Origin: a virus
Virus record (IMG/VR): IMGVR_UViG_3300020147_000065
Location: 124,001-188,000 of that record
Strand: one strand, 5' to 3'
Length of the DNA: 64,000 bases
A program made the translations under genes and the position numbers. The notes below the pieces were generated by a model. That model was not told the origin of the DNA and did not search any database. It saw only the letters and a program-made list of their open reading frames with translations. Below are positions 1 to 64,000 of this stretch, in pieces. Within the stretch, counting starts at the first letter, position 1, and each line of letters opens with the position of its first letter.

Positions 1-2442
1 ATAAATTAATCGTCTTTTACCTGAGTCAAATGTTGGCTCTACAGTAATATTGTAAGTATCCTGATCGAGCACATGAGGGGTAACAACTACAGGCGCATCA
101 GTTTCCTTGTCATAAGTAGGTGCGTCCCAGTTATCGGCTTCTGCTAAAATGTTAATGAAGCCGCGGAAAAGAATTGGTACCGCAGAAACAATTTTTGTTT
201 CCGGGTCTTTCCAGATGGGTGTAAGCATTATTCGGATGTGGTACATCGAATAACCTACTGTCATTTCTTTGATTTTGAATGGATCAGTTAGATTACCACT
301 GTTGAATTCATACCATGTGGTATAGTCGTCAATATCCTTCGGGTCCACCGCACCCGACAAAGCCGCAGGAACAATATCAGCGTAAATTGTTCCCCCCTTA
401 GATTGGATTTGTCCGTAATTCTTTACATGAGCTGTCAAATTAGGATAGCCAGGCAAGTTCGTAATTAAAGAAACGTGAGTTTCCTGTCCGATTACTGAAC
501 CCTCATCCACTTGCTCAAATTTTTCACAACTAAGAATTGACGGGTCTGGTTTGTTGGCTTTTTCTGGATCAACGGTTCCGGTTCCAGTAGCCGGAACCGT
601 TGGTAGGGTAGGTGGTAGAGAAGTACCTCCACCACCTATCTTAAATTTATTCTCAGTTAATACAGGAATATAAATTGTAGCACAGTTTGCACGACATTCA
701 TCGTAAGCAAACGTAAAGCTTCCTCCGGTACCATTTATCTTCACTTGATATGGTGCAGTAGGCGACTTTCCACCACGCAAGATGAATCCATAAGAATCCT
801 TGCTAAGAAGACGAACATTGGTATCCGTATTCATGTATTTGTTTACTTTAGTATTCTTCGAAAGAAACTCTGCGTCTTTGAATACATGAATATCCTTGGT
901 TGATCCTCCATCATTCGAAAACTCAAAGAGAACTACACCAATACCATAGTCAACTATTTTTATGTAGAGCGGCTTATCTACAGCCTGTGTGTTCATTAAA
1001 TAAACACTATCGGTCTGGCTATATATAACTCTCTCAAGTGCGGAAATTCTACGCTTTAAAATCTCATCAAGTCCACGACTAACCTTAATGCGGTGAATTT
1101 CCTTGTTTATCGCATCCAGTTCAGTCTTCATTGCGGCTTTTTCCGCCGGAGTATTCACAGGAGGCTTGCGACCCTTACGTAAATCACGATAGTGCTTACG
1201 TCGAGCATGTTTCTTATCCTGTTGAGTCTTCAATTTATCAATTTCTTCCTGAGCAGCCGCAGTAACTTCATTGATGGAATCCTGCGTGGTTAGCGGAGGG
1301 TTATTCAATGTAAGTTTAATCTTCATGGCTTCTAACGCCATTTCTGCATCCGTTACGTTAGCAAAGTTGTTATATTCTGCTTGCAGGGCCGCGTATATCT
1401 CAGGAGAAAGATACTTCTGTGCATATGTAGTCAGGTATTGCTGAACTTCCTGCGCAGACCTTTTTCTCTTGATTTCAATTTGTTGACCTTTATCCAGAGT
1501 TACGCGTAAAAATTCACCTACGTCGAAGTGAATACGTGAACGCTCCATGTTCTCTACACCGCTTTCCATGAATAACTTCAGGTAGATTGGTTGACCAGCA
1601 TCAAACTTCTTCAAGCAATCAATTTTAAAAGGTGTAAAGGGCTGTGACTCTGTGCGCTCAATAGCGGAAAGGCCAGGAAGTCCAAAAACTTCCTGGTCGC
1701 CTTCTTCAATATCAAGATTATTCTTTAATGAAGCCTTTTGATCACCAAGAGCACCATATGCGGTTAAGTCCGGTGAACCGTTATTCATACTTGCTTTAAC
1801 GGTTGGGTCGCTCATAACTGCCGCTAACTTGGTTTCAAGATCAAGCAACACGGTGTTACCTGGAGAAGTAGGCGGTGTAGTACGAGGAAAGATCGTCTGT
1901 AGTTGAATACCGTTCTTGAAACTTGTGTCTTCCTGAGTACGATGATCATTAATTAAAGTAAGCGCGTTAGATAAGTCCTGGGGACCACCGGCTTCAATAA
2001 GTTCTTCTACTTTAGAAACACCAGAAGATGATGACCAAGTAGAAGGATTTTTAATGATGTTAATCTGTCTTTCGGTGAGCTTTCTCCAATACTCATTCAA
2101 AACTTTGATAGTTATGTTTGTGATATAAGAGCGATATTCATCGAAAGAGTTACCCACCCTGGCTGGCTCAAGAGTAGGACCAAGTGCCGGAGAAATTGTT
2201 GATGTGCCTGAGATGGACTCAATCTGTTCAGCTTCAGCAGACAAGAAGATGTTATTCATTTCGAGCCAATACTTATAGATATTGTTCGACATGAAACCCT
2301 TATCCAACTTTGCCAAGTTGAACGAAGACTCTCCAAGGATACGAAATGTTTGTCCTGGATACTTAGGTTCAGGTATAGCACCTTTTACAATGACGCTATA
2401 ACACTCTTGTATACTTCGATGAGTGCGAATCTTTGAAGACAT
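1..2442 (-). CDS. Large distal tail protein, partial (3' end beyond window)
   Basis: An open frame of 814 codons starts at the ATG whose first base is 2442 and runs off the left edge without a stop. The start overlaps the stop of the upstream gene (TAATG), so the two are translationally coupled. The product begins MSSKIRTHRSIQEC. A charged, Lys/Arg-rich coiled-coil-like stretch lies near residues 390-450, followed by beta-rich sequence with a Gly/Pro/Thr-rich linker near residue 600. No named domain was recognised. Its place after the tape measure and another large tail gene suggests a baseplate, tail-tip or fibre component. The open frame is certain; the role is inferred from position. Confidence 0.8.
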   Translation of the reverse strand, partial: MSSKIRTHRSIQECYSVIVKGAIPEPKYPGQTFRILGESSFNLAKLDKGFMSNNIYKYWLEMNNIFLSAEAEQIESISGTSTISPALGPTLEPARVGNSFDEYRSYITNITIKVLNEYWRKLTERQINIIKNPSTWSSSSGVSKVEELIEAGGPQDLSNALTLINDHRTQEDTSFKNGIQLQTIFPRTTPPTSPGNTVLLDLETKLAAVMSDPTVKASMNNGSPDLTAYGALGDQKASLKNNLDIEEGDQEVFGLPGLSAIERTESQPFTPFKIDCLKKFDAGQPIYLKLFMESGVENMERSRIHFDVGEFLRVTLDKGQQIEIKRKRSAQEVQQYLTTYAQKYLSPEIYAALQAEYNNFANVTDAEMALEAMKIKLTLNNPPLTTQDSINEVTAAAQEEIDKLKTQQDKKHARRKHYRDLRKGRKPPVNTPAEKAAMKTELDAINKEIHRIKVSRGLDEILKRRISALERVIYSQTDSVYLMNTQAVDKPLYIKIVDYGIGVVLFEFSNDGGSTKDIHVFKDAEFLSKNTKVNKYMNTDTNVRLLSKDSYGFILRGGKSPTAPYQVKINGTGGSFTFAYDECRANCATIYIPVLTENKFKIGGGGTSLPPTLPTVPATGTGTVDPEKANKPDPSILSCEKFEQVDEGSVIGQETHVSLITNLPGYPNLTAHVKNYGQIQSKGGTIYADIVPAALSGAVDPKDIDDYTTWYEFNSGNLTDPFKIKEMTVGYSMYHIRIMLTPIWKDPETKIVSAVPILFRGFINILAEADNWDAPTYDKETDAPVVVTPHVLDQDTYNITVEPTFDSGKRRLIY

Positions 2443-4481
2443 TAACCAACCTCTTGTTCTCGCCAGTTCTTACCACCGTCGTATGAAATCAGACGATGGG
2501 CTGGGTTCTCCTGGCCTGTTTGTAAACCGTTTATGATAAGTGTAGCTGTGGCCGATTTCATTGTAACGAGGTCGAAACCATATGTGTTTTCTTTTCTTTT
2601 TTCGGCTACGTGCATTATTGGTCCCTCGTTTTTCTGGATAAACAGGTGCTTACCAGACTCACCGAGGTAGTATCTCGCTCCTTGGTACTTTACGCTATCA
2701 AGAATTTTGATTAACTTATTGCCGTCGAAAATTGATTCTCGGAATACTTCACCGTTAAGGAATTGTTCTTCCCAGTGTTTTCCACCATCATGTGATATGA
2801 ATCGGTGGTTCTGTGCGGCAATCGTCATGTAACCACGACCGGGTGTTTGGTCTTCTTCGATGCGATAGTCGTTATCCTTATCTTTTCTACCCACGGGGTA
2901 AATATAATCCCAGCTATCACGACTTGTCTGATAGAATAACCAGTCACCTTTCTCAGCTAATACCTGTATTTCACCGGTATTCTTACGCGTCACATCAAGC
3001 AGTGCGTAACCTTTTTCTTCATTAAACAAGCTTTTCTGAGCATTATCCTGTTTAATGTAGATATAAGGATCATAGTTTCCCATTCCATCCGAAATGTAAA
3101 CACTGATACCGTTGTTTTCTTGAGTCAACGCATAAATGGGTCCACCCCTTTTACGAACGAGTAGAGCGCCACTTGCACCTTTGATGACTTCCTGATGGCC
3201 GATTTCAGAGGTCATATTTCCGGTGTCGTCGGCTATCCTCTTACCGATTGTGATACTACCGTTTGCGTTAGGTTGCACGAGGTGATGTACACGATTGGGT
3301 GTGCGAACACTGCCAACCACGGTATTACCAAGTTCATAAGAAAACTGCCATTCGGCAGCACGTCCTCTTTGTGTGAAAGCAGTCGAGGAAAAGCCGTCCA
3401 TAATCAATTTAAGTTTAGAACCATTTGGAATTCTAAACTTATAGATTGGACTGTACCACCAGCTACTTACGATACCGCCGTTGTCCGTGAACTCGTTACC
3501 GTTGTTCGGGTCCAGTGACCCGAACTCGGCTCTGTTACCCCAAAGCATTGATTTATAGGTTGGATGATCGGGTGTTAGTTGTCCAGGATTCTTATAATTT
3601 AAAACCGTGTCAAGACCACCAATAGTCATTGTCTGTATTTCACTTCGACAATGGTTGTTATTGAAGATTTGAACGCTGATGGCATCACTATAAGTCACTT
3701 CGCTTCCAGAGACAGCTTTGATGCGATAGAAGTATTCCTGTCCAAATTGCGCGGAAGTGTCCGTAAACAAATAGCGTGTAGTAGAACCGGGCTGCAACTG
3801 CATTCCGCCGGGAGGACCAATATTTGGAGCATTCCAGTTAATCGTAATTTGCCCATCCTGGCTACCATTATCAACTCCTCGGTCAATAAATAATTTAACC
3901 GGAGCAGAAGGATCATTAATGTTCTTTGGTAAGCCATCATAAATAATGTTTACACCCTGTTCAGGGGCACCATAAACGTTACTCTTAGCTATCAGTAATG
4001 GTGGATTAGGAATTTCTACAACATAGTCATCAGGAATACGCTGCACACGCTTGGGTTTATATGCATCAGTTCGATCCTGTCCCTCTGTCCATAAGAAGTC
4101 GTTAAGGCTTGCACCGCCCAAACCACCAAAAATGAAGAACATGGCGTTGATACAAATATAAACGCGCTGCCAGAAGATTGTATTTCCACCTGGGTCTTCG
4201 ATACGATACTCGAATACACCCAATTTATTTTGTAATACGATATTGGGAACACTCATTATAGGCGCGACAGCACTCACGGGAGGTAGCATTCCGGCTCCCT
4301 CCCGTGGATAGGCTTCCCAAAAGATATTTTTCTTTAACTGAAATGCGGTGATGTCTCCACCACCGGTATCAAGCTGATAAACCCATATCTTTCGTGTAAC
4401 AAGAGGAGGACCGAGGTCTAAAACTTCCTCGGCCTCATCTGTTGACTTGAATGGTTTCCAGTTTCCAAAAGGTGCTTGCAT
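2442..4481 (-). CDS. Tail protein with fibronectin-III-like region
   Basis: A 679-residue product encoded directly after the tape measure; its ATG overlaps the tape measure stop region. Residues about 165-275 look like a fibronectin type III fold: INWNAP, then YLFTDT, then FGQEYFYRIKAVSGSEVTYSD. This is common in tail-tip and fibre proteins. The C-terminal part (about 400-679) has several Trp- and Gly-rich segments such as SHDGGKHWEEQF and SYDGGKNWREQEV, which resemble Asp-box (S-x-D-x-G-x-x-W) beta-propeller repeats that bind or process glycans. Probable distal tail or receptor-contact protein. The Asp-box reading is by eye only. Confidence 0.8.
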   Translation of the reverse strand: MQAPFGNWKPFKSTDEAEEVLDLGPPLVTRKIWVYQLDTGGGDITAFQLKKNIFWEAYPREGAGMLPPVSAVAPIMSVPNIVLQNKLGVFEYRIEDPGGNTIFWQRVYICINAMFFIFGGLGGASLNDFLWTEGQDRTDAYKPKRVQRIPDDYVVEIPNPPLLIAKSNVYGAPEQGVNIIYDGLPKNINDPSAPVKLFIDRGVDNGSQDGQITINWNAPNIGPPGGMQLQPGSTTRYLFTDTSAQFGQEYFYRIKAVSGSEVTYSDAISVQIFNNNHCRSEIQTMTIGGLDTVLNYKNPGQLTPDHPTYKSMLWGNRAEFGSLDPNNGNEFTDNGGIVSSWWYSPIYKFRIPNGSKLKLIMDGFSSTAFTQRGRAAEWQFSYELGNTVVGSVRTPNRVHHLVQPNANGSITIGKRIADDTGNMTSEIGHQEVIKGASGALLVRKRGGPIYALTQENNGISVYISDGMGNYDPYIYIKQDNAQKSLFNEEKGYALLDVTRKNTGEIQVLAEKGDWLFYQTSRDSWDYIYPVGRKDKDNDYRIEEDQTPGRGYMTIAAQNHRFISHDGGKHWEEQFLNGEVFRESIFDGNKLIKILDSVKYQGARYYLGESGKHLFIQKNEGPIMHVAEKRKENTYGFDLVTMKSATATLIINGLQTGQENPAHRLISYDGGKNWREQEVG

Positions 4482-7400
4482 TACGTAGCCTTATTTAATT
4501 GGAATCGGTCACGCTTAATGACCTGAACGTTTACAGTATAATCTGAGTCCTGCACGTAGTTGGTTTTAACAGCAGGGGTACCAGCGGCAACCGATGCACC
4601 CTGTATTCTTCCCAAACGCTGCATTGCCTCAGCATCGCCACCAGCTTTGTAGTTACCACGACCAAAGTCGTAAGTATCCGCATGATTCAACCTGTTCATC
4701 AAAGTGTTTGGTAACACATGTGAACCTTGAGGTAACATGACCGCTTCTGGACCACGTTCTCCTACGATAGTTAAACCACCGGCAGCACCGCCTCGTGCTC
4801 TCTTTGGAGTGGCCTCAGCAAGAATTTGTGCTTGTCGAGCTAACAAATCTTTACGACGTGCTCCGCTGAATTTACCAAGCTGTGTATCAGCTAACTCGTT
4901 CAAACGAGCTTCGCTTGAAGCCGAAGCGAGTTGCTTGAGAGCTTCAGGTCCCATTACCGCTGAGTACATGTTTACGAAGTTCTCGTCTTTCAAAGCTTGC
5001 ATACCGGAAGTGTTGATTTTCCAGCGAAGTTGTTCTTTATTCAACTTCTGCAAAGCTTCCATCTGCTCTGACTTCTTAACCTGACCCATAGCCAAGGCAC
5101 CTGTGATTCTATCCACATCTTTTGATGTGTAAGCATCTTCGATTTCTGCGTTGGCAAGAAATTCCTGGATTTTTTCTCCTCTTCTTTCATTTGTAATCAA
5201 ACGACTTTTACGGATTTTATCCATTGCTTCTGCGCGTTTTCTTGCTTTCTCTTCAGGAGTCATGTTGACCTTTGCTTTGAGATCATCTCTCAACGCAATT
5301 AGGTTTTCACGAGCTTCGTCGGTTCGCATTTCTGGAGCGGCAAACGCTCCAAAGCTACGAGTCTTAACTCCTTCTTTATAGTCACCTGTAGCCGCGGCAA
5401 TTTGCTCATCAACAACTGTACCGGCAATTTCTTTACGATAACCTGCGATACTCTTGTCAATGTTCTTGGCACTACCATAGGCATTTCTTGAGAAATAAGA
5501 ACCAAAATATGCACCGGGTAGCGAGAATAGGTTTCCGATGGCACCTACCGCTGTTTCAGCAGCCCACCACAATGGGTTCTTCCATGCTCCATTCTTGAAT
5601 GGATTCTTGGCCCATGTTCCTGCGCGACCATAAGAAGCAAAATTTTCCTGCTTCTGTTTCTCGGCCTGTAGTAATGCAATTGCTTGCATACTTTCTGATA
5701 TTCTACCAATAGGCTTACCGTCTGGTCCAACACCACCCATAGTAGCTTCCCATGCCATAGAATCTCGTTCTGTGACGTTAGCCGCAGAGATAAGACCAAA
5801 TGCAACAGGCGCAGCAACAAGTGATGCGGGTCCTGCTGCGGCAGCAATGCCACCCAAACCAAGCCCACCTAACGCTGCTCCTATCTGAGGTAATGCGGTT
5901 ACAGCAACAGCACCGAGCATTTTATTACCCGCACGTCCGCTTCCAACTCCATAACCAAAACCACTACCTTTGAAAAGGTTTAATGAATCCATACGATCAT
6001 CATACCATGAGTCGGTACCGTAGTTTCCTACTCGGCCCATGCGACGTTCGTGTTCTATTCCTGCTTGTTCAACGTCGAGAGTGTCTTTCATTGATAGACC
6101 GGCACCAAGTACCTGACCGGCAGGACCAAGAGCATTGAATATTTTTCCACCGGTACCGCCACCTGCTCGAAGCAGTGTCGCACCGACACCTTCAGTAGCA
6201 AGTCTGCCTGAAGCAAAGTTTCTACCCCACTGTGAACGTGATAATAGGGACGATACTGTACCACCATCCTTTAATGGTGGTACAGCCATTGTTATAGTAG
6301 CTGCTGTAGTAGCACCATCAACAAGTCTGGCTTGATTACGGTATCTTTCGATAATCTCTCTTTCAGCTTTAGCTCTCTGTTGATCGTTTAATCCGGCATC
6401 AAGAGCTTCCATCTCCCTGGCTTGCGCCTGTTGTAGGTAGATGTGAGCGGCCATTTGAAGAGTACCAACGTTACCATAGGCTGCCCATGCACGACTACGG
6501 AATGCACCAACACCACTTCTTGGAGTACCATCTGCTTTTAGACCCAACGCAAGGAAGTCGTTAGCTGTCATTTGTTGATCACCTAACGCGAAATCCCATG
6601 CTCTTTGTCCAAAGCCGCCGACACCTCTTGTGTTGAAACCACCTTGTAGTCCCGCAACACCGGCACCCTGTTGTGCGACGAAGTCCTGGATGGCAAGACG
6701 ATGGTCACGATAACCGCCATCTTCATAGAATCGCTTGTATGCAGCCGACTTTGATACATCACGAGCACCCGAAGAATCTTGTGTTATTCCTTCGAACATA
6801 CTTAGGAAGTCTGCGATAGAGCGACCACCAAAGATGGCTGTGGTGTTACCAACGAGTCCGCGAAGGCGTCGCATACGATATTCGCCGCGCTCGTTTGCTG
6901 ATGCTCCCTCTGATATGTCTAATCGTGTAGAAGCACCAGTCTTACCCTTTTCGTAGTTATCAGGATCAATTAAATTGTTTAATCTGTTACGTAAATTGGT
7001 TGCGTCACCACCACGGGTCTCGGTACGCACGATACGATCCATAAGATCGTTAATTAATTCTGCGTTTCCTCGTCCGGTGAATCGGTTAACGTCATTGCGA
7101 CCTACCTTGGTGGACTTACCTGTACCGAGTACAGCAGCTTCGTTGGCTTTGATAGCCGCAGCAGCTTCAGTAATAGCGTCAACACCGACACTAGCTGGAT
7201 CAGTGTCAATCCAGTTACCACGAGCGTCTACACCGTCAACAGGCATCCATTCACCCGTGGCCGGCAATCTGCGGAACGATTGTTCCATACCATTAGACAA
7301 ACGAGTACGAACAACATGGTTACCACGATAGCGGATGGCTTTTACACCACCTGCTTCGAGGCCAACCACGGATGGATCAAGAATACCTGATCCAGTATTG

Positions 7401-10400
7401 AACCACTCGTTACCAACAGTTGCGTTTCGGTTGATAGCCTGGCTTACACGGAATGACCTGTCTGCACCAACTAATTCTTCTGATACAAAAGAGAATAGAC
7501 GCTGTTGTTCACTTATTCCTGTTGTGGGATCAACAATACCGGCAAGATCACCGATAGCATCACTGAAGCCGAAACCGGCCAACATAGTTTTTCCGCCACC
7601 AACATCTGTACCGGCGAGAATATTAAAACCAGCGCCTCTATGATTAAAAGATGTGGGATTTCCTGTACCGTCAAGTGTAACACCAAATGACTTACGCATT
7701 GTTTCCATTACGTCGTCAAATGATAGGTATCTGTCAGCCGTAGGATGACTGTGCATAACTGTTTGGTTAGCATTGTAATCCCAACCGGTTAATGGATCAA
7801 TTGAAACACTGGATGCATTTCCTGTGTTTGACGATAGAACACCGCGCCCTGCTTGCCATAACACGGCTTGTTCGTTGCCTGTACCGAGCATGGAAGCCAT
7901 TACATCGGCTGTAGCGGTTGAGTGGAAATCGCCGCCTACGGCCCCAGTAGCCGTAGAAGCGGCCTGAGCAAAGGCGAGACGATTACCATATCTTCCGGTA
8001 AACGAACCAGTTGCGTGAGCACTACGAGCAGCAAGAACTACCTGCGCTCTTTCCATATCCTGATCAATTTGAGTATTACGCTGTAGTGCCTGATCGTGTG
8101 CTCTACGCGCGGCATTGTATTGTCTGGTTATCTCAGGATCATTTTCACCAGCATTTATACGGGCGAACAATTCGTTGCGTCGTTCTTGTAGGATGTCTAA
8201 TTGCGTCTTTCCATCGGGACCACGCAGACGAAGCAGATCGCGCTCAATACGAAGTTCATTGAGGTTATGAGCAGCTTCCTGGGCTTCCAGATGACGCAGT
8301 TGATTAGATTTATCCGCACCCAGTGGTCGGTTTAATACCTCAGATATATCACGTTCTTTACGTAAGCTACTTAGTAGATCAGTATCAGGTGCCTGAACAA
8401 CAGATGAACCCGAAAGGATACTTGCTATATCATGAGTACCAGTAGCATAAGTTCTCGATTGTCCACCAAAGGCATTGAACCCGAAGGTCATGCGTGAAAA
8501 CGCTTCCAATCCTCTCTGTGAGAAGCTGGATGCAAGTGCGGTTGTCTTACCGGTTTGAATATCAGGACTCCACTCACCAAAACGAGCGCGGTAGGGTTCA
8601 CCAAGTCGAGTAACAACCTCATTCCATGCGTTTGAACGACGCAGGAAGTTGCTGCTATACTGATCTTGCATCTGCGTATAAAACGCATCTTGTAATGCTG
8701 TATTTTTTCCAGCTTGACGTTGTGCTGCAATATATTCTGCAATACGTGGTTCACTTTGCCATGCAATTAAAGTATTAGGATCAACTGTGTGAGATACACT
8801 TCTCCCAGTCTCAGCTTGCTGTTGTAAAAACGAATCAAAGGTTATAAAAGAGTCTAACGTTGAGTTACGATTTGGCCCACCCACAAAAAGGTTATGGGCC
8901 TTAACTCTTTGTAATAAATCGGCTCTATCTGAATCAGATATACCTCTTTTTAATTCAGGTGGTAATCTTTCTTCAGGTACTTCAAGTAAAACATTTCCAT
9001 TATTATCAAGAAGCGTTTTACCTCTCTGTACCCTAAATCTAGTATCTCTTTCCGCAGAGTCTTCTCTACCAATAGTTGTGGTATAGTTTTCAGGAGAATC
9101 CCCGAAACCGCTTAGTGAACTACCTGTAACAGCCGAGAAAGGTAATCCATGACCAAAGTAGGTATCATTAACATTCTGGTGAATCATGAAGTTACCTGAC
9201 GCATCAGTGTACTTCAACATAGAGTCGGCCCAAACCTCAAATGATCTTTCACCAAGTACTGCTGGTACTCCACCACCACCACGACGGCGTTCAACTAAGT
9301 TTTCCTTGTTGGCTGCTTGTTGTTTCTTTAGATTTTCTAAAAGAGTTTCTCCACCTACGTCAGAAAGGTCTACCCAATCTTGATTGTAAGCTTTTTCACG
9401 GAAACTATTTAATCTTCTTATTGTTTCTTCATTGTCCGGTGATGCAAGAGCAGATTGTTGTAATTGCTGCGCTAATTCCCGCACGAAAATTAACGGGTTA
9501 GCACCACTTTCTCCGTAATTATAACGACCGGAAATTAACCCTTCAACTCTTGGGTCTATGGGGGCCAATTCAGCAGACAGTTGACTTGTTAAAGGACCAG
9601 CTCCTCCTTCACCTGCAATAGCCTCAGCTAATAACATGTAGTTGCGAACATCTGTTTTAGGTGCTTTTCCTTCAGCTTCAAATTGAGAGAATGCTTCAGT
9701 AAATATACCACCCCATTTACCGGCAATTGTTGATGGGGTTCGAGGAACTGTATTAATTTGTGATACAAGATGATTATAGGTTTTTTCAATATAAGAAGCT
9801 TTAGTTGCTTTATCAACCTTCATCCCTTTTGCTTTTAGGTTTTCGTCAACAAAAGTCTTAGCTTGAGCACGTAATTCCTGTGAACGAGTTAGGGCCTTGG
9901 AAGTTATCTCACGATTTGCTTCCATTTCTGTCTTTTGCGCTCGAATAGCGTTGAGTTGAAGTTCGTCTTTTACTACATTCCAGGCGTCATTACCGGTTAA
10001 TGTAGGATCAGCTTGTACCTTCTCCAACATTTTCTGTATAGGATAAGAATAAAATGCTCCTTGTGCATTCGTCTTTCTATCTAAAATACCGAAAACGTGG
10101 GGATCAACATCCATTCCTAATTCTGCCATTAGGAAGCTTGGAATTCCAGTTAAATCAGCAACAGCTCTTCTTTGCTGTTCTTCGTTGAAACTTTTAAGAT
10201 CAGTTCTAAAACCAACTGTACTCGGATGTTGAATCAAAGCCGTCTGCATTTTTTCATGCACAAGATGTTCAGCAGATAAAGAAGGAACACCTTCAAATCC
10301 ACCAATAAGACCACGCATTATTGCATGACCTTGATTATCAAATTCTGTATTTGCTTTTAATGATGCAATAACTCCGGTTTGTGCATTGGTTCTTGCGGCA

Positions 10401-12094
10401 ACACTATCCTTTTTCTTAGCAGCAGCAATAATACTGCGATGTTCATCAGTTCCAGCTAATTTTTTAGCCGTATCCAGGTCCACACTTGTACGATACATGG
10501 ATTGCATATATCGGTCTTGTAAAACCTTGATACCTTTGGCTGCGTTTTCACCCGTAGATTCTTTAATGTCGGACCACAGTTCACCAACAGGTTTATCAAA
10601 TAGTTCTCTTTCAGACGTAGCATCACCGATGGCTTTATGTGGAATACCGGAATTACCAAAGTTATAAGCATCATTGTCTCTAACACGACCTAAACGCTCA
10701 ACTTTATGCATACGGTGATTAGGAATAACATGAGAGCCTTCCGGTAGAACGACAGCCTCAGGTCCACGCTCACCAACAATGGTAAGACCACCTGATTTAC
10801 CACCCATAGCACGGTTTTCTACTTCGTAAAGAGGCTTTGAACGATCTCTCTGAATGTCCGGCTGACCAGGAGAACGTAATTCTCTAATTCTGATGGGAGG
10901 ACCACCAGTATCATCCGGTGCTTCGATTTGACCGGAAGCAATAGCACGAAGAATAGGACGGTTATCTTCGCCTGGGAATTGTAGACGCTCTTTTTGACGA
11001 CGCTCAATTTCAGCACGAGCAGCCTGACCGAACAAGTCCTTTGTGTCAAGTTCTTGACGAGAGGTGCCGAAACGCTCTTTCATCTCGTCGTTTTCTTTAC
11101 TGGACTGTCCTTTCAAGTATCTACCAAGCATGTAGGTACCAAGAGTAGCAGCACCAACAAGTGGCATAACACGCTTCATCATGAAGCCGCCAAAGCTACC
11201 CTGGAACTGTCCAGACATCAATGAAGCAGTATACATAGCTGTGCTGAAACGCATGATAGGTCCAGCAGCCGCACCGAACATGAGGGCCGTAAACTGGATT
11301 TCGGGGCCTAAGCCACCGAAAGCCTTAACCATCTTGTTGGCGATAGGGATAACGTCTCGGCCCATCTTGATGGCACCGAAGATAACGTCCTGCATAGCAA
11401 TACCAAAGTCAGCAAGTTCTTTGGTATAGGCTGCCATAACCAGACGCCCCTGGTTGGCCGCAGAAGTAGGATACGACTTTAAGAAGTCACCCTGAGCGTT
11501 CTGCGTCTGGTTCATGATTTCACCGAAGGCTGCAAGAACCTTCTGTTGCTTATTTAATTCAGAACCAACTTCAGCAATACCGTTTTTGTATGCGTAGTTC
11601 TTTAGTGTTGTCTGGTCAAGCGACACACCATAAGAGTACAAAGCACGGGTGTTACCGATCATACCTGACGCGAGGTTGGTCATAACCCTTTCTACAGGTA
11701 AGTCATAGTACGAGGACATGTCAATGCCCAACTGTACCATAGCCTTCGACATTTCCAGAGCTTCTCCGCGAGGAATCTTCAAAGCTGTGGCCAGGTTCAT
11801 GAAGATAGCAGCCTGACGACGAACCTCATATTCGTTCATCGAACTGGCTTTACCAAGACGTTCAGAGAAGTCCTGAATATCTTTGTACATGTTACCGAAT
11901 GTACGACCGGCAAGGTTTTCTGATTCTAATACGGCAGAACCGAACTTTACTCCGAAAGCGGCTGCCGCCATTTCCATCGAGGAGAATGCTTCACCGACAA
12001 ACTGTGCTCCAGTGGCAAAAGCCATACTGTTTGTTTGGGCAGTTGTGCCAAGGCGTCCGTACTGTTGACCAACGGTACGGAGCTGGTTCATCAT
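4481..12094 (-). CDS. Tape measure protein, 2537 residues
   Basis: By far the longest gene. It lies after the tail-tube and chaperone candidates, as tape measure genes do, and would set tail length and be ejected with the DNA. Residues 1-330 are Ala/Gly/Met-rich helix with hydrophobic stretches. The motif GGLTIVGERGPEAV, typical of tape measure C-termini, occurs at about residue 435 and again at about 2439. Near residue 1448 an HSHP-x6-S-x-x-D pattern matches the JAMM/MPN+ metalloprotease signature. Hydrophobic segments lie near 2055-2118 and 2170-2210 and could act in membrane penetration. A group I intron ends at or just before the ATG, so the mature start may be altered by splicing. At about 3 A per residue it predicts an unusually long tail. 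Confidence 0.93.
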   Translation of the reverse strand: MMNQLRTVGQQYGRLGTTAQTNSMAFATGAQFVGEAFSSMEMAAAAFGVKFGSAVLESENLAGRTFGNMYKDIQDFSERLGKASSMNEYEVRRQAAIFMNLATALKIPRGEALEMSKAMVQLGIDMSSYYDLPVERVMTNLASGMIGNTRALYSYGVSLDQTTLKNYAYKNGIAEVGSELNKQQKVLAAFGEIMNQTQNAQGDFLKSYPTSAANQGRLVMAAYTKELADFGIAMQDVIFGAIKMGRDVIPIANKMVKAFGGLGPEIQFTALMFGAAAGPIMRFSTAMYTASLMSGQFQGSFGGFMMKRVMPLVGAATLGTYMLGRYLKGQSSKENDEMKERFGTSRQELDTKDLFGQAARAEIERRQKERLQFPGEDNRPILRAIASGQIEAPDDTGGPPIRIRELRSPGQPDIQRDRSKPLYEVENRAMGGKSGGLTIVGERGPEAVVLPEGSHVIPNHRMHKVERLGRVRDNDAYNFGNSGIPHKAIGDATSERELFDKPVGELWSDIKESTGENAAKGIKVLQDRYMQSMYRTSVDLDTAKKLAGTDEHRSIIAAAKKKDSVAARTNAQTGVIASLKANTEFDNQGHAIMRGLIGGFEGVPSLSAEHLVHEKMQTALIQHPSTVGFRTDLKSFNEEQQRRAVADLTGIPSFLMAELGMDVDPHVFGILDRKTNAQGAFYSYPIQKMLEKVQADPTLTGNDAWNVVKDELQLNAIRAQKTEMEANREITSKALTRSQELRAQAKTFVDENLKAKGMKVDKATKASYIEKTYNHLVSQINTVPRTPSTIAGKWGGIFTEAFSQFEAEGKAPKTDVRNYMLLAEAIAGEGGAGPLTSQLSAELAPIDPRVEGLISGRYNYGESGANPLIFVRELAQQLQQSALASPDNEETIRRLNSFREKAYNQDWVDLSDVGGETLLENLKKQQAANKENLVERRRGGGGVPAVLGERSFEVWADSMLKYTDASGNFMIHQNVNDTYFGHGLPFSAVTGSSLSGFGDSPENYTTTIGREDSAERDTRFRVQRGKTLLDNNGNVLLEVPEERLPPELKRGISDSDRADLLQRVKAHNLFVGGPNRNSTLDSFITFDSFLQQQAETGRSVSHTVDPNTLIAWQSEPRIAEYIAAQRQAGKNTALQDAFYTQMQDQYSSNFLRRSNAWNEVVTRLGEPYRARFGEWSPDIQTGKTTALASSFSQRGLEAFSRMTFGFNAFGGQSRTYATGTHDIASILSGSSVVQAPDTDLLSSLRKERDISEVLNRPLGADKSNQLRHLEAQEAAHNLNELRIERDLLRLRGPDGKTQLDILQERRNELFARINAGENDPEITRQYNAARRAHDQALQRNTQIDQDMERAQVVLAARSAHATGSFTGRYGNRLAFAQAASTATGAVGGDFHSTATADVMASMLGTGNEQAVLWQAGRGVLSSNTGNASSVSIDPLTGWDYNANQTVMHSHPTADRYLSFDDVMETMRKSFGVTLDGTGNPTSFNHRGAGFNILAGTDVGGGKTMLAGFGFSDAIGDLAGIVDPTTGISEQQRLFSFVSEELVGADRSFRVSQAINRNATVGNEWFNTGSGILDPSVVGLEAGGVKAIRYRGNHVVRTRLSNGMEQSFRRLPATGEWMPVDGVDARGNWIDTDPASVGVDAITEAAAAIKANEAAVLGTGKSTKVGRNDVNRFTGRGNAELINDLMDRIVRTETRGGDATNLRNRLNNLIDPDNYEKGKTGASTRLDISEGASANERGEYRMRRLRGLVGNTTAIFGGRSIADFLSMFEGITQDSSGARDVSKSAAYKRFYEDGGYRDHRLAIQDFVAQQGAGVAGLQGGFNTRGVGGFGQRAWDFALGDQQMTANDFLALGLKADGTPRSGVGAFRSRAWAAYGNVGTLQMAAHIYLQQAQAREMEALDAGLNDQQRAKAEREIIERYRNQARLVDGATTAATITMAVPPLKDGGTVSSLLSRSQWGRNFASGRLATEGVGATLLRAGGGTGGKIFNALGPAGQVLGAGLSMKDTLDVEQAGIEHERRMGRVGNYGTDSWYDDRMDSLNLFKGSGFGYGVGSGRAGNKMLGAVAVTALPQIGAALGGLGLGGIAAAAGPASLVAAPVAFGLISAANVTERDSMAWEATMGGVGPDGKPIGRISESMQAIALLQAEKQKQENFASYGRAGTWAKNPFKNGAWKNPLWWAAETAVGAIGNLFSLPGAYFGSYFSRNAYGSAKNIDKSIAGYRKEIAGTVVDEQIAAATGDYKEGVKTRSFGAFAAPEMRTDEARENLIALRDDLKAKVNMTPEEKARKRAEAMDKIRKSRLITNERRGEKIQEFLANAEIEDAYTSKDVDRITGALAMGQVKKSEQMEALQKLNKEQLRWKINTSGMQALKDENFVNMYSAVMGPEALKQLASASSEARLNELADTQLGKFSGARRKDLLARQAQILAEATPKRARGGAAGGLTIVGERGPEAVMLPQGSHVLPNTLMNRLNHADTYDFGRGNYKAGGDAEAMQRLGRIQGASVAAGTPAVKTNYVQDSDYTVNVQVIKRDRFQLNKAT

Positions 12095-12112
12095 CTGGTT
12101 ATCAGGTGTTAT

Positions 12113-13213
12113 CGTGTGGGCTTTTTATCCCTCACTTCTTATAGTTTCCTATAAGTTCAGCATATATTTTCATCCTAATAGGATGTTCGGCACTCGTGGA
12201 GGGATTATATTCTTGAAAGTTTCACCCTCTATGCGTTACACTGATCTGAACTCTTTAATTTTCAGATTTAGCTCGGTATTCCCATGGTTACCTTTAGGGT
12301 TCACCGATTTTGCCGAATTTTCACCAATAAATTACTTTATTGGGGACCATAACCTTAGTGATTTAGCCACTTAACACAAATCTAGTTGCAAGGATGTCGG
12401 TGATTTGCAATCTGTTTACCTCTGTAAAACTTTATTCCATTTTCTTTGTAGTAAAGGAAGTCTTGAGTCGACCTGTGCTACAAAATCTTTTGTTTGCTCT
12501 TTAGTAAATCTCAATCTAAAAATAGAATTGAAAGCACCAAATGAACAAGGATACTGTACCATTGTCCCAATCCAACTGACCACTTTTGATGTTCCCAAGA
12601 AACTCATAGTTTTATTAGTTTCTACGTATCCATCACCATCAAATAATCCACATACGAATGCTATACTACATTCATGATTCAAATTTGTTGGTGGCTCAAG
12701 TATTAAAGACTTAGCAGGGATAATTCCAAAGTTTTCCTTCAGATCTTTAATCCACTGTGCTGCTCCACAAACAGTTAATCTTGTCCAGGGTCGAGGATTT
12801 GTTTTAGAAAATCCTCTATCATTCATGCCCTCATACAATTTCCCGTTAAAACCTACCTGAGACGCAAAAAGTTCCAGATGAACTTTATCTTTGCTATCCA
12901 GTTGGACTGATACTTGTTTATTTCTTGGGGTATCAATTATCCAACCGTCTGCGGCTAAGAACCCTGCCCAATAACTATTCAAAGGTGTTGGGTAAGTAAA
13001 GAAAGAAGAATCATACTCTAATTTCTTGTTCTTTTTACCGATAGCTGATTTAGCACATCTGGAACATTTCCAGTTTTCTTTTACGTATTGACGCTTTGTT
13101 TCTTTCTCAAGATTACAATCAGGACATTTCACGCAGACTAGTTTGTTAGAGCCTGATGAAAGTTCTAAGGGATTGTAACCAAAAGTAGACAAAGTTTTCT
13201 CGAACATTATCAT
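12113..13213 (-). ncRNA. Group I intron (IA-like) carrying a homing endonuclease gene
   Basis: Reading the minus strand, a full group I core is present. P3 pairs 12311-12317 with 12186-12192 (7 bp). P4 pairs 12303-12306 with 12274-12277, and P5 12297-12299 with 12281-12283. P6 pairs 12270-12273 with 12249-12252, and P7 12246-12250 with 12156-12160. A P7.1-type hairpin (GAGGG/CCCUC) lies between P7 and P3'. P8 is 12171-12185. P9 is a 7-bp stem with a GAAA loop at 12138-12155. P1 can form between exon GUUUGCU ending at 13214 and the guide GGUAAAC at 12414-12420, with a U-G pair exactly at the 5' splice site. The endonuclease gene fills the P1 loop. The 3' splice site is after the G at 12113, or possibly 12095. 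Confidence 0.9.
12416..13213 (-). CDS. LAGLIDADG homing endonuclease (intron-encoded)
   Basis: A 265-residue protein with an N-terminal zinc ribbon (CVKCPDC about residues 28-34, then CSRC about 50-53) followed by two intact LAGLIDADG helices, SYWAGFLAADGW (about 80-91) and AFVCGLFDGDG (about 190-200). Both catalytic aspartates are present, so it is probably active. It would cut intron-less tape measure loci and spread the intron. The ATG is the first three bases of the predicted intron, and the stop codon lies inside the intron's guide sequence. An ATG six bases downstream (MFEK) is an alternative start. Confidence 0.93.
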   Translation of the reverse strand: MIMFEKTLSTFGYNPLELSSGSNKLVCVKCPDCNLEKETKRQYVKENWKCSRCAKSAIGKKNKKLEYDSSFFTYPTPLNSYWAGFLAADGWIIDTPRNKQVSVQLDSKDKVHLELFASQVGFNGKLYEGMNDRGFSKTNPRPWTRLTVCGAAQWIKDLKENFGIIPAKSLILEPPTNLNHECSIAFVCGLFDGDGYVETNKTMSFLGTSKVVSWIGTMVQYPCSFGAFNSIFRLRFTKEQTKDFVAQVDSRLPLLQRKWNKVLQR

Positions 13214-13227
13214 AGCAAACCAGACAC

Positions 13228-13740
13228 TTAATAGTTTTTCAGGTTGCTCTTTATCTTATCCAAGTTCTTACAGTATTCTTCTACACCCTTCATTGTAAAA
13301 GTAGTATGTACAGCGTCTTTTGTTGTGTAACCTAAATCTGCGATTGTTGCGTAGATGTTGTATAAACGCTCCAATCGGATTGCCCGTTTTTCGTTAAGTG
13401 GAGAACTGTAGCTTCTATCGAGCACAAGTAATCGGGCACCGACAATTTCTCGTATATTATCTGAAGTAGAAAGACCTTTTTCGTCAATAAGTCTTCGTAC
13501 TTCTTTTTCGTTCAGAAGAATACCTTCATTTCTCATCTCTGACGTTTGTCCAACAAGTAAGCTTCGTAAGATTAAATGAGCCACAATATCATGTGGTTTA
13601 TCAAATATTTTAGCTATCCACACAACGAGATGAACACCTGTGTGCGCGTTCTTACGAGCGTCGGCTTCCGTAAAGCCGACGGCTTTGAAGAGATGAAAAA
13701 ATCTGATAAAGTGTTTTTGAGCCAAGAATTCAAGTAACAT
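13228..13740 (-). CDS. Hypothetical tail-module protein
   Basis: A 170-residue, mostly helical protein between the chaperone candidates and the tape measure. No family was recognised. It carries LAQKHFIRFFHLF at the N-terminus and a long charged helix near residues 95-145 (LNEKEVRRLIDEKG and onward). Its stop lies 15 bp before the 5' splice site of the group I intron, so its 3' end forms part of the intron's upstream exon. Position suggests a tail assembly factor, possibly a chaperone for the tape measure; this is inference. Confidence 0.75.
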   Translation of the reverse strand: MLLEFLAQKHFIRFFHLFKAVGFTEADARKNAHTGVHLVVWIAKIFDKPHDIVAHLILRSLLVGQTSEMRNEGILLNEKEVRRLIDEKGLSTSDNIREIVGARLLVLDRSYSSPLNEKRAIRLERLYNIYATIADLGYTTKDAVHTTFTMKGVEEYCKNLDKIKSNLKNY

Positions 13741-13742
13741 TA

Positions 13743-14435
13743 TTAAGTCCTGTCTACAATCTTTACCTGAGGTGCCAGAGGATCAGATTCTCGTGGGGGA
13801 TCAGGTAACGTAATCCACAGCTTTTCAGGTAATTCTAAAGCTTTCATAATAGGTTTAACTAATATGAGTAGAACCTGTTCTGTGCTTGTCTGCCAGTTCC
13901 TTGCTATACCTTCAATGGTACGCATTGCTTGTACAAGGTCGTAGCAATAATCATACGCTTCGAGGGCGTCTTCTGTTCCGGCTAAAGACTTCACGATGTC
14001 GGTAAAAAATCCACTTTTCCTGGCTTCATCCACAAACGCGAATTCGTATGGACTCATTGCCAATGTAATCAATAGATTATTTAATCGAGCATTACCGTGA
14101 GGATTTAAAGTTTTGATTTGATGAAGCATGGCCACGTTTGATGGACCATAATCTTCTCTTGACCAGAATTGACGTGCTATGTCTTTATTTTGATTGAATT
14201 CCTTGACACCATAACAAAAATAGAGAATGCTGATTTCCTCGGCAATCTCTTCATCTGTCTGGAAAGTGGTCCAGTCCGTCAAATCAAAATGGGTTTCCTG
14301 GATATTATCTATCAATGCCCTCCCCTTTGAGGGGAGGGTCACGATAGTAAATTCGAGACGTGAAGCTTTATGCAAGAATTTGAATTCTAATCGCTCCAAC
14401 GCCTTCTTTACGTGGACAAGTCCTGTGGAAGACAT
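13743..14435 (-). CDS. Tail assembly chaperone candidate (second)
   Basis: A 230-residue protein whose ATG overlaps the stop of the preceding gene (TAATG), with a strong GAGGAGG ribosome site. It shares layout with that neighbour: an N-terminal beta part with FLHKASRLEFTIVTLPS resembling the neighbour's FVHEASGIEFKVQRMPS, then a helical domain. The pair therefore looks paralogous. Genes in this slot just before the tape measure commonly encode tail assembly chaperones. No programmed frameshift joining the two was found. Confidence 0.65.
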   Translation of the reverse strand: MSSTGLVHVKKALERLEFKFLHKASRLEFTIVTLPSKGRALIDNIQETHFDLTDWTTFQTDEEIAEEISILYFCYGVKEFNQNKDIARQFWSREDYGPSNVAMLHQIKTLNPHGNARLNNLLITLAMSPYEFAFVDEARKSGFFTDIVKSLAGTEDALEAYDYCYDLVQAMRTIEGIARNWQTSTEQVLLILVKPIMKALELPEKLWITLPDPPRESDPLAPQVKIVDRT

Positions 14436-15166
14436 TACTCCTCCTCAACGGCTTCTCCGTTAGCAACTTCTTCTGCGATCTTAGCGGCAGGATTTTCTTC
14501 CTCTTCAGGCATTACTATCCAGCTACGCTCCATGCGCAAGCCCCATGTTTCAGCAGCGGCTTCGGCACCAGTAACGGTGAACATCGAGTCAAGGAATTGA
14601 TTAATAACCAGCGCGGCTTTAGGATTGAGACGATACTTCTTAATGAGATCATCTACGGCACCTGCAACCGAAAGGATTTTTAATATAACAATGAGCCAAC
14701 GCCCGGCACCAGCAGTAATCTGTACATCGCTGACAGCTTGCTGGGGTGGTGGGTTAAGTAGCTTAATAGCATTAATCAATTCGATGTTACTGAATCCCCA
14801 ACCGGGCTTCGTTAACATCTTATTGGCTAAGTCTTTATCTAACTTGGGTTCTGATACACCGTTTACAAGATAGATGAGCTGTCTTTTATGCTCTTCTGTA
14901 ACATCGGTGCTTTTACGTTGTCCCGTCATTTCGTCGTATTCAACGACGTTTTCCAAGTTTGTATAGGCCGTGGATGGCATTCTTTGAACTTTAAATTCAA
15001 TACCGGAAGCCTCATGGACAAATGAACGGGTTTCTACTGCGGGGGCACTCAGGGCTTTAAGAATGTTTTCCTGAGTAGGGGCAAGGGCCTGACCCGCCCC
15101 CTCATGCTTTTGGTTAAACAAGAGGGGAGCGGGATCAAGCAAATCGGTCTTAATTTCTTCAGACAT
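14435..15166 (-). CDS. Tail assembly chaperone candidate (first)
   Basis: A 243-residue protein. The middle contains FVHEASGIEFKVQRMPS, similar to the downstream gene product, and a helical part with LIKKYRLNPKAALVINQFL. The C-terminus is very acidic (EEEENPAAKIAEEV to EAVEEE). Position between the tail-tube-like genes and the tape measure supports a tail assembly role. The exact function was not recognised. Confidence 0.65.
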   Translation of the reverse strand: MSEEIKTDLLDPAPLLFNQKHEGAGQALAPTQENILKALSAPAVETRSFVHEASGIEFKVQRMPSTAYTNLENVVEYDEMTGQRKSTDVTEEHKRQLIYLVNGVSEPKLDKDLANKMLTKPGWGFSNIELINAIKLLNPPPQQAVSDVQITAGAGRWLIVILKILSVAGAVDDLIKKYRLNPKAALVINQFLDSMFTVTGAEAAAETWGLRMERSWIVMPEEEENPAAKIAEEVANGEAVEEE

Positions 15167-15195
15167 AAAAAAGGTTTCTCCGAGTGAGTAATTCC

Positions 15196-15774
15196 TTAAA
15201 TGAAGTTGACACCCTCAGCTTCTTCGTATGTAAATACTCCGCCGCTTTCGGTAACAGTTGCTTCCTGACCGCTGTAAGGCGCACCAGGGTTGGCTGTGTT
15301 GGGGTGAGGTGCCGGAGCAAGATTCTCAGCAGCAGTGTAACCAAGCGCACGAATTGTGGCTCGAACAGTTGCTAACTGATCCTTGGACAAGTCAAGAGAG
15401 CTACGCTCAATAACCCACTTACCGAACTTACGAAGGTAATCGGTCTTGAAAAGACCTTGAACAGTGAAGTAGTCAATTACCTTTCCGGCAATCAAGAATT
15501 CAATGTCTTCCTTTGCTTCAGTAATATCGTAGGGTAGATATAACTCAGTTTCAAACTGGGGTGGCTCTTCTCGCATTACCTGGTATTGCTTCATGGTCGA
15601 ACCACCATTGGTGTTTTCGATCACGTCAACGCTACCTGAGTGCGAGCAACGACTCCAGCAGTAAAAGTTCCTGGTATCACCATCAATGCTGATAGTAAGA
15701 TAACTTACATGTTTACCGTGGTGCTTGTCAATACCGCGAACCGGGTAGGATTCATATCCAGTTACAGTTGCCAT
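15196..15774 (-). CDS. Tail tube-like protein B
   Basis: A 192-residue protein paralogous to the upstream gene product: FYCWSRCSHSGSVDVIENT and MKQYQVMREEP match WWTRLTFTTSIDLRENT and IKQYQIIREEP. Two adjacent copies in the position of major tail protein genes suggest tail tube or tube-associated subunits. The last ~40 residues (PAPHPNTANPGAPYSGQ onward) are low-complexity and unlike the paralog, perhaps a surface extension. Family assignment is by position and duplication only. Confidence 0.7.
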   Translation of the reverse strand: MATVTGYESYPVRGIDKHHGKHVSYLTISIDGDTRNFYCWSRCSHSGSVDVIENTNGGSTMKQYQVMREEPPQFETELYLPYDITEAKEDIEFLIAGKVIDYFTVQGLFKTDYLRKFGKWVIERSSLDLSKDQLATVRATIRALGYTAAENLAPAPHPNTANPGAPYSGQEATVTESGGVFTYEEAEGVNFI

Positions 15775-15793
15775 TTAAATGTTCTCCTTTTGA

Positions 15794-16324
15794 TTAGAAC
15801 GAGTTTACTACGCTCTCATCGAAACTTGCACCGTAATCATCGTAGTCATCAGCGCCTTCCTCGGCTTGTTCAATGGCAGTTGTGCCATAACCAAGTCCTC
15901 GGATACGCATACGCAATGAGGTGAAGTCATCACGGTTCACATCGGCGTTTGAGCTTTCAATAATGAGAGCACCGAAACGGCAATCATGATCGGCTCCACT
16001 GACACGCATAACGTTGTCAAGTAATTCGCAATAGAAACGTTCCAGAATTACACCCGGACGGAAGTCATAGATGAAATCTGAAGCATTTACTCCATTACCG
16101 GGAATTGCTGACTCAAGTTCAATTGTGCAGGGTTCCTCACGGATGATTTGATACTGCTTAATTGTCGAGCAAGCGTCTGTATTTTCTCTCAGGTCAATGG
16201 AGGTTGTGAAGGTGAGGCGGGTCCACCAGTACAGGTTGCGGTTTGCAGTGATGCTGCAAATACCCTTACCCCATAACTTATCGAAACCGACTTTACCGCC
16301 AACTTTGTTTGGCTGAACAGGCAT
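15794..16324 (-). CDS. Tail tube-like protein A
   Basis: A 176-residue protein starting MPVQPNKVGGKVGFDK; its ATG is preceded by AAGGAGTG. It is a paralog of the next gene product, with a shared WTRLTFTTSIDLRENT core and an IKQYQIIREEP strand. It ends in an acidic, Tyr-rich tail (DDYDDYGASFDE). Lying after a tail-completion candidate and before the chaperone candidates, it is most likely a tail tube subunit. This was not confirmed by any recognised domain. Confidence 0.7.
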   Translation of the reverse strand: MPVQPNKVGGKVGFDKLWGKGICSITANRNLYWWTRLTFTTSIDLRENTDACSTIKQYQIIREEPCTIELESAIPGNGVNASDFIYDFRPGVILERFYCELLDNVMRVSGADHDCRFGALIIESSNADVNRDDFTSLRMRIRGLGYGTTAIEQAEEGADDYDDYGASFDESVVNSF

Positions 16325-16338
16325 GGTGTTTTCACTCC

Positions 16339-16878
16339 TTAGGATTCTTCATTCAGTACGTAAGTCTCAAATACCAGCCTCATTGGATTTTGATACTCTG
16401 CGCCCTGAAAATTAACGCGTTCGTCTTTTAGTTCTATATTGTGTACCCCTAACTCGGACAGTTCTCTTCGATATTTATCGAGGTTAAAAATCTGTTTTAT
16501 AGAGCTACACACCTTGGAGGCAATCTCACCATTGGTTCCTAAAGCAATCACCTTACGGGACTGATTAGTTATGCTAATCTGGGGCGTCTTTCTGTCTGGT
16601 GGTGCTGGTTTTTGTTCTGTTTCTTCTACTCGAATATCCAGAACAACAATCAACTGATGTTCATTGAACTGACCCATACAGTAAGAGTCTCTGTCGCTAC
16701 CCAACTTATGTATACGAATGAATACGACTCCGGTTGGTTCTTCTTCCCCAAATTTTATTACTTTTAAACCTTTTTGACCAATACCGTCCGCCCAGGGGCG
16801 TCTTTTAAAGGTTTCTTCTAAAAACCATTTAAGGTTTTCAGCGCAATGATCTTCGAAATCAGAACCAAGTTTCCACAT
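16339..16878 (-). CDS. Tail terminator-like protein
   Basis: A 179-residue alpha/beta protein (MWKLGSDFEDHCAENLKWFLEETF) just downstream of the neck gene. The order helix, strand pairs (GVVFIRIHKLG, HQLIVVLDIRV) and C-terminal helix with MRLVFETYV resembles minor tail or tail terminator proteins that cap the tube and join it to the connector. It is separated from the upstream gene by one base and followed by the tail-tube-like pair. Assignment rests on synteny. Confidence 0.6.
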   Translation of the reverse strand: MWKLGSDFEDHCAENLKWFLEETFKRRPWADGIGQKGLKVIKFGEEEPTGVVFIRIHKLGSDRDSYCMGQFNEHQLIVVLDIRVEETEQKPAPPDRKTPQISITNQSRKVIALGTNGEIASKVCSSIKQIFNLDKYRRELSELGVHNIELKDERVNFQGAEYQNPMRLVFETYVLNEES

Positions 16879-16879
16879 A

Positions 16880-17242
16880 TTACATTCCCATTAACATATT
16901 ACGTTGAACTTGCATAGTCTTACGTCTATGTCCAATCAACGATTCCTGGAAAGCAGCAGATGCCCAGTTTTTCTTTTGAAGAAGAACATTAGCATATTCA
17001 GAGACATTGTAGACCATGTCTCCGGTTACCCTTTCCGCTGCTCTTAATTCTCCGGTAGGTGCTCTTGATGTACCAATATATCTGGATTCCTGATAAATCA
17101 TTTCATCCATTTTTTTAAGACGGATTCTCTTTGTTTCCATCGCCATAATGCGAGGTAAAGAAGCCGCGTTTCGGAGTGCATTAGCGCGTTTTTCATATAA
17201 ACGTGCTAACTCTCCCGCATTAGTACTAAGGCTCAAGCGCAT
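16880..17242 (-). CDS. Neck / tail completion protein (HK97 gp10-like position)
   Basis: A protein of 120 residues from MRLSLSTNAGELARLYEKRA. A longer in-frame start exists 60 bases upstream, but that extension is hydrophobic and overlaps the previous gene, so the shorter start is preferred. It is basic and helical at the N-terminus, with RYIGTSRAPTGELRAAERV and a later ANVLLQKKNWASAAFQESLIGHR resembling the fold of gp10-type tail completion proteins. It overlaps the connector gene by 17 bases. Confidence 0.65.
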   Translation of the reverse strand: MRLSLSTNAGELARLYEKRANALRNAASLPRIMAMETKRIRLKKMDEMIYQESRYIGTSRAPTGELRAAERVTGDMVYNVSEYANVLLQKKNWASAAFQESLIGHRRKTMQVQRNMLMGM

Positions 17243-17735
17243 AGTCGTTTTCTCCAAACTTTCGGTCAGGAAGTTTAAGAACAAGAAGACCAAACTTACC
17301 ACCGGTTTCGCTGTCTGGAAGCCGGTCGAGCACCTTTGTTATATTGGCTTGAAGAGTAAGCATTGCTTTTTCTGCTAAAGTACAGAATCGCTCTCCTCTT
17401 TTAACCCATTCTTCTTTAGTAGTATCAATTAAAGAGAAAACACTACACAGTGCTTTATACTTAATTGCTTCCTGCCTCTGGGCTTCCCATCCATCCAGAA
17501 TCTTCTGGAGTGAATGAACAGCCATTGAAGGATAGGCTTTAGCCAATGCAGTAACGGCCAGTGGATAGCTATAGGGTAAACTAATCTGTTGCAGTTGCCC
17601 GTCTACGTAAGCCACAGCGCCGGGTAAAATTGTTTTTTCTATCCAGCGTACCGCGTCCTCTTCTGATGAATGTGAAACGGCATCAACATCTATTTGTGCA
17701 TCTCGCCAGATTAATTCAGCTTGTGTAAGAGGCAT
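17226..17735 (-). CDS. Head-tail connector / adaptor candidate
   Basis: A 169-residue protein from MPLTQAELIWRDAQIDVDA. The start is chosen because GGGGAG lies just upstream and because the longer in-frame start would read through a terminator hairpin. It is rich in helix, with LAVTALAKAYPSMAVHSLQKIL in the middle. The position after the capsid gene and before the neck gene fits a head-completion or adaptor protein. Confidence 0.6.
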   Translation of the reverse strand: MPLTQAELIWRDAQIDVDAVSHSSEEDAVRWIEKTILPGAVAYVDGQLQQISLPYSYPLAVTALAKAYPSMAVHSLQKILDGWEAQRQEAIKYKALCSVFSLIDTTKEEWVKRGERFCTLAEKAMLTLQANITKVLDRLPDSETGGKFGLLVLKLPDRKFGENDYALEP

Positions 17736-17752
17736 GGTACTCCCCAAAAAAT

Positions 17753-17784
17753 AAACCCCGCAGGTTTTTCTACCCACGGGGTTT
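17753..17784 (-). terminator. Intrinsic terminator between head and neck genes
   Basis: On the minus strand AAACCCC pairs with GGGGTTT (inner GTGGGTAG...ACCTGC), followed by ATTTTTT. This is a conventional hairpin plus U-tract. It lies after the small Lys/Ala-rich gene and could limit readthrough from the capsid genes into the tail genes. Confidence 0.85.
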
Positions 17785-17792
17785 CATTGCGT

Positions 17793-18014
17793 TTATTCCC
17801 CAACGGGTTTTCCCCAGGAATTAACCAATGGACCGTCAGGACCAAGACGGAATACTGGTCGTTCTTTCTTGGGTGCAGCCTTCTTGGAGGCTTCCTTGGG
17901 GGCTACGTTCTTTTCTACTGCTTCGGCGGCTTTAGGAGCCTTTACACCGGTATCGCTCAGATCGGAACCGCCAACGCCCTCAGCGGTGTCAGCTTTCTTT
18001 GTTGCTTCTGCCAT
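17793..18014 (-). CDS. Small Lys/Ala-rich protein after major capsid
   Basis: A 73-residue, low-complexity protein. The middle (KAAEAVEKNVAPKEASKKAAPKKERP) is Ala/Lys-rich and resembles histone-like tails. The C-terminus is VFRLGPDGPLVNSWGKPVGE. It lies between two terminators, directly after the capsid gene. It may be a capsid-associated or DNA-condensing internal protein; no family was recognised. Confidence 0.65.
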   Translation of the reverse strand: MAEATKKADTAEGVGGSDLSDTGVKAPKAAEAVEKNVAPKEASKKAAPKKERPVFRLGPDGPLVNSWGKPVGE

Positions 18015-18035
18015 TTTATTTATTCTCCCTTCTAA

Positions 18036-18059
18036 GGGGGAGGCCCGAAGACCTCCCCC
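18036..18059 (-). terminator. Hairpin downstream of major capsid gene
   Basis: A perfect 8-bp GC stem (CCTCCCCC with GGGGGAGG) with an 8-nt loop lies 6 bp after the capsid stop codon. It lacks a long U-tract, so it may be a partial terminator or an mRNA 3'-end stabiliser that raises capsid expression above its neighbours. Confidence 0.7.
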
Positions 18060-18065
18060 GGTTAA

Positions 18066-19190
18066 TTAGAAGATGGTGTAGGAAGTGGGAGCTACATATT
18101 CTGTCGCAGCAGAATCAATGTAAAGAACCACAACCTTGTGACGCTGCCAAGGAGCAATTCCGTAGTAGCGGTCGAACACTTCCGCGTGTAGCGGATAGGT
18201 GCGATGCTCGTAACGAAGTCCGAGTTCAGCGTTGCGTCCACCGGGCATTACACGGTAAGCGAGAGGCTTGTCGCCAGGCTGACCGAGGTCGGCTACAACA
18301 AGATACTTCTGAGGTACCCAGCTACGAACGGTAACAAGAGCACCGTCGAAGTAACCGATGTTACGGTTGTACTGGTTCTCGAAGTCGAGAGTCTCGCCAA
18401 CAGCGTAAGCGCGGTTGGGGTCAACTACGTTGGCCTGAGGGAAAGCGTAGAAGCTACCGTCAGATGCGAAGTTGAAGAATGCCTGTACGAAGGCGTTCGA
18501 GATGAAGATACGGACACGTCCGCTTGTTCCATGCTCACGAAGGTTGGTTAGTGCAGAGCGTACAGCCGTGCGGTCCAACTCAGTCGCGTACATGTAGTGG
18601 TTGTGTGTATCAGGATCGAACAACGTGCCATCAATAGCAGCAGGAACGGGCTTGCCGTCGCCATTAAGGAAGGCGTAGATGGGGATAGAACGATAGTCTA
18701 CCATGTAGTCTTCGTAATCCTCATCGTTTGTGGGGTTGAAGATCGCGTTCATCAAAGTGGTGCGGAAGTCCGCAACGTCACCAAGAAGAATAGCGCGTAC
18801 TGTCAACTGGAACTTAGCCAGAGACATTTCTTCAAGCGCACGGGTTGTCCACTGGACAGCCGCTTCGGACTTCTCAAGAGGGAAGCCCATTGTGGTACCA
18901 GTACGAACCTTCGATACGAGCGGGTTCGAATACTCGTTACCACGGACCATGCGGATGCGGGGTACGCCACCGTACACGGCCTGATAGTCGGTTGTAACCT
19001 GGCAGAGTTCATCTACCATTTCTGCAACCAACGAGTTATGAATCTCAAGAACACGAGCTACTTCAGCGTAAGCCTCTTCTTCACCGAAATCGGCTACGGA
19101 GATTTCGCCGGTATTAACTCCACCGAAGTTAAGAACTGGGCTGGTGTCTCTAAGATCGTGTGTGCCTAATCCCATTAGTTCACTTGCCAT
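18066..19190 (-). CDS. Major capsid protein
   Basis: A 374-residue protein in the canonical place after scaffold and decoration genes. Features fit HK97-fold capsid proteins: a helical N-terminal part (EEEAYAEVARVLEIHNSLVAEMVDEL) that can act as a spine helix, a central beta domain, a loop with RVRIFISNAFVQAFFNF, and a C-terminal LRYEHRTYPLHAEVFDRYYGIAPW strand. It starts MASELMGLGTHD after an AGGAGTGA ribosome site. No protease gene was identified near it. Confidence 0.88.
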   Translation of the reverse strand: MASELMGLGTHDLRDTSPVLNFGGVNTGEISVADFGEEEAYAEVARVLEIHNSLVAEMVDELCQVTTDYQAVYGGVPRIRMVRGNEYSNPLVSKVRTGTTMGFPLEKSEAAVQWTTRALEEMSLAKFQLTVRAILLGDVADFRTTLMNAIFNPTNDEDYEDYMVDYRSIPIYAFLNGDGKPVPAAIDGTLFDPDTHNHYMYATELDRTAVRSALTNLREHGTSGRVRIFISNAFVQAFFNFASDGSFYAFPQANVVDPNRAYAVGETLDFENQYNRNIGYFDGALVTVRSWVPQKYLVVADLGQPGDKPLAYRVMPGGRNAELGLRYEHRTYPLHAEVFDRYYGIAPWQRHKVVVLYIDSAATEYVAPTSYTIF

Positions 19191-19232
19191 TTAAATATCA
19201 CTCCTATTGTGTTATTCTCAGCCAGAGACAAC

Positions 19233-19637
19233 TTATTTATCCCAGTTGGCCTCAAAGTGGATTTCTCCGCGAAGACCACCGTAAGCCACAGGCTTTCCGT
19301 TTGGTGTGTCGCTGAGAGCACCCGCTGTTACGGCGCTCAGGTAATACTTCTGTCCGGGTACAATGTCCTCGGAATAGGCGAACACAATGCTCTTATAAAG
19401 AGTTAAAGGTTTGCCAGGACGGTTGCGGTTAGCAGCAATACCATATACGGTTGTTGAGTTAGCTCCTCCACCGGCATAAAGTGCCTTGCGGAAGGTGCCA
19501 TCCGAATGCAGGTAGCAAAGGTCACCATAGTCAATTACTTCCGAGCCACCGATCACGCCATCAATCTGGTTCTCAGGCGTATTAGTCTGAGAAGCCAGGC
19601 TTGGAGAGAGGTCTGCTCGCTTTGTGATGTCAGCCAT
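19233..19637 (-). CDS. Capsid decoration (cement) protein candidate
   Basis: A 134-residue beta-rich protein (MADITKRADLSPSLASQ). The segment SEVIDYGDLCYLHSDGTFRKA and the later VPGQKYYLSAVTAGALSDTP resemble head decoration or DUF2190-type proteins, which are usually encoded just before the major capsid gene. AAGGAGTAACG precedes the ATG. Confidence 0.7.
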   Translation of the reverse strand: MADITKRADLSPSLASQTNTPENQIDGVIGGSEVIDYGDLCYLHSDGTFRKALYAGGGANSTTVYGIAANRNRPGKPLTLYKSIVFAYSEDIVPGQKYYLSAVTAGALSDTPNGKPVAYGGLRGEIHFEANWDK

Positions 19638-19653
19638 TTACGTTACTCCTTGT

Positions 19654-20334
19654 TTATCCGTACATACCAGACCTTACTAAAGAACGACGGATTTCGTCCT
19701 TACTTTTCGTATCTGGTGTGTTGCCCCCACCTTGTCTCGCATCTTGCGGATCAGGTGGTGAAGCAGGTGGTTTTGGATTAGTAGTACCACCAAGGTCTAC
19801 TAAACCTTTTGCCAATAAATAAGCAGACCATCGTTCCTGCGCAGACTTAGTCTCGCGCGTTCCGATGACTTGCTTGGCCTTTTCGGGCCAATTCTCAGTC
19901 AACGTATCAACGGTATCATTTTTCAGATCGTCGTTTGCTTTCTCGGCCTTTGTTCTGGCTTCCGTCTCGGCAGCCAGTTTGGTTTCGAGTGTTGCAGCAG
20001 TTGTCTGAGCTTTGGTGAGTTCTGTGAGTCGAGTTTCTGCAACCTTCTTCCAGTCACCTTTTGCGACCTCTGCTTCCTGCTTTGCAGCATCAGCAGCTTT
20101 CTCCGCATCAGTCTTCTCTTTAGCAAGAGTTCTTACTTCTTGACGAAGCTTCTTGTAAAGTACTGTTGGGTCTTTCTTCAGTTGCTCAAGGTCTTCAGGA
20201 GAAATTGCTTCCTCGTTCTCTTCAGTATTCTCACCTGCTGGATTTACAGGTTCCGATGCCTTGGCTCCTGGCTTCTCCGTCTCGGATGCAGGAGGCGTCT
20301 CGCCTCCGGTAGGAGTTACGTTCTCTTCAGCCAT
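19654..20334 (-). CDS. Scaffolding protein
   Basis: A protein of 226 residues from MAEENVTPTGGE; an upstream in-frame Met adds 15 residues but has no ribosome site. A Pro/Glu-rich acidic N-terminus is followed by a long Ala/Lys/Glu coiled coil (about residues 50-140, LKKDPTVLYKKLRQEVR through KAEKANDDLK). A short basic C-terminus (KSKDEIRRSLVRSGMYG) is typical of the capsid-binding end of scaffolds. Its place between portal and capsid genes supports the call. Confidence 0.85.
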   Translation of the reverse strand: MAEENVTPTGGETPPASETEKPGAKASEPVNPAGENTEENEEAISPEDLEQLKKDPTVLYKKLRQEVRTLAKEKTDAEKAADAAKQEAEVAKGDWKKVAETRLTELTKAQTTAATLETKLAAETEARTKAEKANDDLKNDTVDTLTENWPEKAKQVIGTRETKSAQERWSAYLLAKGLVDLGGTTNPKPPASPPDPQDARQGGGNTPDTKSKDEIRRSLVRSGMYG

Positions 20335-20449
20335 GTTGTTATCAATGCTCCTTATGTTCTGAAATGAATTCAGTATCATCTATTTGCAAACGGCACGTAA
20401 AATACCCGCGTTCCCACGAAAATCAAAATATACCATAAAAAATTGTAAT

Positions 20450-22186
20450 TTAGGTATTATTTGACCCTCCAGCGACCGATTGGGACGCTACTGAGCGACT
20501 AATTGATGTTCCGGGGCTATTTCCACCGGATGCTGGAGCGGTGCCTGAAGCACCGCGAACAGCCTTAGCTGCTTGTGATGTTTGTGGGGTTGCCGAAGCT
20601 CCAGAAGGTACAATATACTTCTGGGCAACAGCGGATAACGTCTCCGCTTCCTCCTTCATTTCTGCAAGTTTTCGCTTGCGTTCTTCTTCACGCAACGTCT
20701 CAATTTCAGTTAAATCTTCTTCACTATATCCTTCTTTTATAAGAACATATTTTAGAGGAATATCTGCTCTCATTGCCGCTGCATATGAAATATATTTTTC
20801 ACGATTTGTAATAGCCTGGTCATATTCGGTTAGTTCGATAACCGGACGAGGATTAATCGTAAAGTCGAGATCACCTTTTGCGTAGGAATCCATATTGAAC
20901 GATAAGAATTTCTTCTGTTGTTCATTTAGGACAGCCCAGCCAGTGCCCTGCGCACGTTCGTTGGCTCTCATTCCACCAATTGCTACAAGCATTCTAAAAA
21001 GAGAAATAGTAGCATGGTCGTAATTCTTTGAAGCCTGTCTAACAGCGTGAACCAAGTCACCGAGAGACTTACCAACTGCCGGCCCCGTGGTTTGCGATAA
21101 TGTTTTTAGATAAGCATATACAGTAATCTCAGGGTGATCGTCAAGGATTTCCTGCCATGTATCTTTTAATACACCTACTGTTTGAGCAATATCAAGGTTA
21201 CCATCTAATTTATGAACTGAACCGTTTTCCGATGCTACTAAAAGAAACATGTCTTCGAGTAGGATAGGGCTGCCATCCAATTCAGAAGTAGGAGGGTTAA
21301 CGGTGCCCATGCCAGCAAGCAGGTTAGGAGATACGGATTGCTTGCGAAGATACATGCGCAAGCGAGTATAATCTGAGTTATATTCCTCGATTTTTCTCCA
21401 GTCTCTAATTGCAGGTTTTCCGGGAAGGAGATGAACACCAGGATCATTGTGTTTGCACCACACTAATGGACAAAAACCATAAGGGTTTTCATAGACAGGT
21501 GGAAGACCTTCATATCCGTAAGGATCGTCATTACGGAAAGTACGAATTTCTGTCTTAGTAACTTGCTTTTTCTTTGTGTAATATTCCTGTTTATCAGGGT
21601 CCCAAACTTCGATTACCTTCTCATACTCGATTACGTTTCCACGCGGGTCGAACTTAACGTCGGTAATTTGTTCCGGGCGAAGAACAGTCGGATATACCTG
21701 ACCACGGGTGAGGTCATCTGTGGCTTCTACGGGACCGTCTCCAAGAGAAGCACAATAGGTGATCCAGGTTGTTATATTACTTTCCCAGTTACCCCACTGC
21801 CAGATTTGACCAATAGCCCGACGTAGTTCGTCGGGCGTTTTGTCACTTAGAGGAATAGCAAGAGGAATATTATTGGCTACAGGATAGCCTGTGCTTGATA
21901 GATAGCCAGGATAGATATGAGATGCGTAAAACGAAACTACTCGTGAGAAAGGATTTTTAACACAGATAGTTTTTGGATGTAAGTCACGCTGCTTGAGATA
22001 AGGCCCCCACTTCTTGTTATCAACAAAAATGGTATTATCCAAAGCATTCTGCATCACATAATACTGAAACAGACGCTTTTCGTAAGTGCTGTTTGCAGGG
22101 TTGATATTTTCAAAGTTGTACCAGCGCGACTTGTATGAACCAAACAACTCGCTACCCATTCTGGCCACTCTACCTAATAGACTCAT
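20450..22186 (-). CDS. Portal protein
   Basis: A 578-residue protein overlapping the terminase stop by ATGA. Portal features include ICVKNPFSRVVSFYASHIYPGYLS near residue 75, a central beta part with VEVWDPDKQEYYTKK, NPYGFCPLVWCKHNDPG, and a long helical stem near residues 360-430. The C-terminal helix (LTEIETLREEERKRKLAEMKEE) and the Ser/Gly/Ala-rich tail also fit. It forms the dodecameric DNA gate where the terminase docks. Confidence 0.92.
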   Translation of the reverse strand: MSLLGRVARMGSELFGSYKSRWYNFENINPANSTYEKRLFQYYVMQNALDNTIFVDNKKWGPYLKQRDLHPKTICVKNPFSRVVSFYASHIYPGYLSSTGYPVANNIPLAIPLSDKTPDELRRAIGQIWQWGNWESNITTWITYCASLGDGPVEATDDLTRGQVYPTVLRPEQITDVKFDPRGNVIEYEKVIEVWDPDKQEYYTKKKQVTKTEIRTFRNDDPYGYEGLPPVYENPYGFCPLVWCKHNDPGVHLLPGKPAIRDWRKIEEYNSDYTRLRMYLRKQSVSPNLLAGMGTVNPPTSELDGSPILLEDMFLLVASENGSVHKLDGNLDIAQTVGVLKDTWQEILDDHPEITVYAYLKTLSQTTGPAVGKSLGDLVHAVRQASKNYDHATISLFRMLVAIGGMRANERAQGTGWAVLNEQQKKFLSFNMDSYAKGDLDFTINPRPVIELTEYDQAITNREKYISYAAAMRADIPLKYVLIKEGYSEEDLTEIETLREEERKRKLAEMKEEAETLSAVAQKYIVPSGASATPQTSQAAKAVRGASGTAPASGGNSPGTSISRSVASQSVAGGSNNT

Positions 22187-24855
22187 CTTCTATAGCCTCC
22201 ACCGAAGTGTCGTTGCATATAATCTGCGGTTGCAGATGTGATTATAGTTTTACCGGACCTCACTTCGGCTTCTGCCATTGCCAGATTAAATGCGTCCGCA
22301 TCGTCAGGAGATTCTTTCAGACGCTTTTTCATGAGGTCTTTCTTCTCTACTTCCCGACGGGTTTCTTTGATACCAGGACGCAAAATATATTTGGCGGCTT
22401 TTAGCTGACGGCCTAAAATAGCCCAGGATTCTCCACCTTCGCATTCTTCTATGCGTGAAATGTCAATTCCGGCCTTTAAATCACGATCTGTAGAATCTAC
22501 ATTATTAGCTTTATCAGCCGAGATAAACCAAAGTTCACTACGACGATTAGGATAACGATCCTTATTGTAAGCCTGTGCAGAAGAGTCTACTCCGACGAAA
22601 TTAAAGTTTCCTTTGTGAGTATATACAGCGTTGTTACCTGTAATATCAATCATGATGGGAACTGTTTCAGCAGTCATTCCCGCATGATCTCTTCCCCACA
22701 CTCCGGCCAAAACCTTTAATCGGTCAGCCGTCATAATTTCATCCCAACCGTGATGTCGCTCATGCCAGAGAACAGTCTTCCCTCTGCGAACAACGATGGC
22801 CGTTTTGTCGGCACCACGTCCAGCAGGGTCACAACCGATTTGAACAGGTTCGTCAATGTCTTCCGGTTGCTGTTCTTTACAGGCTTCCCACATGGCCTCA
22901 GACCACAGGGTATTATCAGAGCCGGACGGCCAACGACCAAGAACACGAGGTTCGAAGTCACTGGCAGCCCGTGGTCGGTAATAATATCTTTCCCATGACT
23001 CAGGCAACTCATATTGTTTACCAAAGTAGGTAATAATACGAGGTGGCCATTCAAAGTCACCAAGTTTGGCTGCGTCAGAGGAAATTATTAAACAGTTTTC
23101 CACTATACGGTCATTCACCCATTGAAGGTTCATGTCAATTCCAGGAAAAGGAATTCTTGATGGATCACTGTCGAATAAAAGGTCGGCAAGCACGTTAGGA
23201 TGGTTTAAGGCAGAAAGCCTGATAACCGTCCATGTTTTATTGTTTTCCGATTCCCAGTAAGCTCTCGATGAGATGTCTACAGGGTTAAGAAGACAAAGCC
23301 ACTTCGCGTTGGGGCGAATTAACATACCACGGGCGTCTTCCCAGAAGTCAGCCATGATACCGTCCGCCTCATCGAAGATAAGCATCAGGTTTTCAGATTT
23401 ACGACCACGGAAACCAGCACCGGTAGCAGCCACTAAACCTTCGGCATAATGCGTAACGCTACTCTGCATACGAGAAGCCGAGGGTTTTAAATCCCACATG
23501 CTTTCAGGAAGACGATAACGATGGTTGCGAACTTCTTTCCAGATGATGTCATCAACTGACTTCTCTGTTGGAGCAGTGGTAATCGTAATAGATTCCGCGA
23601 AAGCATCGTAATGCCAGTTGGTCAGTGCCCCGGCGAGATAGCTATTATGCTCATATAAAGAAGTAAGATAGCTTTCAGGACCAGGAACACAGATAGCAAC
23701 TGTTCGCTGTTTTCCCTGCGGTACGATCTCGGATACTTTCTCCCAGTATGTTCCGGGAGGTGCGTCTTTTAATCGCCAGTCAAGACGATTATCGGGATTA
23801 CCTTCTGCAAGAAACTCATTATCTTCGAATACACGAACGTAGTCTTCGATATTGAGTACACGAGCAACCCAGAAATCCTCGCCGTCCTTTTTGTAGACCT
23901 TGCAGGAAATACCGAACTTTAGTAGAGCAAATGCGAGATCACGGATCAATTCTTCAGAACGATGATAGAATTTAACCTTAGCTTCAACATTGTTCTTAAC
24001 AACGAGGGTATTGCAACTAAGCAGGGTCTTGATGAATAGACGTAGCTGGTCTTTCTTTAAAGTGAAGATGGCTTCAGGAATACGACGCTGTTTAAATGAT
24101 TCTGTAATCAGATACTTATTGAAAAGATGCAGGATTGGCCCGGCACCGACAATCTTCATGCGGCTTTGTGTCTGATCATAGAAAAGATCACCAATTTTAC
24201 CATCAAGAAGACCGACAAGTTGTGCGAACTGTCTCTCGCCTTTTTTAATAAGAACGACTTCTTTATCACGAATGAAACAGGATGTAAGCAGATGTGCCAA
24301 AAGTTTGACCTCATCTTCCTCAATTTCATCCTGCCCAAAGGCGGGAAATTCACGAGTTACTGCAACCAGATCACCTGTGGATATGCAACCCACGGATGTC
24401 CATCCGTTCACTGTAGTCTTGAACTGTTTTCCTGTCTTTACATTCTTAGCGGTCCATAGCGGATGCTTATTGTTGACGATAACACGGCGACCGGACTCGG
24501 TGATTACTTCATAAACGTCTTCATATTCGTTCCATTCGGCTGTTGCTTCAACTTCACGAATTCCGTCAGGTGTAGAGGTTAACGTTTTAAATGTTTTCCC
24601 CACAACCTGTTTGGCCTTTACTTTACGGCCATCCGAAAGGTAAACCCAGTCGGATTCTGCTTTACATTTACCAGATGAGTGGCAAGAAAGCACCATGACT
24701 CGTTTATTCTCGATTAGAGCGCGAGTAATCGCCTCTTGGTCGGGAGTAATACGAGTTCTTAGTTGGTCATTAATATATGCAATTGGGTCATCCGCGTATT
24801 CAGGAAATCGAGCCGTCTTCGAGGGCTGAGTGAGAGTTCTCACTATGTCCCCCAT
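22183..24855 (-). CDS. terL: Terminase large subunit containing an intein
   Basis: The packaging motor. Removing the intein (23644-24666) restores the Walker A loop CHSSGKS followed by YLAGALTNWHYDAF. Walker B is LMLIFDEADG, and the nuclease domain starts VQIGCDPAGRGADKTAIVV. The extein is about 549 residues from the chosen start MGDIVRTLTQ. Other in-frame starts are the ATG at 24930 and a GTG at 24843 preceded by GGGGAC. The gene overlaps the small terminase candidate upstream and the portal downstream. Packaging needs splicing, because the intein separates GK from the S of the ATP-binding loop. Confidence 0.95.
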   Translation of the reverse strand: MGDIVRTLTQPSKTARFPEYADDPIAYINDQLRTRITPDQEAITRALIENKRVMVLSCHSSGKCKAESDWVYLSDGRKVKAKQVVGKTFKTLTSTPDGIREVEATAEWNEYEDVYEVITESGRRVIVNNKHPLWTAKNVKTGKQFKTTVNGWTSVGCISTGDLVAVTREFPAFGQDEIEEDEVKLLAHLLTSCFIRDKEVVLIKKGERQFAQLVGLLDGKIGDLFYDQTQSRMKIVGAGPILHLFNKYLITESFKQRRIPEAIFTLKKDQLRLFIKTLLSCNTLVVKNNVEAKVKFYHRSEELIRDLAFALLKFGISCKVYKKDGEDFWVARVLNIEDYVRVFEDNEFLAEGNPDNRLDWRLKDAPPGTYWEKVSEIVPQGKQRTVAICVPGPESYLTSLYEHNSYLAGALTNWHYDAFAESITITTAPTEKSVDDIIWKEVRNHRYRLPESMWDLKPSASRMQSSVTHYAEGLVAATGAGFRGRKSENLMLIFDEADGIMADFWEDARGMLIRPNAKWLCLLNPVDISSRAYWESENNKTWTVIRLSALNHPNVLADLLFDSDPSRIPFPGIDMNLQWVNDRIVENCLIISSDAAKLGDFEWPPRIITYFGKQYELPESWERYYYRPRAASDFEPRVLGRWPSGSDNTLWSEAMWEACKEQQPEDIDEPVQIGCDPAGRGADKTAIVVRRGKTVLWHERHHGWDEIMTADRLKVLAGVWGRDHAGMTAETVPIMIDITGNNAVYTHKGNFNFVGVDSSAQAYNKDRYPNRRSELWFISADKANNVDSTDRDLKAGIDISRIEECEGGESWAILGRQLKAAKYILRPGIKETRREVEKKDLMKKRLKESPDDADAFNLAMAEAEVRSGKTIITSATADYMQRHFGGGYRR
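23644..24666 (-). other. Intein in the TerL Walker A motif, endonuclease motifs degraded
   Basis: A 341-residue insertion from Cys (CKAESDWVYLSDGRKVKA, block A) to Asn (TSLYEHN), with Ser as the first downstream extein residue. Block B is ESGRRVIVNNKHPLW. The central region aligns in position with LAGLIDADG helices but reads LLAHLLTSCFI and LFIKTLLSCNT, so both catalytic Asp residues are gone. The splicing residues (Cys1, the block B His, terminal His-Asn, +1 Ser) are intact. Confidence 0.92.
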
Positions 24856-25558
24856 CAAGGACTCTTGAAGCTTTCGTTGCGGTTTCCACGAGAATTCTTG
24901 TGGCAAGGTCTTTATCCTCCAAACGATCAAAAACTACTCCTCGCAACTCGCCCATTACGCGGTTGATGAGGATTTTCACATCAGCGGCTCGCATCATCTG
25001 ATCCAATTGGATATTACGTTTATGCTGAGCCTCTACAAGGTCTTTCTTAGTGCGGATCATACCTTTAATTTCGTCCATCAGGGCGAAATCACGTCCCGCA
25101 CTTTCGATGATGCCACCCATTTGGGCAAAAAGGGCGTTGAATTTGTTCCAGTCCTTTTGATTGGCAGCATCTACACATTTTTCATAATGCTTTAAAATTC
25201 TGGCAATGGCTCCGCCACCTTCGCCGTCACCATATTCGAATTTACTACATAACTCATCAATTAGAGCCTGTGTAAGAGCAATTTCAGGCATGAGTTCGAG
25301 AAGCAGAGGATCATTGGCGGCTTCCTGCATCTTCGGGCCTAATCTTGTTTTCTTTAATGATTCAATGTAACGTCCATCCACGTATGTACCACTCTCCGCT
25401 CCAGATTTACTTCTTCCACCGTGGAAATAGCAAACCTTTTTACCTTTCATAGCCACGGCACCACAGGGCACAAGTTCTTCAGCTTTATCCTTGCGTCTCT
25501 TGTGACCCTGACACCTGGGAATCCATTTGTTTATGTCCCTTCCCTTCGGGTTCGGCAT
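24800..25558 (-). CDS. terS: Terminase small subunit candidate (HGG zinc motif)
   Basis: A 252-residue protein immediately upstream of TerL. The N-terminus carries CQGHKRRK, PCGAVAMKGKKVCYFHGG and SGTYVDGRY, the C...C...C-x-x-HGG pattern seen in many phage terminase-neighbour DNA-binding proteins. The rest is helical with a long central helix (MRTKKDLVEAQHKRNIQLD region). GGAGG precedes the ATG. Assignment is from the motif and synteny. Confidence 0.65.
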   Translation of the reverse strand: MPNPKGRDINKWIPRCQGHKRRKDKAEELVPCGAVAMKGKKVCYFHGGRSKSGAESGTYVDGRYIESLKKTRLGPKMQEAANDPLLLELMPEIALTQALIDELCSKFEYGDGEGGGAIARILKHYEKCVDAANQKDWNKFNALFAQMGGIIESAGRDFALMDEIKGMIRTKKDLVEAQHKRNIQLDQMMRAADVKILINRVMGELRGVVFDRLEDKDLATRILVETATKASRVLDGGHSENSHSALEDGSIS

Positions 25559-25814
25559 TTTGCAACCTCCGAGTCATTTTAGCCTGGAAACTACCAAGAA
25601 TCTTTTTCTGTACATTCTTGTCAGGAACATGCTCATGCACAGAAGCCACAAGGTCTTGTGTGATGTTACGAACAAGTAGGTGTAATGGCAAAATGGCCCC
25701 GGTAGGAACCGGGGTCTTTTGCTCTGCAATCAGCTTGGGTTTCTTTGCTTCCTCAGCCGCGACTCTATCTGCTTCTGCCCTGACGTGGGCAGGTAAAACT
25801 AATCTTCCACTCAT
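25485..25814 (-). CDS. Hypothetical protein between ParB-like gene and terminase
   Basis: A 109-residue basic, helical protein (MSGRLVLPAHVRAEADRVAAEE). Its 3' end overlaps the next gene by 74 bp and its ATG overlaps the previous stop (TAATG), so it is firmly part of the late operon. No family was recognised. Confidence 0.7.
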   Translation of the reverse strand: MSGRLVLPAHVRAEADRVAAEEAKKPKLIAEQKTPVPTGAILPLHLLVRNITQDLVASVHEHVPDKNVQKKILGSFQAKMTRRLQNAEPEGKGHKQMDSQVSGSQETQG

Positions 25815-26470
25815 TATCTTCGTCCTTTTCCGTCGTACTTCATAACGTCATAACCTTCACCTTTAAGATATTCGAATAAACCTTCCTGGCTTTCCTTATC
25901 TTTTAGTTCGACTACGACATAGAAATTATTATCACTCTGATAATCTCCGCTACCAGTATCGCCGTCACCGGCTCCCTGTCCCTGATAACCGTCCCCGCCA
26001 TCATTCTCACGAGATTTGGCGAGTCCTTCAAGCATGGATTGACTAAAGATACCATCGAGACGAACACCCTTGTTTATCTCGATCTTCTGAATGCTCTCAG
26101 CATCGAAGACGGCACCTTTTGCAGCGGCATTATCGAAGGAAGCCATGCGGTACTGCTCGGCTTCCGTGAGGTCTTTTCTCTTGTGGACGATGATTACATC
26201 GCCCTCAGTTTCGATTTCGATCACATCTTTATAGCCAAGCTCTTTGGCTTGTTCTATAGTATTGTGACCAGCCACGAGGACATCTCTTCCCTTTTCGTCT
26301 TCAGCCGACAAAATGGGCCGACCGAACTTTAACTCATCGAGGGAGTCCTTGACTTTCTTTTTATTTTTCGCGCTATGTTTGACCGGGTTAATTTCCGCAG
26401 GAGCGTAATCTTCTACAGATTTCTTGCGAATCTTAACGTCGTCAATTTTAACGATTGCATTGTCAGCCAT
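25814..26470 (-). CDS. ParB-like nuclease-domain protein
   Basis: A 218-residue protein. Residues about 20-125 match the ParB N-terminal fold: PAEINPVKHSAKNKKKVKDS, then RPILSAEDEKGRDVLVAGHN, AKELGYKDVIEIE, and a C-terminal EAEQYRMASFDNAAAKG. In phages such domains are found in methylation-linked, segregation and terminase-associated proteins. The Gly/Asp-rich linker (GGDGYQGQGAGDGDTGSG) is followed by a small C-terminal domain with FYVVVELKDKESQEGLFEYL. Confidence 0.75.
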   Translation of the reverse strand: MADNAIVKIDDVKIRKKSVEDYAPAEINPVKHSAKNKKKVKDSLDELKFGRPILSAEDEKGRDVLVAGHNTIEQAKELGYKDVIEIETEGDVIIVHKRKDLTEAEQYRMASFDNAAAKGAVFDAESIQKIEINKGVRLDGIFSQSMLEGLAKSRENDGGDGYQGQGAGDGDTGSGDYQSDNNFYVVVELKDKESQEGLFEYLKGEGYDVMKYDGKGRR

Positions 26471-26472
26471 AA

Positions 26473-26937
26473 TTAGAGATACATGTTGTCCATGAGTTCA
26501 TAACGCTTTGGTCTTCCGGTGGGAAATGGTGAAGCGTTGCTTGCTGAAGTCATGCGAACAGGTTCATGCTCCTTACCTTGCAACTTGCGTAGTGCTTTGG
26601 TGGTCTTAATTTCAATCTTGTCAGCAAAAGGTTTCCAAATGCCAACGTAGGCTCCTGCCGCAAATGTGCAAAGAGTTACACCGGTACCAACCCAGTTGGT
26701 AACATCAAGTTTCCCGGCAGCACCAAGAAAAATAGCGGCTGTCACGAAGTGGAAAGCCGCGAACATTCCAATACGTGCCTTGGTAGGCCAGTTTGGTTGT
26801 TGTATGAATGCAATGATGTTGGGGGAGAGAAACGTGAAGACGGTGACGGCAACCTGCCACGGGTTTAGGTCCGGCAGGGTTACTGCACCTGGTTGACCGA
26901 CGGCATTAACGAAGGCCAGAATAGTAAACAAATCCAT
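26473..26937 (-). CDS. Membrane protein, holin-like position
   Basis: A 154-residue protein with three to four hydrophobic segments (about residues 28-46, 57-75, 83-103) and a basic cytoplasmic tail (KPFADKIEIKTTKALRKLQ). It is first in the minus-strand structural operon, and AGGAGAACT precedes its ATG. Size and topology fit a holin, but no lysin gene is visible nearby and no family motif was recognised. Confidence 0.6.
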   Translation of the reverse strand: MDLFTILAFVNAVGQPGAVTLPDLNPWQVAVTVFTFLSPNIIAFIQQPNWPTKARIGMFAAFHFVTAAIFLGAAGKLDVTNWVGTGVTLCTFAAGAYVGIWKPFADKIEIKTTKALRKLQGKEHEPVRMTSASNASPFPTGRPKRYELMDNMYL

Positions 26938-27108
26938 AGTTCTCCTGGTGATGCCTGAGGACGTTTGGCTACAGAACTATGTTTTATTAACTGTTCCGGT
27001 CAAACGCAAAGGATTATGAAAGCTCAGACACGCACATTAACAGCTTATTTAATCTCTTGCTGCCATGAAGTAAGAACGCTGAGATCAACTCAGGTTTCTT
27101 TTTACTTG

Positions 27109-27136
27109 ACTTTTTAGTAAAATTTTGCTATAATTC
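27109..27136 (+). promoter_or_regulatory. Sigma-70-like promoter of the 27-29 kb operon, with CCCCGTGG at the start site
   Basis: TTGACT and TATAAT are separated by 17 bp. A CCCCGTGG motif begins 1 bp after the -10, so it overlaps the transcription start. This is an ideal place for a repressor to block initiation. The first gene then has a GGAGAG ribosome site. Confidence 0.8.
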
Positions 27137-27154
27137 CCCGTGGAGAGCCAAATA

Positions 27155-27880
27155 ATGTCCATCACAGAACTACAAGAACGTTTTTATCTGGAGAATAAAT
27201 TTCATTTCTCCCCCATGATTCACTCATGGCGAAAGAGCGAGGAAAAAGAAGCCGAGATATTCTCTCATTCTCTTGAGGGTTTATCTATGGTAAAGAATTT
27301 CGATGCTATAGAAGCATTGTTTTACGCAGACCGGTTAGCTCTTGAAGAGAAGATAATCGAGACGGCATCAGATCATAGTCTCTACGTTATCAATGATTGG
27401 GATGATAACACAATAAAGGACAAGATACTCACCCAGGAAGTAGCCCGGATTTATGCCGGTAAATATCTGATGAGTCAGCTTCGTTATTCCTTTAAAGAAG
27501 ATTTTGAATTACTACAGTCGGGAGTTCTTGATCTCAAACGACCAATTGCAAGAATCTGGGCCAGGGATATATTTTATCTACCATTTAAAGATCATGGTGA
27601 AAGTTTGAACATCCTCTGTGGAGATTATGTTCCTTATTCATTTCATGGCGATGAATACCCCGTGGTCAGACAAAAAGAAATCAAGTATATACCCAAAGGT
27701 AGCACCGAGATAAAAATTGGCCACGAAGTAGTTCTGGAAAGATGCGGTAGACTCGAACAGACATGTGATATTGCCGTGTGGCTCTGGAACACGGAACTAC
27801 ACGATCCCTCGACTCGTAAGGGGAGCCAGAAAAGAGGTTCTCTATGGCAAACGATGTTACGGAGAAAGATCGCCGTATGA
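27155..27880 (+). CDS. Hypothetical protein, first gene of early operon
   Basis: A 241-residue protein starting MSITELQERFYLEN, preceded at 8 nt by GGAGAG. A GTG 15 bases upstream is an alternative. It is an acidic, largely helical protein with a repeated HS pattern near the start (IHSWRKSEEKEAEIFSHSL). No fold was recognised. It overlaps the next gene by 37 bp. Confidence 0.8.
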   Translation: MSITELQERFYLENKFHFSPMIHSWRKSEEKEAEIFSHSLEGLSMVKNFDAIEALFYADRLALEEKIIETASDHSLYVINDWDDNTIKDKILTQEVARIYAGKYLMSQLRYSFKEDFELLQSGVLDLKRPIARIWARDIFYLPFKDHGESLNILCGDYVPYSFHGDEYPVVRQKEIKYIPKGSTEIKIGHEVVLERCGRLEQTCDIAVWLWNTELHDPSTRKGSQKRGSLWQTMLRRKIAV

Positions 27881-28026
27881 AGATGGCGATTAAGACCCTG
27901 AAGAAAATCGCTGCGGGTAAGTTCGACGAACAGTACGATAATGACAGCGATAGACTTCATGCCCAGCAGAAAATGGCCAAAGCCACTCTGGAAAATATGA
28001 GGAAGGTGCAGAACTGTGAGTTGTGA
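27844..28026 (+). CDS. Small charged helical protein
   Basis: 60 residues, MANDVTEKDRRMKMAIKTLKK. It is almost entirely charged helix and starts inside the end of the previous gene, with AGAGG upstream. Overlaps on both sides point to translational coupling. No family was recognised. Confidence 0.7.
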   Translation: MANDVTEKDRRMKMAIKTLKKIAAGKFDEQYDNDSDRLHAQQKMAKATLENMRKVQNCEL

Positions 28027-28528
28027 AGCAATCGAGTATTTGGAGAGAGGTAACCCTTACGAATCCGTCATTGATTTCGGTGGACGTAAGTTTACAGGAA
28101 GAGTGCGTCTAATTAATCCTTATCATCTGGATGAAGAAGAACCTCTTAAAATTGGCGACATGGTTTACGAGAACGTCCACGATGGGAATGACGAGATACT
28201 TGTTCCTGGATTCGTGTGTGCGATTGATGGTGAACGAGTTCAGGTAGATTATTCCTCTACAATTCGCCTTCAACCCAAAGAAAGATATAGTTTTTCTCAC
28301 TATGATCCCGAAGAAGGTCATTTTATTTCTCATATCGGTCGCAATGTAGCAAAGTTTATGATAACACAGGAAGGAAAGACCAAGACTTTCTACTGCTGGG
28401 CCAGAACTTCACGAACAACCGATTACGGGGTAGATAGGGATGACAAGAAGTGGTATCGCTCACACAGGCACGTATCAAAGAAATTCATACCACCTTATTC
28501 TGCCGGACGCTGCATGATACAGTATTGA
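28016..28528 (+). CDS. Hypothetical protein with a GDxVYEN domain
   Basis: 170 residues from a GTG start, with GAGGAAGG upstream inside the previous gene. The central part LKIGDMVYENVHDG, then VCAIDGERVQVDYSS, resembles the start of the next gene's product (MKVGDYVYENISD...GEVLLDFSQ), a KOW- or SH3-like beta barrel shared by both. The C-terminal part is basic and aromatic (KTFYCWARTSRTT). Confidence 0.7.
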   Translation: MSCEAIEYLERGNPYESVIDFGGRKFTGRVRLINPYHLDEEEPLKIGDMVYENVHDGNDEILVPGFVCAIDGERVQVDYSSTIRLQPKERYSFSHYDPEEGHFISHIGRNVAKFMITQEGKTKTFYCWARTSRTTDYGVDRDDKKWYRSHRHVSKKFIPPYSAGRCMIQY

Positions 28529-28536
28529 GGTAACCA

Positions 28537-28890
28537 ATGAAAGTAGGAGACTACGTATACGAGAACATTTCAGATTATCCTAAAGGTATCATCTGTATTC
28601 AGGGAGCGGCCATCGTTGCGGCTGTGACCAATGACGGGGAGGTACTTCTTGATTTCTCGCAGGTGTTTCTTCGTCGCAACAAGGTGGGCCGAATTAAACC
28701 CTCGATCATGCAACAAGTAATGACTGATATTCTTGGTGGGCGAGAGTCAGGGATTTATAGCTTACCACGGCCAGAAGATCGCATCAGTTTAAAGGATTAT
28801 GGGTTGAATACATTCTTTAAGAAATGGCGACCGCTCAAGTACTTAAAGAAAGCAGAAGGTCGGCAGGAGATGCCTGAATATTGGAAGTAA
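28537..28890 (+). CDS. Hypothetical protein with a GDxVYEN domain
   Basis: 117 residues, eight bases after the previous stop, with GAGG upstream. The N-terminal half repeats the VGDYVYEN and VLLDFSQ pattern of its neighbour. The C-terminus is basic (FFKKWRPLKYLKKAEGRQ). It is the last gene of the operon and is followed at once by a strong terminator. Confidence 0.72.
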   Translation: MKVGDYVYENISDYPKGIICIQGAAIVAAVTNDGEVLLDFSQVFLRRNKVGRIKPSIMQQVMTDILGGRESGIYSLPRPEDRISLKDYGLNTFFKKWRPLKYLKKAEGRQEMPEYWK

Positions 28891-28892
28891 CG

Positions 28893-28925
28893 AAAAGCCG
28901 GAGTCCCTGAAGACTCCGGCTTTTC
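28893..28925 (+). terminator. Intrinsic terminator of the 27-29 kb operon
   Basis: AAAAGCCGGAGTC pairs with GACTCCGGCTTTT (13 bp) around a short CCTGAA loop. The A and T flanks make it bidirectional, so it also ends the convergent minus-strand gene. This is the classical design, unlike the C-tract junctions farther right. Confidence 0.93.
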
Positions 28926-28952
28926 TTATACCCATTTATATCTAAATCTGAG

Positions 28953-28979
28953 TATAAACGGATATAAACAGGTATAAAC
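28953..28979 (+). repeat. Three TATAAAC repeats at exact 10-bp spacing
   Basis: TATAAAC begins at 28953, 28963 and 28973, once per helical turn on the same DNA face. A CCCCGTGG motif follows at about 28982. The block sits between converging genes, so it is not an obvious promoter. A protein-binding array or short iterons are possible. Confidence 0.6.
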
Positions 28980-28994
28980 TACCCCGTGGTTGGC

Positions 28995-29249
28995 TTATGT
29001 CTTAATTAATTCCGCCTGTAGATTCATCTTACCCACTAAGTAAGTCTTAACATCTCCATTAGGCTCATATATCATTACATTCACAAAGTCATCTGGAGTA
29101 ATCTCGAAGATGACTCTCTGTGAACCCAGAACTTCGTGAGTAATCAGGTCTTCGTTATCAAGATGGGCCTGGAGGCCGGTAGCCTTGTTATCGTGATCGC
29201 GGTTGTGCAGTTCGAAGAGGCGCACACTTCCTCGCTGTTCAGTACTCAT
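28995..29249 (-). CDS. Hypothetical small protein, leaderless
   Basis: 84 residues from MSTEQRGSVRLFELHN. The minus-strand promoter TTGTAA-17-TATAAT ends 7 nt before this ATG, so the message would start at or next to it. Upstream in-frame Met codons lie inside the promoter and are rejected. It contains ITHEVLGSQRVIFEITPDD; no family was recognised. Confidence 0.75.
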   Translation of the reverse strand: MSTEQRGSVRLFELHNRDHDNKATGLQAHLDNEDLITHEVLGSQRVIFEITPDDFVNVMIYEPNGDVKTYLVGKMNLQAELIKT

Positions 29250-29566
29250 GTTCTCCATTATACAAAAAATCACCCGTCTTTACAAGTAGTTAATAGTGTG
29301 TATAATTAAAAATCTCGAATTGGTATTTTTTGAGAATAGTAAAATTTTAAAGAATGGGTTTCTTCTCCCTGGGAATCGGGTTTTGGGAGAGGGGTGTTTT
29401 TAGTACACGTACCATTACTTCGTAATAATACACACTAATTATAGAGCTGATTTGGGTTTTTTGGGTGTAGCATTTACTCGGTACCGGGTCCCCTCTCCAG
29501 AGAGGGACCGAAAAATAAGTAGTGGGGGGTGTGTTTATATCACAAAACACACCCCGGCACCGCGCA
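29250..29566. other. 317-bp gene-free segment with two hairpins
   Basis: No credible reading frame was found. Visible features are the minus-strand promoter at its left end, an A/T-rich stretch, an ATTAC-TTC-GTAAT palindrome near 29422, a GGTCCCCTCTC hairpin at 29487-29509, and the terminator-like hairpin at 29526-29555. Confidence 0.6.
29526..29555 (-). terminator. Hairpin after small minus-strand gene
   Basis: GGGGTGTGTTT at 29526-29536 pairs with AAACACACCCC at 29545-29555, 11 bp around an 8-nt loop. It lies 11 bp beyond the stop of the 29567-29776 gene. Confidence 0.7.
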
Positions 29567-29776
29567 TCAATCAATCGCGTAAGTCTCGCCATCATCCATA
29601 ACACAAAAGGCAACCTGTGTCAATCCATAGCCATCGCCTCGCCATGTGTCAATGATACGACAGAAGGCATGAGCTTCGACTAAGGCCCATGCCTCATTCC
29701 ATGAGTCAACCTCACGGATAAACGTAGGGCGTTCACCATTGCAGTGATAGACAGAGAAGCGGGAAGGGTCATTCAT
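29567..29776 (-). CDS. Hypothetical 69-residue protein
   Basis: MNDPSRFSVYHCNGERPTFI onward, with GAGG upstream. Minus-strand promoter TTGTGA-17-TATACT carries ACCCGTGGTTAGC, the putative operator, inside its spacer. Pattern FCRIIDTWRGDGYGLTQVAF is not recognised. Confidence 0.72.
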   Translation of the reverse strand: MNDPSRFSVYHCNGERPTFIREVDSWNEAWALVEAHAFCRIIDTWRGDGYGLTQVAFCVMDDGETYAID

Positions 29777-29814
29777 TGTATTACCTCACTTAGTATAGCT
29801 AACCACGGGTGCGG

Positions 29815-30027
29815 TCACAATGGAGTAACCGCGCGAATGAAGTCAGACATGGTGCCAGCATAGTCACGGGCTACACCTCGAATAATATGCAGATTAGACA
29901 TCTCTTCGATTTCTTCGGCATCCTCGAAGTATGAGCCTTCACATTCAAGCGCATGGTTGCGCATCTCGGCTACGATGGCAGGGGACAGGAACACTACAGG
30001 GGCAGGGAGGTTGGCTGAATTACGCAT
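29815..30027 (-). CDS. Hypothetical 70-residue protein, leaderless
   Basis: The start MRNSANLPAPVVFLSP is chosen because TATACT lies 6 nt before it, with TTGCAT 16 bp farther upstream. The in-frame Met codons upstream overlap the -10. The helix VAEMRNHALECEGSYFEDAEEIEEM is acidic. No family was recognised. Confidence 0.7.
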   Translation of the reverse strand: MRNSANLPAPVVFLSPAIVAEMRNHALECEGSYFEDAEEIEEMSNLHIIRGVARDYAGTMSDFIRAVTPL

Positions 30028-30238
30028 ACCCATAGTATAGCACATCGCAAGTGCTATGCAATACTCTATTTATTTAAATGTTCTCTACTGTACCAACCAC
30101 GGGGCACGATCTTGACATTTGTTTGCGGGTGGGGGGGCACCTATACATAACCTGGTTTATGTACTCTATATAACATATTAATTTATTTTTTCTTCTTTAC
30201 CCCTTGCATTGCACTACTCATGCTGTCATACTTTAGGT

Positions 30239-30478
30239 ATGTTAATTGAAGCCCTCGACCGTTTAACCAGCCTGTCCCTTGCCCTTGCTACTGCCTTTTG
30301 TGTCCTCGCCTGTCATGCGTATTACCTTAATATGCCTGAGTGTGCATGGGCTAACATCAAGTTGTTTATTGTGGCCTTTGTGTGTGAGCTTGTGTTTCTC
30401 AAGCTGCATAACATGGCAGTAGTAGCATGGTGCAAGCGTGAGAACGCTATCTATGACGCTGCCCGTGCTGCTGTATAA
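30239..30478 (+). CDS. Small membrane protein, leaderless
   Basis: 79 residues from MLIEALDRLTSLSLALATAF. The promoter reads CCCCTTGCAT, 17 bp, CATACT, then 6 nt to the ATG. Two hydrophobic helices (about 12-30 and 38-58) are followed by a basic tail. This is the first unit of the long plus-strand array. Confidence 0.72.
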   Translation: MLIEALDRLTSLSLALATAFCVLACHAYYLNMPECAWANIKLFIVAFVCELVFLKLHNMAVVAWCKRENAIYDAARAAV

Positions 30479-30488
30479 TAAGGCCCCT

Positions 30489-30520
30489 GCACCTACCTTG
30501 CGGGGTAGGTGCGGGGGGGG
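30489..30520 (+). terminator. Hairpin followed by G8
   Basis: GCACCTACC pairs with GGTAGGTGC (9 bp), followed directly by eight G. The hairpin is terminator-like, but the trailing tract is G on the coding strand, opposite to the C-tracts of later units. Confidence 0.7.
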
Positions 30521-30617
30521 CACCTGCTATACGATCCAAAATAATTGTTCTTTACCCCTTGCACTATTCACTATTCCTGATATACTCTAAGCATCGCTTG
30601 ATTGATAAGGAACGACG

Positions 30618-30803
30618 ATGAACAAGAAAGCAACCATCTGGGGCGCACTCCACTATGTAGTAACCGGCCCAAAGGCCGAAGAGAACGCAATAGCGTTCTA
30701 CCGTGCGCAGGGCTACACCTGCACGGGCACGGGCGCTGGCCATGTGCGGGTGTTAGAGGATGGCAAGGGGCATCGTGCCTATATGTCCCTTGAGGCCATC
30801 TAA
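30618..30803 (+). CDS. Hypothetical 61-residue protein
   Basis: MNKKATIWGALHYVVTGPKA, with AAGGAACG before the ATG and promoter CCCCTTGCAC...TATACT about 30 nt upstream. The sequence ends GHVRVLEDGKGHRAYMSLEAI. A small alpha/beta domain is likely; not recognised. Confidence 0.72.
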   Translation: MNKKATIWGALHYVVTGPKAEENAIAFYRAQGYTCTGTGAGHVRVLEDGKGHRAYMSLEAI

Positions 30804-30811
30804 CCTATACC

Positions 30812-30850
30812 CTGCGCACACTTGACTTTTGTGTGCGCAGGGGGGGGGGG
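30812..30850 (+). terminator. Hairpin followed by G10
   Basis: CTGCGCACAC (30812-30821) pairs with GTGTGCGCAG (30831-30840), a perfect 10-bp stem, followed by ten G. Confidence 0.75.
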
Positions 30851-31005
30851 CATCGCCTATCCTTTGTCAAGGATCACCTATGCCCTATGTGCGCTACCAT
30901 ACAATAGCTGATTTATTCTCTAAAATTCTTTATTATTACCCCTTGTATAGTAGCCCCTACCCTGAGATACTATAGTCATCACGTTGGTTAAGGAGAGTGC
31001 CTAAC

Positions 31006-31314
31006 ATGGCAAGCAAATCAGTCGTTTTAGTAGAGCGTAGCGGACACATTAGCGGTGTGCAGGGTATGTTTAAGTTGTATAAGGACGGACGCATGACGTT
31101 CGCCAGCAACCTGGTTGAAGGTGCCGACGCTTGCCGTTTGGTTATCTATGTTAAGGAAACGCCCACGATTAAAGTGGGAGAGGGCTATATGGTGCGCGGC
31201 ACGAATAGCGGCCATGCTTTGGGCAAGGCTCCGAAAATCACGTTTCCTGAGAACATTCTCCGTTTGGCGATGGCTCTTAAAGTCCAAGCCGACAAACAAG
31301 CGGAGGCCGCATGA
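31006..31314 (+). CDS. Soluble member of a three-copy gene pair family (copy 1)
   Basis: 102 residues, MASKSVVLVERSGHISGVQG. AAGGAG precedes the ATG. It shares with the genes at 32339 and 35292 the elements GHIS, a short basic strand, VIYVKETPTIKVGEGYMV, a GxxSGHALGKAPKITFP stretch and a C-terminal helix. Its stop overlaps the start of a tiny membrane protein gene (ATGA), as in the other two copies. Confidence 0.8.
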   Translation: MASKSVVLVERSGHISGVQGMFKLYKDGRMTFASNLVEGADACRLVIYVKETPTIKVGEGYMVRGTNSGHALGKAPKITFPENILRLAMALKVQADKQAEAA

Positions 31315-31427
31315 TTTTTGTCCTCGCTTTTCTTTTACTAATTTGCTGCCCCGCTTTTGCGGGGCAGCCTGAAAAGTTCTGGGCAGCTATCGGCCTACTT
31401 AGTGTAGTCTGTTTTATAGTGACCTAA
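31311..31427 (+). CDS. Tiny two-helix membrane protein (copy 1)
   Basis: 38 residues: MIFVLAFLLLICCPAFAG, then QPEKFWAAIGLLSVVCFIVT. Two hydrophobic helices flank a PAF turn. It overlaps the preceding stop by ATGA, so it is coupled. Homologous-looking peptides are at 32638, 35600, 47991 and 61568. Confidence 0.72.
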   Translation: MIFVLAFLLLICCPAFAGQPEKFWAAIGLLSVVCFIVT

Positions 31428-31436
31428 CATAATCCG

Positions 31437-31477
31437 GCCTACTTGTCAAGTTAAAAGAAAAGACTTGACAAGTAGGC
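31437..31477 (+). terminator. 15-bp perfect hairpin
   Basis: GCCTACTTGTCAAGT pairs with ACTTGACAAGTAGGC, loop 11 nt. A G-rich stretch (GCGGCGGGGGTGGGC) follows rather than a U-tract. It marks the end of the two-gene unit. Confidence 0.8.
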
Positions 31478-31680
31478 GCGGCGGGGGTGGGCAGATTACA
31501 ACTTTTGTCAACCCGGTGCCGGCCTTCTCAACGCTAACCCTTTAGTTTAACGCGCCCAAACAAAAAGTCAAGCAACCCTGTCAAGGGATCGCGCATAAAT
31601 TATTTTTCAGCCTGGCCCTTGCATCAATCCCCGTGGTTAGTTAAACTATTGTTATCACAATTCGGTTTTAGGAGATTTCA

Positions 31681-31881
31681 ATGCAAGACGATTCTGTAGT
31701 TTTACCCGCCGTTGTTACCCCGCCCGTCAATCCGCACCTGAAGGGCAAAGATTGGGTTTGGGCGTGGGTGCCCAGCGTGTGGGGCGCGGGTGGCTATACA
31801 CGCTCCATGTTGCGCACGGAGGCGCAAGCGCACGGCTTTGAGTTCACGGAGCCGCGTGAGGGGCAAGAGCCACGCTATTAG
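31681..31881 (+). CDS. Hypothetical 66-residue protein
   Basis: MQDDSVVLPAVVTPPVNPHL, with TAGGAG before the ATG. Promoter TTGCAT-17-TAAACT holds CCCCGTGG in its spacer. The Trp-rich centre KDWVWAWVPSVWGAGG is unusual. Not recognised. Confidence 0.72.
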   Translation: MQDDSVVLPAVVTPPVNPHLKGKDWVWAWVPSVWGAGGYTRSMLRTEAQAHGFEFTEPREGQEPRY

Positions 31882-31892
31882 CAGCTTAGCAA

Positions 31893-31978
31893 TTCTCACA
31901 CTTGTTGTTATAGTGTGAGAACTGCCCCCCCCCCACCGCCAGCAGTTTGTAACAGCCACAAACTGATCGCGGTGGGGG
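31893..31978 (+). terminator. Double hairpin around the first C-tract
   Basis: A TTCTCACAC/GTGTGAGAA stem is followed by the first long C-tract on the plus strand. The 3' part of that tract (CCCCACCGC) can itself pair with GCGGTGGGG to form a second, longer hairpin with an inner CAGTTTGT/ACAAACTG stem. Related double hairpins occur near 33100 and 35120. Confidence 0.65.
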
Positions 31979-32115
31979 AATTGTTCGCCGGCAAACATTT
32001 GCTCTGATCGCGCCTTGACATTCTGGGGTTGGTTTGGTAGGGGCCGGCATCGCGCAAAAATAATCCTTGTATGATCGTCGCGTTGTGATATACTAAGGGT
32101 AATCAGGAGGTTTCA

Positions 32116-32265
32116 ATGACTCAGAAGCACAACCCGCCGCGCGTCGTAAAGTGCGACCATTGCGGCAAACTCACGAAGCACAACCCCGTTGCATGGCAAC
32201 AACTGTGCGACAAATGCGAGGAGAAATTTGACCGCCGTCGTGCCTACAAAAACGGTTACGAGTAA
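32116..32265 (+). CDS. Small zinc-ribbon protein
   Basis: 49 residues: MTQKHNPPRVVKCDHCGKLT...QQLCDKCEEKFDRRRAY. Two CxxC knuckles (CDHC, CDKC) 19 residues apart can hold one zinc. AGGAGG lies 6 nt before the ATG. It probably binds nucleic acid or protein; its role is unknown. A GGGAAAGGGG/CCCCTTTCC hairpin follows at once. Confidence 0.8.
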   Translation: MTQKHNPPRVVKCDHCGKLTKHNPVAWQQLCDKCEEKFDRRRAYKNGYE

Positions 32266-32338
32266 GGGAAAGGGGACTTGCGCCCCTTTCCTCACCCTGT
32301 TAAACTACTGTTGTTAGTTAATTTTTGGAGGTTATCCC

Positions 32339-32641
32339 ATGTCACTGTTTGAGAATCCAGTCACCGGACACATCAGCCACCCAACTGCCGGGCGCGTCGC
32401 CGTCGAGTTTGACCTACATAAAGAAAAAGACCGCGTTGTTTTGCGGTCTATTGAGGGTGAGGCTGGCGAGTGCTTTGGAGTTATTTATCTTCGCAAAACT
32501 CCAACCATCGAAATTGGACAGGGTTATTTGACTTTCAAGGGGCGCAGCGGTCATGATTTACAGGGCACCAAAAAAGTCACTTTTCCTACTCCAATAGTGG
32601 AACTGGCGAAAAAGGTGCAAGAGAGACAGGCCGCCGCGTGA
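32339..32641 (+). CDS. Soluble member of gene pair family (copy 2)
   Basis: 100 residues, MSLFENPVTGHISHPTAGRV, with GGAGG before the ATG. Shared core: GVIYLRKTPTIEIGQGYLTF and SGHDLQGTKKVTFPTPIVEL. It begins MSLF like copy 3 at 35292. Its stop overlaps the next start (GTGA). Confidence 0.8.
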   Translation: MSLFENPVTGHISHPTAGRVAVEFDLHKEKDRVVLRSIEGEAGECFGVIYLRKTPTIEIGQGYLTFKGRSGHDLQGTKKVTFPTPIVELAKKVQERQAAA

Positions 32642-32748
32642 TACTAATCGGCCTATTCCTTTTCATTGTGGCTCCCGCTTTTTATAAGCGGGAGCCAGTT
32701 TATATCGCAATTTGGGCGGTATATGTTGCACTGATAAATTGGCTCTGA
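32638..32748 (+). CDS. Tiny two-helix membrane protein (copy 2)
   Basis: 36 residues from GTG: VILIGLFLFIVAPAFYKREP then VYIAIWAVYVALINWL. It has the same APAF turn as copy 1 and overlaps the upstream stop by GTGA. Confidence 0.7.
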   Translation: MILIGLFLFIVAPAFYKREPVYIAIWAVYVALINWL

Positions 32749-32784
32749 TATACTCAGAGAGTTGTTAAATTCTGGAGGTTTTCC

Positions 32785-33021
32785 ATGTTATTTCCACCCA
32801 TAGAACCGCAGGACGTTCCGAGCTTTGCCGAGATTTTTTCCGATGTATTGAACGCGCAGCCGGAGGGCGATGATTTGGAAGCGTGTGACGAATGGTTAAG
32901 CTGCAACGACGGCGAATGGCCGCGCAGTGTCGAAGAGTTGCGGGAATGGTGGACAGCCGAACCAGAGCCGGAATATCAGAGCGCGACCCTTGATCCTGAT
33001 TACGATGAAACTCTGAGCTGA
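32785..33021 (+). CDS. Hypothetical acidic protein
   Basis: 78 residues, MLFPPIEPQDVPSFAEIFSD, strongly acidic throughout (PEGDDLEACDEW, AEPEPEYQ). TGGAGG precedes the ATG. A DNA-mimic or inhibitor protein is conceivable from composition, but no family was recognised. Confidence 0.72.
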   Translation: MLFPPIEPQDVPSFAEIFSDVLNAQPEGDDLEACDEWLSCNDGEWPRSVEELREWWTAEPEPEYQSATLDPDYDETLS

Positions 33022-33277
33022 TATAACGGGCACTGCCAACGCGGTGCCCGTTTTTCTTTGCGCGACCATGCCGGCGAGTGTGCGCTATCTTACATAGTGG
33101 GCAGCTTGCACTTGACGTTGTGTGCAAGCTGCCCACCCCCACCACGCAGCAGAAAACAACCCTGCTGCGTGGTGATCTGTTCCCTGGCGAACATTTATTA
33201 TTTATACCCTTGCACTTGCTATTGTGGCCTGATATACTGCTATGCAGTTGTTAAATTAAGCCATCCACGGAGATATT

Positions 33278-33490
33278 ATGTTAGCCTACACAATGACCGA
33301 CGAGACGACCTACACAGTGACCCGCAACGGTTCACCCGTTGGCACAATTCGCCTTGACGGTGCCTTCTATAGCGCCTATGGTGTGCGCGATAATTTTCTT
33401 GGTTCCAGCAGCCGGAGCCTCGGAATTGAGAACGCGGTGCGTAATCAATTTGGCACCCGTCGCCCAAAGTGGGGCAGACGCGGACACTAA
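33278..33490 (+). CDS. Hypothetical 70-residue basic protein
   Basis: MLAYTMTDETTYTVTRNGSP, with CGGAGA before the ATG. Beta strands with GSPVGTIRLDG are followed by a helix (LGIENAVRNQFG) and a basic tail (RRPKWGRRGH). Not recognised. Confidence 0.7.
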   Translation: MLAYTMTDETTYTVTRNGSPVGTIRLDGAFYSAYGVRDNFLGSSSRSLGIENAVRNQFGTRRPKWGRRGH

Positions 33491-33567
33491 AAATATTTCG
33501 GGCGCGACCTTGCACAGAGGTTGCGCCCCTGTTATACTATTGGTATAACCAATCAGGGAGAACGAAA

Positions 33568-33690
33568 ATGTCCGACGGAAAAACGATCATCGAAGAAATT
33601 GACGAAATCGAAGAATTGGCAGCGATGGCCGACGAACACGACGCGCAAAACGAGTTCCACGATCAATTTGATGGACAGTGGAAAGTCTAA
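33568..33690 (+). CDS. Small acidic peptide gene
   Basis: 40 residues, MSDGKTIIEEIDEIEELAAM...HDQFDGQWKV, with GGGAG before the ATG. Nearly all helix and acidic. The stop is followed by a GGGCCGGC/GCCGGCCC hairpin and a C-tract. Confidence 0.65.
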   Translation: MSDGKTIIEEIDEIEELAAMADEHDAQNEFHDQFDGQWKV

Positions 33691-33826
33691 CAAAACGGGC
33701 CGGCCCCTACGGGGAGCCGGCCCTCACTTTATCTGCCCCCCCCCCACTCATAAAATTTTCCATAAATTACTTGTATTTATATTCTGTTATGTTATACTTT
33801 CAGTATCACAATTAGGAGGTAGCAAA

Positions 33827-34006
33827 ATGCTACTCGATTTATGGCCTTACTTAGTGGCCTCTTTTCCAATGACTGATATGCGGAATCGCATTGCACGTCA
33901 AATAATGAAAAGGGCGATGCAACCAAAGGGTCTGGATGGCACAGTGTGGGGAACACTGACAGACAAATATGTTGATAAGTCGTTCGATAGCAACGCCCGG
34001 TATTAA
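33827..34006 (+). CDS. Hypothetical 59-residue protein
   Basis: MLLDLWPYLVASFPMTDMRN, with AGGAGG before the ATG. A hydrophobic start is followed by a basic amphipathic helix (RNRIARQIMKRAMQPKG). Its stop lies inside a CCCGG/CCGGG hairpin that ends the unit. Confidence 0.7.
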   Translation: MLLDLWPYLVASFPMTDMRNRIARQIMKRAMQPKGLDGTVWGTLTDKYVDKSFDSNARY

Positions 34007-34099
34007 ACCGGGCGTTGTTGGTTTGTTTGCCCCCCCCACTCAAATTTAAGAAAATCTGCCCACCCCCGTGTTAATTTCTTCCCCTTTCGCTGCGCTATA

Positions 34100-34216
34100 A
34101 TGGAAGAAGGAAAGTCAGGGAACTGGGTCAAAAATAAAAATAAATTTGACTTTCATTTGTCCCCGTGGTCTGCTATACTAATGTTAATTCTTTTAGGAGT
34201 GAGTTTATCACCATGA
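34100..34216 (+). repeat. GGAAGAAGG element, copy 1 (possible 38-residue peptide)
   Basis: The first of four similar ~40-bp elements (others at 35184, 35781, 41531). Here it opens a frame MEEGKSGNWVKNKNKFDFHL that continues to a stop overlapping the next gene's ATG. It sits between a C-tract junction and a CCCCGTGG promoter. Either a short leader peptide or an RNA/DNA element. Confidence 0.5.
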
Positions 34217-34713
34217 ACACCACGTTAGTTAATCAGGCCGCCGCATTGAGCGCGAAACTCCGCAAAATCACCGGACGTTGCGGCGAAAACCATTCAGCCG
34301 ACTATTTGAATCGCGCAGAACGCGCATATTCCCGCGCGTATGACCGCGCTATGCGTCGCGCGATGGCTGCGATGCCTTCGGCTGTTCCCGGTGTTATTCC
34401 CGTTGAGGCTATCAAATTGATGTCAGCAGCGACCTATTCTGTGCCCGTCGAATCGGTTAAAATCCTCAAAATTGAGCAGATTGCAGCCGACCATCCCGAC
34501 CGCGTTATTGACCGCGCGTGGAGTGTGCGACTGTTGGGCGAACGCACGGTTCGGGCGCGTGAACTTGATGGCGAAGATTACAGCCATGTTATCACGCATA
34601 CCCACCTCGTAGAAACCCGTTATGGTCACGGTGTGCCAGAGTCCGGCAACGGTGCTTGGGGTTCGTTGTTCGGCATCACCGACAAAGGCGAATATCGCCT
34701 ATGGTGTGACTAA
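34213..34713 (+). CDS. Hypothetical 166-residue protein
   Basis: MNTTLVNQAAALSAKLRKIT, with TAGGAG upstream. The promoter has CCCCGTGG followed by TATACT. The N-terminal half is a basic helix bundle (YLNRAERAYSRAYDRAMRRAM). The C-terminal half has HVITHTHLVETRYGHG and ends GITDKGEYRLWCD. Not recognised. Confidence 0.75.
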   Translation: MNTTLVNQAAALSAKLRKITGRCGENHSADYLNRAERAYSRAYDRAMRRAMAAMPSAVPGVIPVEAIKLMSAATYSVPVESVKILKIEQIAADHPDRVIDRAWSVRLLGERTVRARELDGEDYSHVITHTHLVETRYGHGVPESGNGAWGSLFGITDKGEYRLWCD

Positions 34714-34817
34714 CACCACGCCTCACACCGCAAGGTGTGAGGTGCCCCCCCCCCACGCTTGCCATTTTATTTTGTTTGTGTCATACTATAGTTATCTTGA
34801 TTGATGAGGTTAGTGAA

Positions 34818-35120
34818 ATGTATAAGACGGTCACTCTCGCAAAGTTACGCCGTTTGGTCGCAAACCACGGGGCAGACAGTGTTCACATTAAATTCGATGA
34901 ATATGATGGGCCGGCCCGTTTGTCCATCCGAATCGGCACGACGATTTATCACACGCAATGGGTGGACTTATCAGTTCTTTGCGGTTCATTGCTCCGGTGG
35001 CGTAATTTGCGGGGTGTTAGTTGTTTCGCTAACAAAGGTCGCAATGTGGGACTCATTGGGCCTAAGAACTGGAAACTTCAAAAGGGACAGAAAAAAGAGT
35101 TCCACCCGGCTTATTTCTAA
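34818..35120 (+). CDS. Hypothetical 100-residue basic protein
   Basis: MYKTVTLAKLRRLVANHGAD, with GATGAGG before the ATG. Alpha/beta with a basic C-terminus (KNWKLQKGQKKEFHPAYF). The coding sequence contains a CCACGGGG copy. The stop lies in the stem AAGCCGGG/CCCGGCTT. Confidence 0.7.
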   Translation: MYKTVTLAKLRRLVANHGADSVHIKFDEYDGPARLSIRIGTTIYHTQWVDLSVLCGSLLRWRNLRGVSCFANKGRNVGLIGPKNWKLQKGQKKEFHPAYF

Positions 35121-35183
35121 GCCGGGTTTGCCCCCCCCACCACGATTCAAACGCCAAAAATCGTGGTGGGGCAAGTGATCGCA

Positions 35184-35255
35184 ATGGAAGAAGGAAAGCC
35201 AGGAAATCAGGTCAAAAATAAATTCCAAAATCACTTGTGTTTACTAAACTTTTGA
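35184..35255 (+). repeat. GGAAGAAGG element, copy 2
   Basis: The frame MEEGKPGNQVKNKFQNHLCL ends after 23 residues, before the promoter of the 35292 gene. It matches copy 1 at 10 of the first 13 codons, with synonymous or conservative changes at several positions. Confidence 0.5.
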
Positions 35256-35291
35256 GTTACACTAACACTATCTTGTTTGGAGGTTTTGGTT

Positions 35292-35603
35292 ATGTCTCTA
35301 TTTGACCACTCGATTAAAGGGCACCTGAATTGGAAAGAACAGCGCGTTGCTGTGGAATGGGCTTATCAGCGCCGCAAACAGAAAGTTCTTTTCCGTTCTC
35401 TTGAAGGCGAAGCTATCGCGTTAACAGGCGTGATATGTTTCAAAGAAACCAAGTCAGTAACCGTTGGCGGTGGTTATATGACTTTGAAGGGTCGTGACGG
35501 CCTCGCATTACAAAATGCACCAAAGGTCGAACAATTTCCAGAGGCTCTCGTTGCGCTTGCTCGCAAAGTAATCGAACGATGGCCGGAAGAAGAAAGCGAG
35601 TGA
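35292..35603 (+). CDS. Soluble member of gene pair family (copy 3)
   Basis: 103 residues, MSLFDHSIKGHLNWKEQRVA, with TGGAGG upstream. It aligns with copy 2 over its length: VLFRSLEGEAIALTGVICFK against VVLRSIEGEAGECFGVIYLR, then VGGGYMTLKGRDG. The stop overlaps the next gene by GTGA. Confidence 0.8.
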   Translation: MSLFDHSIKGHLNWKEQRVAVEWAYQRRKQKVLFRSLEGEAIALTGVICFKETKSVTVGGGYMTLKGRDGLALQNAPKVEQFPEALVALARKVIERWPEEESE

Positions 35604-35710
35604 TTTTACTTGCATTTGTTCTACTGGTAACAGCGCCCTTATTTATTGGCAAGCCTTATATTTTTTATGGTATCGTTATTCTGGTTGGTGTGCTTACCCT
35701 TTTAGGGTAG
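35600..35710 (+). CDS. Tiny two-helix membrane protein (copy 3)
   Basis: 36 residues from GTG: VILLAFVLLVTAPLFIGKP then YIFYGIVILVGVLTLLG. Same length and APxF turn as copy 2. Confidence 0.7.
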   Translation: MILLAFVLLVTAPLFIGKPYIFYGIVILVGVLTLLG

Positions 35711-35880
35711 GCACATCGCCAGCGATGTGCCCCCCCCCTTGCATCACGATTGTAAAACTTCCTACTGGGGATCAAAATATGTGGAAGAAGGAAGGTCAGA
35801 AAATCAGGTCAAGAATAAAAAGATTTTTCACTTTGCCCCCCCCCCTTGTTGCCATCTTTATCATATGTAATAATTTAAGT

Positions 35881-36216
35881 ATGGAATTTAGCAACACGGA
35901 CATCACCAAAGTTTTTGAGAACGTAAACGCTCCGGCTGTAAAGGCTCAGATTTCAACTCTTGGCGGTGCCGGTCGCCATAGTCTAATGATTACTATGTCA
36001 TTGGACAAGCGCGAGGATTGGGTTGCTGGCATCCTTCACAATTCGCGCTATATGTTCTTTAGTTTATCACAGGGCGGTAAACTCGAACAATTCAACCGCG
36101 CCCACACAATCGAGCCAAAGTTTCGCACTCGCACCGTTGGCAGTGTAGACGATGCCATTGCAAAGATTAACACATACATCGAAAAAGTTAAGGACGCCCC
36201 CGCTGCTGTCAAGTAG
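35881..36216 (+). CDS. Hypothetical 111-residue protein, leaderless
   Basis: MEFSNTDITKVFENVNAPAV. The -10 AATAAT ends 6 nt before the ATG, with TTGTTG 17 bp upstream directly after a C-tract. C-terminal helix KINTYIEKVKDAPAAVK; the hairpin CCCCGCTgctgtcaAGTAGCGGGG holds the stop. Not recognised. Confidence 0.75.
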   Translation: MEFSNTDITKVFENVNAPAVKAQISTLGGAGRHSLMITMSLDKREDWVAGILHNSRYMFFSLSQGGKLEQFNRAHTIEPKFRTRTVGSVDDAIAKINTYIEKVKDAPAAVK

Positions 36217-36270
36217 CGGGGACGTGCCCCCCCCCCCTGCATCTTATTACAAATTTGATATACTCTGAAT

Positions 36271-36405
36271 ATGAAAATTCTTGTGGTGCATCATGTTGAA
36301 GAATCTTTTTGTGGTGACGAATGGCAACAAATGGATAATGCACAAAGTGTTGTCGCAAAATTTTACGTCATATCAACCGCACAAGTTATGATAAGATTAT
36401 TCTGA
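36271..36405 (+). CDS. 5' part of a split gene (possible -1 frameshift product)
   Basis: MKILVVHHVEESFCGDEWQQ, 44 codons to a stop. TATACT lies 6 nt before the ATG. At 36357-36363 the heptamer A-AAA-TTT is in the correct phase for -1 slippage. Slipping there continues as LRHINRTSYDKIILTTM into the next frame, which is the natural continuation of the protein. Confidence 0.6.
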   Translation: MKILVVHHVEESFCGDEWQQMDNAQSVVAKFYVISTAQVMIRLF

Positions 36406-36410
36406 CCACT

Positions 36411-36713
36411 ATGGAGGCATCGAATAGTGGTTATCATGAACTCGATAAATATATCAGCGTGGTAGAAAATTGGTGGTTTGGTTATTCACCTGATGAAGTA
36501 TCTGAATATGATACCGAACCAATGGTTTATAATGAAGACCATGTTTATGAAGGTCACGAATGGCTGCGAGTTTATGACTGGATTAAAGAACTAAAAGGTC
36601 ATCAAATTTCCGTTTGCGGTGGTTTTCGTAATGAGTGTTTCTTAGGTCTTACCTCTACACTTGACCATTTAGGTATCAAATATAAAACAATTGAGCAGTG
36701 CGTTTATGGTTGA
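36411..36713 (+). CDS. 3' part of the split gene
   Basis: 100 residues from MEASNSGYHELDKYISVVEN. Its frame is open upstream through SYDKIILTTM, so this ATG need not be the true start and no ribosome site precedes it. Acidic and Tyr/Trp-rich, with YEGHEWLRVYDWIKELKGHQ. A fused product with the 36271 frame would be about 147 residues. Confidence 0.65.
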   Translation: MEASNSGYHELDKYISVVENWWFGYSPDEVSEYDTEPMVYNEDHVYEGHEWLRVYDWIKELKGHQISVCGGFRNECFLGLTSTLDHLGIKYKTIEQCVYG

Positions 36714-36771
36714 TAACCATAAACGTGCCCCCCCCCCTTGTCGTGTCCCCGTGGTTTGTTAAAATAGAAGT

Positions 36772-37065
36772 ATGAATTTCTTACGCAACCCTCATTTTGT
36801 GGATTTTATCATTGATTTCACACAATGCAAAGCAGACGAAAGCGAACGTTTTGCACTTGCTAAGGCTCAGGGTGTAGCCTTCGCAGACTGGCGAATGACC
36901 ACCGACGCAGCCGACTTCGTTGTTGATTATTTCAACGCTTTACCCAAACAGGAACAGTTTCGGACGTTGGTTCGTGCCCGTCTCGATATGCGTCAACAGG
37001 CCGACGCATTAAACGCAAGCGTTGCAGAGTTTACTCAGGTGATAAACGCAGCCCGGTCTATGTAG
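36772..37065 (+). CDS. Hypothetical 97-residue protein, leaderless
   Basis: MNFLRNPHFVDFIIDFTQCK. TAAAAT ends 6 nt before the ATG, and the spacer holds CCCCGTGG. All-helical, with SERFALAKAQGVAFADW and ARLDMRQQADALNASV. The stop TAG lies in the stem CCCGGTCTA/TAGACCGGG. Confidence 0.75.
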   Translation: MNFLRNPHFVDFIIDFTQCKADESERFALAKAQGVAFADWRMTTDAADFVVDYFNALPKQEQFRTLVRARLDMRQQADALNASVAEFTQVINAARSM

Positions 37066-37142
37066 ACCGGGCTTGCCCCCCCGCTTACAATCATTCTTTT
37101 TCGTGTTATACTTGAATCAATTCAAGAGTTACGGAGAAAGCA

Positions 37143-37361
37143 ATGCGACACGCAAACCACGTAGTTTTACCAACGATCATCACTGAGACAGGAGATTATT
37201 TGACGCGCGGCGGTGAGGTCGTTAACATCACCTCGATTGTCCCTTACTCGGCTTATGGTGCTACCGGCACCTATCATTGTAATATCATAGACCATTGGGA
37301 TGTTTCAGGTCGGCTTTATCCCAACATGATAAGTGATAATGATATTGTCGAACGGGTATAA
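37143..37361 (+). CDS. Hypothetical 72-residue protein
   Basis: MRHANHVVLPTIITETGDYL, with CGGAG before the ATG and a ~30-nt leader. Beta-rich (GATGTYHCNIIDHWDVSGRL). Not recognised. Confidence 0.7.
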   Translation: MRHANHVVLPTIITETGDYLTRGGEVVNITSIVPYSAYGATGTYHCNIIDHWDVSGRLYPNMISDNDIVERV

Positions 37362-37468
37362 TGGACAGGGAACGAAAGTTCCCTGTCTGCCCCCCCCCCG
37401 CCGGCACCCCTTGCATTCTCCCCGTGGTTTGCTATACTCTCAGTATCTTTAGTTAGAGAGGTTACGAC

Positions 37469-37780
37469 ATGAACAACGATGTGAAGATTCGCGGAATCGA
37501 GACGCCCGAACTGTGCCTGTGCTGCGGCTGCCAGGCCGAAATCGAAATCACCACGCCTGATGGTGTGGAGAAAATGTGCTTTTCTGAGGCGTTGCGTCAG
37601 TATCCTGACCATATGGCCGACTATGGCGAATCCATGTTTCGTGCTATGCAGGATGAGGCCGAAGTATTGGATGCGCAGTTGCAAGAGTTCCGCGCTGAGG
37701 CGTGGCACGAAGAAAATACACCACCGGCATGGTTTATGGATGAGCCGAACCCTTATATGGGTATGGGCTGCGATTTTTAA
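37469..37780 (+). CDS. Acidic protein with Cys cluster
   Basis: 103 residues, MNNDVKIRGIETPELCLCCG. The CLCCGCQ cluster and a later EKMCF could bind metal. The rest is acidic helix (YGESMFRAMQDEAEVLDAQL). GAGAGG precedes the ATG. The promoter TTGCAT...TATACT has CCCCGTGG in its spacer. Confidence 0.72.
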   Translation: MNNDVKIRGIETPELCLCCGCQAEIEITTPDGVEKMCFSEALRQYPDHMADYGESMFRAMQDEAEVLDAQLQEFRAEAWHEENTPPAWFMDEPNPYMGMGCDF

Positions 37781-37883
37781 AACCTGCGCACTTTCCTGTT
37801 GTTTGGGAAAGTGCTGCCCCCCCCCTTGCTCCCATCTTTCTTTTTGTTATACTTGTAGTATCTTAGTTAGAGAGGTTAGAGCA

Positions 37884-38102
37884 ATGACTGAAAGCTATAA
37901 GCAAGCCGCAGAATGGGCGCAACATGAGGCAGACGTAACCGGCGAACCGTTTGTCGTCGTTCGGATGCCCAACACAACCGCGTATGGTTGCGAAAGAATC
38001 AGCGATTACGCAATGAAGATTCGCGGACGTGTCGCAGCAACAATTTATCTCGAAACGATTGTTCCGCAAGAGTGGCGGAAAGCAAGGAACGGTGAAAACT
38101 AA
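37884..38102 (+). CDS. Hypothetical 72-residue protein
   Basis: MTESYKQAAEWAQHEADVTG, with GAGAGG upstream in the same leader style as the previous unit. Overlaps the next gene by TAATG. Alpha/beta, not recognised. Confidence 0.72.
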   Translation: MTESYKQAAEWAQHEADVTGEPFVVVRMPNTTAYGCERISDYAMKIRGRVAATIYLETIVPQEWRKARNGEN

Positions 38103-38476
38103 TGGCTATCTCACGCGGCGGTAAAATCCGCAATGGTTCCTATGACCATAAATCTTATGGCCGTCCTCAGTTCGGTGTTGGTGGTGGTAATCGTATTCTC
38201 ACCAACGATAACACGAAATGGGGAGAATGGAAACGGGGCCACAAATACTCCCTGCGTATTCAAGACGTATCGCAGCGCAAGAACGGGCAAGTTCATGTGC
38301 AAGTGAAACCACACAAGGGCAACGGCGGCAGAGTCATTGAGAAAAAAGGTTTTGTGGAATTTTTAGACGGTGAACCACACATCACTGTAAATTGGCAGGG
38401 TAAACGCCTGACTATCGCTGAAATTCTCGCAATCGGCACACACTACGGAAATAAAGCGGCTCACTCTTCGGAGTGA
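38102..38476 (+). CDS. Hypothetical basic 124-residue protein
   Basis: MAISRGGKIRNGSYDHKSYG. Basic and Gly-rich, with a beta core WKRGHKYSLRIQDVSQRKNG. Coupled to the upstream gene by start-stop overlap. A nucleic-acid-binding role is possible from composition. The stop lies in the hairpin GCTCACTC/GAGTGAGC. Confidence 0.72.
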   Translation: MAISRGGKIRNGSYDHKSYGRPQFGVGGGNRILTNDNTKWGEWKRGHKYSLRIQDVSQRKNGQVHVQVKPHKGNGGRVIEKKGFVEFLDGEPHITVNWQGKRLTIAEILAIGTHYGNKAAHSSE

Positions 38477-38543
38477 GCCTTGCCCCCCCCTTGCGCGATT
38501 TAAAGTTCTGCGTTATCCTTTATGTATCTTACGGAGGTTTATC

Positions 38544-38741
38544 ATGTGTTCTGATTCTTTTGCGTCTGCTTGTGCTATTGCCGAAGAGAAATCAAAGGAA
38601 ACACCAAAGTGTTTGCAGTGTGGTAAACCGATGGGGCCGGTTGAGGCCGCCATCAGCTCGACGTGTGGTAAATGTTGCCGTCTTAATCATCGTAAAGCGA
38701 TGGGAAAAAATAATGCTCAGAAAAATTGCCTTTTGGCTTAA
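38544..38741 (+). CDS. Small zinc-finger protein
   Basis: 65 residues with CLQCGKPMGP and CGKCCRLNHRKAMG, two CxxC knuckles 19 residues apart. CGGAGG precedes the ATG. The last 29 bp overlap the next gene. Confidence 0.75.
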   Translation: MCSDSFASACAIAEEKSKETPKCLQCGKPMGPVEAAISSTCGKCCRLNHRKAMGKNNAQKNCLLA

Positions 38742-38889
38742 TTACAATGATAAACGCGTCCCGCAATGGTTGCACAATCGCGTTTGTCGTGATCGTTGGA
38801 CGTGTGACGGGTGCTATCGTAAAATGGTGCCCCGTGGTGGAATGTATTTCGATAATGGCCCTTATTGTGGTCATTGCAACGGGAACTAA
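38713..38889 (+). CDS. Small zinc-ribbon protein
   Basis: 58 residues, MLRKIAFWLNYNDKRVPQWL...WTCDGCYRKMV...YCGHCNGN. Two CxxC knuckles (CDGC, CGHC) could hold zinc. The ATG lies inside the previous gene, so translation is probably coupled. Confidence 0.72.
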   Translation: MLRKIAFWLNYNDKRVPQWLHNRVCRDRWTCDGCYRKMVPRGGMYFDNGPYCGHCNGN

Positions 38890-38948
38890 TTAGTTCCCGT
38901 TGTGCCCCCCCCCTTGTGCTACTATTAATAGTGTGTAATAATTTAAGT

Positions 38949-39215
38949 ATGGCTAACCACTACGAACGCAATCGGACGTTTGCTCGGTTTCAACATAACG
39001 GAAAACACTATACCATCCACGAGCGCAAACATAAACTCAGCGATGGAACATGGCACACAAGCCGTTTTATCTGTGATGCTGCCGGAGATTGGCAAGGATG
39101 GGCAAAAGGTGTAAAGGTTGCGCGTGAAGTGTTGGATGGCAAGCGCGATAAGCATACCGGCAAACTTCTTGACCCTGTCGCCGCAATTCACGAAGCTGTA
39201 GCAGCTCTCCCATAA
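38949..39215 (+). CDS. Hypothetical 88-residue basic protein, leaderless
   Basis: MANHYERNRTFARFQHNGKH. AATAAT ends 6 nt before the ATG; the stretch from -10 to ATG is identical to that of the 35881 unit. Beta hairpin KHYTIHERKHKLSDGTWH is followed by helices. Not recognised. Confidence 0.75.
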   Translation: MANHYERNRTFARFQHNGKHYTIHERKHKLSDGTWHTSRFICDAAGDWQGWAKGVKVAREVLDGKRDKHTGKLLDPVAAIHEAVAALP

Positions 39216-39295
39216 GGAGAGCTGCCCCCCCCCTTGCAGCTAACTACATTCTGAGGGATAATAGATATATCACCTTTAGTTACGGAGAGTTTATC

Positions 39296-39694
39296 ATGTC
39301 AGAAGTAATCGCAAACGCCGACCTCGTGGGCCGCATCATGGAGATGGTGCAATGGGCCGTTGATAAAGATATGGGCATCCAAAAAGGTGCTTTTGGTCTT
39401 GTCATTCGCAATGGTCACTATGCCGTTGGCTCCTATGGCCACGTTTGCGCGTTGGGCGCGTGTATGCATGGTAAAGCTGTCACCGGCGGCAGTGTGCCCG
39501 ATTCATTCGCAAAAGAATATGGTGTCACCGACACTTGGGCGTGGGAGTTTGCCTATGGGTTCGATAACCCGACTAATCCCTATGGCTACACGGTCACTGA
39601 GGCCGTATTAACGGGCGCGGAAGTTCGCCGCCTATGCGATGAGCGCGGCATCGAAATAAAAGGCAGTCGAGACGTAAAAGACAAAGAGGATTAG
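39296..39694 (+). CDS. Hypothetical 132-residue protein
   Basis: MSEVIANADLVGRIMEMVQW, with CGGAGAG before the ATG. Contains GHYAVGSYGHVCALGACMHG and later DNPTNPYGYTVTEAVLTGAE. Not recognised. Confidence 0.75.
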   Translation: MSEVIANADLVGRIMEMVQWAVDKDMGIQKGAFGLVIRNGHYAVGSYGHVCALGACMHGKAVTGGSVPDSFAKEYGVTDTWAWEFAYGFDNPTNPYGYTVTEAVLTGAEVRRLCDERGIEIKGSRDVKDKED

Positions 39695-39743
39695 CAACCC
39701 TCTGCCCCCCCCCTTGCTCTATTTACCATATTTGTTAGAATAG

Positions 39744-39808
39744 ATATGTAAGTCCTGTAATCCGCAGTCCTGGGACATTAGGCAACCAACTTACCACGGG
39801 AGAATTAA
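39744..39808 (+). promoter_or_regulatory. Structured 5' leader of the 39809 gene
   Basis: The -10 TAGAAT lies at about 39738, so the message has a ~60-nt leader. GTAAGT near its 5' end can pair with ACTTAC at its 3' end, closing an inner GTCC/GGAC hairpin. The ribosome site CGGGAG follows immediately, so folding could control access to it. Confidence 0.45.
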
Positions 39809-40003
39809 ATGTCACTCAGAGAACGACCAATCCATCGCTATTCCTGCCTTGTTCGAATTCCCGGTTCTGCAATTGCTCATCGCTATTACTATGAGGATTA
39901 CAATTCTCAAGGTGCGCGAGAAGCAATCAGACAGCAGGTAATCAATGCGTTTTCCCAAATTGATTCCCGTAAAATTAAAGTCAGCAAAGCTACAAGAGTC
40001 TAA
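39809..40003 (+). CDS. Hypothetical 64-residue basic protein
   Basis: MSLRERPIHRYSCLVRIPGS. Strand-helix layout with basic ends (SRKIKVSKATRV). It is followed 10 bp later by a second gene without a promoter of its own, so the two form a unit. Confidence 0.72.
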   Translation: MSLRERPIHRYSCLVRIPGSAIAHRYYYEDYNSQGAREAIRQQVINAFSQIDSRKIKVSKATRV

Positions 40004-40013
40004 GGATAAAATC

Positions 40014-40154
40014 ATGCACAGATTTCGATTATTCAAAGACGGGGACATGTGGTGCGCGTTGACCGGGAGCAACATTCAAGAAGGGCGCGTTGGATTCGGA
40101 AAAACTCCATCCGAAGCGGTTAAAAATTGGGAGAAGGACAAGCCCCTTCCATAG
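40014..40154 (+). CDS. HicB-like small protein candidate
   Basis: 46 residues: MHRFRLFKDGDMWCALTGSN, then GRVGFGKTPSEAVKNWEKDK. The pattern strand-DGDxWCA-strand-GxGxTPxEAvxNW resembles the small HicB-type fold that often controls toxins or binds RNA. No HicA partner is visible. The stop lies inside the AAGCCCC/GGGGCTT hairpin. Confidence 0.65.
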   Translation: MHRFRLFKDGDMWCALTGSNIQEGRVGFGKTPSEAVKNWEKDKPLP

Positions 40155-40227
40155 GGGCTTGTCGTTTTTAACCCCCCCTTGCGCTGATTCTCTACTTTGT
40201 TAAAATATAAAGCGAGGAGAGAATTTC

Positions 40228-40467
40228 ATGCGTTATCCACTAATTTGTTTGCTGACTGCGTTTCTCGGATGGTTCCCAATGGCCGCGTTTGGTGTAGGGC
40301 TTTTCGTCCATGCGGTTATTCGTTCGGTTCAATTCTGGATGTATCCCACCGTGGGCGGTTTTCTGGTGACAGTCGTTTCGACTCTACTGATTGTCGCTTA
40401 TATGAAAGTAACCGACCCCATCGCGGCATCGCTTTATAATCTGGAAACAGTAGCGAGTCTCTCTTGA
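40228..40467 (+). CDS. Membrane protein, two to three helices
   Basis: 79 residues, MRYPLICLLTAFLGWFPMAA. Hydrophobic segments at about 5-28, 42-62 and possibly 65-75. GAGGAG precedes the ATG. The stop lies in the hairpin GCGAGTCTCTC/GAGAGACTCGC. Confidence 0.73.
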   Translation: MRYPLICLLTAFLGWFPMAAFGVGLFVHAVIRSVQFWMYPTVGGFLVTVVSTLLIVAYMKVTDPIAASLYNLETVASLS

Positions 40468-40521
40468 GAGACTCGCCCCCCCCCCTTGCAGTTATTGAGC
40501 ATCTGATATAAAATATGTTAT

Positions 40522-40710
40522 ATGAAAAGTTTTTATGTTAAGCAGACAACAAGAAACTCCCGTCACGGAAGTTCAAGTTGGGGAACAGGTCACGTCTGCT
40601 CAACTTATAGTGAACCAGTAGACTCCCTGTTTTTTGCAATTGTCCTTTATTTCGTCTATTTAATTACATTCGATACCGCGATCTGGAATTTGAGCATTAG
40701 ATATGAATGA
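40522..40710 (+). CDS. Small protein with C-terminal membrane helix, leaderless
   Basis: 62 residues, MKSFYVKQTTRNSRHGSSSW, then one membrane helix SLFFAIVLYFVYLITFDTAI. TAAAAT ends 7 nt before the ATG. A soluble basic N-terminal part is anchored at the C-terminus. The downstream hairpin is weak. Confidence 0.68.
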   Translation: MKSFYVKQTTRNSRHGSSSWGTGHVCSTYSEPVDSLFFAIVLYFVYLITFDTAIWNLSIRYE

Positions 40711-40801
40711 CGCCCCCCCCCCTTGGCAGTATTTAATTTCCGCAGTATAATCTAATTGTCGCTGAGAAATACGGCGAACAAAAAACAAGGTGAGGTTTAC
40801 A

Positions 40802-40912
40802 ATGGGTGATTTTCTTCTCGAAATGTTGGGCGAAGTGGACGAAGCGACGGTAGCGGCACAAGAGACACAATTAGCTGAAGTTGCGGAAACCAAAGACGCC
40901 GACGACGACTAA
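40802..40912 (+). CDS. Acidic mini-protein (copy A)
   Basis: 36 residues: MGDFLLEMLGEVDEATVAAQ...ETKDADDD. GTGAGG precedes the ATG after a ~50-nt leader. It resembles the product at 41289 (MSMLDFLADMLGGEATMND...EDYDDED) in the amphipathic helix and poly-acid tail. Confidence 0.65.
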   Translation: MGDFLLEMLGEVDEATVAAQETQLAEVAETKDADDD

Positions 40913-41046
40913 TTATAGTCACAAAGGGTAAAAACGATTCGCAATTATCGCGCGGGGGAATCCGAAAATTCTCCCGCTCCTTTGTGCCCCCCCCTTGCGT
41001 CAAGTGGTATATTTGTTAAAATAAATGGTGAAAGTGAGGAAAACAA

Positions 41047-41187
41047 ATGGCTGCTTTGACTGATGAACAGAAGAAATTGGGTTGGGTCGAAGGCACTTCC
41101 GCAGAGTTTCTCGGACTCACACCCGAAGAAGAAGCTCAGGTGCTCGAAGAAATGGAAGGTAAACCAGAAGCAGAGGACTCGGAGTAA
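41047..41187 (+). CDS. Acidic mini-protein
   Basis: 46 residues, MAALTDEQKKLGWVEGTSAE...VLEEMEGKPEAEDSE, with GTGAGG before the ATG. Located between the two copies of a similar acidic mini-protein, which it resembles in composition but not clearly in sequence. Confidence 0.68.
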   Translation: MAALTDEQKKLGWVEGTSAEFLGLTPEEEAQVLEEMEGKPEAEDSE

Positions 41188-41288
41188 TCCGGGGACTCTG
41201 CCCCCCCCCTTGCGCAATATCTCAAAGAAGTTAAAATATATTATGTCAGTCAGCAATGACGACAAATCAAATCTTTGGAGAAGAAACC

Positions 41289-41420
41289 ATGTCCATGCTC
41301 GATTTTTTGGCCGATATGCTCGGCGGGGAAGCCACGATGAACGATGTCCAGGCCCAGGAAGCCGCTGTCCTTGCGGCTGCGCGAGAAAAAGACGCCGAAG
41401 ATTACGACGACGAGGATTAG
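41289..41420 (+). CDS. Acidic mini-protein (copy B)
   Basis: 43 residues, MSMLDFLADMLGGEATMNDV...KDAEDYDDED, with GGAGAAG before the ATG. An overlapping leaderless frame from 41243 (MSVSNDDKSN) exists but turns into Arg-rich sequence typical of a shadow frame. Similarity to copy A supports this frame. Confidence 0.68.
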   Translation: MSMLDFLADMLGGEATMNDVQAQEAAVLAAAREKDAEDYDDED

Positions 41421-41437
41421 TTTATCACTAATCAGGG

Positions 41438-41475
41438 AAAGGGAAAGTCCGAAAGACTTTCCCTTTTCTTTTTTG
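41438..41475 (+). terminator. Conventional terminator with U-tract
   Basis: AAAGGGAAAGTC pairs with GACTTTCCCTTT, followed by TCTTTTTT and then a C-tract. It shows that this phage can use a U-tract, so its absence elsewhere is a real difference. Confidence 0.9.
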
Positions 41476-41530
41476 TCTGCCCCCCCCCCTACCATCCCAC
41501 TGATAAAATCTCCCCGTGGGTGGCGATCAT

Positions 41531-41590
41531 ATGGAAGATGGAAGGCCAGTGAACCATGTCAAAAATAAAATCGAGAATCACTTTCACCTC
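41531..41590 (+). repeat. GGAAGAAGG element, copy 4
   Basis: Frame MEDGRPVNHVKNKIENHFHL aligned with copies 1-3. Directly upstream is CCCCGTGGGTGGCGATC, the putative operator. Copy 3 (35781-35820) begins with GTG instead of ATG in the same alignment. Confidence 0.5.
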
Positions 41591-41630
41591 CCCCTTGCAG
41601 CCATTGTCACACCTTGTTAAAATTTAAGGT

Positions 41631-41732
41631 ATGAAATGGCCCAAGATAATTATCACCACGCGGAAGTATATCTACGGTATCCAATCACAAACCCATTGTC
41701 AATGGTTGGTGATGTGCATAAACAGCATCTAA
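41631..41732 (+). CDS. Short hydrophobic-basic peptide, leaderless
   Basis: 33 residues, MKWPKIIITTRKYIYGIQSQ...LVMCINSI. TAAAAT ends 7 nt before the ATG and a C-tract lies upstream. The stop sits in the hairpin GCATCTA/TAGATGC. Small but fully framed by the standard unit signals. Confidence 0.6.
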   Translation: MKWPKIIITTRKYIYGIQSQTHCQWLVMCINSI

Positions 41733-41790
41733 GGGAGTAGATGCTGCCCCCCCCCTTGCAGCACTTTCATAAATTGCGTATAATTTAATT

Positions 41791-42060
41791 GTGAGCGGCG
41801 GAGTGAGTAAGCAATAGGGCAGTGAGGTTGAGAGAGTAACGTATACGGCGCGGTGATGAGTGCGGAGCCAATCGGACATCGAGATGAGCAACTCCAAACA
41901 ATACTCTAAGGCTATGGAACGAGGAAATCAAGATACATATACCTGCTGAGGCCCAAAGCTCCAACGTGAGCGTTTTCATAACAAGCAAAGATGCTGCGTA
42001 AGAAATTCCGCCCCGTGCGGTGAGATTCAAAGGCCACGAATCCTATATGCGTGGTATCTT
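41791..42060 (+). ncRNA. Structured non-coding RNA 1
   Basis: Promoter TTGCAG (41756) - 17 bp - TATAAT (41779) with C-tract upstream; a C-tract ends the unit. No start codon leads to more than eight codons in the expected place. GGCGGA (41797-41802) can pair with TCCGCC (42007-42012), closing almost the whole RNA. Inner hairpins include AACG-TGAG-CGTT (41963-41974), and CCACG/CGTGG (42034-42054) forms the 3' hairpin. The 3' closing strand can alternatively form CCGC-CCCGT-GCGG. Confidence 0.75.
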
Positions 42061-42107
42061 TGCCCCCCCCCCTTGCTCTATAATCCTTATCTGTTAAAAT
42101 AGATTAT

Positions 42108-42341
42108 ATGAATTGCACAATCTGTGGAAAACCTGTCGTATTGGTGCCATCGGCTGAACATAGAGCCGCTAAAGATTGCACAGGTAAAACCGCTGCTTAT
42201 TATCGTAGTTTGTTCACTACCCACGCGGATTGTGAACTCAAAAAGCGGCGCGAGGAATCATTGCCGCGTCCTCTCACAGATTTAGAACGTGTGCAGTATG
42301 CCGGTCGTGGTATCAATTTACCAAATAAAATAATCATATGA
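42108..42341 (+). CDS. Small zinc-finger protein, leaderless
   Basis: 77 residues, MNCTICGKPVVLVPSAEHRA. CTIC near the start and later C residues (KDC, DCEL) form a treble-clef-like pattern. TAAAAT ends 7 nt before the ATG. Overlaps the next gene by ATGA. Confidence 0.75.
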   Translation: MNCTICGKPVVLVPSAEHRAAKDCTGKTAAYYRSLFTTHADCELKKRREESLPRPLTDLERVQYAGRGINLPNKIII

Positions 42342-42700
42342 CAAGAGTTTGGCGAGTAGAGAACTATCAAGGCTCCAGCCCGTTTGTGGAGCCTTATTTC
42401 GCTAATAAGCCACCCACGGGGTTACAGGTTGACCGACGTGATGATTTTGCTCATGTTAAAGAGTCCCTACCGTGGCGACGTGTTCGCTTCGGTATGACGA
42501 CGCGTGAAAATCTCATCGAATGGTTTGGTTTCTCATTAGTGAAAGAGTTCTACAAAGAGGGTTATCGAATAGTTACCTATATTGTAGACGATAGATACGT
42601 GATGCACTCTAAGAGTCGTTATCAGTTAATGTTTGATTTAGACCACGCGAGATTAGATTATGAGGTAGAAGAAAATCAACTAATGTCAGTATGGCCTTAA
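42338..42700 (+). CDS. Hypothetical 120-residue protein
   Basis: MTRVWRVENYQGSSPFVEPY. Coupled to the zinc-finger gene by ATGA. Alpha/beta with RVRFGMTTRENLIEWFGFSL and a C-terminal DLDHARLDYEVEENQLMSVW. A CCACGGGG copy lies in the coding sequence. Not recognised. Confidence 0.75.
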   Translation: MTRVWRVENYQGSSPFVEPYFANKPPTGLQVDRRDDFAHVKESLPWRRVRFGMTTRENLIEWFGFSLVKEFYKEGYRIVTYIVDDRYVMHSKSRYQLMFDLDHARLDYEVEENQLMSVWP

Positions 42701-42748
42701 TGCCCCCCCCCCTTGACGTTCATCCCCGTGGATTGTAAAATAATTAAC

Positions 42749-43087
42749 ATGATTCAACCAGTAGCGGACGCATTACCCGGATTTATTAAAGCGGTCAACG
42801 AAAAAATGACTGACTATTGGGCGCGGCATTATCCTAACTTAACTGCACGTCAAGTCAAAGTCGGTGGTGGTGAGAAGTATATCAAAATCGTTGAAGTCGA
42901 GCATGGCGAAGTGCGTAGCATCTACTGTTTTATTGATGCTTCCAATGGTGATGTGCTTATGCCAGCAAGTTTCAAAAAACCCGCAAAACACGCGCGGGGT
43001 AACATCCTGACCGGCGACCCTGTAAATGACGGGTGTTGTGGGCCTCATGGTGTGCGATACATGGGAACTACCTTCTCTTGGGAGTAG
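42749..43087 (+). CDS. Hypothetical 112-residue protein, leaderless
   Basis: MIQPVADALPGFIKAVNEKM. Promoter TTGACG...TAAAAT with CCCCGTGG in the spacer; 7 nt to the ATG. Contains QVKVGGGEKYIKIVEVEHGE and PVNDGCCGPHGVRYMG. Not recognised. Confidence 0.77.
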   Translation: MIQPVADALPGFIKAVNEKMTDYWARHYPNLTARQVKVGGGEKYIKIVEVEHGEVRSIYCFIDASNGDVLMPASFKKPAKHARGNILTGDPVNDGCCGPHGVRYMGTTFSWE

Positions 43088-43139
43088 GTAGTTGCCCCCC
43101 CCCCTTGTCAACAGAAATTATATGGATTAAAATATAAGC

Positions 43140-43823
43140 ATGGACAAAAAGATTGATGACGTTTTAAAGTTCGACCCGATTGACACCGCAGAAAAAATGA
43201 TGGGCGGCGATAGAAGTGATGCTTCTATGTTTCTGGGCCTCGCTCTGGCAATGGAGAACAACGAACAAAAAGAGCGCGTTTTAAATGCGTCAGGCGATAC
43301 GCATTTCAGCACCACGCTTGACCAATATATTTCTATTGTTCAGGGCATCGGTTTCGAGCAGGTTTTGTGCATCCCATTTGTCGGTGAAAAGTGGGGAAAA
43401 GAAACTGCCCCACAAGAGAAATTTTTCGTTTTCTTCGATAAGTCGCGCAGCATTTTGCTTACTTTCGACACCTATAACAGCGGCAAAGTCAACGGTGGCA
43501 AGTTTCTCTATAACATCAAGCCGAACAACGAAAAAAGTTTCTATAATGTTATTTCTTCCGGTGGCTACACGAAAGACAGTGACGGCAATTATGTTTGGGT
43601 TGGTGACCATGACTGCCGCGAAGCCATCAAACACAAGATTGCACGTTTAGAAGAAAACGGGCAATTCTTAACCAAATGGTTAGAGCGCCCTTTTCTCTGG
43701 TTGCTTCATTATATGGACACCAAAGACAAGAATTATGATTATCGCGCTATCAACGCGGAACGAATTGCAATGCTGCCGGATTACGTGCAAGAAGCAATCA
43801 CACCGGCTCAGTCTTCGGACTGA
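43140..43823 (+). CDS. Hypothetical 227-residue protein, leaderless
   Basis: MDKKIDDVLKFDPIDTAEKM. TAAAAT ends 6 nt before the ATG. One of the larger accessory proteins. A beta-rich centre (VFFDKSRSILLTFDTYNSGK, DGNYVWVGDHDCREAIKHKI) is followed by helices. The stop sits in GGCTCAGTC/GACTGAGCC. Not recognised. Confidence 0.78.
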   Translation: MDKKIDDVLKFDPIDTAEKMMGGDRSDASMFLGLALAMENNEQKERVLNASGDTHFSTTLDQYISIVQGIGFEQVLCIPFVGEKWGKETAPQEKFFVFFDKSRSILLTFDTYNSGKVNGGKFLYNIKPNNEKSFYNVISSGGYTKDSDGNYVWVGDHDCREAIKHKIARLEENGQFLTKWLERPFLWLLHYMDTKDKNYDYRAINAERIAMLPDYVQEAITPAQSSD

Positions 43824-43873
43824 GCCTTGCCCCCCCCCTTGCTCTATGAAGTATTTATGGTAGAATATATTAC

Positions 43874-44263
43874 ATGACGACAGCCAAAGTTAATCTAATC
43901 GGACTCATAACCTTTTCCGTTCGTATATCGTGGCAAGGCGACACACCAATAGAAACTTCACGTTTTCTTGATGAAGTAGAGAGTGCTATTCGGCGCTTCA
44001 TCATCACAAAAAGGTTATATTTAACCGATGATTTAGCCTTGCGTGTCTCAAGCCGTCCGTTTGAAGGATGCACGGCTCTGCGTCGGATACATGATGTGGC
44101 TGATATTTATGATGCTTTTGGTTATGTAGCTTATGAAGTAAATATGGACAATATAAGCAAACCTATTCCACTATGCAAACCATCATTGCGTAAAATATTT
44201 GGTCGCTTACCAAATAACATCTATTTCGATATTTATAAGCGTTCGGCTGTCACCTCAGAGTGA
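43874..44263 (+). CDS. FG-LP-Y family protein (member 1), leaderless
   Basis: 129 residues, MTTAKVNLIGLITFSVRISW. TAGAAT ends 7 nt before the ATG. The C-terminus LRKIFGRLPNNIYFDIYK matches the ends of the products at 45979 (VFGTIPENIYVAV) and 46939 (LFGYLPRRLYLKF), and partly 48767. Confidence 0.75.
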   Translation: MTTAKVNLIGLITFSVRISWQGDTPIETSRFLDEVESAIRRFIITKRLYLTDDLALRVSSRPFEGCTALRRIHDVADIYDAFGYVAYEVNMDNISKPIPLCKPSLRKIFGRLPNNIYFDIYKRSAVTSE

Positions 44264-44312
44264 CAGCCTTGCCCCCCCCCTTGTGAACCTGCCCCGTGGT
44301 TGGTAAAATATA

Positions 44313-44597
44313 AAGCGTTCGGTAGATAGCTTAGGAAAAAGGGAGTGACGACCCGAATAAACTTTGCGCTACTCACAATCTGACGGACTGTAAGAATAAC
44401 TGCATACGTCGTGCAGGGTGTTCAAATGTCAGAGGGCCAGCAACGTGGCACAGTCCAACACAAAACAAGAGAGCCGGTGAGGAACCGGTGAGGTCGAAAT
44501 TGAAATAAGTCGGGCCTCTAAAACCTGACAAAGATTCGGTGTAATGAGCCGAACGCCTCTTACAAAAGTATCTGACTACAAAATCTCTTGAGTTGTG
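44313..44597 (+). ncRNA. Structured non-coding RNA 2
   Basis: Promoter TTGTGA (44281) - 17 bp - TAAAAT (44304) with CCCCGTGG in the spacer. No reading frame follows. GCGTTCGG (44315-44322) pairs with CCGAACGC (44549-44556) and closes the molecule. GGACTGT (44385-44391) pairs with ACAGTCC (44450-44456), while TGTCAG (44427-44432) pairs with CTGACA (44525-44530); these two helices cross, so a pseudoknot is predicted. Local hairpins CTGCA/TGCAG and CCGGT-GAGGA-ACCGG are also present. Confidence 0.78.
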
Positions 44598-44640
44598 CCC
44601 CCCCCTTGTCTGATTCATAAATCTACGATAGAATTAAAGT

Positions 44641-44868
44641 ATGATTAAAACAGAAGAAATGGGCGAGTTTGAAATAGGTCAAACCCATCGTGGGTTTTAT
44701 CTGTATGGAATACGGCAATCCACGGGGAAGAGTTTGTATTGGCAGGGTCGCAAACGTGGTTGGTGTAATGGAGCAATTCCTGACGGCTACTTTAAAAGTA
44801 AAGATCATATCTTTAACAGCGTCGGTGCAGTCCTTCAGCTTGTTGCTGACAAAACCTATCGAGTATAG
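44641..44868 (+). CDS. Hypothetical 75-residue protein, leaderless
   Basis: MIKTEEMGEFEIGQTHRGFY. TAGAAT ends 6 nt before the ATG. Beta-rich with LYGIRQSTGKSLYWQGRKRG. The stop sits in AAAACCTAT/ATAGGTTTT. Not recognised. Confidence 0.73.
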   Translation: MIKTEEMGEFEIGQTHRGFYLYGIRQSTGKSLYWQGRKRGWCNGAIPDGYFKSKDHIFNSVGAVLQLVADKTYRV

Positions 44869-44920
44869 GTTTTGCCCCCCCCCCTTGCACCCTTTAAAAC
44901 TTAGAGTTAGAATATATTAC

Positions 44921-45136
44921 ATGGAAACACAAGCGCCTGATTCGATTATCGTTTACCGTTCGCCAAGTGACAAGCTGATTGCCGAAACTCAATATGATAT
45001 TATGATGGCAGTCGGCAACTTTTTCTGGGACAACTGGCTCGTGATTTTGGGTGGCCTCGGATTCGGAATCTTCCTTTTCGCTGTGCTGATTCCGTGGTTT
45101 CAAGACAGCGTAATTAAAGGTCGGGTTCGCCGCTAA
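44921..45136 (+). CDS. Single-helix membrane protein, leaderless
   Basis: 71 residues, METQAPDSIIVYRSPSDKLI. One strong membrane helix (VILGGLGFGIFLFAVLIPWF) is followed by a basic tail (KGRVRR), so the N-terminus is probably outside. TAGAAT ends 7 nt before the ATG. Confidence 0.75.
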   Translation: METQAPDSIIVYRSPSDKLIAETQYDIMMAVGNFFWDNWLVILGGLGFGIFLFAVLIPWFQDSVIKGRVRR

Positions 45137-45207
45137 GCGGTGGGCCTTGCCCCCCCCCCTTGTGCAGCATAGTAAATTTGTTAAAATAAATAGTGAGGTT
45201 AATCATT

Positions 45208-45432
45208 ATGAAAATTGCTTCTGCTGCTCCGACAAACACTGGTGTAAATGTTCAGTTGTCCTCTCAGGTCGCCTACATTGGCCGCAATGCCAACATCGGG
45301 CGTCAGGCTAACATTGGCTGCAATGCCAACATCGGGCGTCAGGCTAACATTGGCCGCCCATTCAATGCTACCATGCAACAGGCCGCCGCGCATCGTCGCC
45401 GGATGATGCCCGTGCTGCGGCGCACGAAGTAA
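45208..45432 (+). CDS. Mini left-handed beta-helix (hexapeptide-repeat) protein
   Basis: 74 residues. The centre reads YIGRNA-NIGRQA-NIGCNA-NIGRQA-NIGRPF, five tandem hexapeptides of the form I-G-x-x-A-N, the signature of left-handed beta-helix proteins. A basic tail (RRRMMPVLRRTK) follows. At DNA level a 36-bp unit is repeated nearly exactly (45280-45315 and 45316-45351). GTGAGG precedes the ATG. Confidence 0.78.
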   Translation: MKIASAAPTNTGVNVQLSSQVAYIGRNANIGRQANIGCNANIGRQANIGRPFNATMQQAAAHRRRMMPVLRRTK

Positions 45433-45507
45433 GGAACGGGGAGCATAAAAGCTCCCCGTTCTGCCCCCCCCCTTGTCATAAATAACATATTTGATAAAAT
45501 ATATTAC

Positions 45508-45927
45508 ATGACAATCACAAGATTTCATCGCCCACCAAACGACAAGCCACTGCTCGCAATGTTAATTGTGGTATGCTTGATTCTCGGCATTGCCATCGCC
45601 CAAGCCTCAGAGCCACAAGTAACTCAACCTCAATTCAAACAAGAGTTTCGGTTCATGCCGTGGCAAGATCAGGGCGAACGAAATGTTCAGACGCAAATAC
45701 CTCTCGCTAAATTCTTATGGGGAGAAGGCCCGACAGATCAAAACCTCGAAGATTTTGAAGATATGTGCCGACGCTTTGAGGAACCGGGCGGGTTTCAAAG
45801 TGAAGCTGAAATGGAAGCTGCCCGACGTGTTCTCGGTGTGCCGGAAGAACTTATGGATTTATACGTTGATGAAGGGTATGGAAAAGGGCACATTCCGATC
45901 AAATTACCAGCGACTCTCGATGTTTGA
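45508..45927 (+). CDS. Membrane-anchored or secreted acidic protein, leaderless
   Basis: 139 residues, MTITRFHRPPNDKPLLAMLI. A single hydrophobic helix (LLAMLIVVCLILGIAIAQAS) with an AQAS end could be a signal anchor or cleavable signal peptide. The rest is soluble and acidic (EDFEDMCRRFEEPGG). TAAAAT ends 7 nt before the ATG. It may act at the outer face of the membrane. Confidence 0.75.
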   Translation: MTITRFHRPPNDKPLLAMLIVVCLILGIAIAQASEPQVTQPQFKQEFRFMPWQDQGERNVQTQIPLAKFLWGEGPTDQNLEDFEDMCRRFEEPGGFQSEAEMEAARRVLGVPEELMDLYVDEGYGKGHIPIKLPATLDV

Positions 45928-45978
45928 GAGTTTGCCCCCCCCTTGTTCAATAGTTTATTACGAGTTAAAATATATTAC

Positions 45979-46281
45979 ATGAAGAACGGTCATGTATATC
46001 CCGACGGTCATATTCTCATTGATGGACGGCAACACCAACTAATGCCACGCGCGGCATCTGTAGCAACCCGACTTGTGCGTGGTTTGGATAATCACACACT
46101 TGAAATTACCACCGAAGAACCATCCTCATTTGATGTGTCACTACATAAGGTTGGTGGCCAAAATTGGATTAACTATCGTAGCCCGGTTTACGGTGATATG
46201 ATGTTCTGTGACACAGGATTAATCAAGGTGTTCGGCACAATCCCTGAGAATATCTATGTGGCGGTAGTTCCTCAGCAATGA
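45979..46281 (+). CDS. FG-LP-Y family protein (member 2), leaderless
   Basis: 100 residues, MKNGHVYPDGHILIDGRQHQ. Ends LIKVFGTIPENIYVAVVPQQ. Shares with members 1 and 3 an N-terminal beta pair and the C-terminal motif. TAAAAT ends 7 nt before the ATG. Confidence 0.75.
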   Translation: MKNGHVYPDGHILIDGRQHQLMPRAASVATRLVRGLDNHTLEITTEEPSSFDVSLHKVGGQNWINYRSPVYGDMMFCDTGLIKVFGTIPENIYVAVVPQQ

Positions 46282-46332
46282 GGAATTGCCCCCCCCCTTG
46301 CAGCATCTATTATCTAATGTTATCCTTTAATC

Positions 46333-46887
46333 ATGGAAAAGAACGACATCCTCGATATTTACCACAAAGGCGCTGCTGTTGGTATTGCTACTCCGTTTTC
46401 TGAACTGCCATTAGGCCGATATTTTTATGATGGTGGACAGGAATATAAAAAGGTCAGCGATGACACCGCATTCGGTAATCATTCGCGTCGTTTCAATCCT
46501 TCTTATTTGGTTGTAATTACGTTGGTTACACCGCTATTTAACTTTCATGATGTGGATAAAGTTTATCTGGCGATGTGTGACCATTTCGGCGTGTTTTTCC
46601 ACAGACAGAACACCCGCGCAGACGTTGCCCGTGCCTTAATGAATTTGCCCGTGTTGGTGGTTACTGAGGTTGTAGCATGGGCAAAGATGAAATGGGCGCA
46701 AAAGATGTTCGAGGTCGAAACTCAGCGCGGCATCGGCAACCCCGAAAAGTTGGCCGAATTACAGCAGACGTGGAGTGCGCTTTATAATGCGATTGCAGCA
46801 AAGCATTATCCGGCGGGGCGTTTCTACTGGGTGGAGTGTCGCGGCGATATTCGCCGCATTGACCCTTCGCGTTACCGTTCGCGGTAA
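46333..46887 (+). CDS. Hypothetical 184-residue protein, leaderless
   Basis: MEKNDILDIYHKGAAVGIAT. The -10 is TATCCT, ending 6 nt before the ATG, a variant used by several units. Helical centre (VARALMNLPVLVVTEVVAWA) and a C-terminal part WVECRGDIRRIDPSRYRSR. The stop lies in GCGTTACCG/CGGTAACGC. Not recognised. Confidence 0.76.
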   Translation: MEKNDILDIYHKGAAVGIATPFSELPLGRYFYDGGQEYKKVSDDTAFGNHSRRFNPSYLVVITLVTPLFNFHDVDKVYLAMCDHFGVFFHRQNTRADVARALMNLPVLVVTEVVAWAKMKWAQKMFEVETQRGIGNPEKLAELQQTWSALYNAIAAKHYPAGRFYWVECRGDIRRIDPSRYRSR

Positions 46888-46938
46888 CGCTTGCCCCCCC
46901 CCTTGTCAAAATCTATAAATGAGCGTATAATAATTATC

Positions 46939-47262
46939 ATGTTATTCTCGAAGCCAATCATTCTAACCGGACACTATAATGTGGGAGCAAAGTTCATTCG
47001 TTTAAACGGTAGAGCTTATGATTTGTTTGCTACTGCTGATTATGCAATTACAAATTTACTCCCCGCATATAAAGATGAAGCGGAAATTGCTCTTGTTCTA
47101 TCGAATAGACATATACAGGGCGGTTTAACCTTCAAACGAACCGTTGATGAGAACGGTGATATTTATTATGTCGGTTATGGTTATGAGGGGAGAGTTTGTA
47201 GACCCGCATTAAAAGAGTTATTCGGCTATCTTCCACGCCGGTTATACCTAAAGTTCATTTAG
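46939..47262 (+). CDS. FG-LP-Y family protein (member 3), leaderless
   Basis: 107 residues, MLFSKPIILTGHYNVGAKFI. Ends LKELFGYLPRRLYLKFI, the family motif. TATAAT ends 7 nt before the ATG. Confidence 0.75.
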   Translation: MLFSKPIILTGHYNVGAKFIRLNGRAYDLFATADYAITNLLPAYKDEAEIALVLSNRHIQGGLTFKRTVDENGDIYYVGYGYEGRVCRPALKELFGYLPRRLYLKFI

Positions 47263-47310
47263 GTATTGCCCCCCCCTTGTTCCCCCGTGGTTTGCTTGAT
47301 ATAATTTAAT

Positions 47311-47550
47311 TGTCAGTGAGAGAGCGCATATAGTTTGATAAAGCGTAACGTGGCTCATGGTAGGACATAGGCCCCCTGCCAGTAAGGGTTCTTCGGAATC
47401 GTATAATGAGTTCCCCCGCCTAAATGGTGTCTATTCATTTCACTGGATAGGCCCAACATGAAAGCGCAGTGGTGAGTGAAAGCATCCTTCTCTCACTGAC
47501 AAGGTTTGGGCGTATGACCCAGTAATGAGGCGCACAGAGGCGTCTGCCCG
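47311..47550 (+). ncRNA. Structured non-coding RNA 3
   Basis: Promoter TTGTTC (47277) - 17 bp - TATAAT (47300), CCCCGTGG in the spacer; no frame follows. Its start is nearly identical to RNA 1 (TATAATTTAATTGT). TCAGTGAGAG (47313-47322) pairs perfectly with CTCTCACTGA (47490-47499). GGTTC-TTCG-GAATC (47387-47400) is a hairpin with the very stable UUCG loop. The 3' closing strand can alternatively pair with a local GTGAG at 47472. Confidence 0.8.
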
Positions 47551-47598
47551 TTGCCCCCCCCCCTTGCATTAACTAAAGAAAAGTAGGATAATAATAGT

Positions 47599-47919
47599 AT
47601 GGATAAAGTTAATGATGAACAACAACCCGCTGTTTCTATGGATTTGCAACTCGTTGCCTTCTCAAAAGACAATCAGGACGGCTCTGGCAGCGTTCACGTT
47701 TTCAACGACACCGACGAACTTCGCAAACATTTTGATGAAGTTTACGACGCCGACATTGACGAAGAGTGCGCGAAAGAAGCAGAAGAAAAGTTCAACGTTG
47801 CCATCGCAGGTTCTCAACCCTACGAAGTTGGCACGGTTGAAACGAAAACCATCAAAGTGGTAGTCGAAAACGGCAAAGTGCGACTCGCTGAGTCCCTACA
47901 CTTTAGCACCGGACAATAG
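47599..47919 (+). CDS. Hypothetical acidic 106-residue protein, leaderless
   Basis: MDKVNDEQQPAVSMDLQLVA. GATAAT ends 6 nt before the ATG. Very acidic (NDTDELRKHFDEVYDADIDE) and then beta strands GTVETKTIKVVVENGKVRL. Not recognised. Confidence 0.74.
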   Translation: MDKVNDEQQPAVSMDLQLVAFSKDNQDGSGSVHVFNDTDELRKHFDEVYDADIDEECAKEAEEKFNVAIAGSQPYEVGTVETKTIKVVVENGKVRLAESLHFSTGQ

Positions 47920-47990
47920 TCCGGGGCTTGCCCCCCCCCTACCTTGACACCGGCTCCCTCATATGGTAGAATTTATATTAGGAGTCTCAT

Positions 47991-48113
47991 ATGTCTTTAT
48001 TTATCGTGTTATTTGGGATAGCACTACTTTTTACGATGCCGGTTTTTGTGAATCTTAAACCACTTTATTACTTCTTATGGATGGTTGAAGCGATATTGAT
48101 ATTCACAAACTAA
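47991..48113 (+). CDS. Tiny two-helix membrane protein (copy 4)
   Basis: 40 residues, MSLFIVLFGIALLFTMPVFV then NLKPLYYFLWMVEAILIFTN. Same architecture as the partners at 31311, 32638 and 35600, but here it stands alone. AGGAGTC precedes the ATG. The promoter is TTGACA-17-TAGAAT. Confidence 0.7.
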   Translation: MSLFIVLFGIALLFTMPVFVNLKPLYYFLWMVEAILIFTN

Positions 48114-48183
48114 CTCGTAAGAGTTAGTGCCCCCCCCCTTGCGGCAAATATCGCAAACATATAAAATTTAATGTGGAAGTGCT

Positions 48184-48708
48184 ATGAGAAACATTGTTTT
48201 CAGAAACAGCCTCATAAGCGAGCATCGTGCAGGACAGTTGCTTCGCAGTTGGAAAAATCAGTTACGCGGCAAGTTAAGCCCTAAAAGACGTAAAGAAGTT
48301 AACGGTTTGCTTAACGATATGCGTAAAGCATTAAAGACCGTTGGCCCCTATGAGCGCGATGGTGTGTTTACTGTCGAAGAAGTTATGGCTTTAGTGGGAA
48401 CAGGCCACGGACACGTTAATCGTCGCCCTATTTCGTATGACACTAAACGTCTAAAAGTGTTCAAGCGAACGGGCACAGTATGTGTCGCGTGTGGTTTACC
48501 TGCCTCACACTTTGCTTTAGAGCGTTGCTGGGAACAAGATGGTGATTTGTGGCACTTCAATTTGTATGGTTTGAGAGACGGTAAAGAAATTCTCTTTACT
48601 CGTGACCACATTAAACCACTTGCCAGGGGTGGAACCGATTGTCTCGATAATCAGGAAACAATGTGCTGCACTTGCAATTTCAAAAAGGGCGACAAGTGGG
48701 AAGAGTGA
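48184..48708 (+). CDS. HNH endonuclease
   Basis: 174 residues, MRNIVFRNSLISEHRAGQLL. Zinc knuckles CVACG and CCTC frame the HNH core ILFTRDHIKPLARGGTDCLDNQETMCCTCN (about 133-163). The N-terminal part is a basic helix bundle. Free-standing HNH genes like this often act as homing endonucleases; it is not inside a recognisable intron. GTGGAAG precedes the ATG. Confidence 0.88.
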   Translation: MRNIVFRNSLISEHRAGQLLRSWKNQLRGKLSPKRRKEVNGLLNDMRKALKTVGPYERDGVFTVEEVMALVGTGHGHVNRRPISYDTKRLKVFKRTGTVCVACGLPASHFALERCWEQDGDLWHFNLYGLRDGKEILFTRDHIKPLARGGTDCLDNQETMCCTCNFKKGDKWEE

Positions 48709-48766
48709 TCTTCCCCGTCTGCCCCCCCCCTTTGCACACATAGACAATTTTAAGTATCCTTTAAGT

Positions 48767-49102
48767 ATGGAAAGAACATTTAACGTAGAACTTCAGGGAA
48801 CACTGTGGTATGTTGGTCATAATATGCTGATTCTCGAATCAGCACCGGCTCTGGATGAAATTCTGGGCGTAGAAGGAAAACGTAAACGCGTAACTGTCAG
48901 CGATAAGCATTTCAAGGGTGCGACAAACACCCTGACAACCGTGCCAAAAGCAAAGCGCAATGACACCGTGCCGGAATTCCTCGCCTATTCGTTTCGCAAG
49001 GGCACCGACAAATTCGTTTACATCTGTCCTAATGGCTTGATGTGTTACTTCCATGTGAACGAAAAGCCACCGCGCAGACTCTACATTAAAGTAGAAGATT
49101 AA
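48767..49102 (+). CDS. FG-LP-Y-related protein (divergent member), leaderless
   Basis: 111 residues, MERTFNVELQGTLWYVGHNM. The -10 TATCCT ends 6 nt before the ATG. The C-terminus GLMCYFHVNEKPPRRLYIKVED shares the PxxLY end with the FG-LP-Y group. The stop lies in AACCC/GGGTT. Confidence 0.72.
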   Translation: MERTFNVELQGTLWYVGHNMLILESAPALDEILGVEGKRKRVTVSDKHFKGATNTLTTVPKAKRNDTVPEFLAYSFRKGTDKFVYICPNGLMCYFHVNEKPPRRLYIKVED

Positions 49103-49166
49103 CCCGAAAGGGTTAATCTTGCCCCCCCCCTTGTCAACATTTAACTTTCGCAGTAAAATCTTAACC

Positions 49167-49598
49167 ATGAACAACATGAACGACGCTCTTTGCACGGCTG
49201 CCCGAATCAATCGCACGTATGGTTTGCAAATGGTTATCTGTCCCGCCATCGGTGGACGTTTCGACGTGACACAAGGCGTCAATCCTGAAACCGGAAACCC
49301 GCTGCGTATGCTGGAAAGCGCAACACCGGCACAACTCGTTACGTGGCTTGACGGCTACGAAATGGCCCTGATTGGTGCCGAACTTCGCGCGGAAGATGCT
49401 AAGTCTTACGACTTTCCCGGCGACAAAGGAGGGTTCGACTTTTCTTTCGATGAAATTTTCGGCTCACTAATGGAGCCGCAACCCGTCGCACAAATCGAAA
49501 GTATTAGTATTGATTCCCGCATGGTTGCAGGGCCACAGGGTATCGAACGATTCACGATTATTGAGCGTGTTATTAACACGCTCTACACGATTCTCTAA
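49167..49598 (+). CDS. Hypothetical 143-residue protein, leaderless
   Basis: MNNMNDALCTAARINRTYGL. TAAAAT ends 7 nt before the ATG. Helix LVTWLDGYEMALIGAELRAE, an acidic Phe-rich loop GGFDFSFDEIFGSL, then beta strands. Not recognised. Confidence 0.75.
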   Translation: MNNMNDALCTAARINRTYGLQMVICPAIGGRFDVTQGVNPETGNPLRMLESATPAQLVTWLDGYEMALIGAELRAEDAKSYDFPGDKGGFDFSFDEIFGSLMEPQPVAQIESISIDSRMVAGPQGIERFTIIERVINTLYTIL

Positions 49599-49669
49599 GC
49601 GGCGGGGAGTTTCAAACTCCCCGCCTTGCCCCCCCTTGCGAGAATTAAGGAAATCGCTATACTATAACC

Positions 49670-49939
49670 ATGTCTAATCAAGAATGGCCGAAGTTTTGGC
49701 TTGAAACGAATCAGCGTTGGGGATGGGTAAGGTCGCGTGAAGAGTGGGAGGAAATGGTAAACGACACCATTCAGCCCAATTTGTGGGGATTTCGCACACG
49801 CGAAGAAATTCTCGAATACTTCCTGACCTCACGACAGCACCGGGACGGAATCGCAAACTTCGGCCAATACACCTATGCCGAGCACACCGGGGAAAAGACC
49901 TTGCGAGAGTTCTTAGCGGAGCACGGTATCGAGCCGTGA
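49670..49939 (+). CDS. Hypothetical 89-residue protein, leaderless
   Basis: MSNQEWPKFWLETNQRWGWV. TATACT ends 6 nt before the ATG. Trp-rich N-terminus, acidic helices. Not recognised. Confidence 0.74.
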   Translation: MSNQEWPKFWLETNQRWGWVRSREEWEEMVNDTIQPNLWGFRTREEILEYFLTSRQHRDGIANFGQYTYAEHTGEKTLREFLAEHGIEP

Positions 49940-50011
49940 TCTGCCCCCCCCCTTGCGTCTCCTAATAGAACTTGTTAGAATGTAATTCGTTAGTTCAATC
50001 GGGAGGGCGTT

Positions 50012-50167
50012 ATGGATTCTGCGCTTGATTATGCGATTTACTTTGCTAACCGCTATCACATGATTATGATTATCGTGTTGATTGCTGCCAACGATTATCG
50101 GGCAATACCTGAAGAGTGTAACGACTTAGGTTATCCCGTCATAGATAAGATTCTACCAAAGGATTAA
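50012..50167 (+). CDS. Small membrane-associated protein
   Basis: 51 residues, MDSALDYAIYFANRYHMIMI. One hydrophobic helix (HMIMIIVLIAANDY). GGGAGGG precedes the ATG. First gene of a two-gene unit. Confidence 0.68.
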   Translation: MDSALDYAIYFANRYHMIMIIVLIAANDYRAIPEECNDLGYPVIDKILPKD

Positions 50168-50191
50168 CAATGGCTAAAACCTTTGATTTCT

Positions 50192-50220
50192 TGTAGTTAC
50201 CTTAAAGGAGGTTAACTACA
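50192..50220 (+). promoter_or_regulatory. Hairpin holding the ribosome site of the 50221 gene
   Basis: GTAGTTACC pairs with GGTTAACTAC (one bulged T), and the loop plus stem hold AAGGAGG. An 8-codon frame (MAKTFDFL) at 50170-50196 ends inside its left arm, so ribosomes on it could open or block the hairpin. Confidence 0.5.
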
Positions 50221-50436
50221 ATGAAACACAATCACAGAACTGGTGATGTAAAGCGTCAGTGCCACAGCGGATGCTATTATGGAATGAAAGATTCTCTAAA
50301 ACAGGACGAGAATTACCACCGTCGTGCAACCGAACGCCGTTTGATTTCCGACATTATGAAGGGTAAACTCGACCCTGATGAAGCCATCTTTCCTGTAAAG
50401 GGCATCCATAGTTCCGATTGGTGGGATTGGGACTAA
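50221..50436 (+). CDS. Hypothetical 71-residue protein
   Basis: MKHNHRTGDVKRQCHSGCYY. His/Cys-rich start (possible metal site) and helix NYHRRATERRLISDIMKGKL, ending SSDWWDWD. Strong AAGGAGG ribosome site in a hairpin. Not recognised. Confidence 0.74.
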   Translation: MKHNHRTGDVKRQCHSGCYYGMKDSLKQDENYHRRATERRLISDIMKGKLDPDEAIFPVKGIHSSDWWDWD

Positions 50437-50469
50437 TAGATGCCCCCCCCCCTTGCTAATCAAATGACA

Positions 50470-50510
50470 AAAGCCTCTTCCTATGATATAATTCATCTGG
50501 AAGAGGCTTT
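50470..50510 (-). terminator. Terminator of the metallophosphoesterase unit
   Basis: AAAGCCTCTTCC pairs with GGAAGAGGCTTT (12 bp). Convergent position between plus- and minus-strand units. The 17-nt loop contains TATAAT with ATGACA 17 bp upstream, a possible plus-strand promoter. Confidence 0.8.
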
Positions 50511-50525
50511 AGTCCCGGAATTGGG

Positions 50526-51122
50526 TCATAAACTCAAGTCAAGTTTATCGTTAGCAGCCACACAATAGAATTGTGTGCCGTCAATGTTAGCAGTTCGATT
50601 AAAATGCCAATGACCAAATACCCATATTGCCGGACGGTGTATCTGTAACATGGTCATTAAAGCCAACGTGGTTTGCGTAGGCTTTACCGGCCCGTTTATC
50701 AGGCGAGGCATATTCATATGCTCGATTATACCAAACGGGGCATCGTGACTGATTACAATATCCGGCTTGGTGGCCTCATAGAGAGTAACAGCATTGGTTA
50801 AATCTTCCATGCTTAATTGCTCATCTTTCCACCAACTTATACCCTCTCTACGACGGTATTGATCTATTGACCATGCACCGGATAGAAAGAATACGCCGTG
50901 CTTGTAACCATAATCACCCAGATAAAGAGGATGGGCGCGGCACTCTTCGGGAGAATCATGATTACCACGTATGAAACCATCTATACCAGTAAAGACGGTT
51001 TCTCGATTGAAGTTACGAAAACCTAATCCCAAATCTCCCAAATGTAATGTCAAGTCTGCTTTTTCGGGATACCAAAAGCCAACCCGTTCTGCGTGAGAAT
51101 CACCAAGAAATCTATAAATCAT
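50526..51122 (-). CDS. Calcineurin-like metallophosphoesterase
   Basis: 198 residues with the ordered metal motifs GDSHAE (6-11), LHLGDLGLG (27-35), GNHDSPE (53-59), SHDAP (about 124) and GHWHFN (about 170). Such phage enzymes cleave phosphodiesters, for example nucleotide signals or RNA ends; the substrate is unknown. It overlaps the upstream small membrane gene by ATGA. It is one of only two minus-strand units right of 31 kb. Confidence 0.92.
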   Translation of the reverse strand: MIYRFLGDSHAERVGFWYPEKADLTLHLGDLGLGFRNFNRETVFTGIDGFIRGNHDSPEECRAHPLYLGDYGYKHGVFFLSGAWSIDQYRRREGISWWKDEQLSMEDLTNAVTLYEATKPDIVISHDAPFGIIEHMNMPRLINGPVKPTQTTLALMTMLQIHRPAIWVFGHWHFNRTANIDGTQFYCVAANDKLDLSL

Positions 51123-51307
51123 AAATCTACTCCTAATGTGGCTTTAACCACCATTTTGTAAATATCCATTGAGTCTAACACACCTGCCAACCAATCTACA
51201 ACCCTTTGAATGTGCTGAAACACACAAAAAGCGACATAAACCCCAACGAGTTTGTTCCTTATCCTACGTCTTAACCAACGGTAGTAAACATGGACTTTGC
51301 GACTCAT
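51119..51307 (-). CDS. Basic, membrane-associated small protein
   Basis: 62 residues, MSRKVHVYYRWLRRRIRNKL, then one hydrophobic helix (VGVYVAFCVFQHIQRVVDWL). TATACT ends 6 nt before the ATG; the -35/-10 spacer has CCCGTGG. Coupled to the phosphoesterase. Confidence 0.72.
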   Translation of the reverse strand: MSRKVHVYYRWLRRRIRNKLVGVYVAFCVFQHIQRVVDWLAGVLDSMDIYKMVVKATLGVDL

Positions 51308-51312
51308 GCTCT

Positions 51313-51342
51313 AAGTATACCAAAAAGCTATCCACGGGGCAA
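51313..51342 (-). promoter_or_regulatory. Minus-strand promoter with operator motif
   Basis: On the minus strand TTGCCC, 17 bp, TATACT, then 6 nt to the ATG of the 51307 gene. CCCCGTGG overlaps the -35 and the spacer. There is no C-tract directly upstream of this -35, unlike the plus-strand units. Confidence 0.7.
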
Positions 51343-51391
51343 GGTCTGCCCCCCCCTTGCATTTAGATACGATTTAGAGTATCCTTTAATC

Positions 51392-51634
51392 ATGGACGAA
51401 CTAATCAGAGATAACGGGAAGCTGCGCCCGTGTAAAGGGAATTTCCAAAAGATGACAATTCCACAAATTATCTGGGAATTTCAAATCAAGCAGGGTCAGT
51501 TCTGGGACGGTTTTACTTATGTTGATTACTGGGATATTCGTAACATTCTCTTAGTCGTCATCTTTGTTGCGCTGTTGCCCGTTTCTCTACCATTCTGCCT
51601 CTACATGAGAGCAAGGAGCCAAAAGAATTACTAA
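51392..51634 (+). CDS. Membrane protein, leaderless
   Basis: 80 residues, MDELIRDNGKLRPCKGNFQK, with a C-terminal membrane helix (NILLVVIFVALLPVSLPFCL). TATCCT ends 6 nt before the ATG. First of three coupled membrane-protein genes (51392, 51634, 51818). Confidence 0.74.
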   Translation: MDELIRDNGKLRPCKGNFQKMTIPQIIWEFQIKQGQFWDGFTYVDYWDIRNILLVVIFVALLPVSLPFCLYMRARSQKNY

Positions 51635-51816
51635 TGACACCTGAAGAACAAGACCGTTTCGCTAAGGAATGGGCTGAATACATTAAAGCTGATACTGAGT
51701 ATCAAGACCGGAAATTTAAAGCATCAATCGCCCCGCAGTGGGCGGGGCTTATCGGTTCTGTTATACTCTGTGGTGTGTTTATTTGGTTGTTTTGGTTGAC
51801 AACACCGAAAGGATAA
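51634..51816 (+). CDS. Tail-anchored small membrane protein
   Basis: 60 residues: acidic/basic helix MTPEEQDRFAKEWAEYIKAD then a C-terminal membrane helix (LIGSVILCGVFIWLFWLTTP). Start overlaps the previous stop (TAATG). Confidence 0.72.
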   Translation: MTPEEQDRFAKEWAEYIKADTEYQDRKFKASIAPQWAGLIGSVILCGVFIWLFWLTTPKG

Positions 51817-51817
51817 T

Positions 51818-51961
51818 ATGAGCTTCCAACAAGATTTATACAACGACCAGCAGGAAATGTATCGCAGGATACATCGTGCGCGAATACACGGTTTCATTAT
51901 CGGTATAATTATAGCCGGACTAATTGTGGTTATCGTGGGTGCCCTCGTTGGCACCCACTAA
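51818..51961 (+). CDS. Tail-anchored small membrane protein
   Basis: 47 residues: MSFQQDLYNDQQEMYRRIHR then a C-terminal helix (GFIIGIIIAGLIVVIVGALV). GAAAGGA precedes the ATG, one base after the prior stop. The last codons form the terminator stem GGGTGCC/GGCACCC. Confidence 0.7.
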   Translation: MSFQQDLYNDQQEMYRRIHRARIHGFIIGIIIAGLIVVIVGALVGTH

Positions 51962-52008
51962 TGCCCCCCCCCCCTGACAAAGTAAATAATTATTTGTATA
52001 ATAAAGAT

Positions 52009-52113
52009 ATGACAAAGAGAAGATTAGGGTTAATTATCACACTTTTGATATTGTGGATTATTGTCGGAATAAGCATTTTCTTATATCGGCAAAGTATGGG
52101 TATCCCTGTTTAA
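52009..52113 (+). CDS. Single-helix membrane peptide, leaderless
   Basis: 34 residues, MTKRRLGLIITLLILWIIVG then ISIFLYRQSMGIPV. TATAAT ends 6 nt before the ATG. This unit has no clear hairpin before its C-tract. Confidence 0.68.
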   Translation: MTKRRLGLIITLLILWIIVGISIFLYRQSMGIPV

Positions 52114-52158
52114 TGCCCCCCCTTGTAGCAAAGTAAGAACTTTGTTACAATTTATTAT

Positions 52159-52314
52159 ATGAAAAGAAAAGGTTTTACCGTCATCGAACTGCTTGTCGTA
52201 ATTGCTATCTGCGCGATTCTCATTTCTGTCATCGTTACCGGCGTTCAACGTGCGCGTGGTGGAGCAACCCAAAGCCAGGAGCGCGTAGTCCCCCGTTTTC
52301 AGCCTCAACGCTGA
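52159..52314 (+). CDS. Miniature type IV pilin-like protein, leaderless
   Basis: 51 residues beginning [20 protein letters not shown]. This is the class III signal of type IV pilins and pseudopilins: a short basic leader, the G-F cleavage site, Glu at position +5 and a ~20-residue hydrophobic helix. Only about 25 residues follow ([20 protein letters not shown]), so the globular pilin head is missing. TACAAT ends 7 nt before the ATG. It would be expected to enter the membrane, be cut by the host prepilin peptidase and interact with pilus or secretion machinery. Confidence 0.85.
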
Positions 52315-52373
52315 GCGGCGGGGCTTGCCCCCCCCCCTTGCTCCCTTACTAACTAATTCGTTATAATCTTAGT

Positions 52374-52757
52374 ATGTCACGATACAAGAAGTCAATGGGA
52401 ACATGGAAAGAGATTTGTATTTGTATTAGAGGCGCATTTATCAATTTTGACGTTGTGCAAGCCACGGGACAAGTCTTTGATTTGTATTGTGATATTCATA
52501 CTCACGTTGACGCTTACAGTGAAAAAATCGAGGGTGAAAAAGAACTGAACTGGAAAGTGGGTAAGAACTCATTATTCAAACACTGTCCAAAGAAGAAAAT
52601 AGCGAAACACATCAAACGACTCTTTGAGTCCGATGATATTATGCTGTTTCCTTATCTCGATACAGATGATAAAGAAGCAGTTAAAGATGCAGCAGAAGAT
52701 AGACAATTTCTCGAAAAGATGGCTCAGTTCTACGGGATTACACTCCCGGAGGACTGA
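52374..52757 (+). CDS. Hypothetical 127-residue protein, leaderless
   Basis: MSRYKKSMGTWKEICICIRG. TATAAT ends 6 nt before the ATG. Alpha/beta with FINFDVVQATGQVFDLYCDI and HCPKKKIAKHIKRLFESDDI, acidic C-terminus. Not recognised. Confidence 0.76.
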   Translation: MSRYKKSMGTWKEICICIRGAFINFDVVQATGQVFDLYCDIHTHVDAYSEKIEGEKELNWKVGKNSLFKHCPKKKIAKHIKRLFESDDIMLFPYLDTDDKEAVKDAAEDRQFLEKMAQFYGITLPED

Positions 52758-52805
52758 TATGCCCCCCCCTTGCCCGTGGTTTGCTTTTTAGTTAGAATGT
52801 ATTAC

Positions 52806-53123
52806 ATGAAATTAGATATTAACAAAGCGTTTATTTTGGTAACAGTCATTACCGAAAAGGGTAATTCTATTACCCTGCCGTGTCGCAAATATAGTTTCAG
52901 CAAACGAAACGGCGAATCTGAACTGAATTTGAATAGTGCGATGGATGACGGTGTGACGCCATGTGAAGGCGTTAAAGAATATTACCGCAAAAATCCCACT
53001 GCTCCAGTCGGCACCGAAGTTCTTTTGAATATGTTGCTCGCGGAAGGTATTGCGTTGGTTTACAATACCGCGACGCTCATGTATAACGAACAAGGCGAGT
53101 TGTTCATTCCTGAGGAGGAATGA
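52806..53123 (+). CDS. Hypothetical 105-residue protein, leaderless
   Basis: MKLDINKAFILVTVITEKGN. TAGAAT ends 7 nt before the ATG; the spacer contains CCCGTGG at the -35. Beta-rich, then helix VGTEVLLNMLLAEGIALVYN. Not recognised. Confidence 0.76.
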   Translation: MKLDINKAFILVTVITEKGNSITLPCRKYSFSKRNGESELNLNSAMDDGVTPCEGVKEYYRKNPTAPVGTEVLLNMLLAEGIALVYNTATLMYNEQGELFIPEEE

Positions 53124-53172
53124 GCCTTGCCCCCCCCTTGACTAATCCCCGTGGTGAGTTAAAATGTATTAC

Positions 53173-53331
53173 ATGAAAAAGAGCAAATCCAAACCTGAAC
53201 ACATGACGGTTGCCAACGCAGTTAAGGTCACAATGCCGCGTCAACACTGCCCAACGCGCACAATCGAACCTAAGCGTAACAAGTTGCGCGACAAGGTTTC
53301 CAAACGCGAATTTAAACGGGGTGATTATTGA
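53173..53331 (+). CDS. Highly basic 52-residue protein, leaderless
   Basis: MKKSKSKPEHMTVANAVKVT, then PRQHCPTRTIEPKRNKLRDK. Lys/Arg-rich, probably nucleic-acid binding. Spacer contains CCCCGTGG. TAAAAT ends 7 nt before the ATG. Overlaps the next gene by TGATG. Confidence 0.73.
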   Translation: MKKSKSKPEHMTVANAVKVTMPRQHCPTRTIEPKRNKLRDKVSKREFKRGDY

Positions 53332-53525
53332 TGTTTGAAAAACTCATCGCCTTCGTTCTCGGTCTGGTGTGCTTAACATGCGCTTTTACAGTTATGACTA
53401 TGTTTGTTAGCATAATCTGTAATCTCGGTTGGGATTGGCAACACGTTATGCGAACTTGGTTCTGGATTTTTATCGTTCTCGAAGTTCTGTTTTGGATTGG
53501 TGGCGGCCTTAGTCAATTCGACTAA
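53331..53525 (+). CDS. Two-helix membrane protein
   Basis: 64 residues, MFEKLIAFVLGLVCLTCAFT and a second helix TWFWIFIVLEVLFWIGGGL. Coupled to the basic protein upstream by TGATG. Confidence 0.74.
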   Translation: MFEKLIAFVLGLVCLTCAFTVMTMFVSIICNLGWDWQHVMRTWFWIFIVLEVLFWIGGGLSQFD

Positions 53526-53541
53526 GGTTTGCCCCCCCACC

Positions 53542-53781
53542 TCAGGGATAGGCCAGTGCCGGCGCTCCCTGAGTAAAGTAACGGAGTTTCTCTATTCCTT
53601 CAAACCTTACTTCCAATACTTCTGCACCACTTTTACCGTCTTTACCGTATCGCTTGACAGAAACAATCTCGCCTGGTGTGTTTTCAGGGACTTCTACCGT
53701 CTTCATATCGAGTCCCAATAACTCCATGCGAGCAACGATCTTATCACCCTGTTTGAAATTAACGTCCTCTGTAAATTGCAT
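53542..53781 (-). CDS. KOW/SH3-like small protein, leaderless, minus strand
   Basis: 79 residues from MQFTEDVNFKQGDKIVARME. TATACT ends 6 nt before this ATG on the minus strand, with TTGACT upstream and CCCCGTGG between; a longer in-frame start lies beyond the promoter and is rejected. The beta-barrel pattern FKQGDKIVARMEL...TPGEIVSVKRYG suggests a KOW-like fold. Confidence 0.78.
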   Translation of the reverse strand: MQFTEDVNFKQGDKIVARMELLGLDMKTVEVPENTPGEIVSVKRYGKDGKSGAEVLEVRFEGIEKLRYFTQGAPALAYP

Positions 53782-53867
53782 GATATTAGTATATAGCCAA
53801 CCACGGGGGTTAGTCAATGCCCCCCCCCCCATTGCACACTCTAAACAATAGCGGTAAAATATATTCC

Positions 53868-54290
53868 ATGAGCAAAACAAAAGTAACCCCGAACAGCGTA
53901 GCATTCAGCGCGTTGCAGGAAGTTGTCAAAGTTGGTAACACGAAACTGAAAGTTCTTTTCGTTGCCGAACGCGGCGTCCACGGTGCCGAAACCTACTGGA
54001 ACGACGAAATGCGCGGCAATGTCGGCAAAGAACTGACCGTGAGAGATTCCGACGCGAGCAGCAACGAATTTCAGCTTTCCGACGATTTCTGGTATCCTGC
54101 AATCTCCTTGTTTGCTGAACCCAAACAGCCGGTAGAAGTGTCGCTGCCTGATTACACGGCGACGGTGTATCCTACCCATCTCCAAGTTGGTTATCAGGAA
54201 ATCACCAAAGAAATGGTTCTGGCAATCGTCAAGGGTGGACTGGATACGGGCTTCCTCTCCACATCAGATTTGGAGGGTCTGAATAAATAA
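53868..54290 (+). CDS. Eight-copy family, member 1, leaderless
   Basis: 140 residues, MSKTKVTPNSVAFSALQEVV. Family pattern: an AF helix, a strand with KVLFVAERGVHGAETYW, a D-x-S...FWYPAISL strand, then LPDYTATVYPTHLQVGYQEI and a C-terminal helix TKEMVLAIVKGGLDTGFLS. Member 1 is the most divergent in its C-terminal strand (VGYQ instead of VGCQ). TAAAAT ends 7 nt before the ATG. Confidence 0.82.
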   Translation: MSKTKVTPNSVAFSALQEVVKVGNTKLKVLFVAERGVHGAETYWNDEMRGNVGKELTVRDSDASSNEFQLSDDFWYPAISLFAEPKQPVEVSLPDYTATVYPTHLQVGYQEITKEMVLAIVKGGLDTGFLSTSDLEGLNK

Positions 54291-54375
54291 GCCCCGGCTC
54301 CCTTCGGGGAGCTTTGCCCCCCCTTGCGCACAGCTCTAATCTTCTGTATAATTATTAGTAATAAGGAGGCCAACG

Positions 54376-54645
54376 ATGCCTAAATCAATGTTTCGTCCAT
54401 CGGATGTAATGGACAACGCGCATTTCAATGACCACACTAAGGTCTTGACTGTGACGTTTCAGAGTGGTTCGGTTTACGAGTATGAGAATGTGCCTGAGCG
54501 CGTTTTCAATCGTTTAAACGCCGCTCCTTCTAAGGGACAGTTCTTTAATCAGAACATCCGTAATAAATACGCATTTAAGTGTGTGTTTAAACCCGCTAAG
54601 ACAACTACAGCGCCGCAGGTTCAGCCCGTGGCTGTCACTGTCTAA
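54376..54645 (+). CDS. KTSC-domain protein
   Basis: 89 residues, MPKSMFRPSDVMDNAHFNDH. The KTSC pattern is clear: LTVTFQSGSVYEYENVPERV, then a helix and SKGQFFNQNIRNKYAFK. KTSC domains are small nucleic-acid-associated domains found with Lys-tRNA synthetases and in phages. AAGGAGG precedes the ATG. It interrupts the eight-copy array between members 1 and 2. Confidence 0.85.
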   Translation: MPKSMFRPSDVMDNAHFNDHTKVLTVTFQSGSVYEYENVPERVFNRLNAAPSKGQFFNQNIRNKYAFKCVFKPAKTTTAPQVQPVAVTV

Positions 54646-54742
54646 TGTTCCTCCTTACCGGGAAACGGAGGCTTCCGGGCCTCCGTTTCTTCGGTCTGCC
54701 CCCCCCTTGTCACAAGTAAATTAAAACGATATAATCTATTAC

Positions 54743-55159
54743 ATGAGTGAAACAAACAACGTGAACATTGCTGAACTGAGCCTGAACCAAATTGCATTCT
54801 TAAAGCTCGGCCTCAAAGAAGGCGACACCGTAAAGGTTGTTGCTAAAGTGCCAGAAGGCACACACGGTTCTGATATTTACTGGGAAACGAGTATGACCCG
54901 TAAAATCGGTAAAACCCAACGAGTAGTAGGTGCGCGGAACCATAGCCGAATCGAACTCGAAGATGGGTATTACTACCCTGCCCTCGCGCTGGAAAAAGTG
55001 AAAGTTGTCAAGGAAATTCGGCTCCCTGACTACACCGCTTTAGTCAGCGAAGATGGTGTATCCGTGGGTTGCCAAAACCTCACCAAAGAAATGGTGTTGG
55101 GTATCGTAAAAGCCGCAGTGGAAACGAACTTCATTTCACAGGAGGACTTGGAGTTCTAA
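54743..55159 (+). CDS. Eight-copy family, member 2, leaderless
   Basis: 138 residues, MSETNNVNIAELSLNQIAFL. Shares VPEGTHGSDIYWETSM, YYYPALALEKV, LPDYTALVSEDGVSVGCQNL and TKEMVLGIVKAAVETNF. TATAAT ends 7 nt before the ATG. Confidence 0.82.
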   Translation: MSETNNVNIAELSLNQIAFLKLGLKEGDTVKVVAKVPEGTHGSDIYWETSMTRKIGKTQRVVGARNHSRIELEDGYYYPALALEKVKVVKEIRLPDYTALVSEDGVSVGCQNLTKEMVLGIVKAAVETNFISQEDLEF

Positions 55160-55233
55160 GCCGGGAGCCGTCGAAAGACGGCGACCTGCCCCCCCCCTTG
55201 TCACTACTCAAGAATAACAGTAAAATATATTCC

Positions 55234-55653
55234 ATGAGTGATAAAGTAAAGACAATGAATGATGTGGCTTTCGAGTTTCTCAATGAGAAATTCAAAGTTG
55301 GCGACAAAGTGCGAGTCACCATGCGGGTTGACTCTGGTGTGCAGGGTAATCGAATTGACTGGCTTGAGGGAATGGAAGAGGCTCTCAATTCGGGACTTCA
55401 CACTATTCTGGATACCAACGAGTCGTATGGTGCGTTCCGACTGAGTTGTGGTTACTGGTTCCCGGCGTTGGCAATCAGCTCTGATGTTGGTAAAGTCACT
55501 GTCAAACTGCCCGACTACACAGCCGAAATCACCAAAGAAAAAGTCAACGTAGGTTGTCAAGTTCTGACAAAAGAGATGATTCTCAGTATCGTAAAGGCCG
55601 CAGTGGACACCGGCTTTTTAAATGAGGAGGATATTGCCTCACTTAAAGGTTAA
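55234..55653 (+). CDS. Eight-copy family, member 3, leaderless
   Basis: 139 residues, MSDKVKTMNDVAFEFLNEKF. Family blocks: VDSGVQGNRIDWLEGM, GYWFPALAISS, LPDYTAEITKEKVNVGCQVL, TKEMILSIVKAAVDTGFL. TAAAAT ends 7 nt before the ATG. Confidence 0.82.
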   Translation: MSDKVKTMNDVAFEFLNEKFKVGDKVRVTMRVDSGVQGNRIDWLEGMEEALNSGLHTILDTNESYGAFRLSCGYWFPALAISSDVGKVTVKLPDYTAEITKEKVNVGCQVLTKEMILSIVKAAVDTGFLNEEDIASLKG

Positions 55654-55732
55654 GCGGCGGGGAGCTGCCTTCAGGCAGCGACCTCTTGCCCCCCCCTTGC
55701 ACTAACCAACTAAAAACGATAGAATATATTCC

Positions 55733-56158
55733 ATGAGTGATACAACAGCAAAGACGGTTAATGATGCAGCGTTTGAGATTCTCAGCGCAACGGTCAAAGA
55801 AGGCAGCAAGGTTCGCGTAATTCTTCGTATCCCAAAAGGTATGCATGGAAGCCGCATCTCATGGGTTGACTCGATGGACGGAAACGTGGGCGTCGGTATC
55901 CACACTGTAACCGATGTAAGCCCTCGCTACGGTGCTTTCGAGTTGGACAACGAAAAGTGGTATCCTGCGGTTGCTCTTTCGGCGGACGCGGAAACCGTTC
56001 GCGTCGCGCTCCCTGACTACGAAGCAGAAATTACCAAAGATGGTATCGTAGTCGCGGGGCAGAACCTCACCAAAGAGATGGTTCTCGGCATCGTGCAGGG
56101 TGCGCTCGACACCGGATTCCTTGATAAAGGAGATGTAGCCACTATTAAGACTTCCTAA
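55733..56158 (+). CDS. Eight-copy family, member 4, leaderless
   Basis: 141 residues, MSDTTAKTVNDAAFEILSAT. Blocks: IPKGMHGSRISWVDSM, EKWYPAVALSA, LPDYEAEITKDGIVVAGQNL (the usual GC is AG), TKEMVLGIVQGALDTGFL. TAGAAT ends 7 nt before the ATG. Confidence 0.82.
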   Translation: MSDTTAKTVNDAAFEILSATVKEGSKVRVILRIPKGMHGSRISWVDSMDGNVGVGIHTVTDVSPRYGAFELDNEKWYPAVALSADAETVRVALPDYEAEITKDGIVVAGQNLTKEMVLGIVQGALDTGFLDKGDVATIKTS

Positions 56159-56238
56159 GCAACGGGGAGCCATCCACGGGTGGCGACCTTTTGCCCCCCC
56201 CCTTGCACCAAAATAAGATAAGCGGTATAATTTATTAC

Positions 56239-56676
56239 ATGAGCGATACACAAACAACCCCCGAACTGACCGTGAACCAAGCCGCATTTAATGTTTTAAA
56301 TGCGAAAGTGACCGAAGGCGACAAGATTCGCGTCGTCCTCAAAGTGCCTATTACCGTGCATGGTAGTGATGTGAACTGGGTCGAAGAGATGGACAACACC
56401 ATCAACAAAACGCTTCGCGTTCGCCGCGTTGACGCAAGCAATGGTTCTTTCTATCTCAGCAACGGCTACTGGTATCCTGCCGTGGCACTCTCCACCGAAG
56501 TAGCAAAAATCACCGTGCCGCTGCCGGATTACACGGCGGAAATCACCAAAGAACAGGTCAACGTCGGCTGCCAGATTTTGACCAAAGAAATGATTCTCGG
56601 CATCGTGCAAGGCGCGTTGGATGTAGGGTTTCTGAGCGAAGAGGATGTGAACCGCCTCGACACCAGAGAAGTATAA
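56239..56676 (+). CDS. Eight-copy family, member 5, leaderless
   Basis: 145 residues, MSDTQTTPELTVNQAAFNVL. Blocks: VPITVHGSDVNWVEEM, GYWYPAVALST, LPDYTAEITKEQVNVGCQIL, TKEMILGIVQGALDVGFL. TATAAT ends 7 nt before the ATG. Confidence 0.82.
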   Translation: MSDTQTTPELTVNQAAFNVLNAKVTEGDKIRVVLKVPITVHGSDVNWVEEMDNTINKTLRVRRVDASNGSFYLSNGYWYPAVALSTEVAKITVPLPDYTAEITKEQVNVGCQILTKEMILGIVQGALDVGFLSEEDVNRLDTREV

Positions 56677-56750
56677 CCGGGTGGACTCTTCGGAGTCCAC
56701 CCTGCCCCCCCCCCTTGCGCTGATAGAATTTAAACAGTATAATTTATTCC

Positions 56751-57167
56751 ATGAGTGAAACAAGAAAGACGGTTAATGACGCGGCGTTTGAAATCCTCAA
56801 CGCACAGTTGAACATTGGTGATAGAGTTCGTATTGTCGCCAAAATTGATGAGGGTGTCCACGGCAGCAAGACTGTTTGGACATCTCGCATGAATGATAGT
56901 GTGGGTCAGTTTATGACTATTCGCGGTGTTGAACCTGAGTATGGTGCTTTTCAGTTGGATAACTATTACTGGTATCCTGCCGTGGCACTCGATACTCAGG
57001 TGCATAAAGTGACGGTTAATCTGCCGGATTATTGCGCTGAAATCACCAAAGAAGGGGTGAACGTGGGTTGTCAGAACCTCACCAAAGAAATGATTCTGCA
57101 AATCGTGCAGGGCGCGTTAGACGTGGGTTTTCTCGATGCCGAGGACATCGAAAGTCTGAAAGTATAA
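56751..57167 (+). CDS. Eight-copy family, member 6, leaderless
   Basis: 138 residues, MSETRKTVNDAAFEILNAQL. Blocks: IDEGVHGSKTVWTSRM, YYWYPAVALDT, LPDYCAEITKEGVNVGCQNL, TKEMILQIVQGALDVGFL. Closest to member 5 in its second half. TATAAT ends 7 nt before the ATG. Confidence 0.82.
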   Translation: MSETRKTVNDAAFEILNAQLNIGDRVRIVAKIDEGVHGSKTVWTSRMNDSVGQFMTIRGVEPEYGAFQLDNYYWYPAVALDTQVHKVTVNLPDYCAEITKEGVNVGCQNLTKEMILQIVQGALDVGFLDAEDIESLKV

Positions 57168-57244
57168 GCGGCGGGGAGCTATCGAAAGATAGCGACCTTG
57201 CCCCCCCCTTGGCAACACTCAATATAAACAGTAAAATATAAGAC

Positions 57245-57643
57245 ATGAACATGAACCAAGCAGCATTCGAGACGTTGAAGGAAACGCGCGGCATCGGTGA
57301 CAAAGTGAAGGTTGTCCTGCAAGTGGACAAAGGTGTGCATGGAAACCTCTTCCGTTGGGATTCCGGTATGACCGAACAAATCGGAAAAGTCTTGACAATC
57401 AAAGAGTTCGATTCTTCGGACAACACCATCCTGCTGTCAGATAGCCGTTATTATCCCGCACTCGCTTTGATGAGCGACAACGGCCCCATTATCGTGGAAT
57501 TGCCCGATTACAAGGCAGAAATCCACGCTGACCGTGTGCAAGTTGGTTGTCAGTGCCTCACCAAACAGATGGTGTTGGACATCGTGAAGGGTGCAGTATC
57601 TGTCGGGTTTATGAGCGAATCAGATTTGGAGGGTCTGCGATAA
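57245..57643 (+). CDS. Eight-copy family, member 7, leaderless
   Basis: 132 residues, MNMNQAAFETLKETRGIGDK, the shortest member. Blocks: VDKGVHGNLFRWDSGM, RYYPALALMS, LPDYKAEIHADRVQVGCQCL, TKQMVLDIVKGAVSVGFM. TAAAAT ends 7 nt before the ATG. Confidence 0.82.
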   Translation: MNMNQAAFETLKETRGIGDKVKVVLQVDKGVHGNLFRWDSGMTEQIGKVLTIKEFDSSDNTILLSDSRYYPALALMSDNGPIIVELPDYKAEIHADRVQVGCQCLTKQMVLDIVKGAVSVGFMSESDLEGLR

Positions 57644-57720
57644 GCCCCCGCGGACTCTTCGGAGTCCGCCTTGCCCCCCCCCCTTGCACAAGGTTCAAAT
57701 TAAGGGGTATAATTTATTCC

Positions 57721-58137
57721 ATGAGCAAACAAAAGACGTTACACGACATTGCATTTGAAGAACTGGGCATCGAAGAGGGCGACTTCGCTAAAGTCGTCCT
57801 TAAAGTGGACGAAGACGTTCACGGTAACCCGCTCCGTTGGTCGCATGGTATGGAAGAAATGTTAGGTAAGACATTTCGCGTCACCAACATTGATACCAGC
57901 GACAACACAATCGAACTGAACAACGGCGAATGGTTCTCGGCTATTTCGCTCGAAAAGGCAACCGGCGAAATCAAGGTGCAATTACCGGATTACACCGCAG
58001 TCGTAACCAAAGAAGGCATGGAAGTTGGTTGCCAGAAACTCGACAAAGACAAGGTTTTGGAAATCGTTCAGGCTGCAATCACCACCGGTATGATTGACCG
58101 CGATGATGTCGAAGACCTCGACTATCACGACGACTAA
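57721..58137 (+). CDS. Eight-copy family, member 8, leaderless
   Basis: 138 residues, MSKQKTLHDIAFEELGIEEG. Blocks: VDEDVHGNPLRWSHGM, GEWFSAISLEK (YP replaced by FS), LPDYTAVVTKEGMEVGCQKL, DKDKVLEIVQAAITTGMI; acidic C-terminus. TATAAT ends 7 nt before the ATG. Confidence 0.82.
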   Translation: MSKQKTLHDIAFEELGIEEGDFAKVVLKVDEDVHGNPLRWSHGMEEMLGKTFRVTNIDTSDNTIELNNGEWFSAISLEKATGEIKVQLPDYTAVVTKEGMEVGCQKLDKDKVLEIVQAAITTGMIDRDDVEDLDYHDD

Positions 58138-58212
58138 GCGGGGTGCTGCCTTCGGGCAGCACTCTTGCCCCCCCCCCTTGCCTTGTCCCCGTGGTTGGGT
58201 TATCCTTTACAT

Positions 58213-58506
58213 ATGTCCGACGAATATCCTTTAACAGTTAAACAAGTAAACAAACTCATGGATGATGTTTTCAATACTGAGCCGCCAGAGCTTGTTCTTG
58301 CTCGTAAACTTAAAGAAGCCGGTTTTACTGAGCATCAAGTATGGAGAATGTTTATTGCTCGTAATGATGAGCCGAAACCTTATGCCCCACACTTTGCAAG
58401 CTATATAAGTTCAAATGAAGCAATTCGTTTGAGAGTTTATAATTTTTTTCGTGACTTCGAACGTGGTGGAGTGTGTCGGCGGATAGATACCGGATTAATC
58501 AGTTAA
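58213..58506 (+). CDS. Hypothetical 97-residue protein, leaderless
   Basis: MSDEYPLTVKQVNKLMDDVF. TATCCT ends 6 nt before the ATG; spacer holds CCCCGTGG. All-helical, possibly helix-turn-helix-like (RKLKEAGFTEHQVWRMFIAR). The stop lies in ACCGGATTAA/TTAATCCGGT. Confidence 0.75.
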   Translation: MSDEYPLTVKQVNKLMDDVFNTEPPELVLARKLKEAGFTEHQVWRMFIARNDEPKPYAPHFASYISSNEAIRLRVYNFFRDFERGGVCRRIDTGLIS

Positions 58507-58559
58507 TCCGGTTGCCCCCCCCCCTTGCATCGGTTAAATCTCTGAGTTATCCTTTATAT

Positions 58560-59069
58560 ATGATAACCGAACGCATCAACCATTCAGATATTGATTCTCG
58601 CCATGCTAACGACTTCATTAACGCATGGTATAATGAAGTTGCCAAACGCGGCGAAATTTACGCCACAAACGCTGAAATTTTAGCGAAAGAAACCGCACTC
58701 GATTTGTTGTCAAAGGGTGCCGGTGAAATTGTTTACGGGCGCAAAAAGGACGATTTGTTGCGCGTTAACGATAAGGGTTTAATTCCCGAAAACAAAAAGT
58801 TGTTTTTTAAAGCCGTTGTCGGCTATGCTTATTTGTGGGGTATTGCTCTTAGTGTTGAAATATCGGAGCAGCTACCCACGGGCGCTAAAATCGAATATAT
58901 TGCCGATGACCTATGCCCCCATAAAGACCGGCAAGTGACGCAAGAATTTCAATGGAAATATCGCAAGCGTAGCGACGATGAAGAAATCGAAAAAGAGGCC
59001 GAAGCCGACACACAAGACGAAGAAACGGCAGAAGTCGAACCCTGCCCCGCTGGGGAGGTGATCGAATAG
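58560..59069 (+). CDS. Hypothetical 169-residue protein, leaderless
   Basis: MITERINHSDIDSRHANDFI. TATCCT ends 6 nt before the ATG. Helical N-terminal domain, beta centre (LSVEISEQLPTGAKIEYIAD), and an acidic disordered tail (DDEEIEKEAEADTQDEETAE). Not recognised. Confidence 0.76.
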   Translation: MITERINHSDIDSRHANDFINAWYNEVAKRGEIYATNAEILAKETALDLLSKGAGEIVYGRKKDDLLRVNDKGLIPENKKLFFKAVVGYAYLWGIALSVEISEQLPTGAKIEYIADDLCPHKDRQVTQEFQWKYRKRSDDEEIEKEAEADTQDEETAEVEPCPAGEVIE

Positions 59070-59122
59070 GGCGATTGCCCCCCCCCTTGGCAACTCATGA
59101 AAAAGGGAGTAAAATATTTAAC

Positions 59123-59401
59123 ATGAATCAAGAACATCAACAAATCGTTGTTTCTGCCGCTGAAAAACTCAATAAAATGGCGGGTATTGTTGGTGCAAGC
59201 ACCATCCCATTTCATCCTGCACTCAATGAAGATGAAGTGAACGACATTCTCAATGAGGCTCAAGCGTTCGGCTTGACTGCCGAACGCACTGATTTTCTGA
59301 ATGACCACGAGGGTCAGGACTTCACCAACATCACCTTTGAACTCGCCAACCGGCAGGGTGCCCATATGCTGGATGCTCTGCGTGGAGCCTCTCCTGTATA
59401 A
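59123..59401 (+). CDS. Hypothetical 92-residue protein, leaderless
   Basis: MNQEHQQIVVSAAEKLNKMA. TAAAAT ends 7 nt before the ATG. Helical and acidic, with NEDEVNDILNEAQAFGLTAE. The stop lies in CTCTCCT/AGGAGAG. Not recognised. Confidence 0.75.
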   Translation: MNQEHQQIVVSAAEKLNKMAGIVGASTIPFHPALNEDEVNDILNEAQAFGLTAERTDFLNDHEGQDFTNITFELANRQGAHMLDALRGASPV

Positions 59402-59455
59402 GGAGAGTTTGCCCCCCCCTTGTAATACTCATAGAAATTGCGTATAATTTATTAC

Positions 59456-59638
59456 ATGACAAGCAACGGAATCATGAATCAGTTGGGCAAGTGCTACCGC
59501 GCCGTTTTCAATGGCAACGACAATTCTGCAACGTGGGCGAAAATTCATCGCCTCACCCGCCGTCACGAACGGGCGCTCGAAAAAGAGGCCGAGTCTGCGG
59601 AGCCTCAAATCGAGGGAGCAGCCGAAGTAGACAATTAG
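59456..59638 (+). CDS. Hypothetical 60-residue protein, leaderless
   Basis: MTSNGIMNQLGKCYRAVFNG. TATAAT ends 7 nt before the ATG. Basic helix (WAKIHRLTRRHERALEKEAE) and acidic tail. A long hairpin (CACTACCTCAG/CTGGGGTAGTG) follows the stop by ~25 bp. Confidence 0.72.
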   Translation: MTSNGIMNQLGKCYRAVFNGNDNSATWAKIHRLTRRHERALEKEAESAEPQIEGAAEVDN

Positions 59639-59742
59639 TTGCTCTCTTGCTCATGCACCTCCGGCCACTACCTCAGTTTCGACTGGGGTAGTGTGCTGCC
59701 CCCCCCTTGTTCTATATTTGTTTGCTTGATATAATTATTATC

Positions 59743-60543
59743 ATGCTCTTAGAAAAAGAACAACCAAAACCAAAACCAAAGAAAAAGGTGCCGTCAAACT
59801 GTTATGAAGTTGTCATAACGGCCAACCACGGGGACGCAGACCATAGCGAAGAGAGAACAATTCGTATCCCTGACAGCCGCGAAGACCTCCTGAAGATGCT
59901 CTTGCATGACATTGATGTAACAGAGCGTTATTATTCACATGACAATTTTGAAGAATCACCGTTTATGCGGAAATGGTGTGAAGACGGCGACGACGAATCT
60001 ATCGTCAATGAATGTCGAGAAATCAGCTTTACAGATTGGCCGCGCGACATCACTGCCGACCGGCAATTCCCCTGCACATTCTATTTTGGCCCTGATGTTT
60101 ATTATTATGATGAACAGGGTGAGCGTTTACACGTTACTGTAACTTATTCTGACGAAGAAAAAGCGACAGAAGAAGAGCGGTTAAAAGGGACGTGGGAAAA
60201 AACAAAGGCCGCAGTTATCGCAGAAGAAAAGGCCGAACGTGCCAATAAATCAGAGCAGAGATGCGCGGTTTGTGGGCAAACTCAGTGGTCGTATGGTGGG
60301 CCGCGCAAAACCTGTTCGAGTTGCGGTAGTGAACTGCTTTACACTCAGCGTCTTTTTGATGCTGACGGCGAAACGATTACTGATAATGACAATCCTTATC
60401 AGTCAATCGAAGACCTCCGCACTAAAATTCTGCCGGAATTGGATAAGTTGCGCGAAAACGACAATTCTCGCTATTTTCAGCGGTGGTGGTTCATAAACCG
60501 AAAAGTTGAGAACCACGACAAAGGTTTACCGGAAGACGCTTAG
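59743..60543 (+). CDS. Zinc-ribbon protein, 266 residues, leaderless
   Basis: MLLEKEQPKPKPKKKVPSNC. TATAAT ends 7 nt before the ATG. Lys/Pro-rich N-terminus, an acidic alpha/beta domain, then a zinc ribbon CAVCGQTQWSYGG...CSSCGSELLYTQ (about residues 178-205), and a helical C-terminus. Among the largest accessory proteins. A CCACGGGG copy lies in the coding sequence. Confidence 0.78.
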   Translation: MLLEKEQPKPKPKKKVPSNCYEVVITANHGDADHSEERTIRIPDSREDLLKMLLHDIDVTERYYSHDNFEESPFMRKWCEDGDDESIVNECREISFTDWPRDITADRQFPCTFYFGPDVYYYDEQGERLHVTVTYSDEEKATEEERLKGTWEKTKAAVIAEEKAERANKSEQRCAVCGQTQWSYGGPRKTCSSCGSELLYTQRLFDADGETITDNDNPYQSIEDLRTKILPELDKLRENDNSRYFQRWWFINRKVENHDKGLPEDA

Positions 60544-60601
60544 GCGTCTTCCTTGCCCCCCCCCTTGCGAACTTTCCCCGTGGTTGGTTAAAATCTATAA
60601 C

Positions 60602-61258
60602 ATGAATCGAGATTACCCACCGGCACCATATCGTTGCGAAATTGTTTGTTCTGATGATTTGCGCGTATCTGCTGAACTTGATAAAACTACAATCAATATC
60701 AGCTATCGTTTACATCACATCGCAACATATGAAAATGGGAGCCGTGATTTTTCTTTTATTCGCCGTGTGCCTACAATCGGTGAATTTATTGATATTATCC
60801 ACGAATACCCTTGCGAGTTACGAGATGATATTAACGACGGAAAACTCGCATCTCATGTGTTAGGTGGAATCTTTATATTTGAGAATCCACAAACTAAAGA
60901 TTCTTTTGTATCATTCGCTCCCCTCAATGCCGAGACACTATATGAGCAAACAGCTAATGCTGTTCATTATGCTTCATTTGGTAGTGTAATTGAAGGTGAA
61001 GCTAATCGCGCATGGCGAGATAAGTTTGTGCAAGTAGCTGTCCTCGATCATAACGGCAACGGTTATAGCGTGTTAAGTAATAATCCTTTAGTTCCCGATG
61101 TTTGGTTTAATTCGGTTCGCCGCCGAACATTAAATCGCGCTGAGGCCGAAGAGCGTGTTCGCCGCATCTGTGCTGATAATCGTGATGTAGTTGTGCGCTG
61201 GTGCCCAACTAATAACCTGCCACCGGACTGGTGTAATGAGCGCACGAAGATTATATAA
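60602..61258 (+). CDS. Hypothetical 218-residue protein, leaderless
   Basis: MNRDYPPAPYRCEIVCSDDL. TAAAAT ends 7 nt before the ATG; spacer has CCCCGTGG. Beta-rich N-terminal half, Arg-rich helix near 180 (RRRTLNRAEAEERVRRICAD). The stop lies at the centre of an extended palindrome (CACGAAGATTATATAATCTT). Not recognised. Confidence 0.77.
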   Translation: MNRDYPPAPYRCEIVCSDDLRVSAELDKTTINISYRLHHIATYENGSRDFSFIRRVPTIGEFIDIIHEYPCELRDDINDGKLASHVLGGIFIFENPQTKDSFVSFAPLNAETLYEQTANAVHYASFGSVIEGEANRAWRDKFVQVAVLDHNGNGYSVLSNNPLVPDVWFNSVRRRTLNRAEAEERVRRICADNRDVVVRWCPTNNLPPDWCNERTKII

Positions 61259-61327
61259 TCTTCGTGTTGCCCCCCCCCTTGCACCACCTAAACAACGGAG
61301 TTAAAATCTTTAGTGAAAGGAACAGAC

Positions 61328-61528
61328 ATGGCATCTGACATCACCAAAGAACAAAAACGGGCATATCGGCAAATGGGGCGCGAAGATGGACGCGCAGGGC
61401 GTTCCGCCTCAGAGTTCCACAACACACCACACGAATTGGTTCAAGCGTATAACTCCGGTCATAAATCCGGTAAACGCACACTGGAAAACGAAAAGGCACA
61501 GCGCGACTATGAATTAAGCAAGTGGTAA
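61328..61528 (+). CDS. Hypothetical 66-residue protein
   Basis: MASDITKEQKRAYRQMGRED. AAAGGAA precedes this ATG; a GTG at 61313, 5 nt after the -10 TAAAAT, would be a leaderless alternative. Charged helical protein with GREDGRAGRSASEFHNTPHE. Not recognised. Confidence 0.7.
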   Translation: MASDITKEQKRAYRQMGREDGRAGRSASEFHNTPHELVQAYNSGHKSGKRTLENEKAQRDYELSKW

Positions 61529-61534
61529 CGCCTT

Positions 61535-61561
61535 GACAGCACCTCTTAAACCTGTTATAAT
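61535..61561 (+). promoter_or_regulatory. Consensus promoter without C-tract
   Basis: TTGACA, 17 bp, TATAAT, then 6 nt to the ATG of the 61568 gene. It has the full consensus -35 and no C-tract, in contrast to the weak TTGC or TTGT -35 elements next to C-tracts. Confidence 0.82.
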
Positions 61562-61567
61562 AAGAGT

Positions 61568-61690
61568 ATGATATTCTTATGGGTAGGGGTGCTTTTCTTG
61601 GCTCCATTGTTTTGCATGGGGAATAAGACTGCCCTCGGTGTAATTTACGGTGCATTTGCCTTGTGGTTATTGTATAATGGAGTATGCTAA
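61568..61690 (+). CDS. Tiny two-helix membrane protein (copy 5), leaderless
   Basis: 40 residues: MIFLWVGVLFLAPLFCMGNK then TALGVIYGAFALWLLYNGVC. Same LxxAPLF turn as copies 1-3. A CCACGGGG motif overlaps the end of the gene. Confidence 0.72.
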   Translation: MIFLWVGVLFLAPLFCMGNKTALGVIYGAFALWLLYNGVC

Positions 61691-61749
61691 CCACGGGGCA
61701 GGTGCCCCCCCCCCTTGATTAATGTAAAACAATTGATTAAAATAAAAGT

Positions 61750-62187
61750 ATGATTTCAGAAAAAGCGCGAGTGCTGAATTTACTTTTAGAACGTAATGAG
61801 GTATCAAAAATTGACTTTGAATTAGGTGGAGAAATCATTATAACTCTTTCCCCTAAGCTTACAAAGTTACAAGAACACAAAAAGATGCGAGAAAAGAAAT
61901 ATTCTGAATCAGAAATTGGTGCATCGGTGGACGAGCGTGTTCGAGAAGTTTTATTGAAAGATAAACCAATGACTATACCTGAGATAACAGCAGCAGTAGG
62001 CTGCTGTTATCAGAGGGCAAAAACCGCAATAGATGCGGCAACAATACACGGTGTTATTAATATCGTTGAATGTCGCACTGGTGAATTAAGAGGAAAACTC
62101 CCTCATCTTCATCAAATTACCGAAGACGGAAAGAAAAAATTAAACGAGGAAAGGTGGTGGATTTACCTCAAGAAACCTAAAAATTAG
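61750..62187 (+). CDS. Winged-helix-like protein, leaderless
   Basis: 145 residues, MISEKARVLNLLLERNEVSK. TAAAAT ends 6 nt before the ATG. Residues about 70-140 (KPMTIPEITAAVGCCYQRAK through a wing ending GKKKLNEERWWIYLKKP) fit a winged helix DNA-binding domain. A candidate regulator of the cassette array. The stop lies in AAGAAACCTA/TAGGTTTCTT. Confidence 0.75.
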   Translation: MISEKARVLNLLLERNEVSKIDFELGGEIIITLSPKLTKLQEHKKMREKKYSESEIGASVDERVREVLLKDKPMTIPEITAAVGCCYQRAKTAIDAATIHGVINIVECRTGELRGKLPHLHQITEDGKKKLNEERWWIYLKKPKN

Positions 62188-62240
62188 GTTTCTTGCCCCC
62201 CCCCTTGCACGACCATAATAAAAGAGGTAGAATAATTACT

Positions 62241-62504
62241 ATGAATCCATTCAACACACGACTGTTCAGCGCAACCCGCGAGAAAATCAACGAATTTCTC
62301 TATGCTCGGCTATCGAATCCCGAAAATCCGAATAACGGCGAAGAAACACATCGTTACCACGGAAGCACCTTAAAACAGCGCAAGCGTCGCCTGTCTCACA
62401 CAAATCCGGCATCGCATCACTATGCGAACTACACGAAGCGCAAGCGTCGCCAGAAACACGCGCGTAAGATGTTGGCAAAGCAACGCGCGGCGGCTGTTGC
62501 ATAA
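62241..62504 (+). CDS. Highly basic 87-residue protein, leaderless
   Basis: MNPFNTRLFSATREKINEFL. TAGAAT ends 7 nt before the ATG. Two similar basic clusters, LKQRKRRLSH and YTKRKRRQKHARKML, encoded by a repeated GCGCAAGCGTCGCC. Probably binds DNA or RNA. Confidence 0.75.
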   Translation: MNPFNTRLFSATREKINEFLYARLSNPENPNNGEETHRYHGSTLKQRKRRLSHTNPASHHYANYTKRKRRQKHARKMLAKQRAAAVA

Positions 62505-62576
62505 GTTCGCTCTCCGCTCCGGCGGAGAGCTTGCCCCCCCCTTGCATCCTTATAACTTCTGAGTTATATTTTAAGT

Positions 62577-63383
62577 ATGCAATTCAGAATCCTTGACCCT
62601 CAAACGGACGGCGGCGGAGTCCTTCACATAACAGCGACCGGCACAGAAGAAATAAAGGCCGTGTTTGGTGTTTTTCATTGGCGGGACGAATCAACGGAAA
62701 CCCTTAAAGCGCGTGTCACCGCTTTAGAATCCGGCCAATATAGCCTGATTTGCAACGATAAACGGAAATGGTATCGCAATGAAGTCGAATTGTCTGCCGA
62801 TTGGGTTAGCCCATATATCGAAGAGTTGCAAAAACGAACGGGCTACAGTGGCGAACTTCCCGAACTCGATTTAATTGATTGTGTAAAGCGTATAACGCAC
62901 ACACATTTAATCGAATCTGTAAAACTCACAGACGGTAAATTGTCTGCGGTGATTTATGTAAAATCAGAAGATTACGCCGGTAAACCGGCTGTTGACCGTT
63001 CGCGCTGGTATTCGCGGGAATGTCTCGGAAACGACTTCGGGGCAACGCCTGTGCATAGTGAATATATCGAAACGAGCGCCGGAAACTACCGTAAAAATCC
63101 AGCGTGGGGACACTACCACAAACCGCGCCCCGCTTTAGCTAACGCGGCATTTTTCAACAAATTGTTTAAGTGGTGGCGGGATAACCACGCAACCGACTTA
63201 CAAAAAGACTTATTAGAACGCGGCCTAAAATATGGCCTCTATTCTAATAACTGGTTAATGACACAGGGGCACCAACAATGCGTGGATTTAGGGCACGGCG
63301 GTTTCCGAATCACACCGAACGGCAACGGGCCTGACAGCTATAAATTTATGAGTTGGGAACAGTTCCGCGCGGTGGCTACGTAG
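62577..63383 (+). CDS. Hypothetical 268-residue protein, leaderless
   Basis: MQFRILDPQTDGGGVLHITA. TATATT ends 6 nt before the ATG. Alpha/beta N-terminal part, aromatic C-terminal part (FNKLFKWWRDNHATDLQKDL, YKFMSWEQFRAV). The stop lies in the perfect palindrome GCGGTGGCTA/TAGCCACCGC. Not recognised. Confidence 0.78.
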   Translation: MQFRILDPQTDGGGVLHITATGTEEIKAVFGVFHWRDESTETLKARVTALESGQYSLICNDKRKWYRNEVELSADWVSPYIEELQKRTGYSGELPELDLIDCVKRITHTHLIESVKLTDGKLSAVIYVKSEDYAGKPAVDRSRWYSRECLGNDFGATPVHSEYIETSAGNYRKNPAWGHYHKPRPALANAAFFNKLFKWWRDNHATDLQKDLLERGLKYGLYSNNWLMTQGHQQCVDLGHGGFRITPNGNGPDSYKFMSWEQFRAVAT

Positions 63384-63437
63384 CCACCGCTTGCCCCCCC
63401 CTTGCAGAGATTAAACTAATTTGCGATAATATATTAC

Positions 63438-64000
63438 ATGAAATGGATTAAAGAGAAGTGGAAAGCCTTCCTCGCCCTGCTTAACGGTCAAGTTCACCGT
63501 TACCCCAATGCCGACGCTCCCGCCAACATGGAAAAGAGCGACACCTGCCCTGCCGCAACTCTTGGTTGTAATTCGCGCGACTATGTAAGCGGCAAATCTT
63601 ATCCGCCGCGTGGTAGTGTGGCCCGTTCTGCTGCCGAAAAGAAACCTCTACCACCTGAGCGCAAATTAAGTCAGACACCATACAGCGGTTATGTGGTTGA
63701 TTCCGCGCCTCTCTCAATACCTTTCGTGCCTGAACCGACCTTTCAGCCATATCTTGACCCCATTGGCACCGAAAAGCTGTTGGAGGAAATTGATAAGATA
63801 ATCTATCAGCCGACTGATTCAACTGCTGATGAAATGCGGGATAGTTATTCGCCACCCACGGTGGAAATACCGACTTATTCGGCTCCCGAACCTGTTTCGA
63901 CACCAACTTTTGAATCCAGAAGCAGCGATTTTGGAGGCGGCGAATCCGGTGGAGGCGGAGCATCTGCTACATGGGACAGTTCACCTTCGGATAGTGGATC
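63438..64000 (+). CDS. Hypothetical Pro/Ser-rich protein, partial
   Basis: Starts MKWIKEKWKAFLALLNGQVH; GATAAT ends 7 nt before the ATG. An amphipathic N-terminal helix is followed by low-complexity Pro/Ser/Thr sequence and a Gly-rich stretch (FGGGESGGGGASATWDSS) running off the window. The TPM-like low-complexity C-terminus suggests a surface or membrane-associated protein; function unknown. Confidence 0.75.
   Translation, partial: MKWIKEKWKAFLALLNGQVHRYPNADAPANMEKSDTCPAATLGCNSRDYVSGKSYPPRGSVARSAAEKKPLPPERKLSQTPYSGYVVDSAPLSIPFVPEPTFQPYLDPIGTEKLLEEIDKIIYQPTDSTADEMRDSYSPPTVEIPTYSAPEPVSTPTFESRSSDFGGGESGGGGASATWDSSPSDSG

Follow-up and report, generated by a model that had tools for sequence, protein, structure and literature searches.

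The tape measure gene in this stretch of viral DNA very probably contains, close to its start, a small group I intron at 12364-12103, in which one internal guide forms both P1 and P10, and the LAGLIDADG endonuclease gene next to it appears to be a free-standing neighbor that would drive homing. The window, meaning the whole 64,000-nucleotide stretch that was analyzed, belongs to a 221-kb virus record, and on its minus strand the gene order is a 170-amino-acid open reading frame (ORF), a LAGLIDADG ORF, a group I intron core, and the tape measure ORF. A first-pass annotation had drawn the intron from 13214 to 12095; we correct this to 12364-12103, a length of 262 nt that excludes the endonuclease gene. 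The features of the locus are as follows.

13228-13740, minus strand: 170-amino-acid ORF upstream of the endonuclease gene, at the position where tail assembly chaperones usually lie
12416-13213, minus strand: LAGLIDADG endonuclease gene, read as a separate cistron outside the intron (Pfam LAGLIDADG_3, E 2.7e-8)
12365-12410, minus strand: predicted tape measure exon 1, with a TTG start, encoding MQITDILATRFVLSG plus one base; open and in frame with exon 2
12103-12364, minus strand: predicted group I intron, 262 nt, without an endonuclease gene; 3' end from homology to JCL1032 and TPWB06, both sites from P1 plus P10
12345-12354, minus strand: internal guide 5'-GGUUAU.GGUC-3', with 10 contiguous pairs to the ligated exons, GGCU joined to AUAACC
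12349-12354, minus strand: P10 half of the guide, GGUUAU
12345-12348, minus strand: P1 half of the guide, GGUC
12138-12343, minus strand: core helices P2 to P9, from the RF00028 alignment and a helix check
4481-12102, minus strand: tape measure exon 2, beginning AT AAC CAG ATG ATG, from PHROG tape measure matches and tblastn

That a group I intron lies on the minus strand at the tape measure start, as first proposed, is borne out by an Rfam match to RF00028 at 12374-12138. The match scores 56 bits (E 3.3e-13) where the gathering score is 50, and spans the complete model (positions 1 to 253); the 221-kb record as a whole has no other match to RF00028. A gathering run over the whole window did not return the core, though its score exceeds the threshold; the fast filters probably missed it. 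The earlier statement that helices P3 to P9 can all be drawn holds as well and extends to P2, with nearly all pairs standard. The conserved P3 to P8 core is present, including the G-binding helix P7. The strands of the helices, all on the minus strand, are as follows.

P2: 12343-12336 with 12331-12324
P3: 12317-12311 with 12192-12186
P4: 12307-12303 with 12277-12273
P5: 12299-12297 with 12283-12281
P6: 12267-12261 with 12250-12244
P7: 12234-12230 with 12164-12160
P7.1: 12229-12225 with 12203-12199 (GAGGG with CCCTC)
P8: 12185-12179 with 12177-12171
P9: 12155-12149 with 12144-12138

The mark of subgroup IA is a P7.1/P7.2 insert between the 5' strand of P7 and the 3' strand of P3. A P7.1 helix is found at that place in this intron, which is subgroup IA-like and predicted from its sequence to be self-splicing.

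The 3' boundary was set by comparison with related introns, which were analyzed by sequence motif because an Rfam search of ten relative loci, pooled, gave no match at E 0.001. The 3' part of the intron is common to many phage introns by BLAST, up to about 12107. The Lactobacillus phage JCL1032 terminase intron ends CACAAATG, followed by AAAACTACG, with the spliced product MGRKNGKTTL (P1 6, P10 6), and the TPWB06 tape measure intron ends CAAAATG, followed by AATAACATG (P1 5, P10 8). In both relatives, applying this P1/P10 rule gives an in-frame join of coding exons, and the intron of bajarodcaudo virus 2 follows the same rule (P1 6, P10 4). The junction in the present sequence, CACCTG followed by ATAACCAG, is the counterpart of the JCL1032 and TPWB06 intron ends, so that G12103 is the last intron base; the intron thus ends in G, at a position fixed by homology to relatives whose introns lie between coding exons. 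The previously drawn 3' site, 12095/12094, was ruled out, as both the relatives and P10 indicate 12103/12102.

The guide lies directly 5' of P2. Its GGUC half pairs with the 5' exon end GGCU (exon end 12365) to form P1 with a U.G pair at the 5' splice site, and its GGUUAU half pairs with AUAACC, the start of the 3' exon at 12102, to form a perfect 6-bp P10. It stands 39 nt before the core, measured to the P4 motif, compared with 39 to 41 nt in relatives with a P2 helix and 20 to 21 nt in those without one. When random placements were searched within the same limits, 0.2% of them, or 0.7% when four 3' sites were permitted, scored as high as the observed combination of a compact P1, a P10, and a guide at the distance typical of the family; of random 3' exons tried against the real guide, 0.1% did so. 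P1 at 12365 is short, with four pairs, two of them wobble, besides an intron-side extension, and the guide pairs equally well or better with other 5' sites, so pairing alone is not unique for the 5' exon. Three further observations favor 12365: a P1 hairpin stands beside P2, where the RF00028 model places its P1 stem; ORF-less relatives have compact P1 loops; and the reading frame fits. With both exon ends held by the one guide, splicing would join GGCU to AUAACC and restore MQITDILATRFVLSGYNQMMNQLRTV; the ligated, intron-less site would read TTTGTGTTAAGTGGCTATAACCAGATGATG.

The gene model that follows from these sites puts the intron after codon 15 of the tape measure gene. Exon 1 and the junction read TTG CAA ATC ACC GAC ATC CTT GCA ACT AGA TTT GTG TTA AGT GGC T/AT AAC CAG ATG, with the slash marking the splice, and the spliced product would begin MQITDILATRFVLSG followed directly by YNQMMNQLRTV. 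In unspliced RNA an in-frame TAA is formed by the last base of exon 1 and the first two bases of the intron, and translation would stop there after 15 codons, so a full-length tape measure protein needs splicing. TTG 12410 is the probable start codon: AGAGG stands at 12423-12419, eight bases 5' of it, GAGGT also precedes it, and the terminase gene of the same record likewise starts with TTG, behind AGGAG. Exon 2 has tblastn matches to Gordonia and Arthrobacter tape measure genes. The exon 1 peptide resembles other tape measure N termini by eye only, as a hydrophobic strand and then a helix; alone it gave no profile match, and its addition to the query gained only 2 bits against PHROG 1535. A tblastn search of phages with the 66-amino-acid tape measure N terminus gave no match, a search for an uninterrupted N terminus found no close intron-less relative, and none was confirmed in IMG/VR with tape measure and endonuclease peptide queries. 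A degenerate core incapable of splicing, with the tape measure protein starting at ATG 12094, is a highly improbable reading; that ATG does open a long ORF, but every helix is intact, P1 and P10 fit the exons, and a search for Shine-Dalgarno sequences found none before ATG 12094, nor any before the endonuclease ATG.

The endonuclease gene lies upstream of exon 1, and its stop codon touches the tape measure ribosome-binding site. Its product matches phrog_4645 (endonuclease; E 5e-23) and carries two LAGLIDADG motifs, WAGFLAADG and FVCGLFDGDG, with their acidic residues and two separate LAGLIDADG matches, behind an N-terminal segment with CxxC...CxxC. The first-pass annotation had placed this whole gene in the P1 loop, with the 5' exon GUUUGCU, ending at 13214, paired to a guide that holds the endonuclease stop codon. 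The match of GUUUGCU to GGUAAAC and the stop codon within it are present in the sequence; its role as P1 did not stand. Among U.G-anchored pairings at 5' sites from 13400 to 13100 it ranks seventh, six others scoring higher, and it counts among several similar pairings attributable to chance. This site gave zero P10 pairs with every 3' exon tested, a 5' exon ending at 13214 offers no start codon in an open tape measure frame, and with such a P1 the distance between guide and core would be 111 nt, against 39 to 41 nt. These four results together place the endonuclease gene most likely outside the intron, as do the preferred guide and both splice sites, since the guide and the best-supported 5' site are downstream of the gene. 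A 5' site at 13214/13213, with splicing picking which protein is translated, is accordingly given very little credence, even though the 7-bp match is U.G anchored, the stop of the 170-amino-acid ORF lies 14 nt 5' of the endonuclease ATG, and P1-loop endonucleases in the relatives phi116 and MT835539 show that the layout is possible in this intron subfamily; although P1 of MT835539 holds the endonuclease, its guide still lies 41 nt from the core. Nor does the arrangement support a choice by splicing between endonuclease and tape measure behind a shared exon, as the two genes form distinct cistrons and each has a start of its own.

The endonuclease would also fall in the P1 loop if the guide at 12348 were paired with a 5' exon ending in GUCUGGUU and translated from GTG 13227, directly after the stop of the 170-amino-acid ORF, to give (M)SGYNQMMNQLRT. 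This site is in frame with exon 2, forms four pairs (GGUU with GGUC), and has the layout seen in MT835539; but its P1 would consist of one standard and three wobble pairs, without an intron-side extension, no Shine-Dalgarno sequence precedes the start, and exon 1 with its own Shine-Dalgarno sequence and P1 hairpin would be left unexplained. Segment 13260-13195 resembles the ligated site no better than expected by chance, 11% of random segments matching as well. We consider this arrangement improbable, if slightly less so than the other alternatives weighed here.

Another arrangement would take the 170-amino-acid ORF as tape measure exon 1 and enclose the endonuclease within one large intron. 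TPWB06 and Javan355 do have a long tape measure exon 1, and some in-frame 5' sites, for example 13674 and 13335, pair with the guide. The frame nevertheless stays open past all such sites to its own stop, there is no P1 hairpin, and the short pairings are of a chance kind found at many sites in the region, which makes this reading very unlikely. The ORF itself matched no phage sequence and no PHROG family. A +1 fusion of it to the tape measure gene was considered and has no supporting evidence. Immediately upstream, two adjacent ORFs of 243 and 230 amino acids (window 15166-13743, minus strand) have similar-looking segments and no family match; possibly they are duplicated tail proteins or chaperones.

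In the preferred reading, the 262-nt intron and the separate endonuclease gene are likeliest, as judged from the sequence, to be a homing partnership or the remnant of one. An ORF-less intron beside a free-standing endonuclease gene is the layout of collaborative homing, and endonucleases related to the product of 12416-13213 sit inside introns of the same subfamily. The upstream LAGLIDADG endonuclease would most likely drive homing of the locus, and its target may be either the empty intron site, as in collaborative homing, or its own flanking site. A 7-bp inverted repeat across the 13214 junction, TCTGGTT/AACCAGA, was rejected as a LAGLIDADG target, its arms not being adjacent in the corrected site. 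The G+C content is 0.38 for the intron and 0.36 for the endonuclease gene, against 0.46 for the tape measure gene, as expected for mobile DNA, and is equally low (0.38) in the 170-amino-acid ORF. More tentatively, and with less than even probability, a collaborative pair may converge where the tape measure gene begins, with tape measure translation coupled to the stop codon of the endonuclease gene. In a less likely variant, GUCUGGUU, ahead of the endonuclease gene, and 12365 would compete as 5' splice sites for a single guide, the first including the endonuclease and the second excluding it.

Other features of the record were noted in passing. The terminase large subunit (window 24930-22183, minus strand) appears to hold an intein within Walker A (junctions SSGK/CKAESDW and LYEHN/SYLAGAL), which gave a separate LAGLIDADG match at 33 bits. 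A boundary element occurs in 69 copies on the plus strand of the window (31925-63394, median spacing 422 bases), and in the 221-kb record its motif also appears at 3 kb and continues to about 193 kb. It often begins with a stem-loop, followed by TG, a striking tract of 7 to 11 C residues, TTG[C/T], about 17 to 20 bases, and a TAtAAT-like hexamer, often with an ATG close after; it resembles a terminator joined to a sigma-70-type promoter, one per small gene, with the poly-C tract abutting the -35 box. The motif CCCCGTGG recurs at 16 places from 21083 to 60576 of the window, often near boundary elements, as in CCCCGTGGTTTGCTT.

The locus provides a corrected gene model for the tape measure gene of a large phage, with a TTG start and a first exon of 15 codons. 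It also offers a case in which a LAGLIDADG gene stands next to an intron, where relatives of the subfamily keep related endonucleases within the P1 loop; adjacent pairs of this sort are relevant to the gain and loss of endonucleases by mobile introns. The closest comparison by sequence is the JCL1032 terminase intron, which has the same 3' part by BLAST, the same P1/P10 rule, a compact P1 loop, and an ORF-less core; the intron described here differs in lying in a tape measure gene and in having a P2 hairpin. Introns of the same subfamily also interrupt the tape measure genes annotated in TPWB06 and Javan355. The intron of Arcanobacterium phage TPWB06 shares the gene type and a perfect P10, but has another insertion point, a long exon 1, and no endonuclease gene annotated alongside in the stretch fetched. 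The terminase introns of MT835539 and phi116 are of the same subfamily with related LAGLIDADG proteins, yet hold their endonuclease in the P1 loop: in MT835539 the 5' site is 862 nt from the guide with the LAGLIDADG ORF between, and in phi116 it is 897 nt away, where the guide assignment is weaker and without P10. At positions 1448-2552 of the MT835539 locus (L008), the LAGLIDADG ORF in the P1 loop runs through the guide, P2, and P4 into P6.

Tape measure genes are not the unusual intron site that the first-pass annotation took them for; they are frequently interrupted (PMC10448857), as the TPWB06 and Javan355 introns also illustrate. The ICP1 tape measure gene has three introns by RNA-seq and RT-PCR (PMC10448857), spliced introns that interrupt it as we predict here, but there HNH-3 endonucleases lie inside the introns, whereas here a LAGLIDADG gene lies outside. 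Introns in capsid and tail genes (PMC3706429) and endonucleases beside ORF-less introns (PMC3984707) were already known, and ICP1 terL lies beside a T5orf172 gene in the same side-by-side layout, for which collaborative homing or endonuclease turnover was offered as the origin (PMC10448857). The collaborative homing pairs of T3/T7-like phages and a cyanophage (PMC10448857, PMC3984707) likewise combine an ORF-less group I intron with a free-standing endonuclease gene; the candidate pair described here differs in that the enzyme is of the LAGLIDADG type and its gene lies upstream of the first exon. Tape measure introns and intron-adjacent endonucleases have thus both been published (PMC10448857), and this locus adds a new instance.

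Follow-up and report, generated by a model that had tools for sequence, protein, structure and literature searches.

A hairpin, C-tract and promoter fused at the small-gene junctions of a jumbo phage

The DNA analyzed here (the window, 64,000 nt) covers positions 124001-188000 of a 221,108-bp virus record. A 186-bp end repeat, in which the start of the record recurs close to its end, makes it probable that the record is a complete jumbo-phage genome assembled as a circle. In this 221-kb phage one compact type of junction separates about 90 genes, most of them tiny. Coordinates below are those of the window unless the record is named; the block of junctions and a type example are as follows.

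33736-63401, plus strand: block of 70 C7-11 tracts (tract count), at nearly every gene junction
43805-43826, plus strand: type example, hairpin GGCTCAGTC-TTCG-GACTGAGCC, with the upstream gene's stop codon (43821-43823) within the 3′ arm
43830-43838, plus strand: type example, C9 tract preceded by TG
43839-43866, plus strand: type example, -35 TTGCTC abutting the tract, 16-bp spacer and -10 TAGAAT; the predicted leaderless ATG is at 43874

Plus-strand runs of at least seven C number 70 between 33730 and 63440, against about 0.3 expected under a Markov model with the tracts collapsed, and runs of at least seven G are absent there. In the whole record 98 such C-tracts had enough flank to be counted. 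Their lengths are 7-11 with a mode of 9-10, rather than the 6-10 given in an earlier note on this DNA; C6 runs are almost absent, C5 runs are few, and A, T or G runs of comparable kind do not occur. TG stands immediately 5′ of the tract in 95 of the 98, and a -35 TTG abuts its 3′ end in 76. Among these 76 the spacer from -35 to -10 is 17 bp in 59, 16 bp in 12 and 18 bp in four, and in 55 the -10 is followed after 6-7 nt by an ATG, so that the predicted start site falls on the start codon (leaderless). The tract thereby lies at about -36 to -46 relative to the start, close to the -37 to -46 noted before. What is conserved is the TG, the tract, the TTG and the -10 with a few bases beyond it; the base following TTG (C or T) is weakly conserved, and upstream of the TG nothing is. 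This leaves a shared core of about 14 bp at both ends of each unit, and the median unit, tract to tract, is about 390 bp long. Tracts are densest at 155-193 kb of the record and sparser at 0-8 kb and 195-221 kb, while the part from 20 to 124 kb has none, so the plan belongs to the small-gene block and is not genome-wide as the earlier note had it. An assembly or library artefact was ruled out, as the tracts are tied to the base to strand, stop codon, hairpin and -35.

Stem scores upstream of the tracts average 21.2, compared with 10.8 in dinucleotide shuffles, and together with the tract count this upholds the fused hairpin, C-tract and -35 that had been described. The score exceeds the cut-off at 71% of tract sites and at 3% of random positions. 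A hairpin at almost every junction, as previously claimed, is thus true of most sites, but stems are weak or absent at some (for example 40713, 42703, 51349, 52116 and 53820). The stem usually ends 0-3 nt 5′ of the tract. The stop codon is found, in most units, at one of two distances ahead of the next tract: 2-13 nt, where it is inside or adjoins the hairpin's 3′ arm, or 26-35 nt, with the hairpin intervening. Hairpin sequences differ and are unrelated between junctions, and no known RNA family was found in the window. UNCG or GNRA loops make up 20 of 36 tetraloops (p=9e-18). G-U wobbles in the stems outnumber A-C mismatches 58 to 16, an asymmetry to be expected of a transcript that enters the tract from the upstream gene. 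Four paralogous hairpins have compensatory double changes at three stem pairs, with all pairs intact. Judged by their loops, G-U bias and compensatory changes, the hairpins are genuine and act as RNA.

These are not canonical intrinsic terminators (GC hairpin and U-tract), since TG-C7-11 follows most of the hairpins. Within the tract block a C-tract stands behind 31 hairpins and a T-tract behind four, versus none and 21 in the 20-124 kb part of the record (p=9e-12). A few tracts elsewhere stand after a hairpin and U-tract.

The -35 differs between the promoters with and without a tract. Tract promoters have TTGC or TTGT, and tract-free leaderless promoters of the same genome have TTGAC (TTGAC in 2 of 44 leaderless promoters with a tract versus 14 of 19 without, p=3e-8), in agreement with the proposal that the tract compensates for a weak -35. 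In a set selected for TATAAT, AC follows TTG in 31 of 42 tract-free promoters and rarely in the 25 that have a tract (p=8e-9). A consensus -10 is slightly rarer in tract promoters (25 of 69 versus 29 of 54, p=0.07). Consensus -35 promoters were said to lack the tract; those at 27106 and 61533 do, but the minus-strand TTGACT near 53810 adjoins the shared tract (G11) of a divergent pair. In layout and in this -35 dichotomy, the tract promoters match the class II activator type, a putative site adjoining a degenerate -35 in an otherwise sigma70-like promoter. They do not match phase-variable homopolymer promoters, as the tract lies upstream of the -35 and spacers are constant at 16-18 bp.

Several junctions depart from the common form and separate the roles of its parts.

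51349-51356, plus strand: divergent junction, tract and promoter without a hairpin; the upstream gene is on the minus strand
53820-53830, plus strand: divergent junction, C11 common to a plus-strand promoter (TTGCAC) and a minus-strand promoter (TTGACT), with no strong hairpin
53505-53538, plus strand: convergent junction, hairpin and TG-C7 (53532-53538) without a promoter, adjoining a minus-strand gene end (53542)
50443-50452, plus strand: convergent junction, TG-C10 without a usable promoter, before the minus-strand gene 50526-51122
30513-30520, minus strand: reversed tract, TG-C8 (G8 on the plus strand), directly 3′ of a plus-strand gene's hairpin
30840-30850, minus strand: reversed tract, TG-C11, directly 3′ of a plus-strand gene's hairpin
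30200-33520, plus strand: short-tract promoters, C2-4 and TTGCAY or TTGTAT, SD-led and apart from hairpins (sites 30200, 30555, 30939, 31616, 32065, 33207 and 33508)

A third convergent tract without a promoter is at position 195770 of the record. In the zone from 30 to 33.7 kb a hairpin is followed by a C- or reversed (G) tract, and a C2-4 promoter comes tens of bases later. By sequence this zone looks like an unfused form of the junction parts, an evolutionary direction that we infer. Judging by its predicted C2-4 TTGCAY promoters, Cs ahead of the -35 are a promoter feature of wider occurrence in this genome. The earlier note does not bring out these convergent and divergent junctions, the leaderless starts, the signs that the hairpins act as RNA, or the replacement of the U-tract.

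Taken as a whole, the junctions are best explained as compressed terminator-promoter punctuation that makes each small gene its own, mostly leaderless, monocistronic unit; we give this reading a probability of about 0.5. The sequence shows an RNA hairpin at or over the upstream gene's stop codon, with TG-C7-11 directly 3′ of it; the tract abuts the -35 TTG, the ACA half of the -35 having been lost in tract promoters; and the -10 is placed so that the expected start site is the ATG, promoters and leaderless starts being predictions. That the junction combines a terminator with a promoter is the part we consider probable. The strongest evidence is the link of tract to -35 together with the loss of ACA, a combination that speaks for TG-C7-11-TTG being recognized as DNA. 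In 76 of 98 cases the tract touches the -35 directly and in one set orientation, and both divergent junctions have tract and promoter without a hairpin. TG-C7-11-TTG would then be read as double-stranded DNA, an extended -35 region. Its position of about -36 to -46 is that of class II activators; a phage or host factor bound there would most likely recruit RNA polymerase, replacing the missing -35 contacts. Such an activator-read extension of the -35 is close to an even bet, falling a little short of it. Class II activators usually require fixed phasing; despite this the tract length varies by 4 bp, which counts against the activator reading.

Less certainly, an occupied tract would pause the incoming polymerase while the hairpin forms, in which case the tract would also replace the U-tract of a normal terminator. 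This roadblock step would account for the tracts that stand without a promoter where genes converge and for the two that lie reversed behind hairpins. Those tracts suggest a second role for the tract, and a bound roadblock protein would be the simplest common reader; even so, we hold the roadblock step doubtful. Combining the two roles, a dedicated phage or captured host protein might read TG-C7-11 DNA at about 90 junctions, activating the leaderless promoter in place of the -35 and stopping the upstream polymerase so that the hairpin releases it. We regard this fuller version as slightly less likely still. Counting against a terminator role, a C-tract forms a strong rC:dG hybrid and so is ill suited to take the place of the U-tract in an ordinary intrinsic terminator. 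Ribosomes translating the upstream gene would also melt the hairpin where it overlaps the stop codon, as it often does. Protection of mRNA 3′ ends may be all that the hairpin provides.

Candidates for the reader were also considered. No candidate C-tract-binding protein was found among 62 block proteins scanned against Pfam. The Rpb2-type beta subunit of a phage multisubunit RNA polymerase was not found, and as for the ECF-like sigma factor of the phage, the TATAAT-like -10 argues against an ECF promoter. Reading through an intramolecular G-quadruplex is unlikely with one G-run per site.

Alternatively, the hairpin and C-tract could be an unusual terminator and nothing more, either a U-less terminator or a 3′-end protection device, that the promoter abuts merely from tight packing. 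Behind the hairpins of the block the C-tract does stand in for the U-tract, the convergent gene ends have tracts without promoters, and the distance from stem to tract end fits a tail of hybrid length. Against it, the spacing to TTG is exactly zero and the -35 differs between tract and tract-free promoters; the divergent junctions have tract and promoter without any hairpin, and the two reversed tracts give G in the RNA, not C. We consider this account unlikely.

An equally unlikely account treats the units as recombination cassettes, with TG-C7-11-TTG and the promoter core serving as homology for gain, loss, duplication or swap of small genes and their use in transcription being secondary. 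The same core of about 14 bp does begin and end every unit, and one part of the block may bear on this account.

53868-58137, plus strand: tandem array of eight paralogous genes of about 140 aa, 35-56% identical, one per tract-to-tract unit; the four hairpins with compensatory changes belong to units of this array
54324-54698, plus strand: SD-led unit of 89 aa, not related to the paralogs, that separates paralog 1 from paralog 2 and has a tract on each side

At best an SH3-like fold can be suggested for the paralogs, with no confident match. The array and the unit inserted tract to tract are compatible, if weakly, with whole-unit duplication and insertion, which would not imply recombination within the tracts. 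Each paralogous unit retains its own similar promoter, so promoters have not been swapped within the array. Recombination, moreover, has no need of the strict link of tract to -35 or of the missing ACA, and seven contigs of up to 329 kb that encode a relative of one cassette gene are free of tracts. Nor were tracts found in twelve records with related terminases, and in the loci and records checked there was nothing comparable near relatives of the terminase, capsid, paralog family or that one cassette gene. The architecture was not found in a second virus in a scan of viral and prokaryote collections that gave single matches per contig and in which very close records possibly fell outside. 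Precedents for shuffling do exist. Cluster O mycobacteriophages have more than 30 17-bp dyad repeats, and recombination between them deleted segments (PMC4351075). Like the tracts, these are short repeats, many of them in intergenic gaps, in a small-gene region; unlike them, they are palindromic, resemble binding sites, mostly do not stand at promoters and have no C-tract or fused hairpin. PeSLs are likewise given in PMC4503421 as mediating shuffling in T4-like phages.

Least probable is a mutational by-product, in which short C runs before the -35 grew by replication slippage and were tolerated or used as contingency (phase-variation) loci: poly-C is prone to slippage, one tract counts C11 where it stands at an end of the circular record but C10 in its end-repeat copy, and C2-4 precursors lie nearby, but the length range is narrow (7-11, with C6 and C5 scarce), the TG boundary is invariant, no other base forms such runs, and the tract lies outside both spacer and coding frame, so that a change in length would not switch genes as it usually does at such loci.

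Read as terminator-promoter punctuation, the junction has relatives among described systems, which amends the earlier statement that no phage system with this layout was known. The nearest are the PeSLs of T4-like phages, composite promoter-terminators (Arbiol 2010; Comeau 2014; cited in PMC4503421) for which a role in expression and modular shuffling has been proposed. There too a stem-loop and a promoter, of the early sigma70 type, are fused at many small-gene junctions of a plastic region. Here, in contrast, the hairpin is upstream of the -35 and set off from it by TG-C7-11, and the genes are mostly leaderless. In the stretches of RB49 inspected, some hairpins lie inside or overlap the promoter (in the spacer or around the -10), a trait that is taken as a PeSL feature from the RB49 sequence and is not seen here. 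The RB49 sites, from a scan that required TTGAC, have TTGAC -35s, unlike the TTGC or TTGT of the tract promoters; RB49 has no tract of at least seven C in 60 kb, and its leaders carry SD-like sequence. The phage is also not T4-like: its terminase matches only distant phages, none of them T4-like, its capsid protein matches phrog_3990 and the capsids of mycobacteriophage Papyrus and other actinophages (a distant relation), and its tape-measure protein matches mostly actinophages. These capsid and tape-measure matches, with the leaderless starts, are hints of an actinobacterial host. On the strength of its layout, the junction would work like a PeSL composite promoter-terminator and yet is not a member of that class, as geometry and content differ.

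Two mycobacteriophage systems share other aspects. The SAS/ESAS repeats of cluster K (PMC3203893), a fixed 13-bp sequence at translation starts with conserved inverted repeats, are likewise a short motif, partly with upstream inverted repeats, before many small non-structural genes and limited to that part of the genome; here, instead, a C-run at the -35 forms the motif, and one hairpin's sequence is unrelated to the next. The stoperators of L5-type phages (PMC9283540) are 13-bp asymmetric repressor sites. A DNA-bound phage protein that acts at promoters and halts elongation in short intergenic gaps is the logic proposed for the tract, although stoperators have neither hairpin nor C-tract.

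If the proposed reading is true, this phage has a class of promoter in which a homopolymer run replaces half of the -35 box and also the U-tract of a terminator. With nearly 100 repeats in one genome beside tract-free controls, how core promoter and terminator signals can be replaced would be directly testable, and the junction would be a compact, composable one for expressing many small leaderless genes.

The asymmetric 13-bp motif CCCCGTGGNTNGC recurs genome-wide on both strands, with 69 CCCCGTGG in the whole record vs about 3 expected. Its copies lie inside genes and also in the -35/-10 interval of about 10 promoters; examples from the window are listed here by strand.

27136, 28982, 31629, 36747, 37420, plus strand: 13-bp motif
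42724, 44292, 53147, 58187, 60576, plus strand: 13-bp motif, further examples
30097, 51332, 53801, 61691, minus strand: 13-bp motif

The motif may be an operator- or stoperator-like site, or else a partition or packaging site. A second repeat, TGGAAGAAGGAAAGTCAGGAAATCAGGTCAAAAATAAA, is noncoding, spans about 40-50 bp with copies 79-89% identical, and is positioned in leaders or gaps.

34101, 35185, 35782, 41532, plus strand: copies of the noncoding repeat

One of the C-tracts that mark small-gene junctions is present in two lengths, C11 at the record start (61) and C10 in the repeat of that start near the record end (220983), a difference that reflects either population length variation or an assembly error.

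Several coding features were recorded in the window and in the record pieces outside it (L010, L011 and L012).

53868-58137, plus strand: eight paralogs in tandem, each about 140 aa long
22183-24930, minus strand: large terminase, 915 aa
L010:15515-16033 (genome 35515-36033), minus strand: phage-encoded ECF-like sigma factor, 172 aa
L011:12959-14530, L012:9082-10494: phage genes with PAS and SpoIIE phosphatase domains and BCS1-like AAA ATPase

A Pfam scan of four of the tandem paralogs gave no match; the structure model is confident (pLDDT 89), and the predicted fold resembles an SH3-like barrel, a likeness only. The terminase is interrupted by an intein-like insert whose first residue is a Cys in the P-loop and which contains a LAGLIDADG domain (residues 294-368), and the sigma factor has regions 2 and 4. 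Thirty-six tRNA genes were predicted at genome 195-217 kb (L016 and L017); the ARAGORN calls among them include tRNA-Pyl (CUA) and tRNA-SeC (UCA), which possibly act as stop-codon suppressors.
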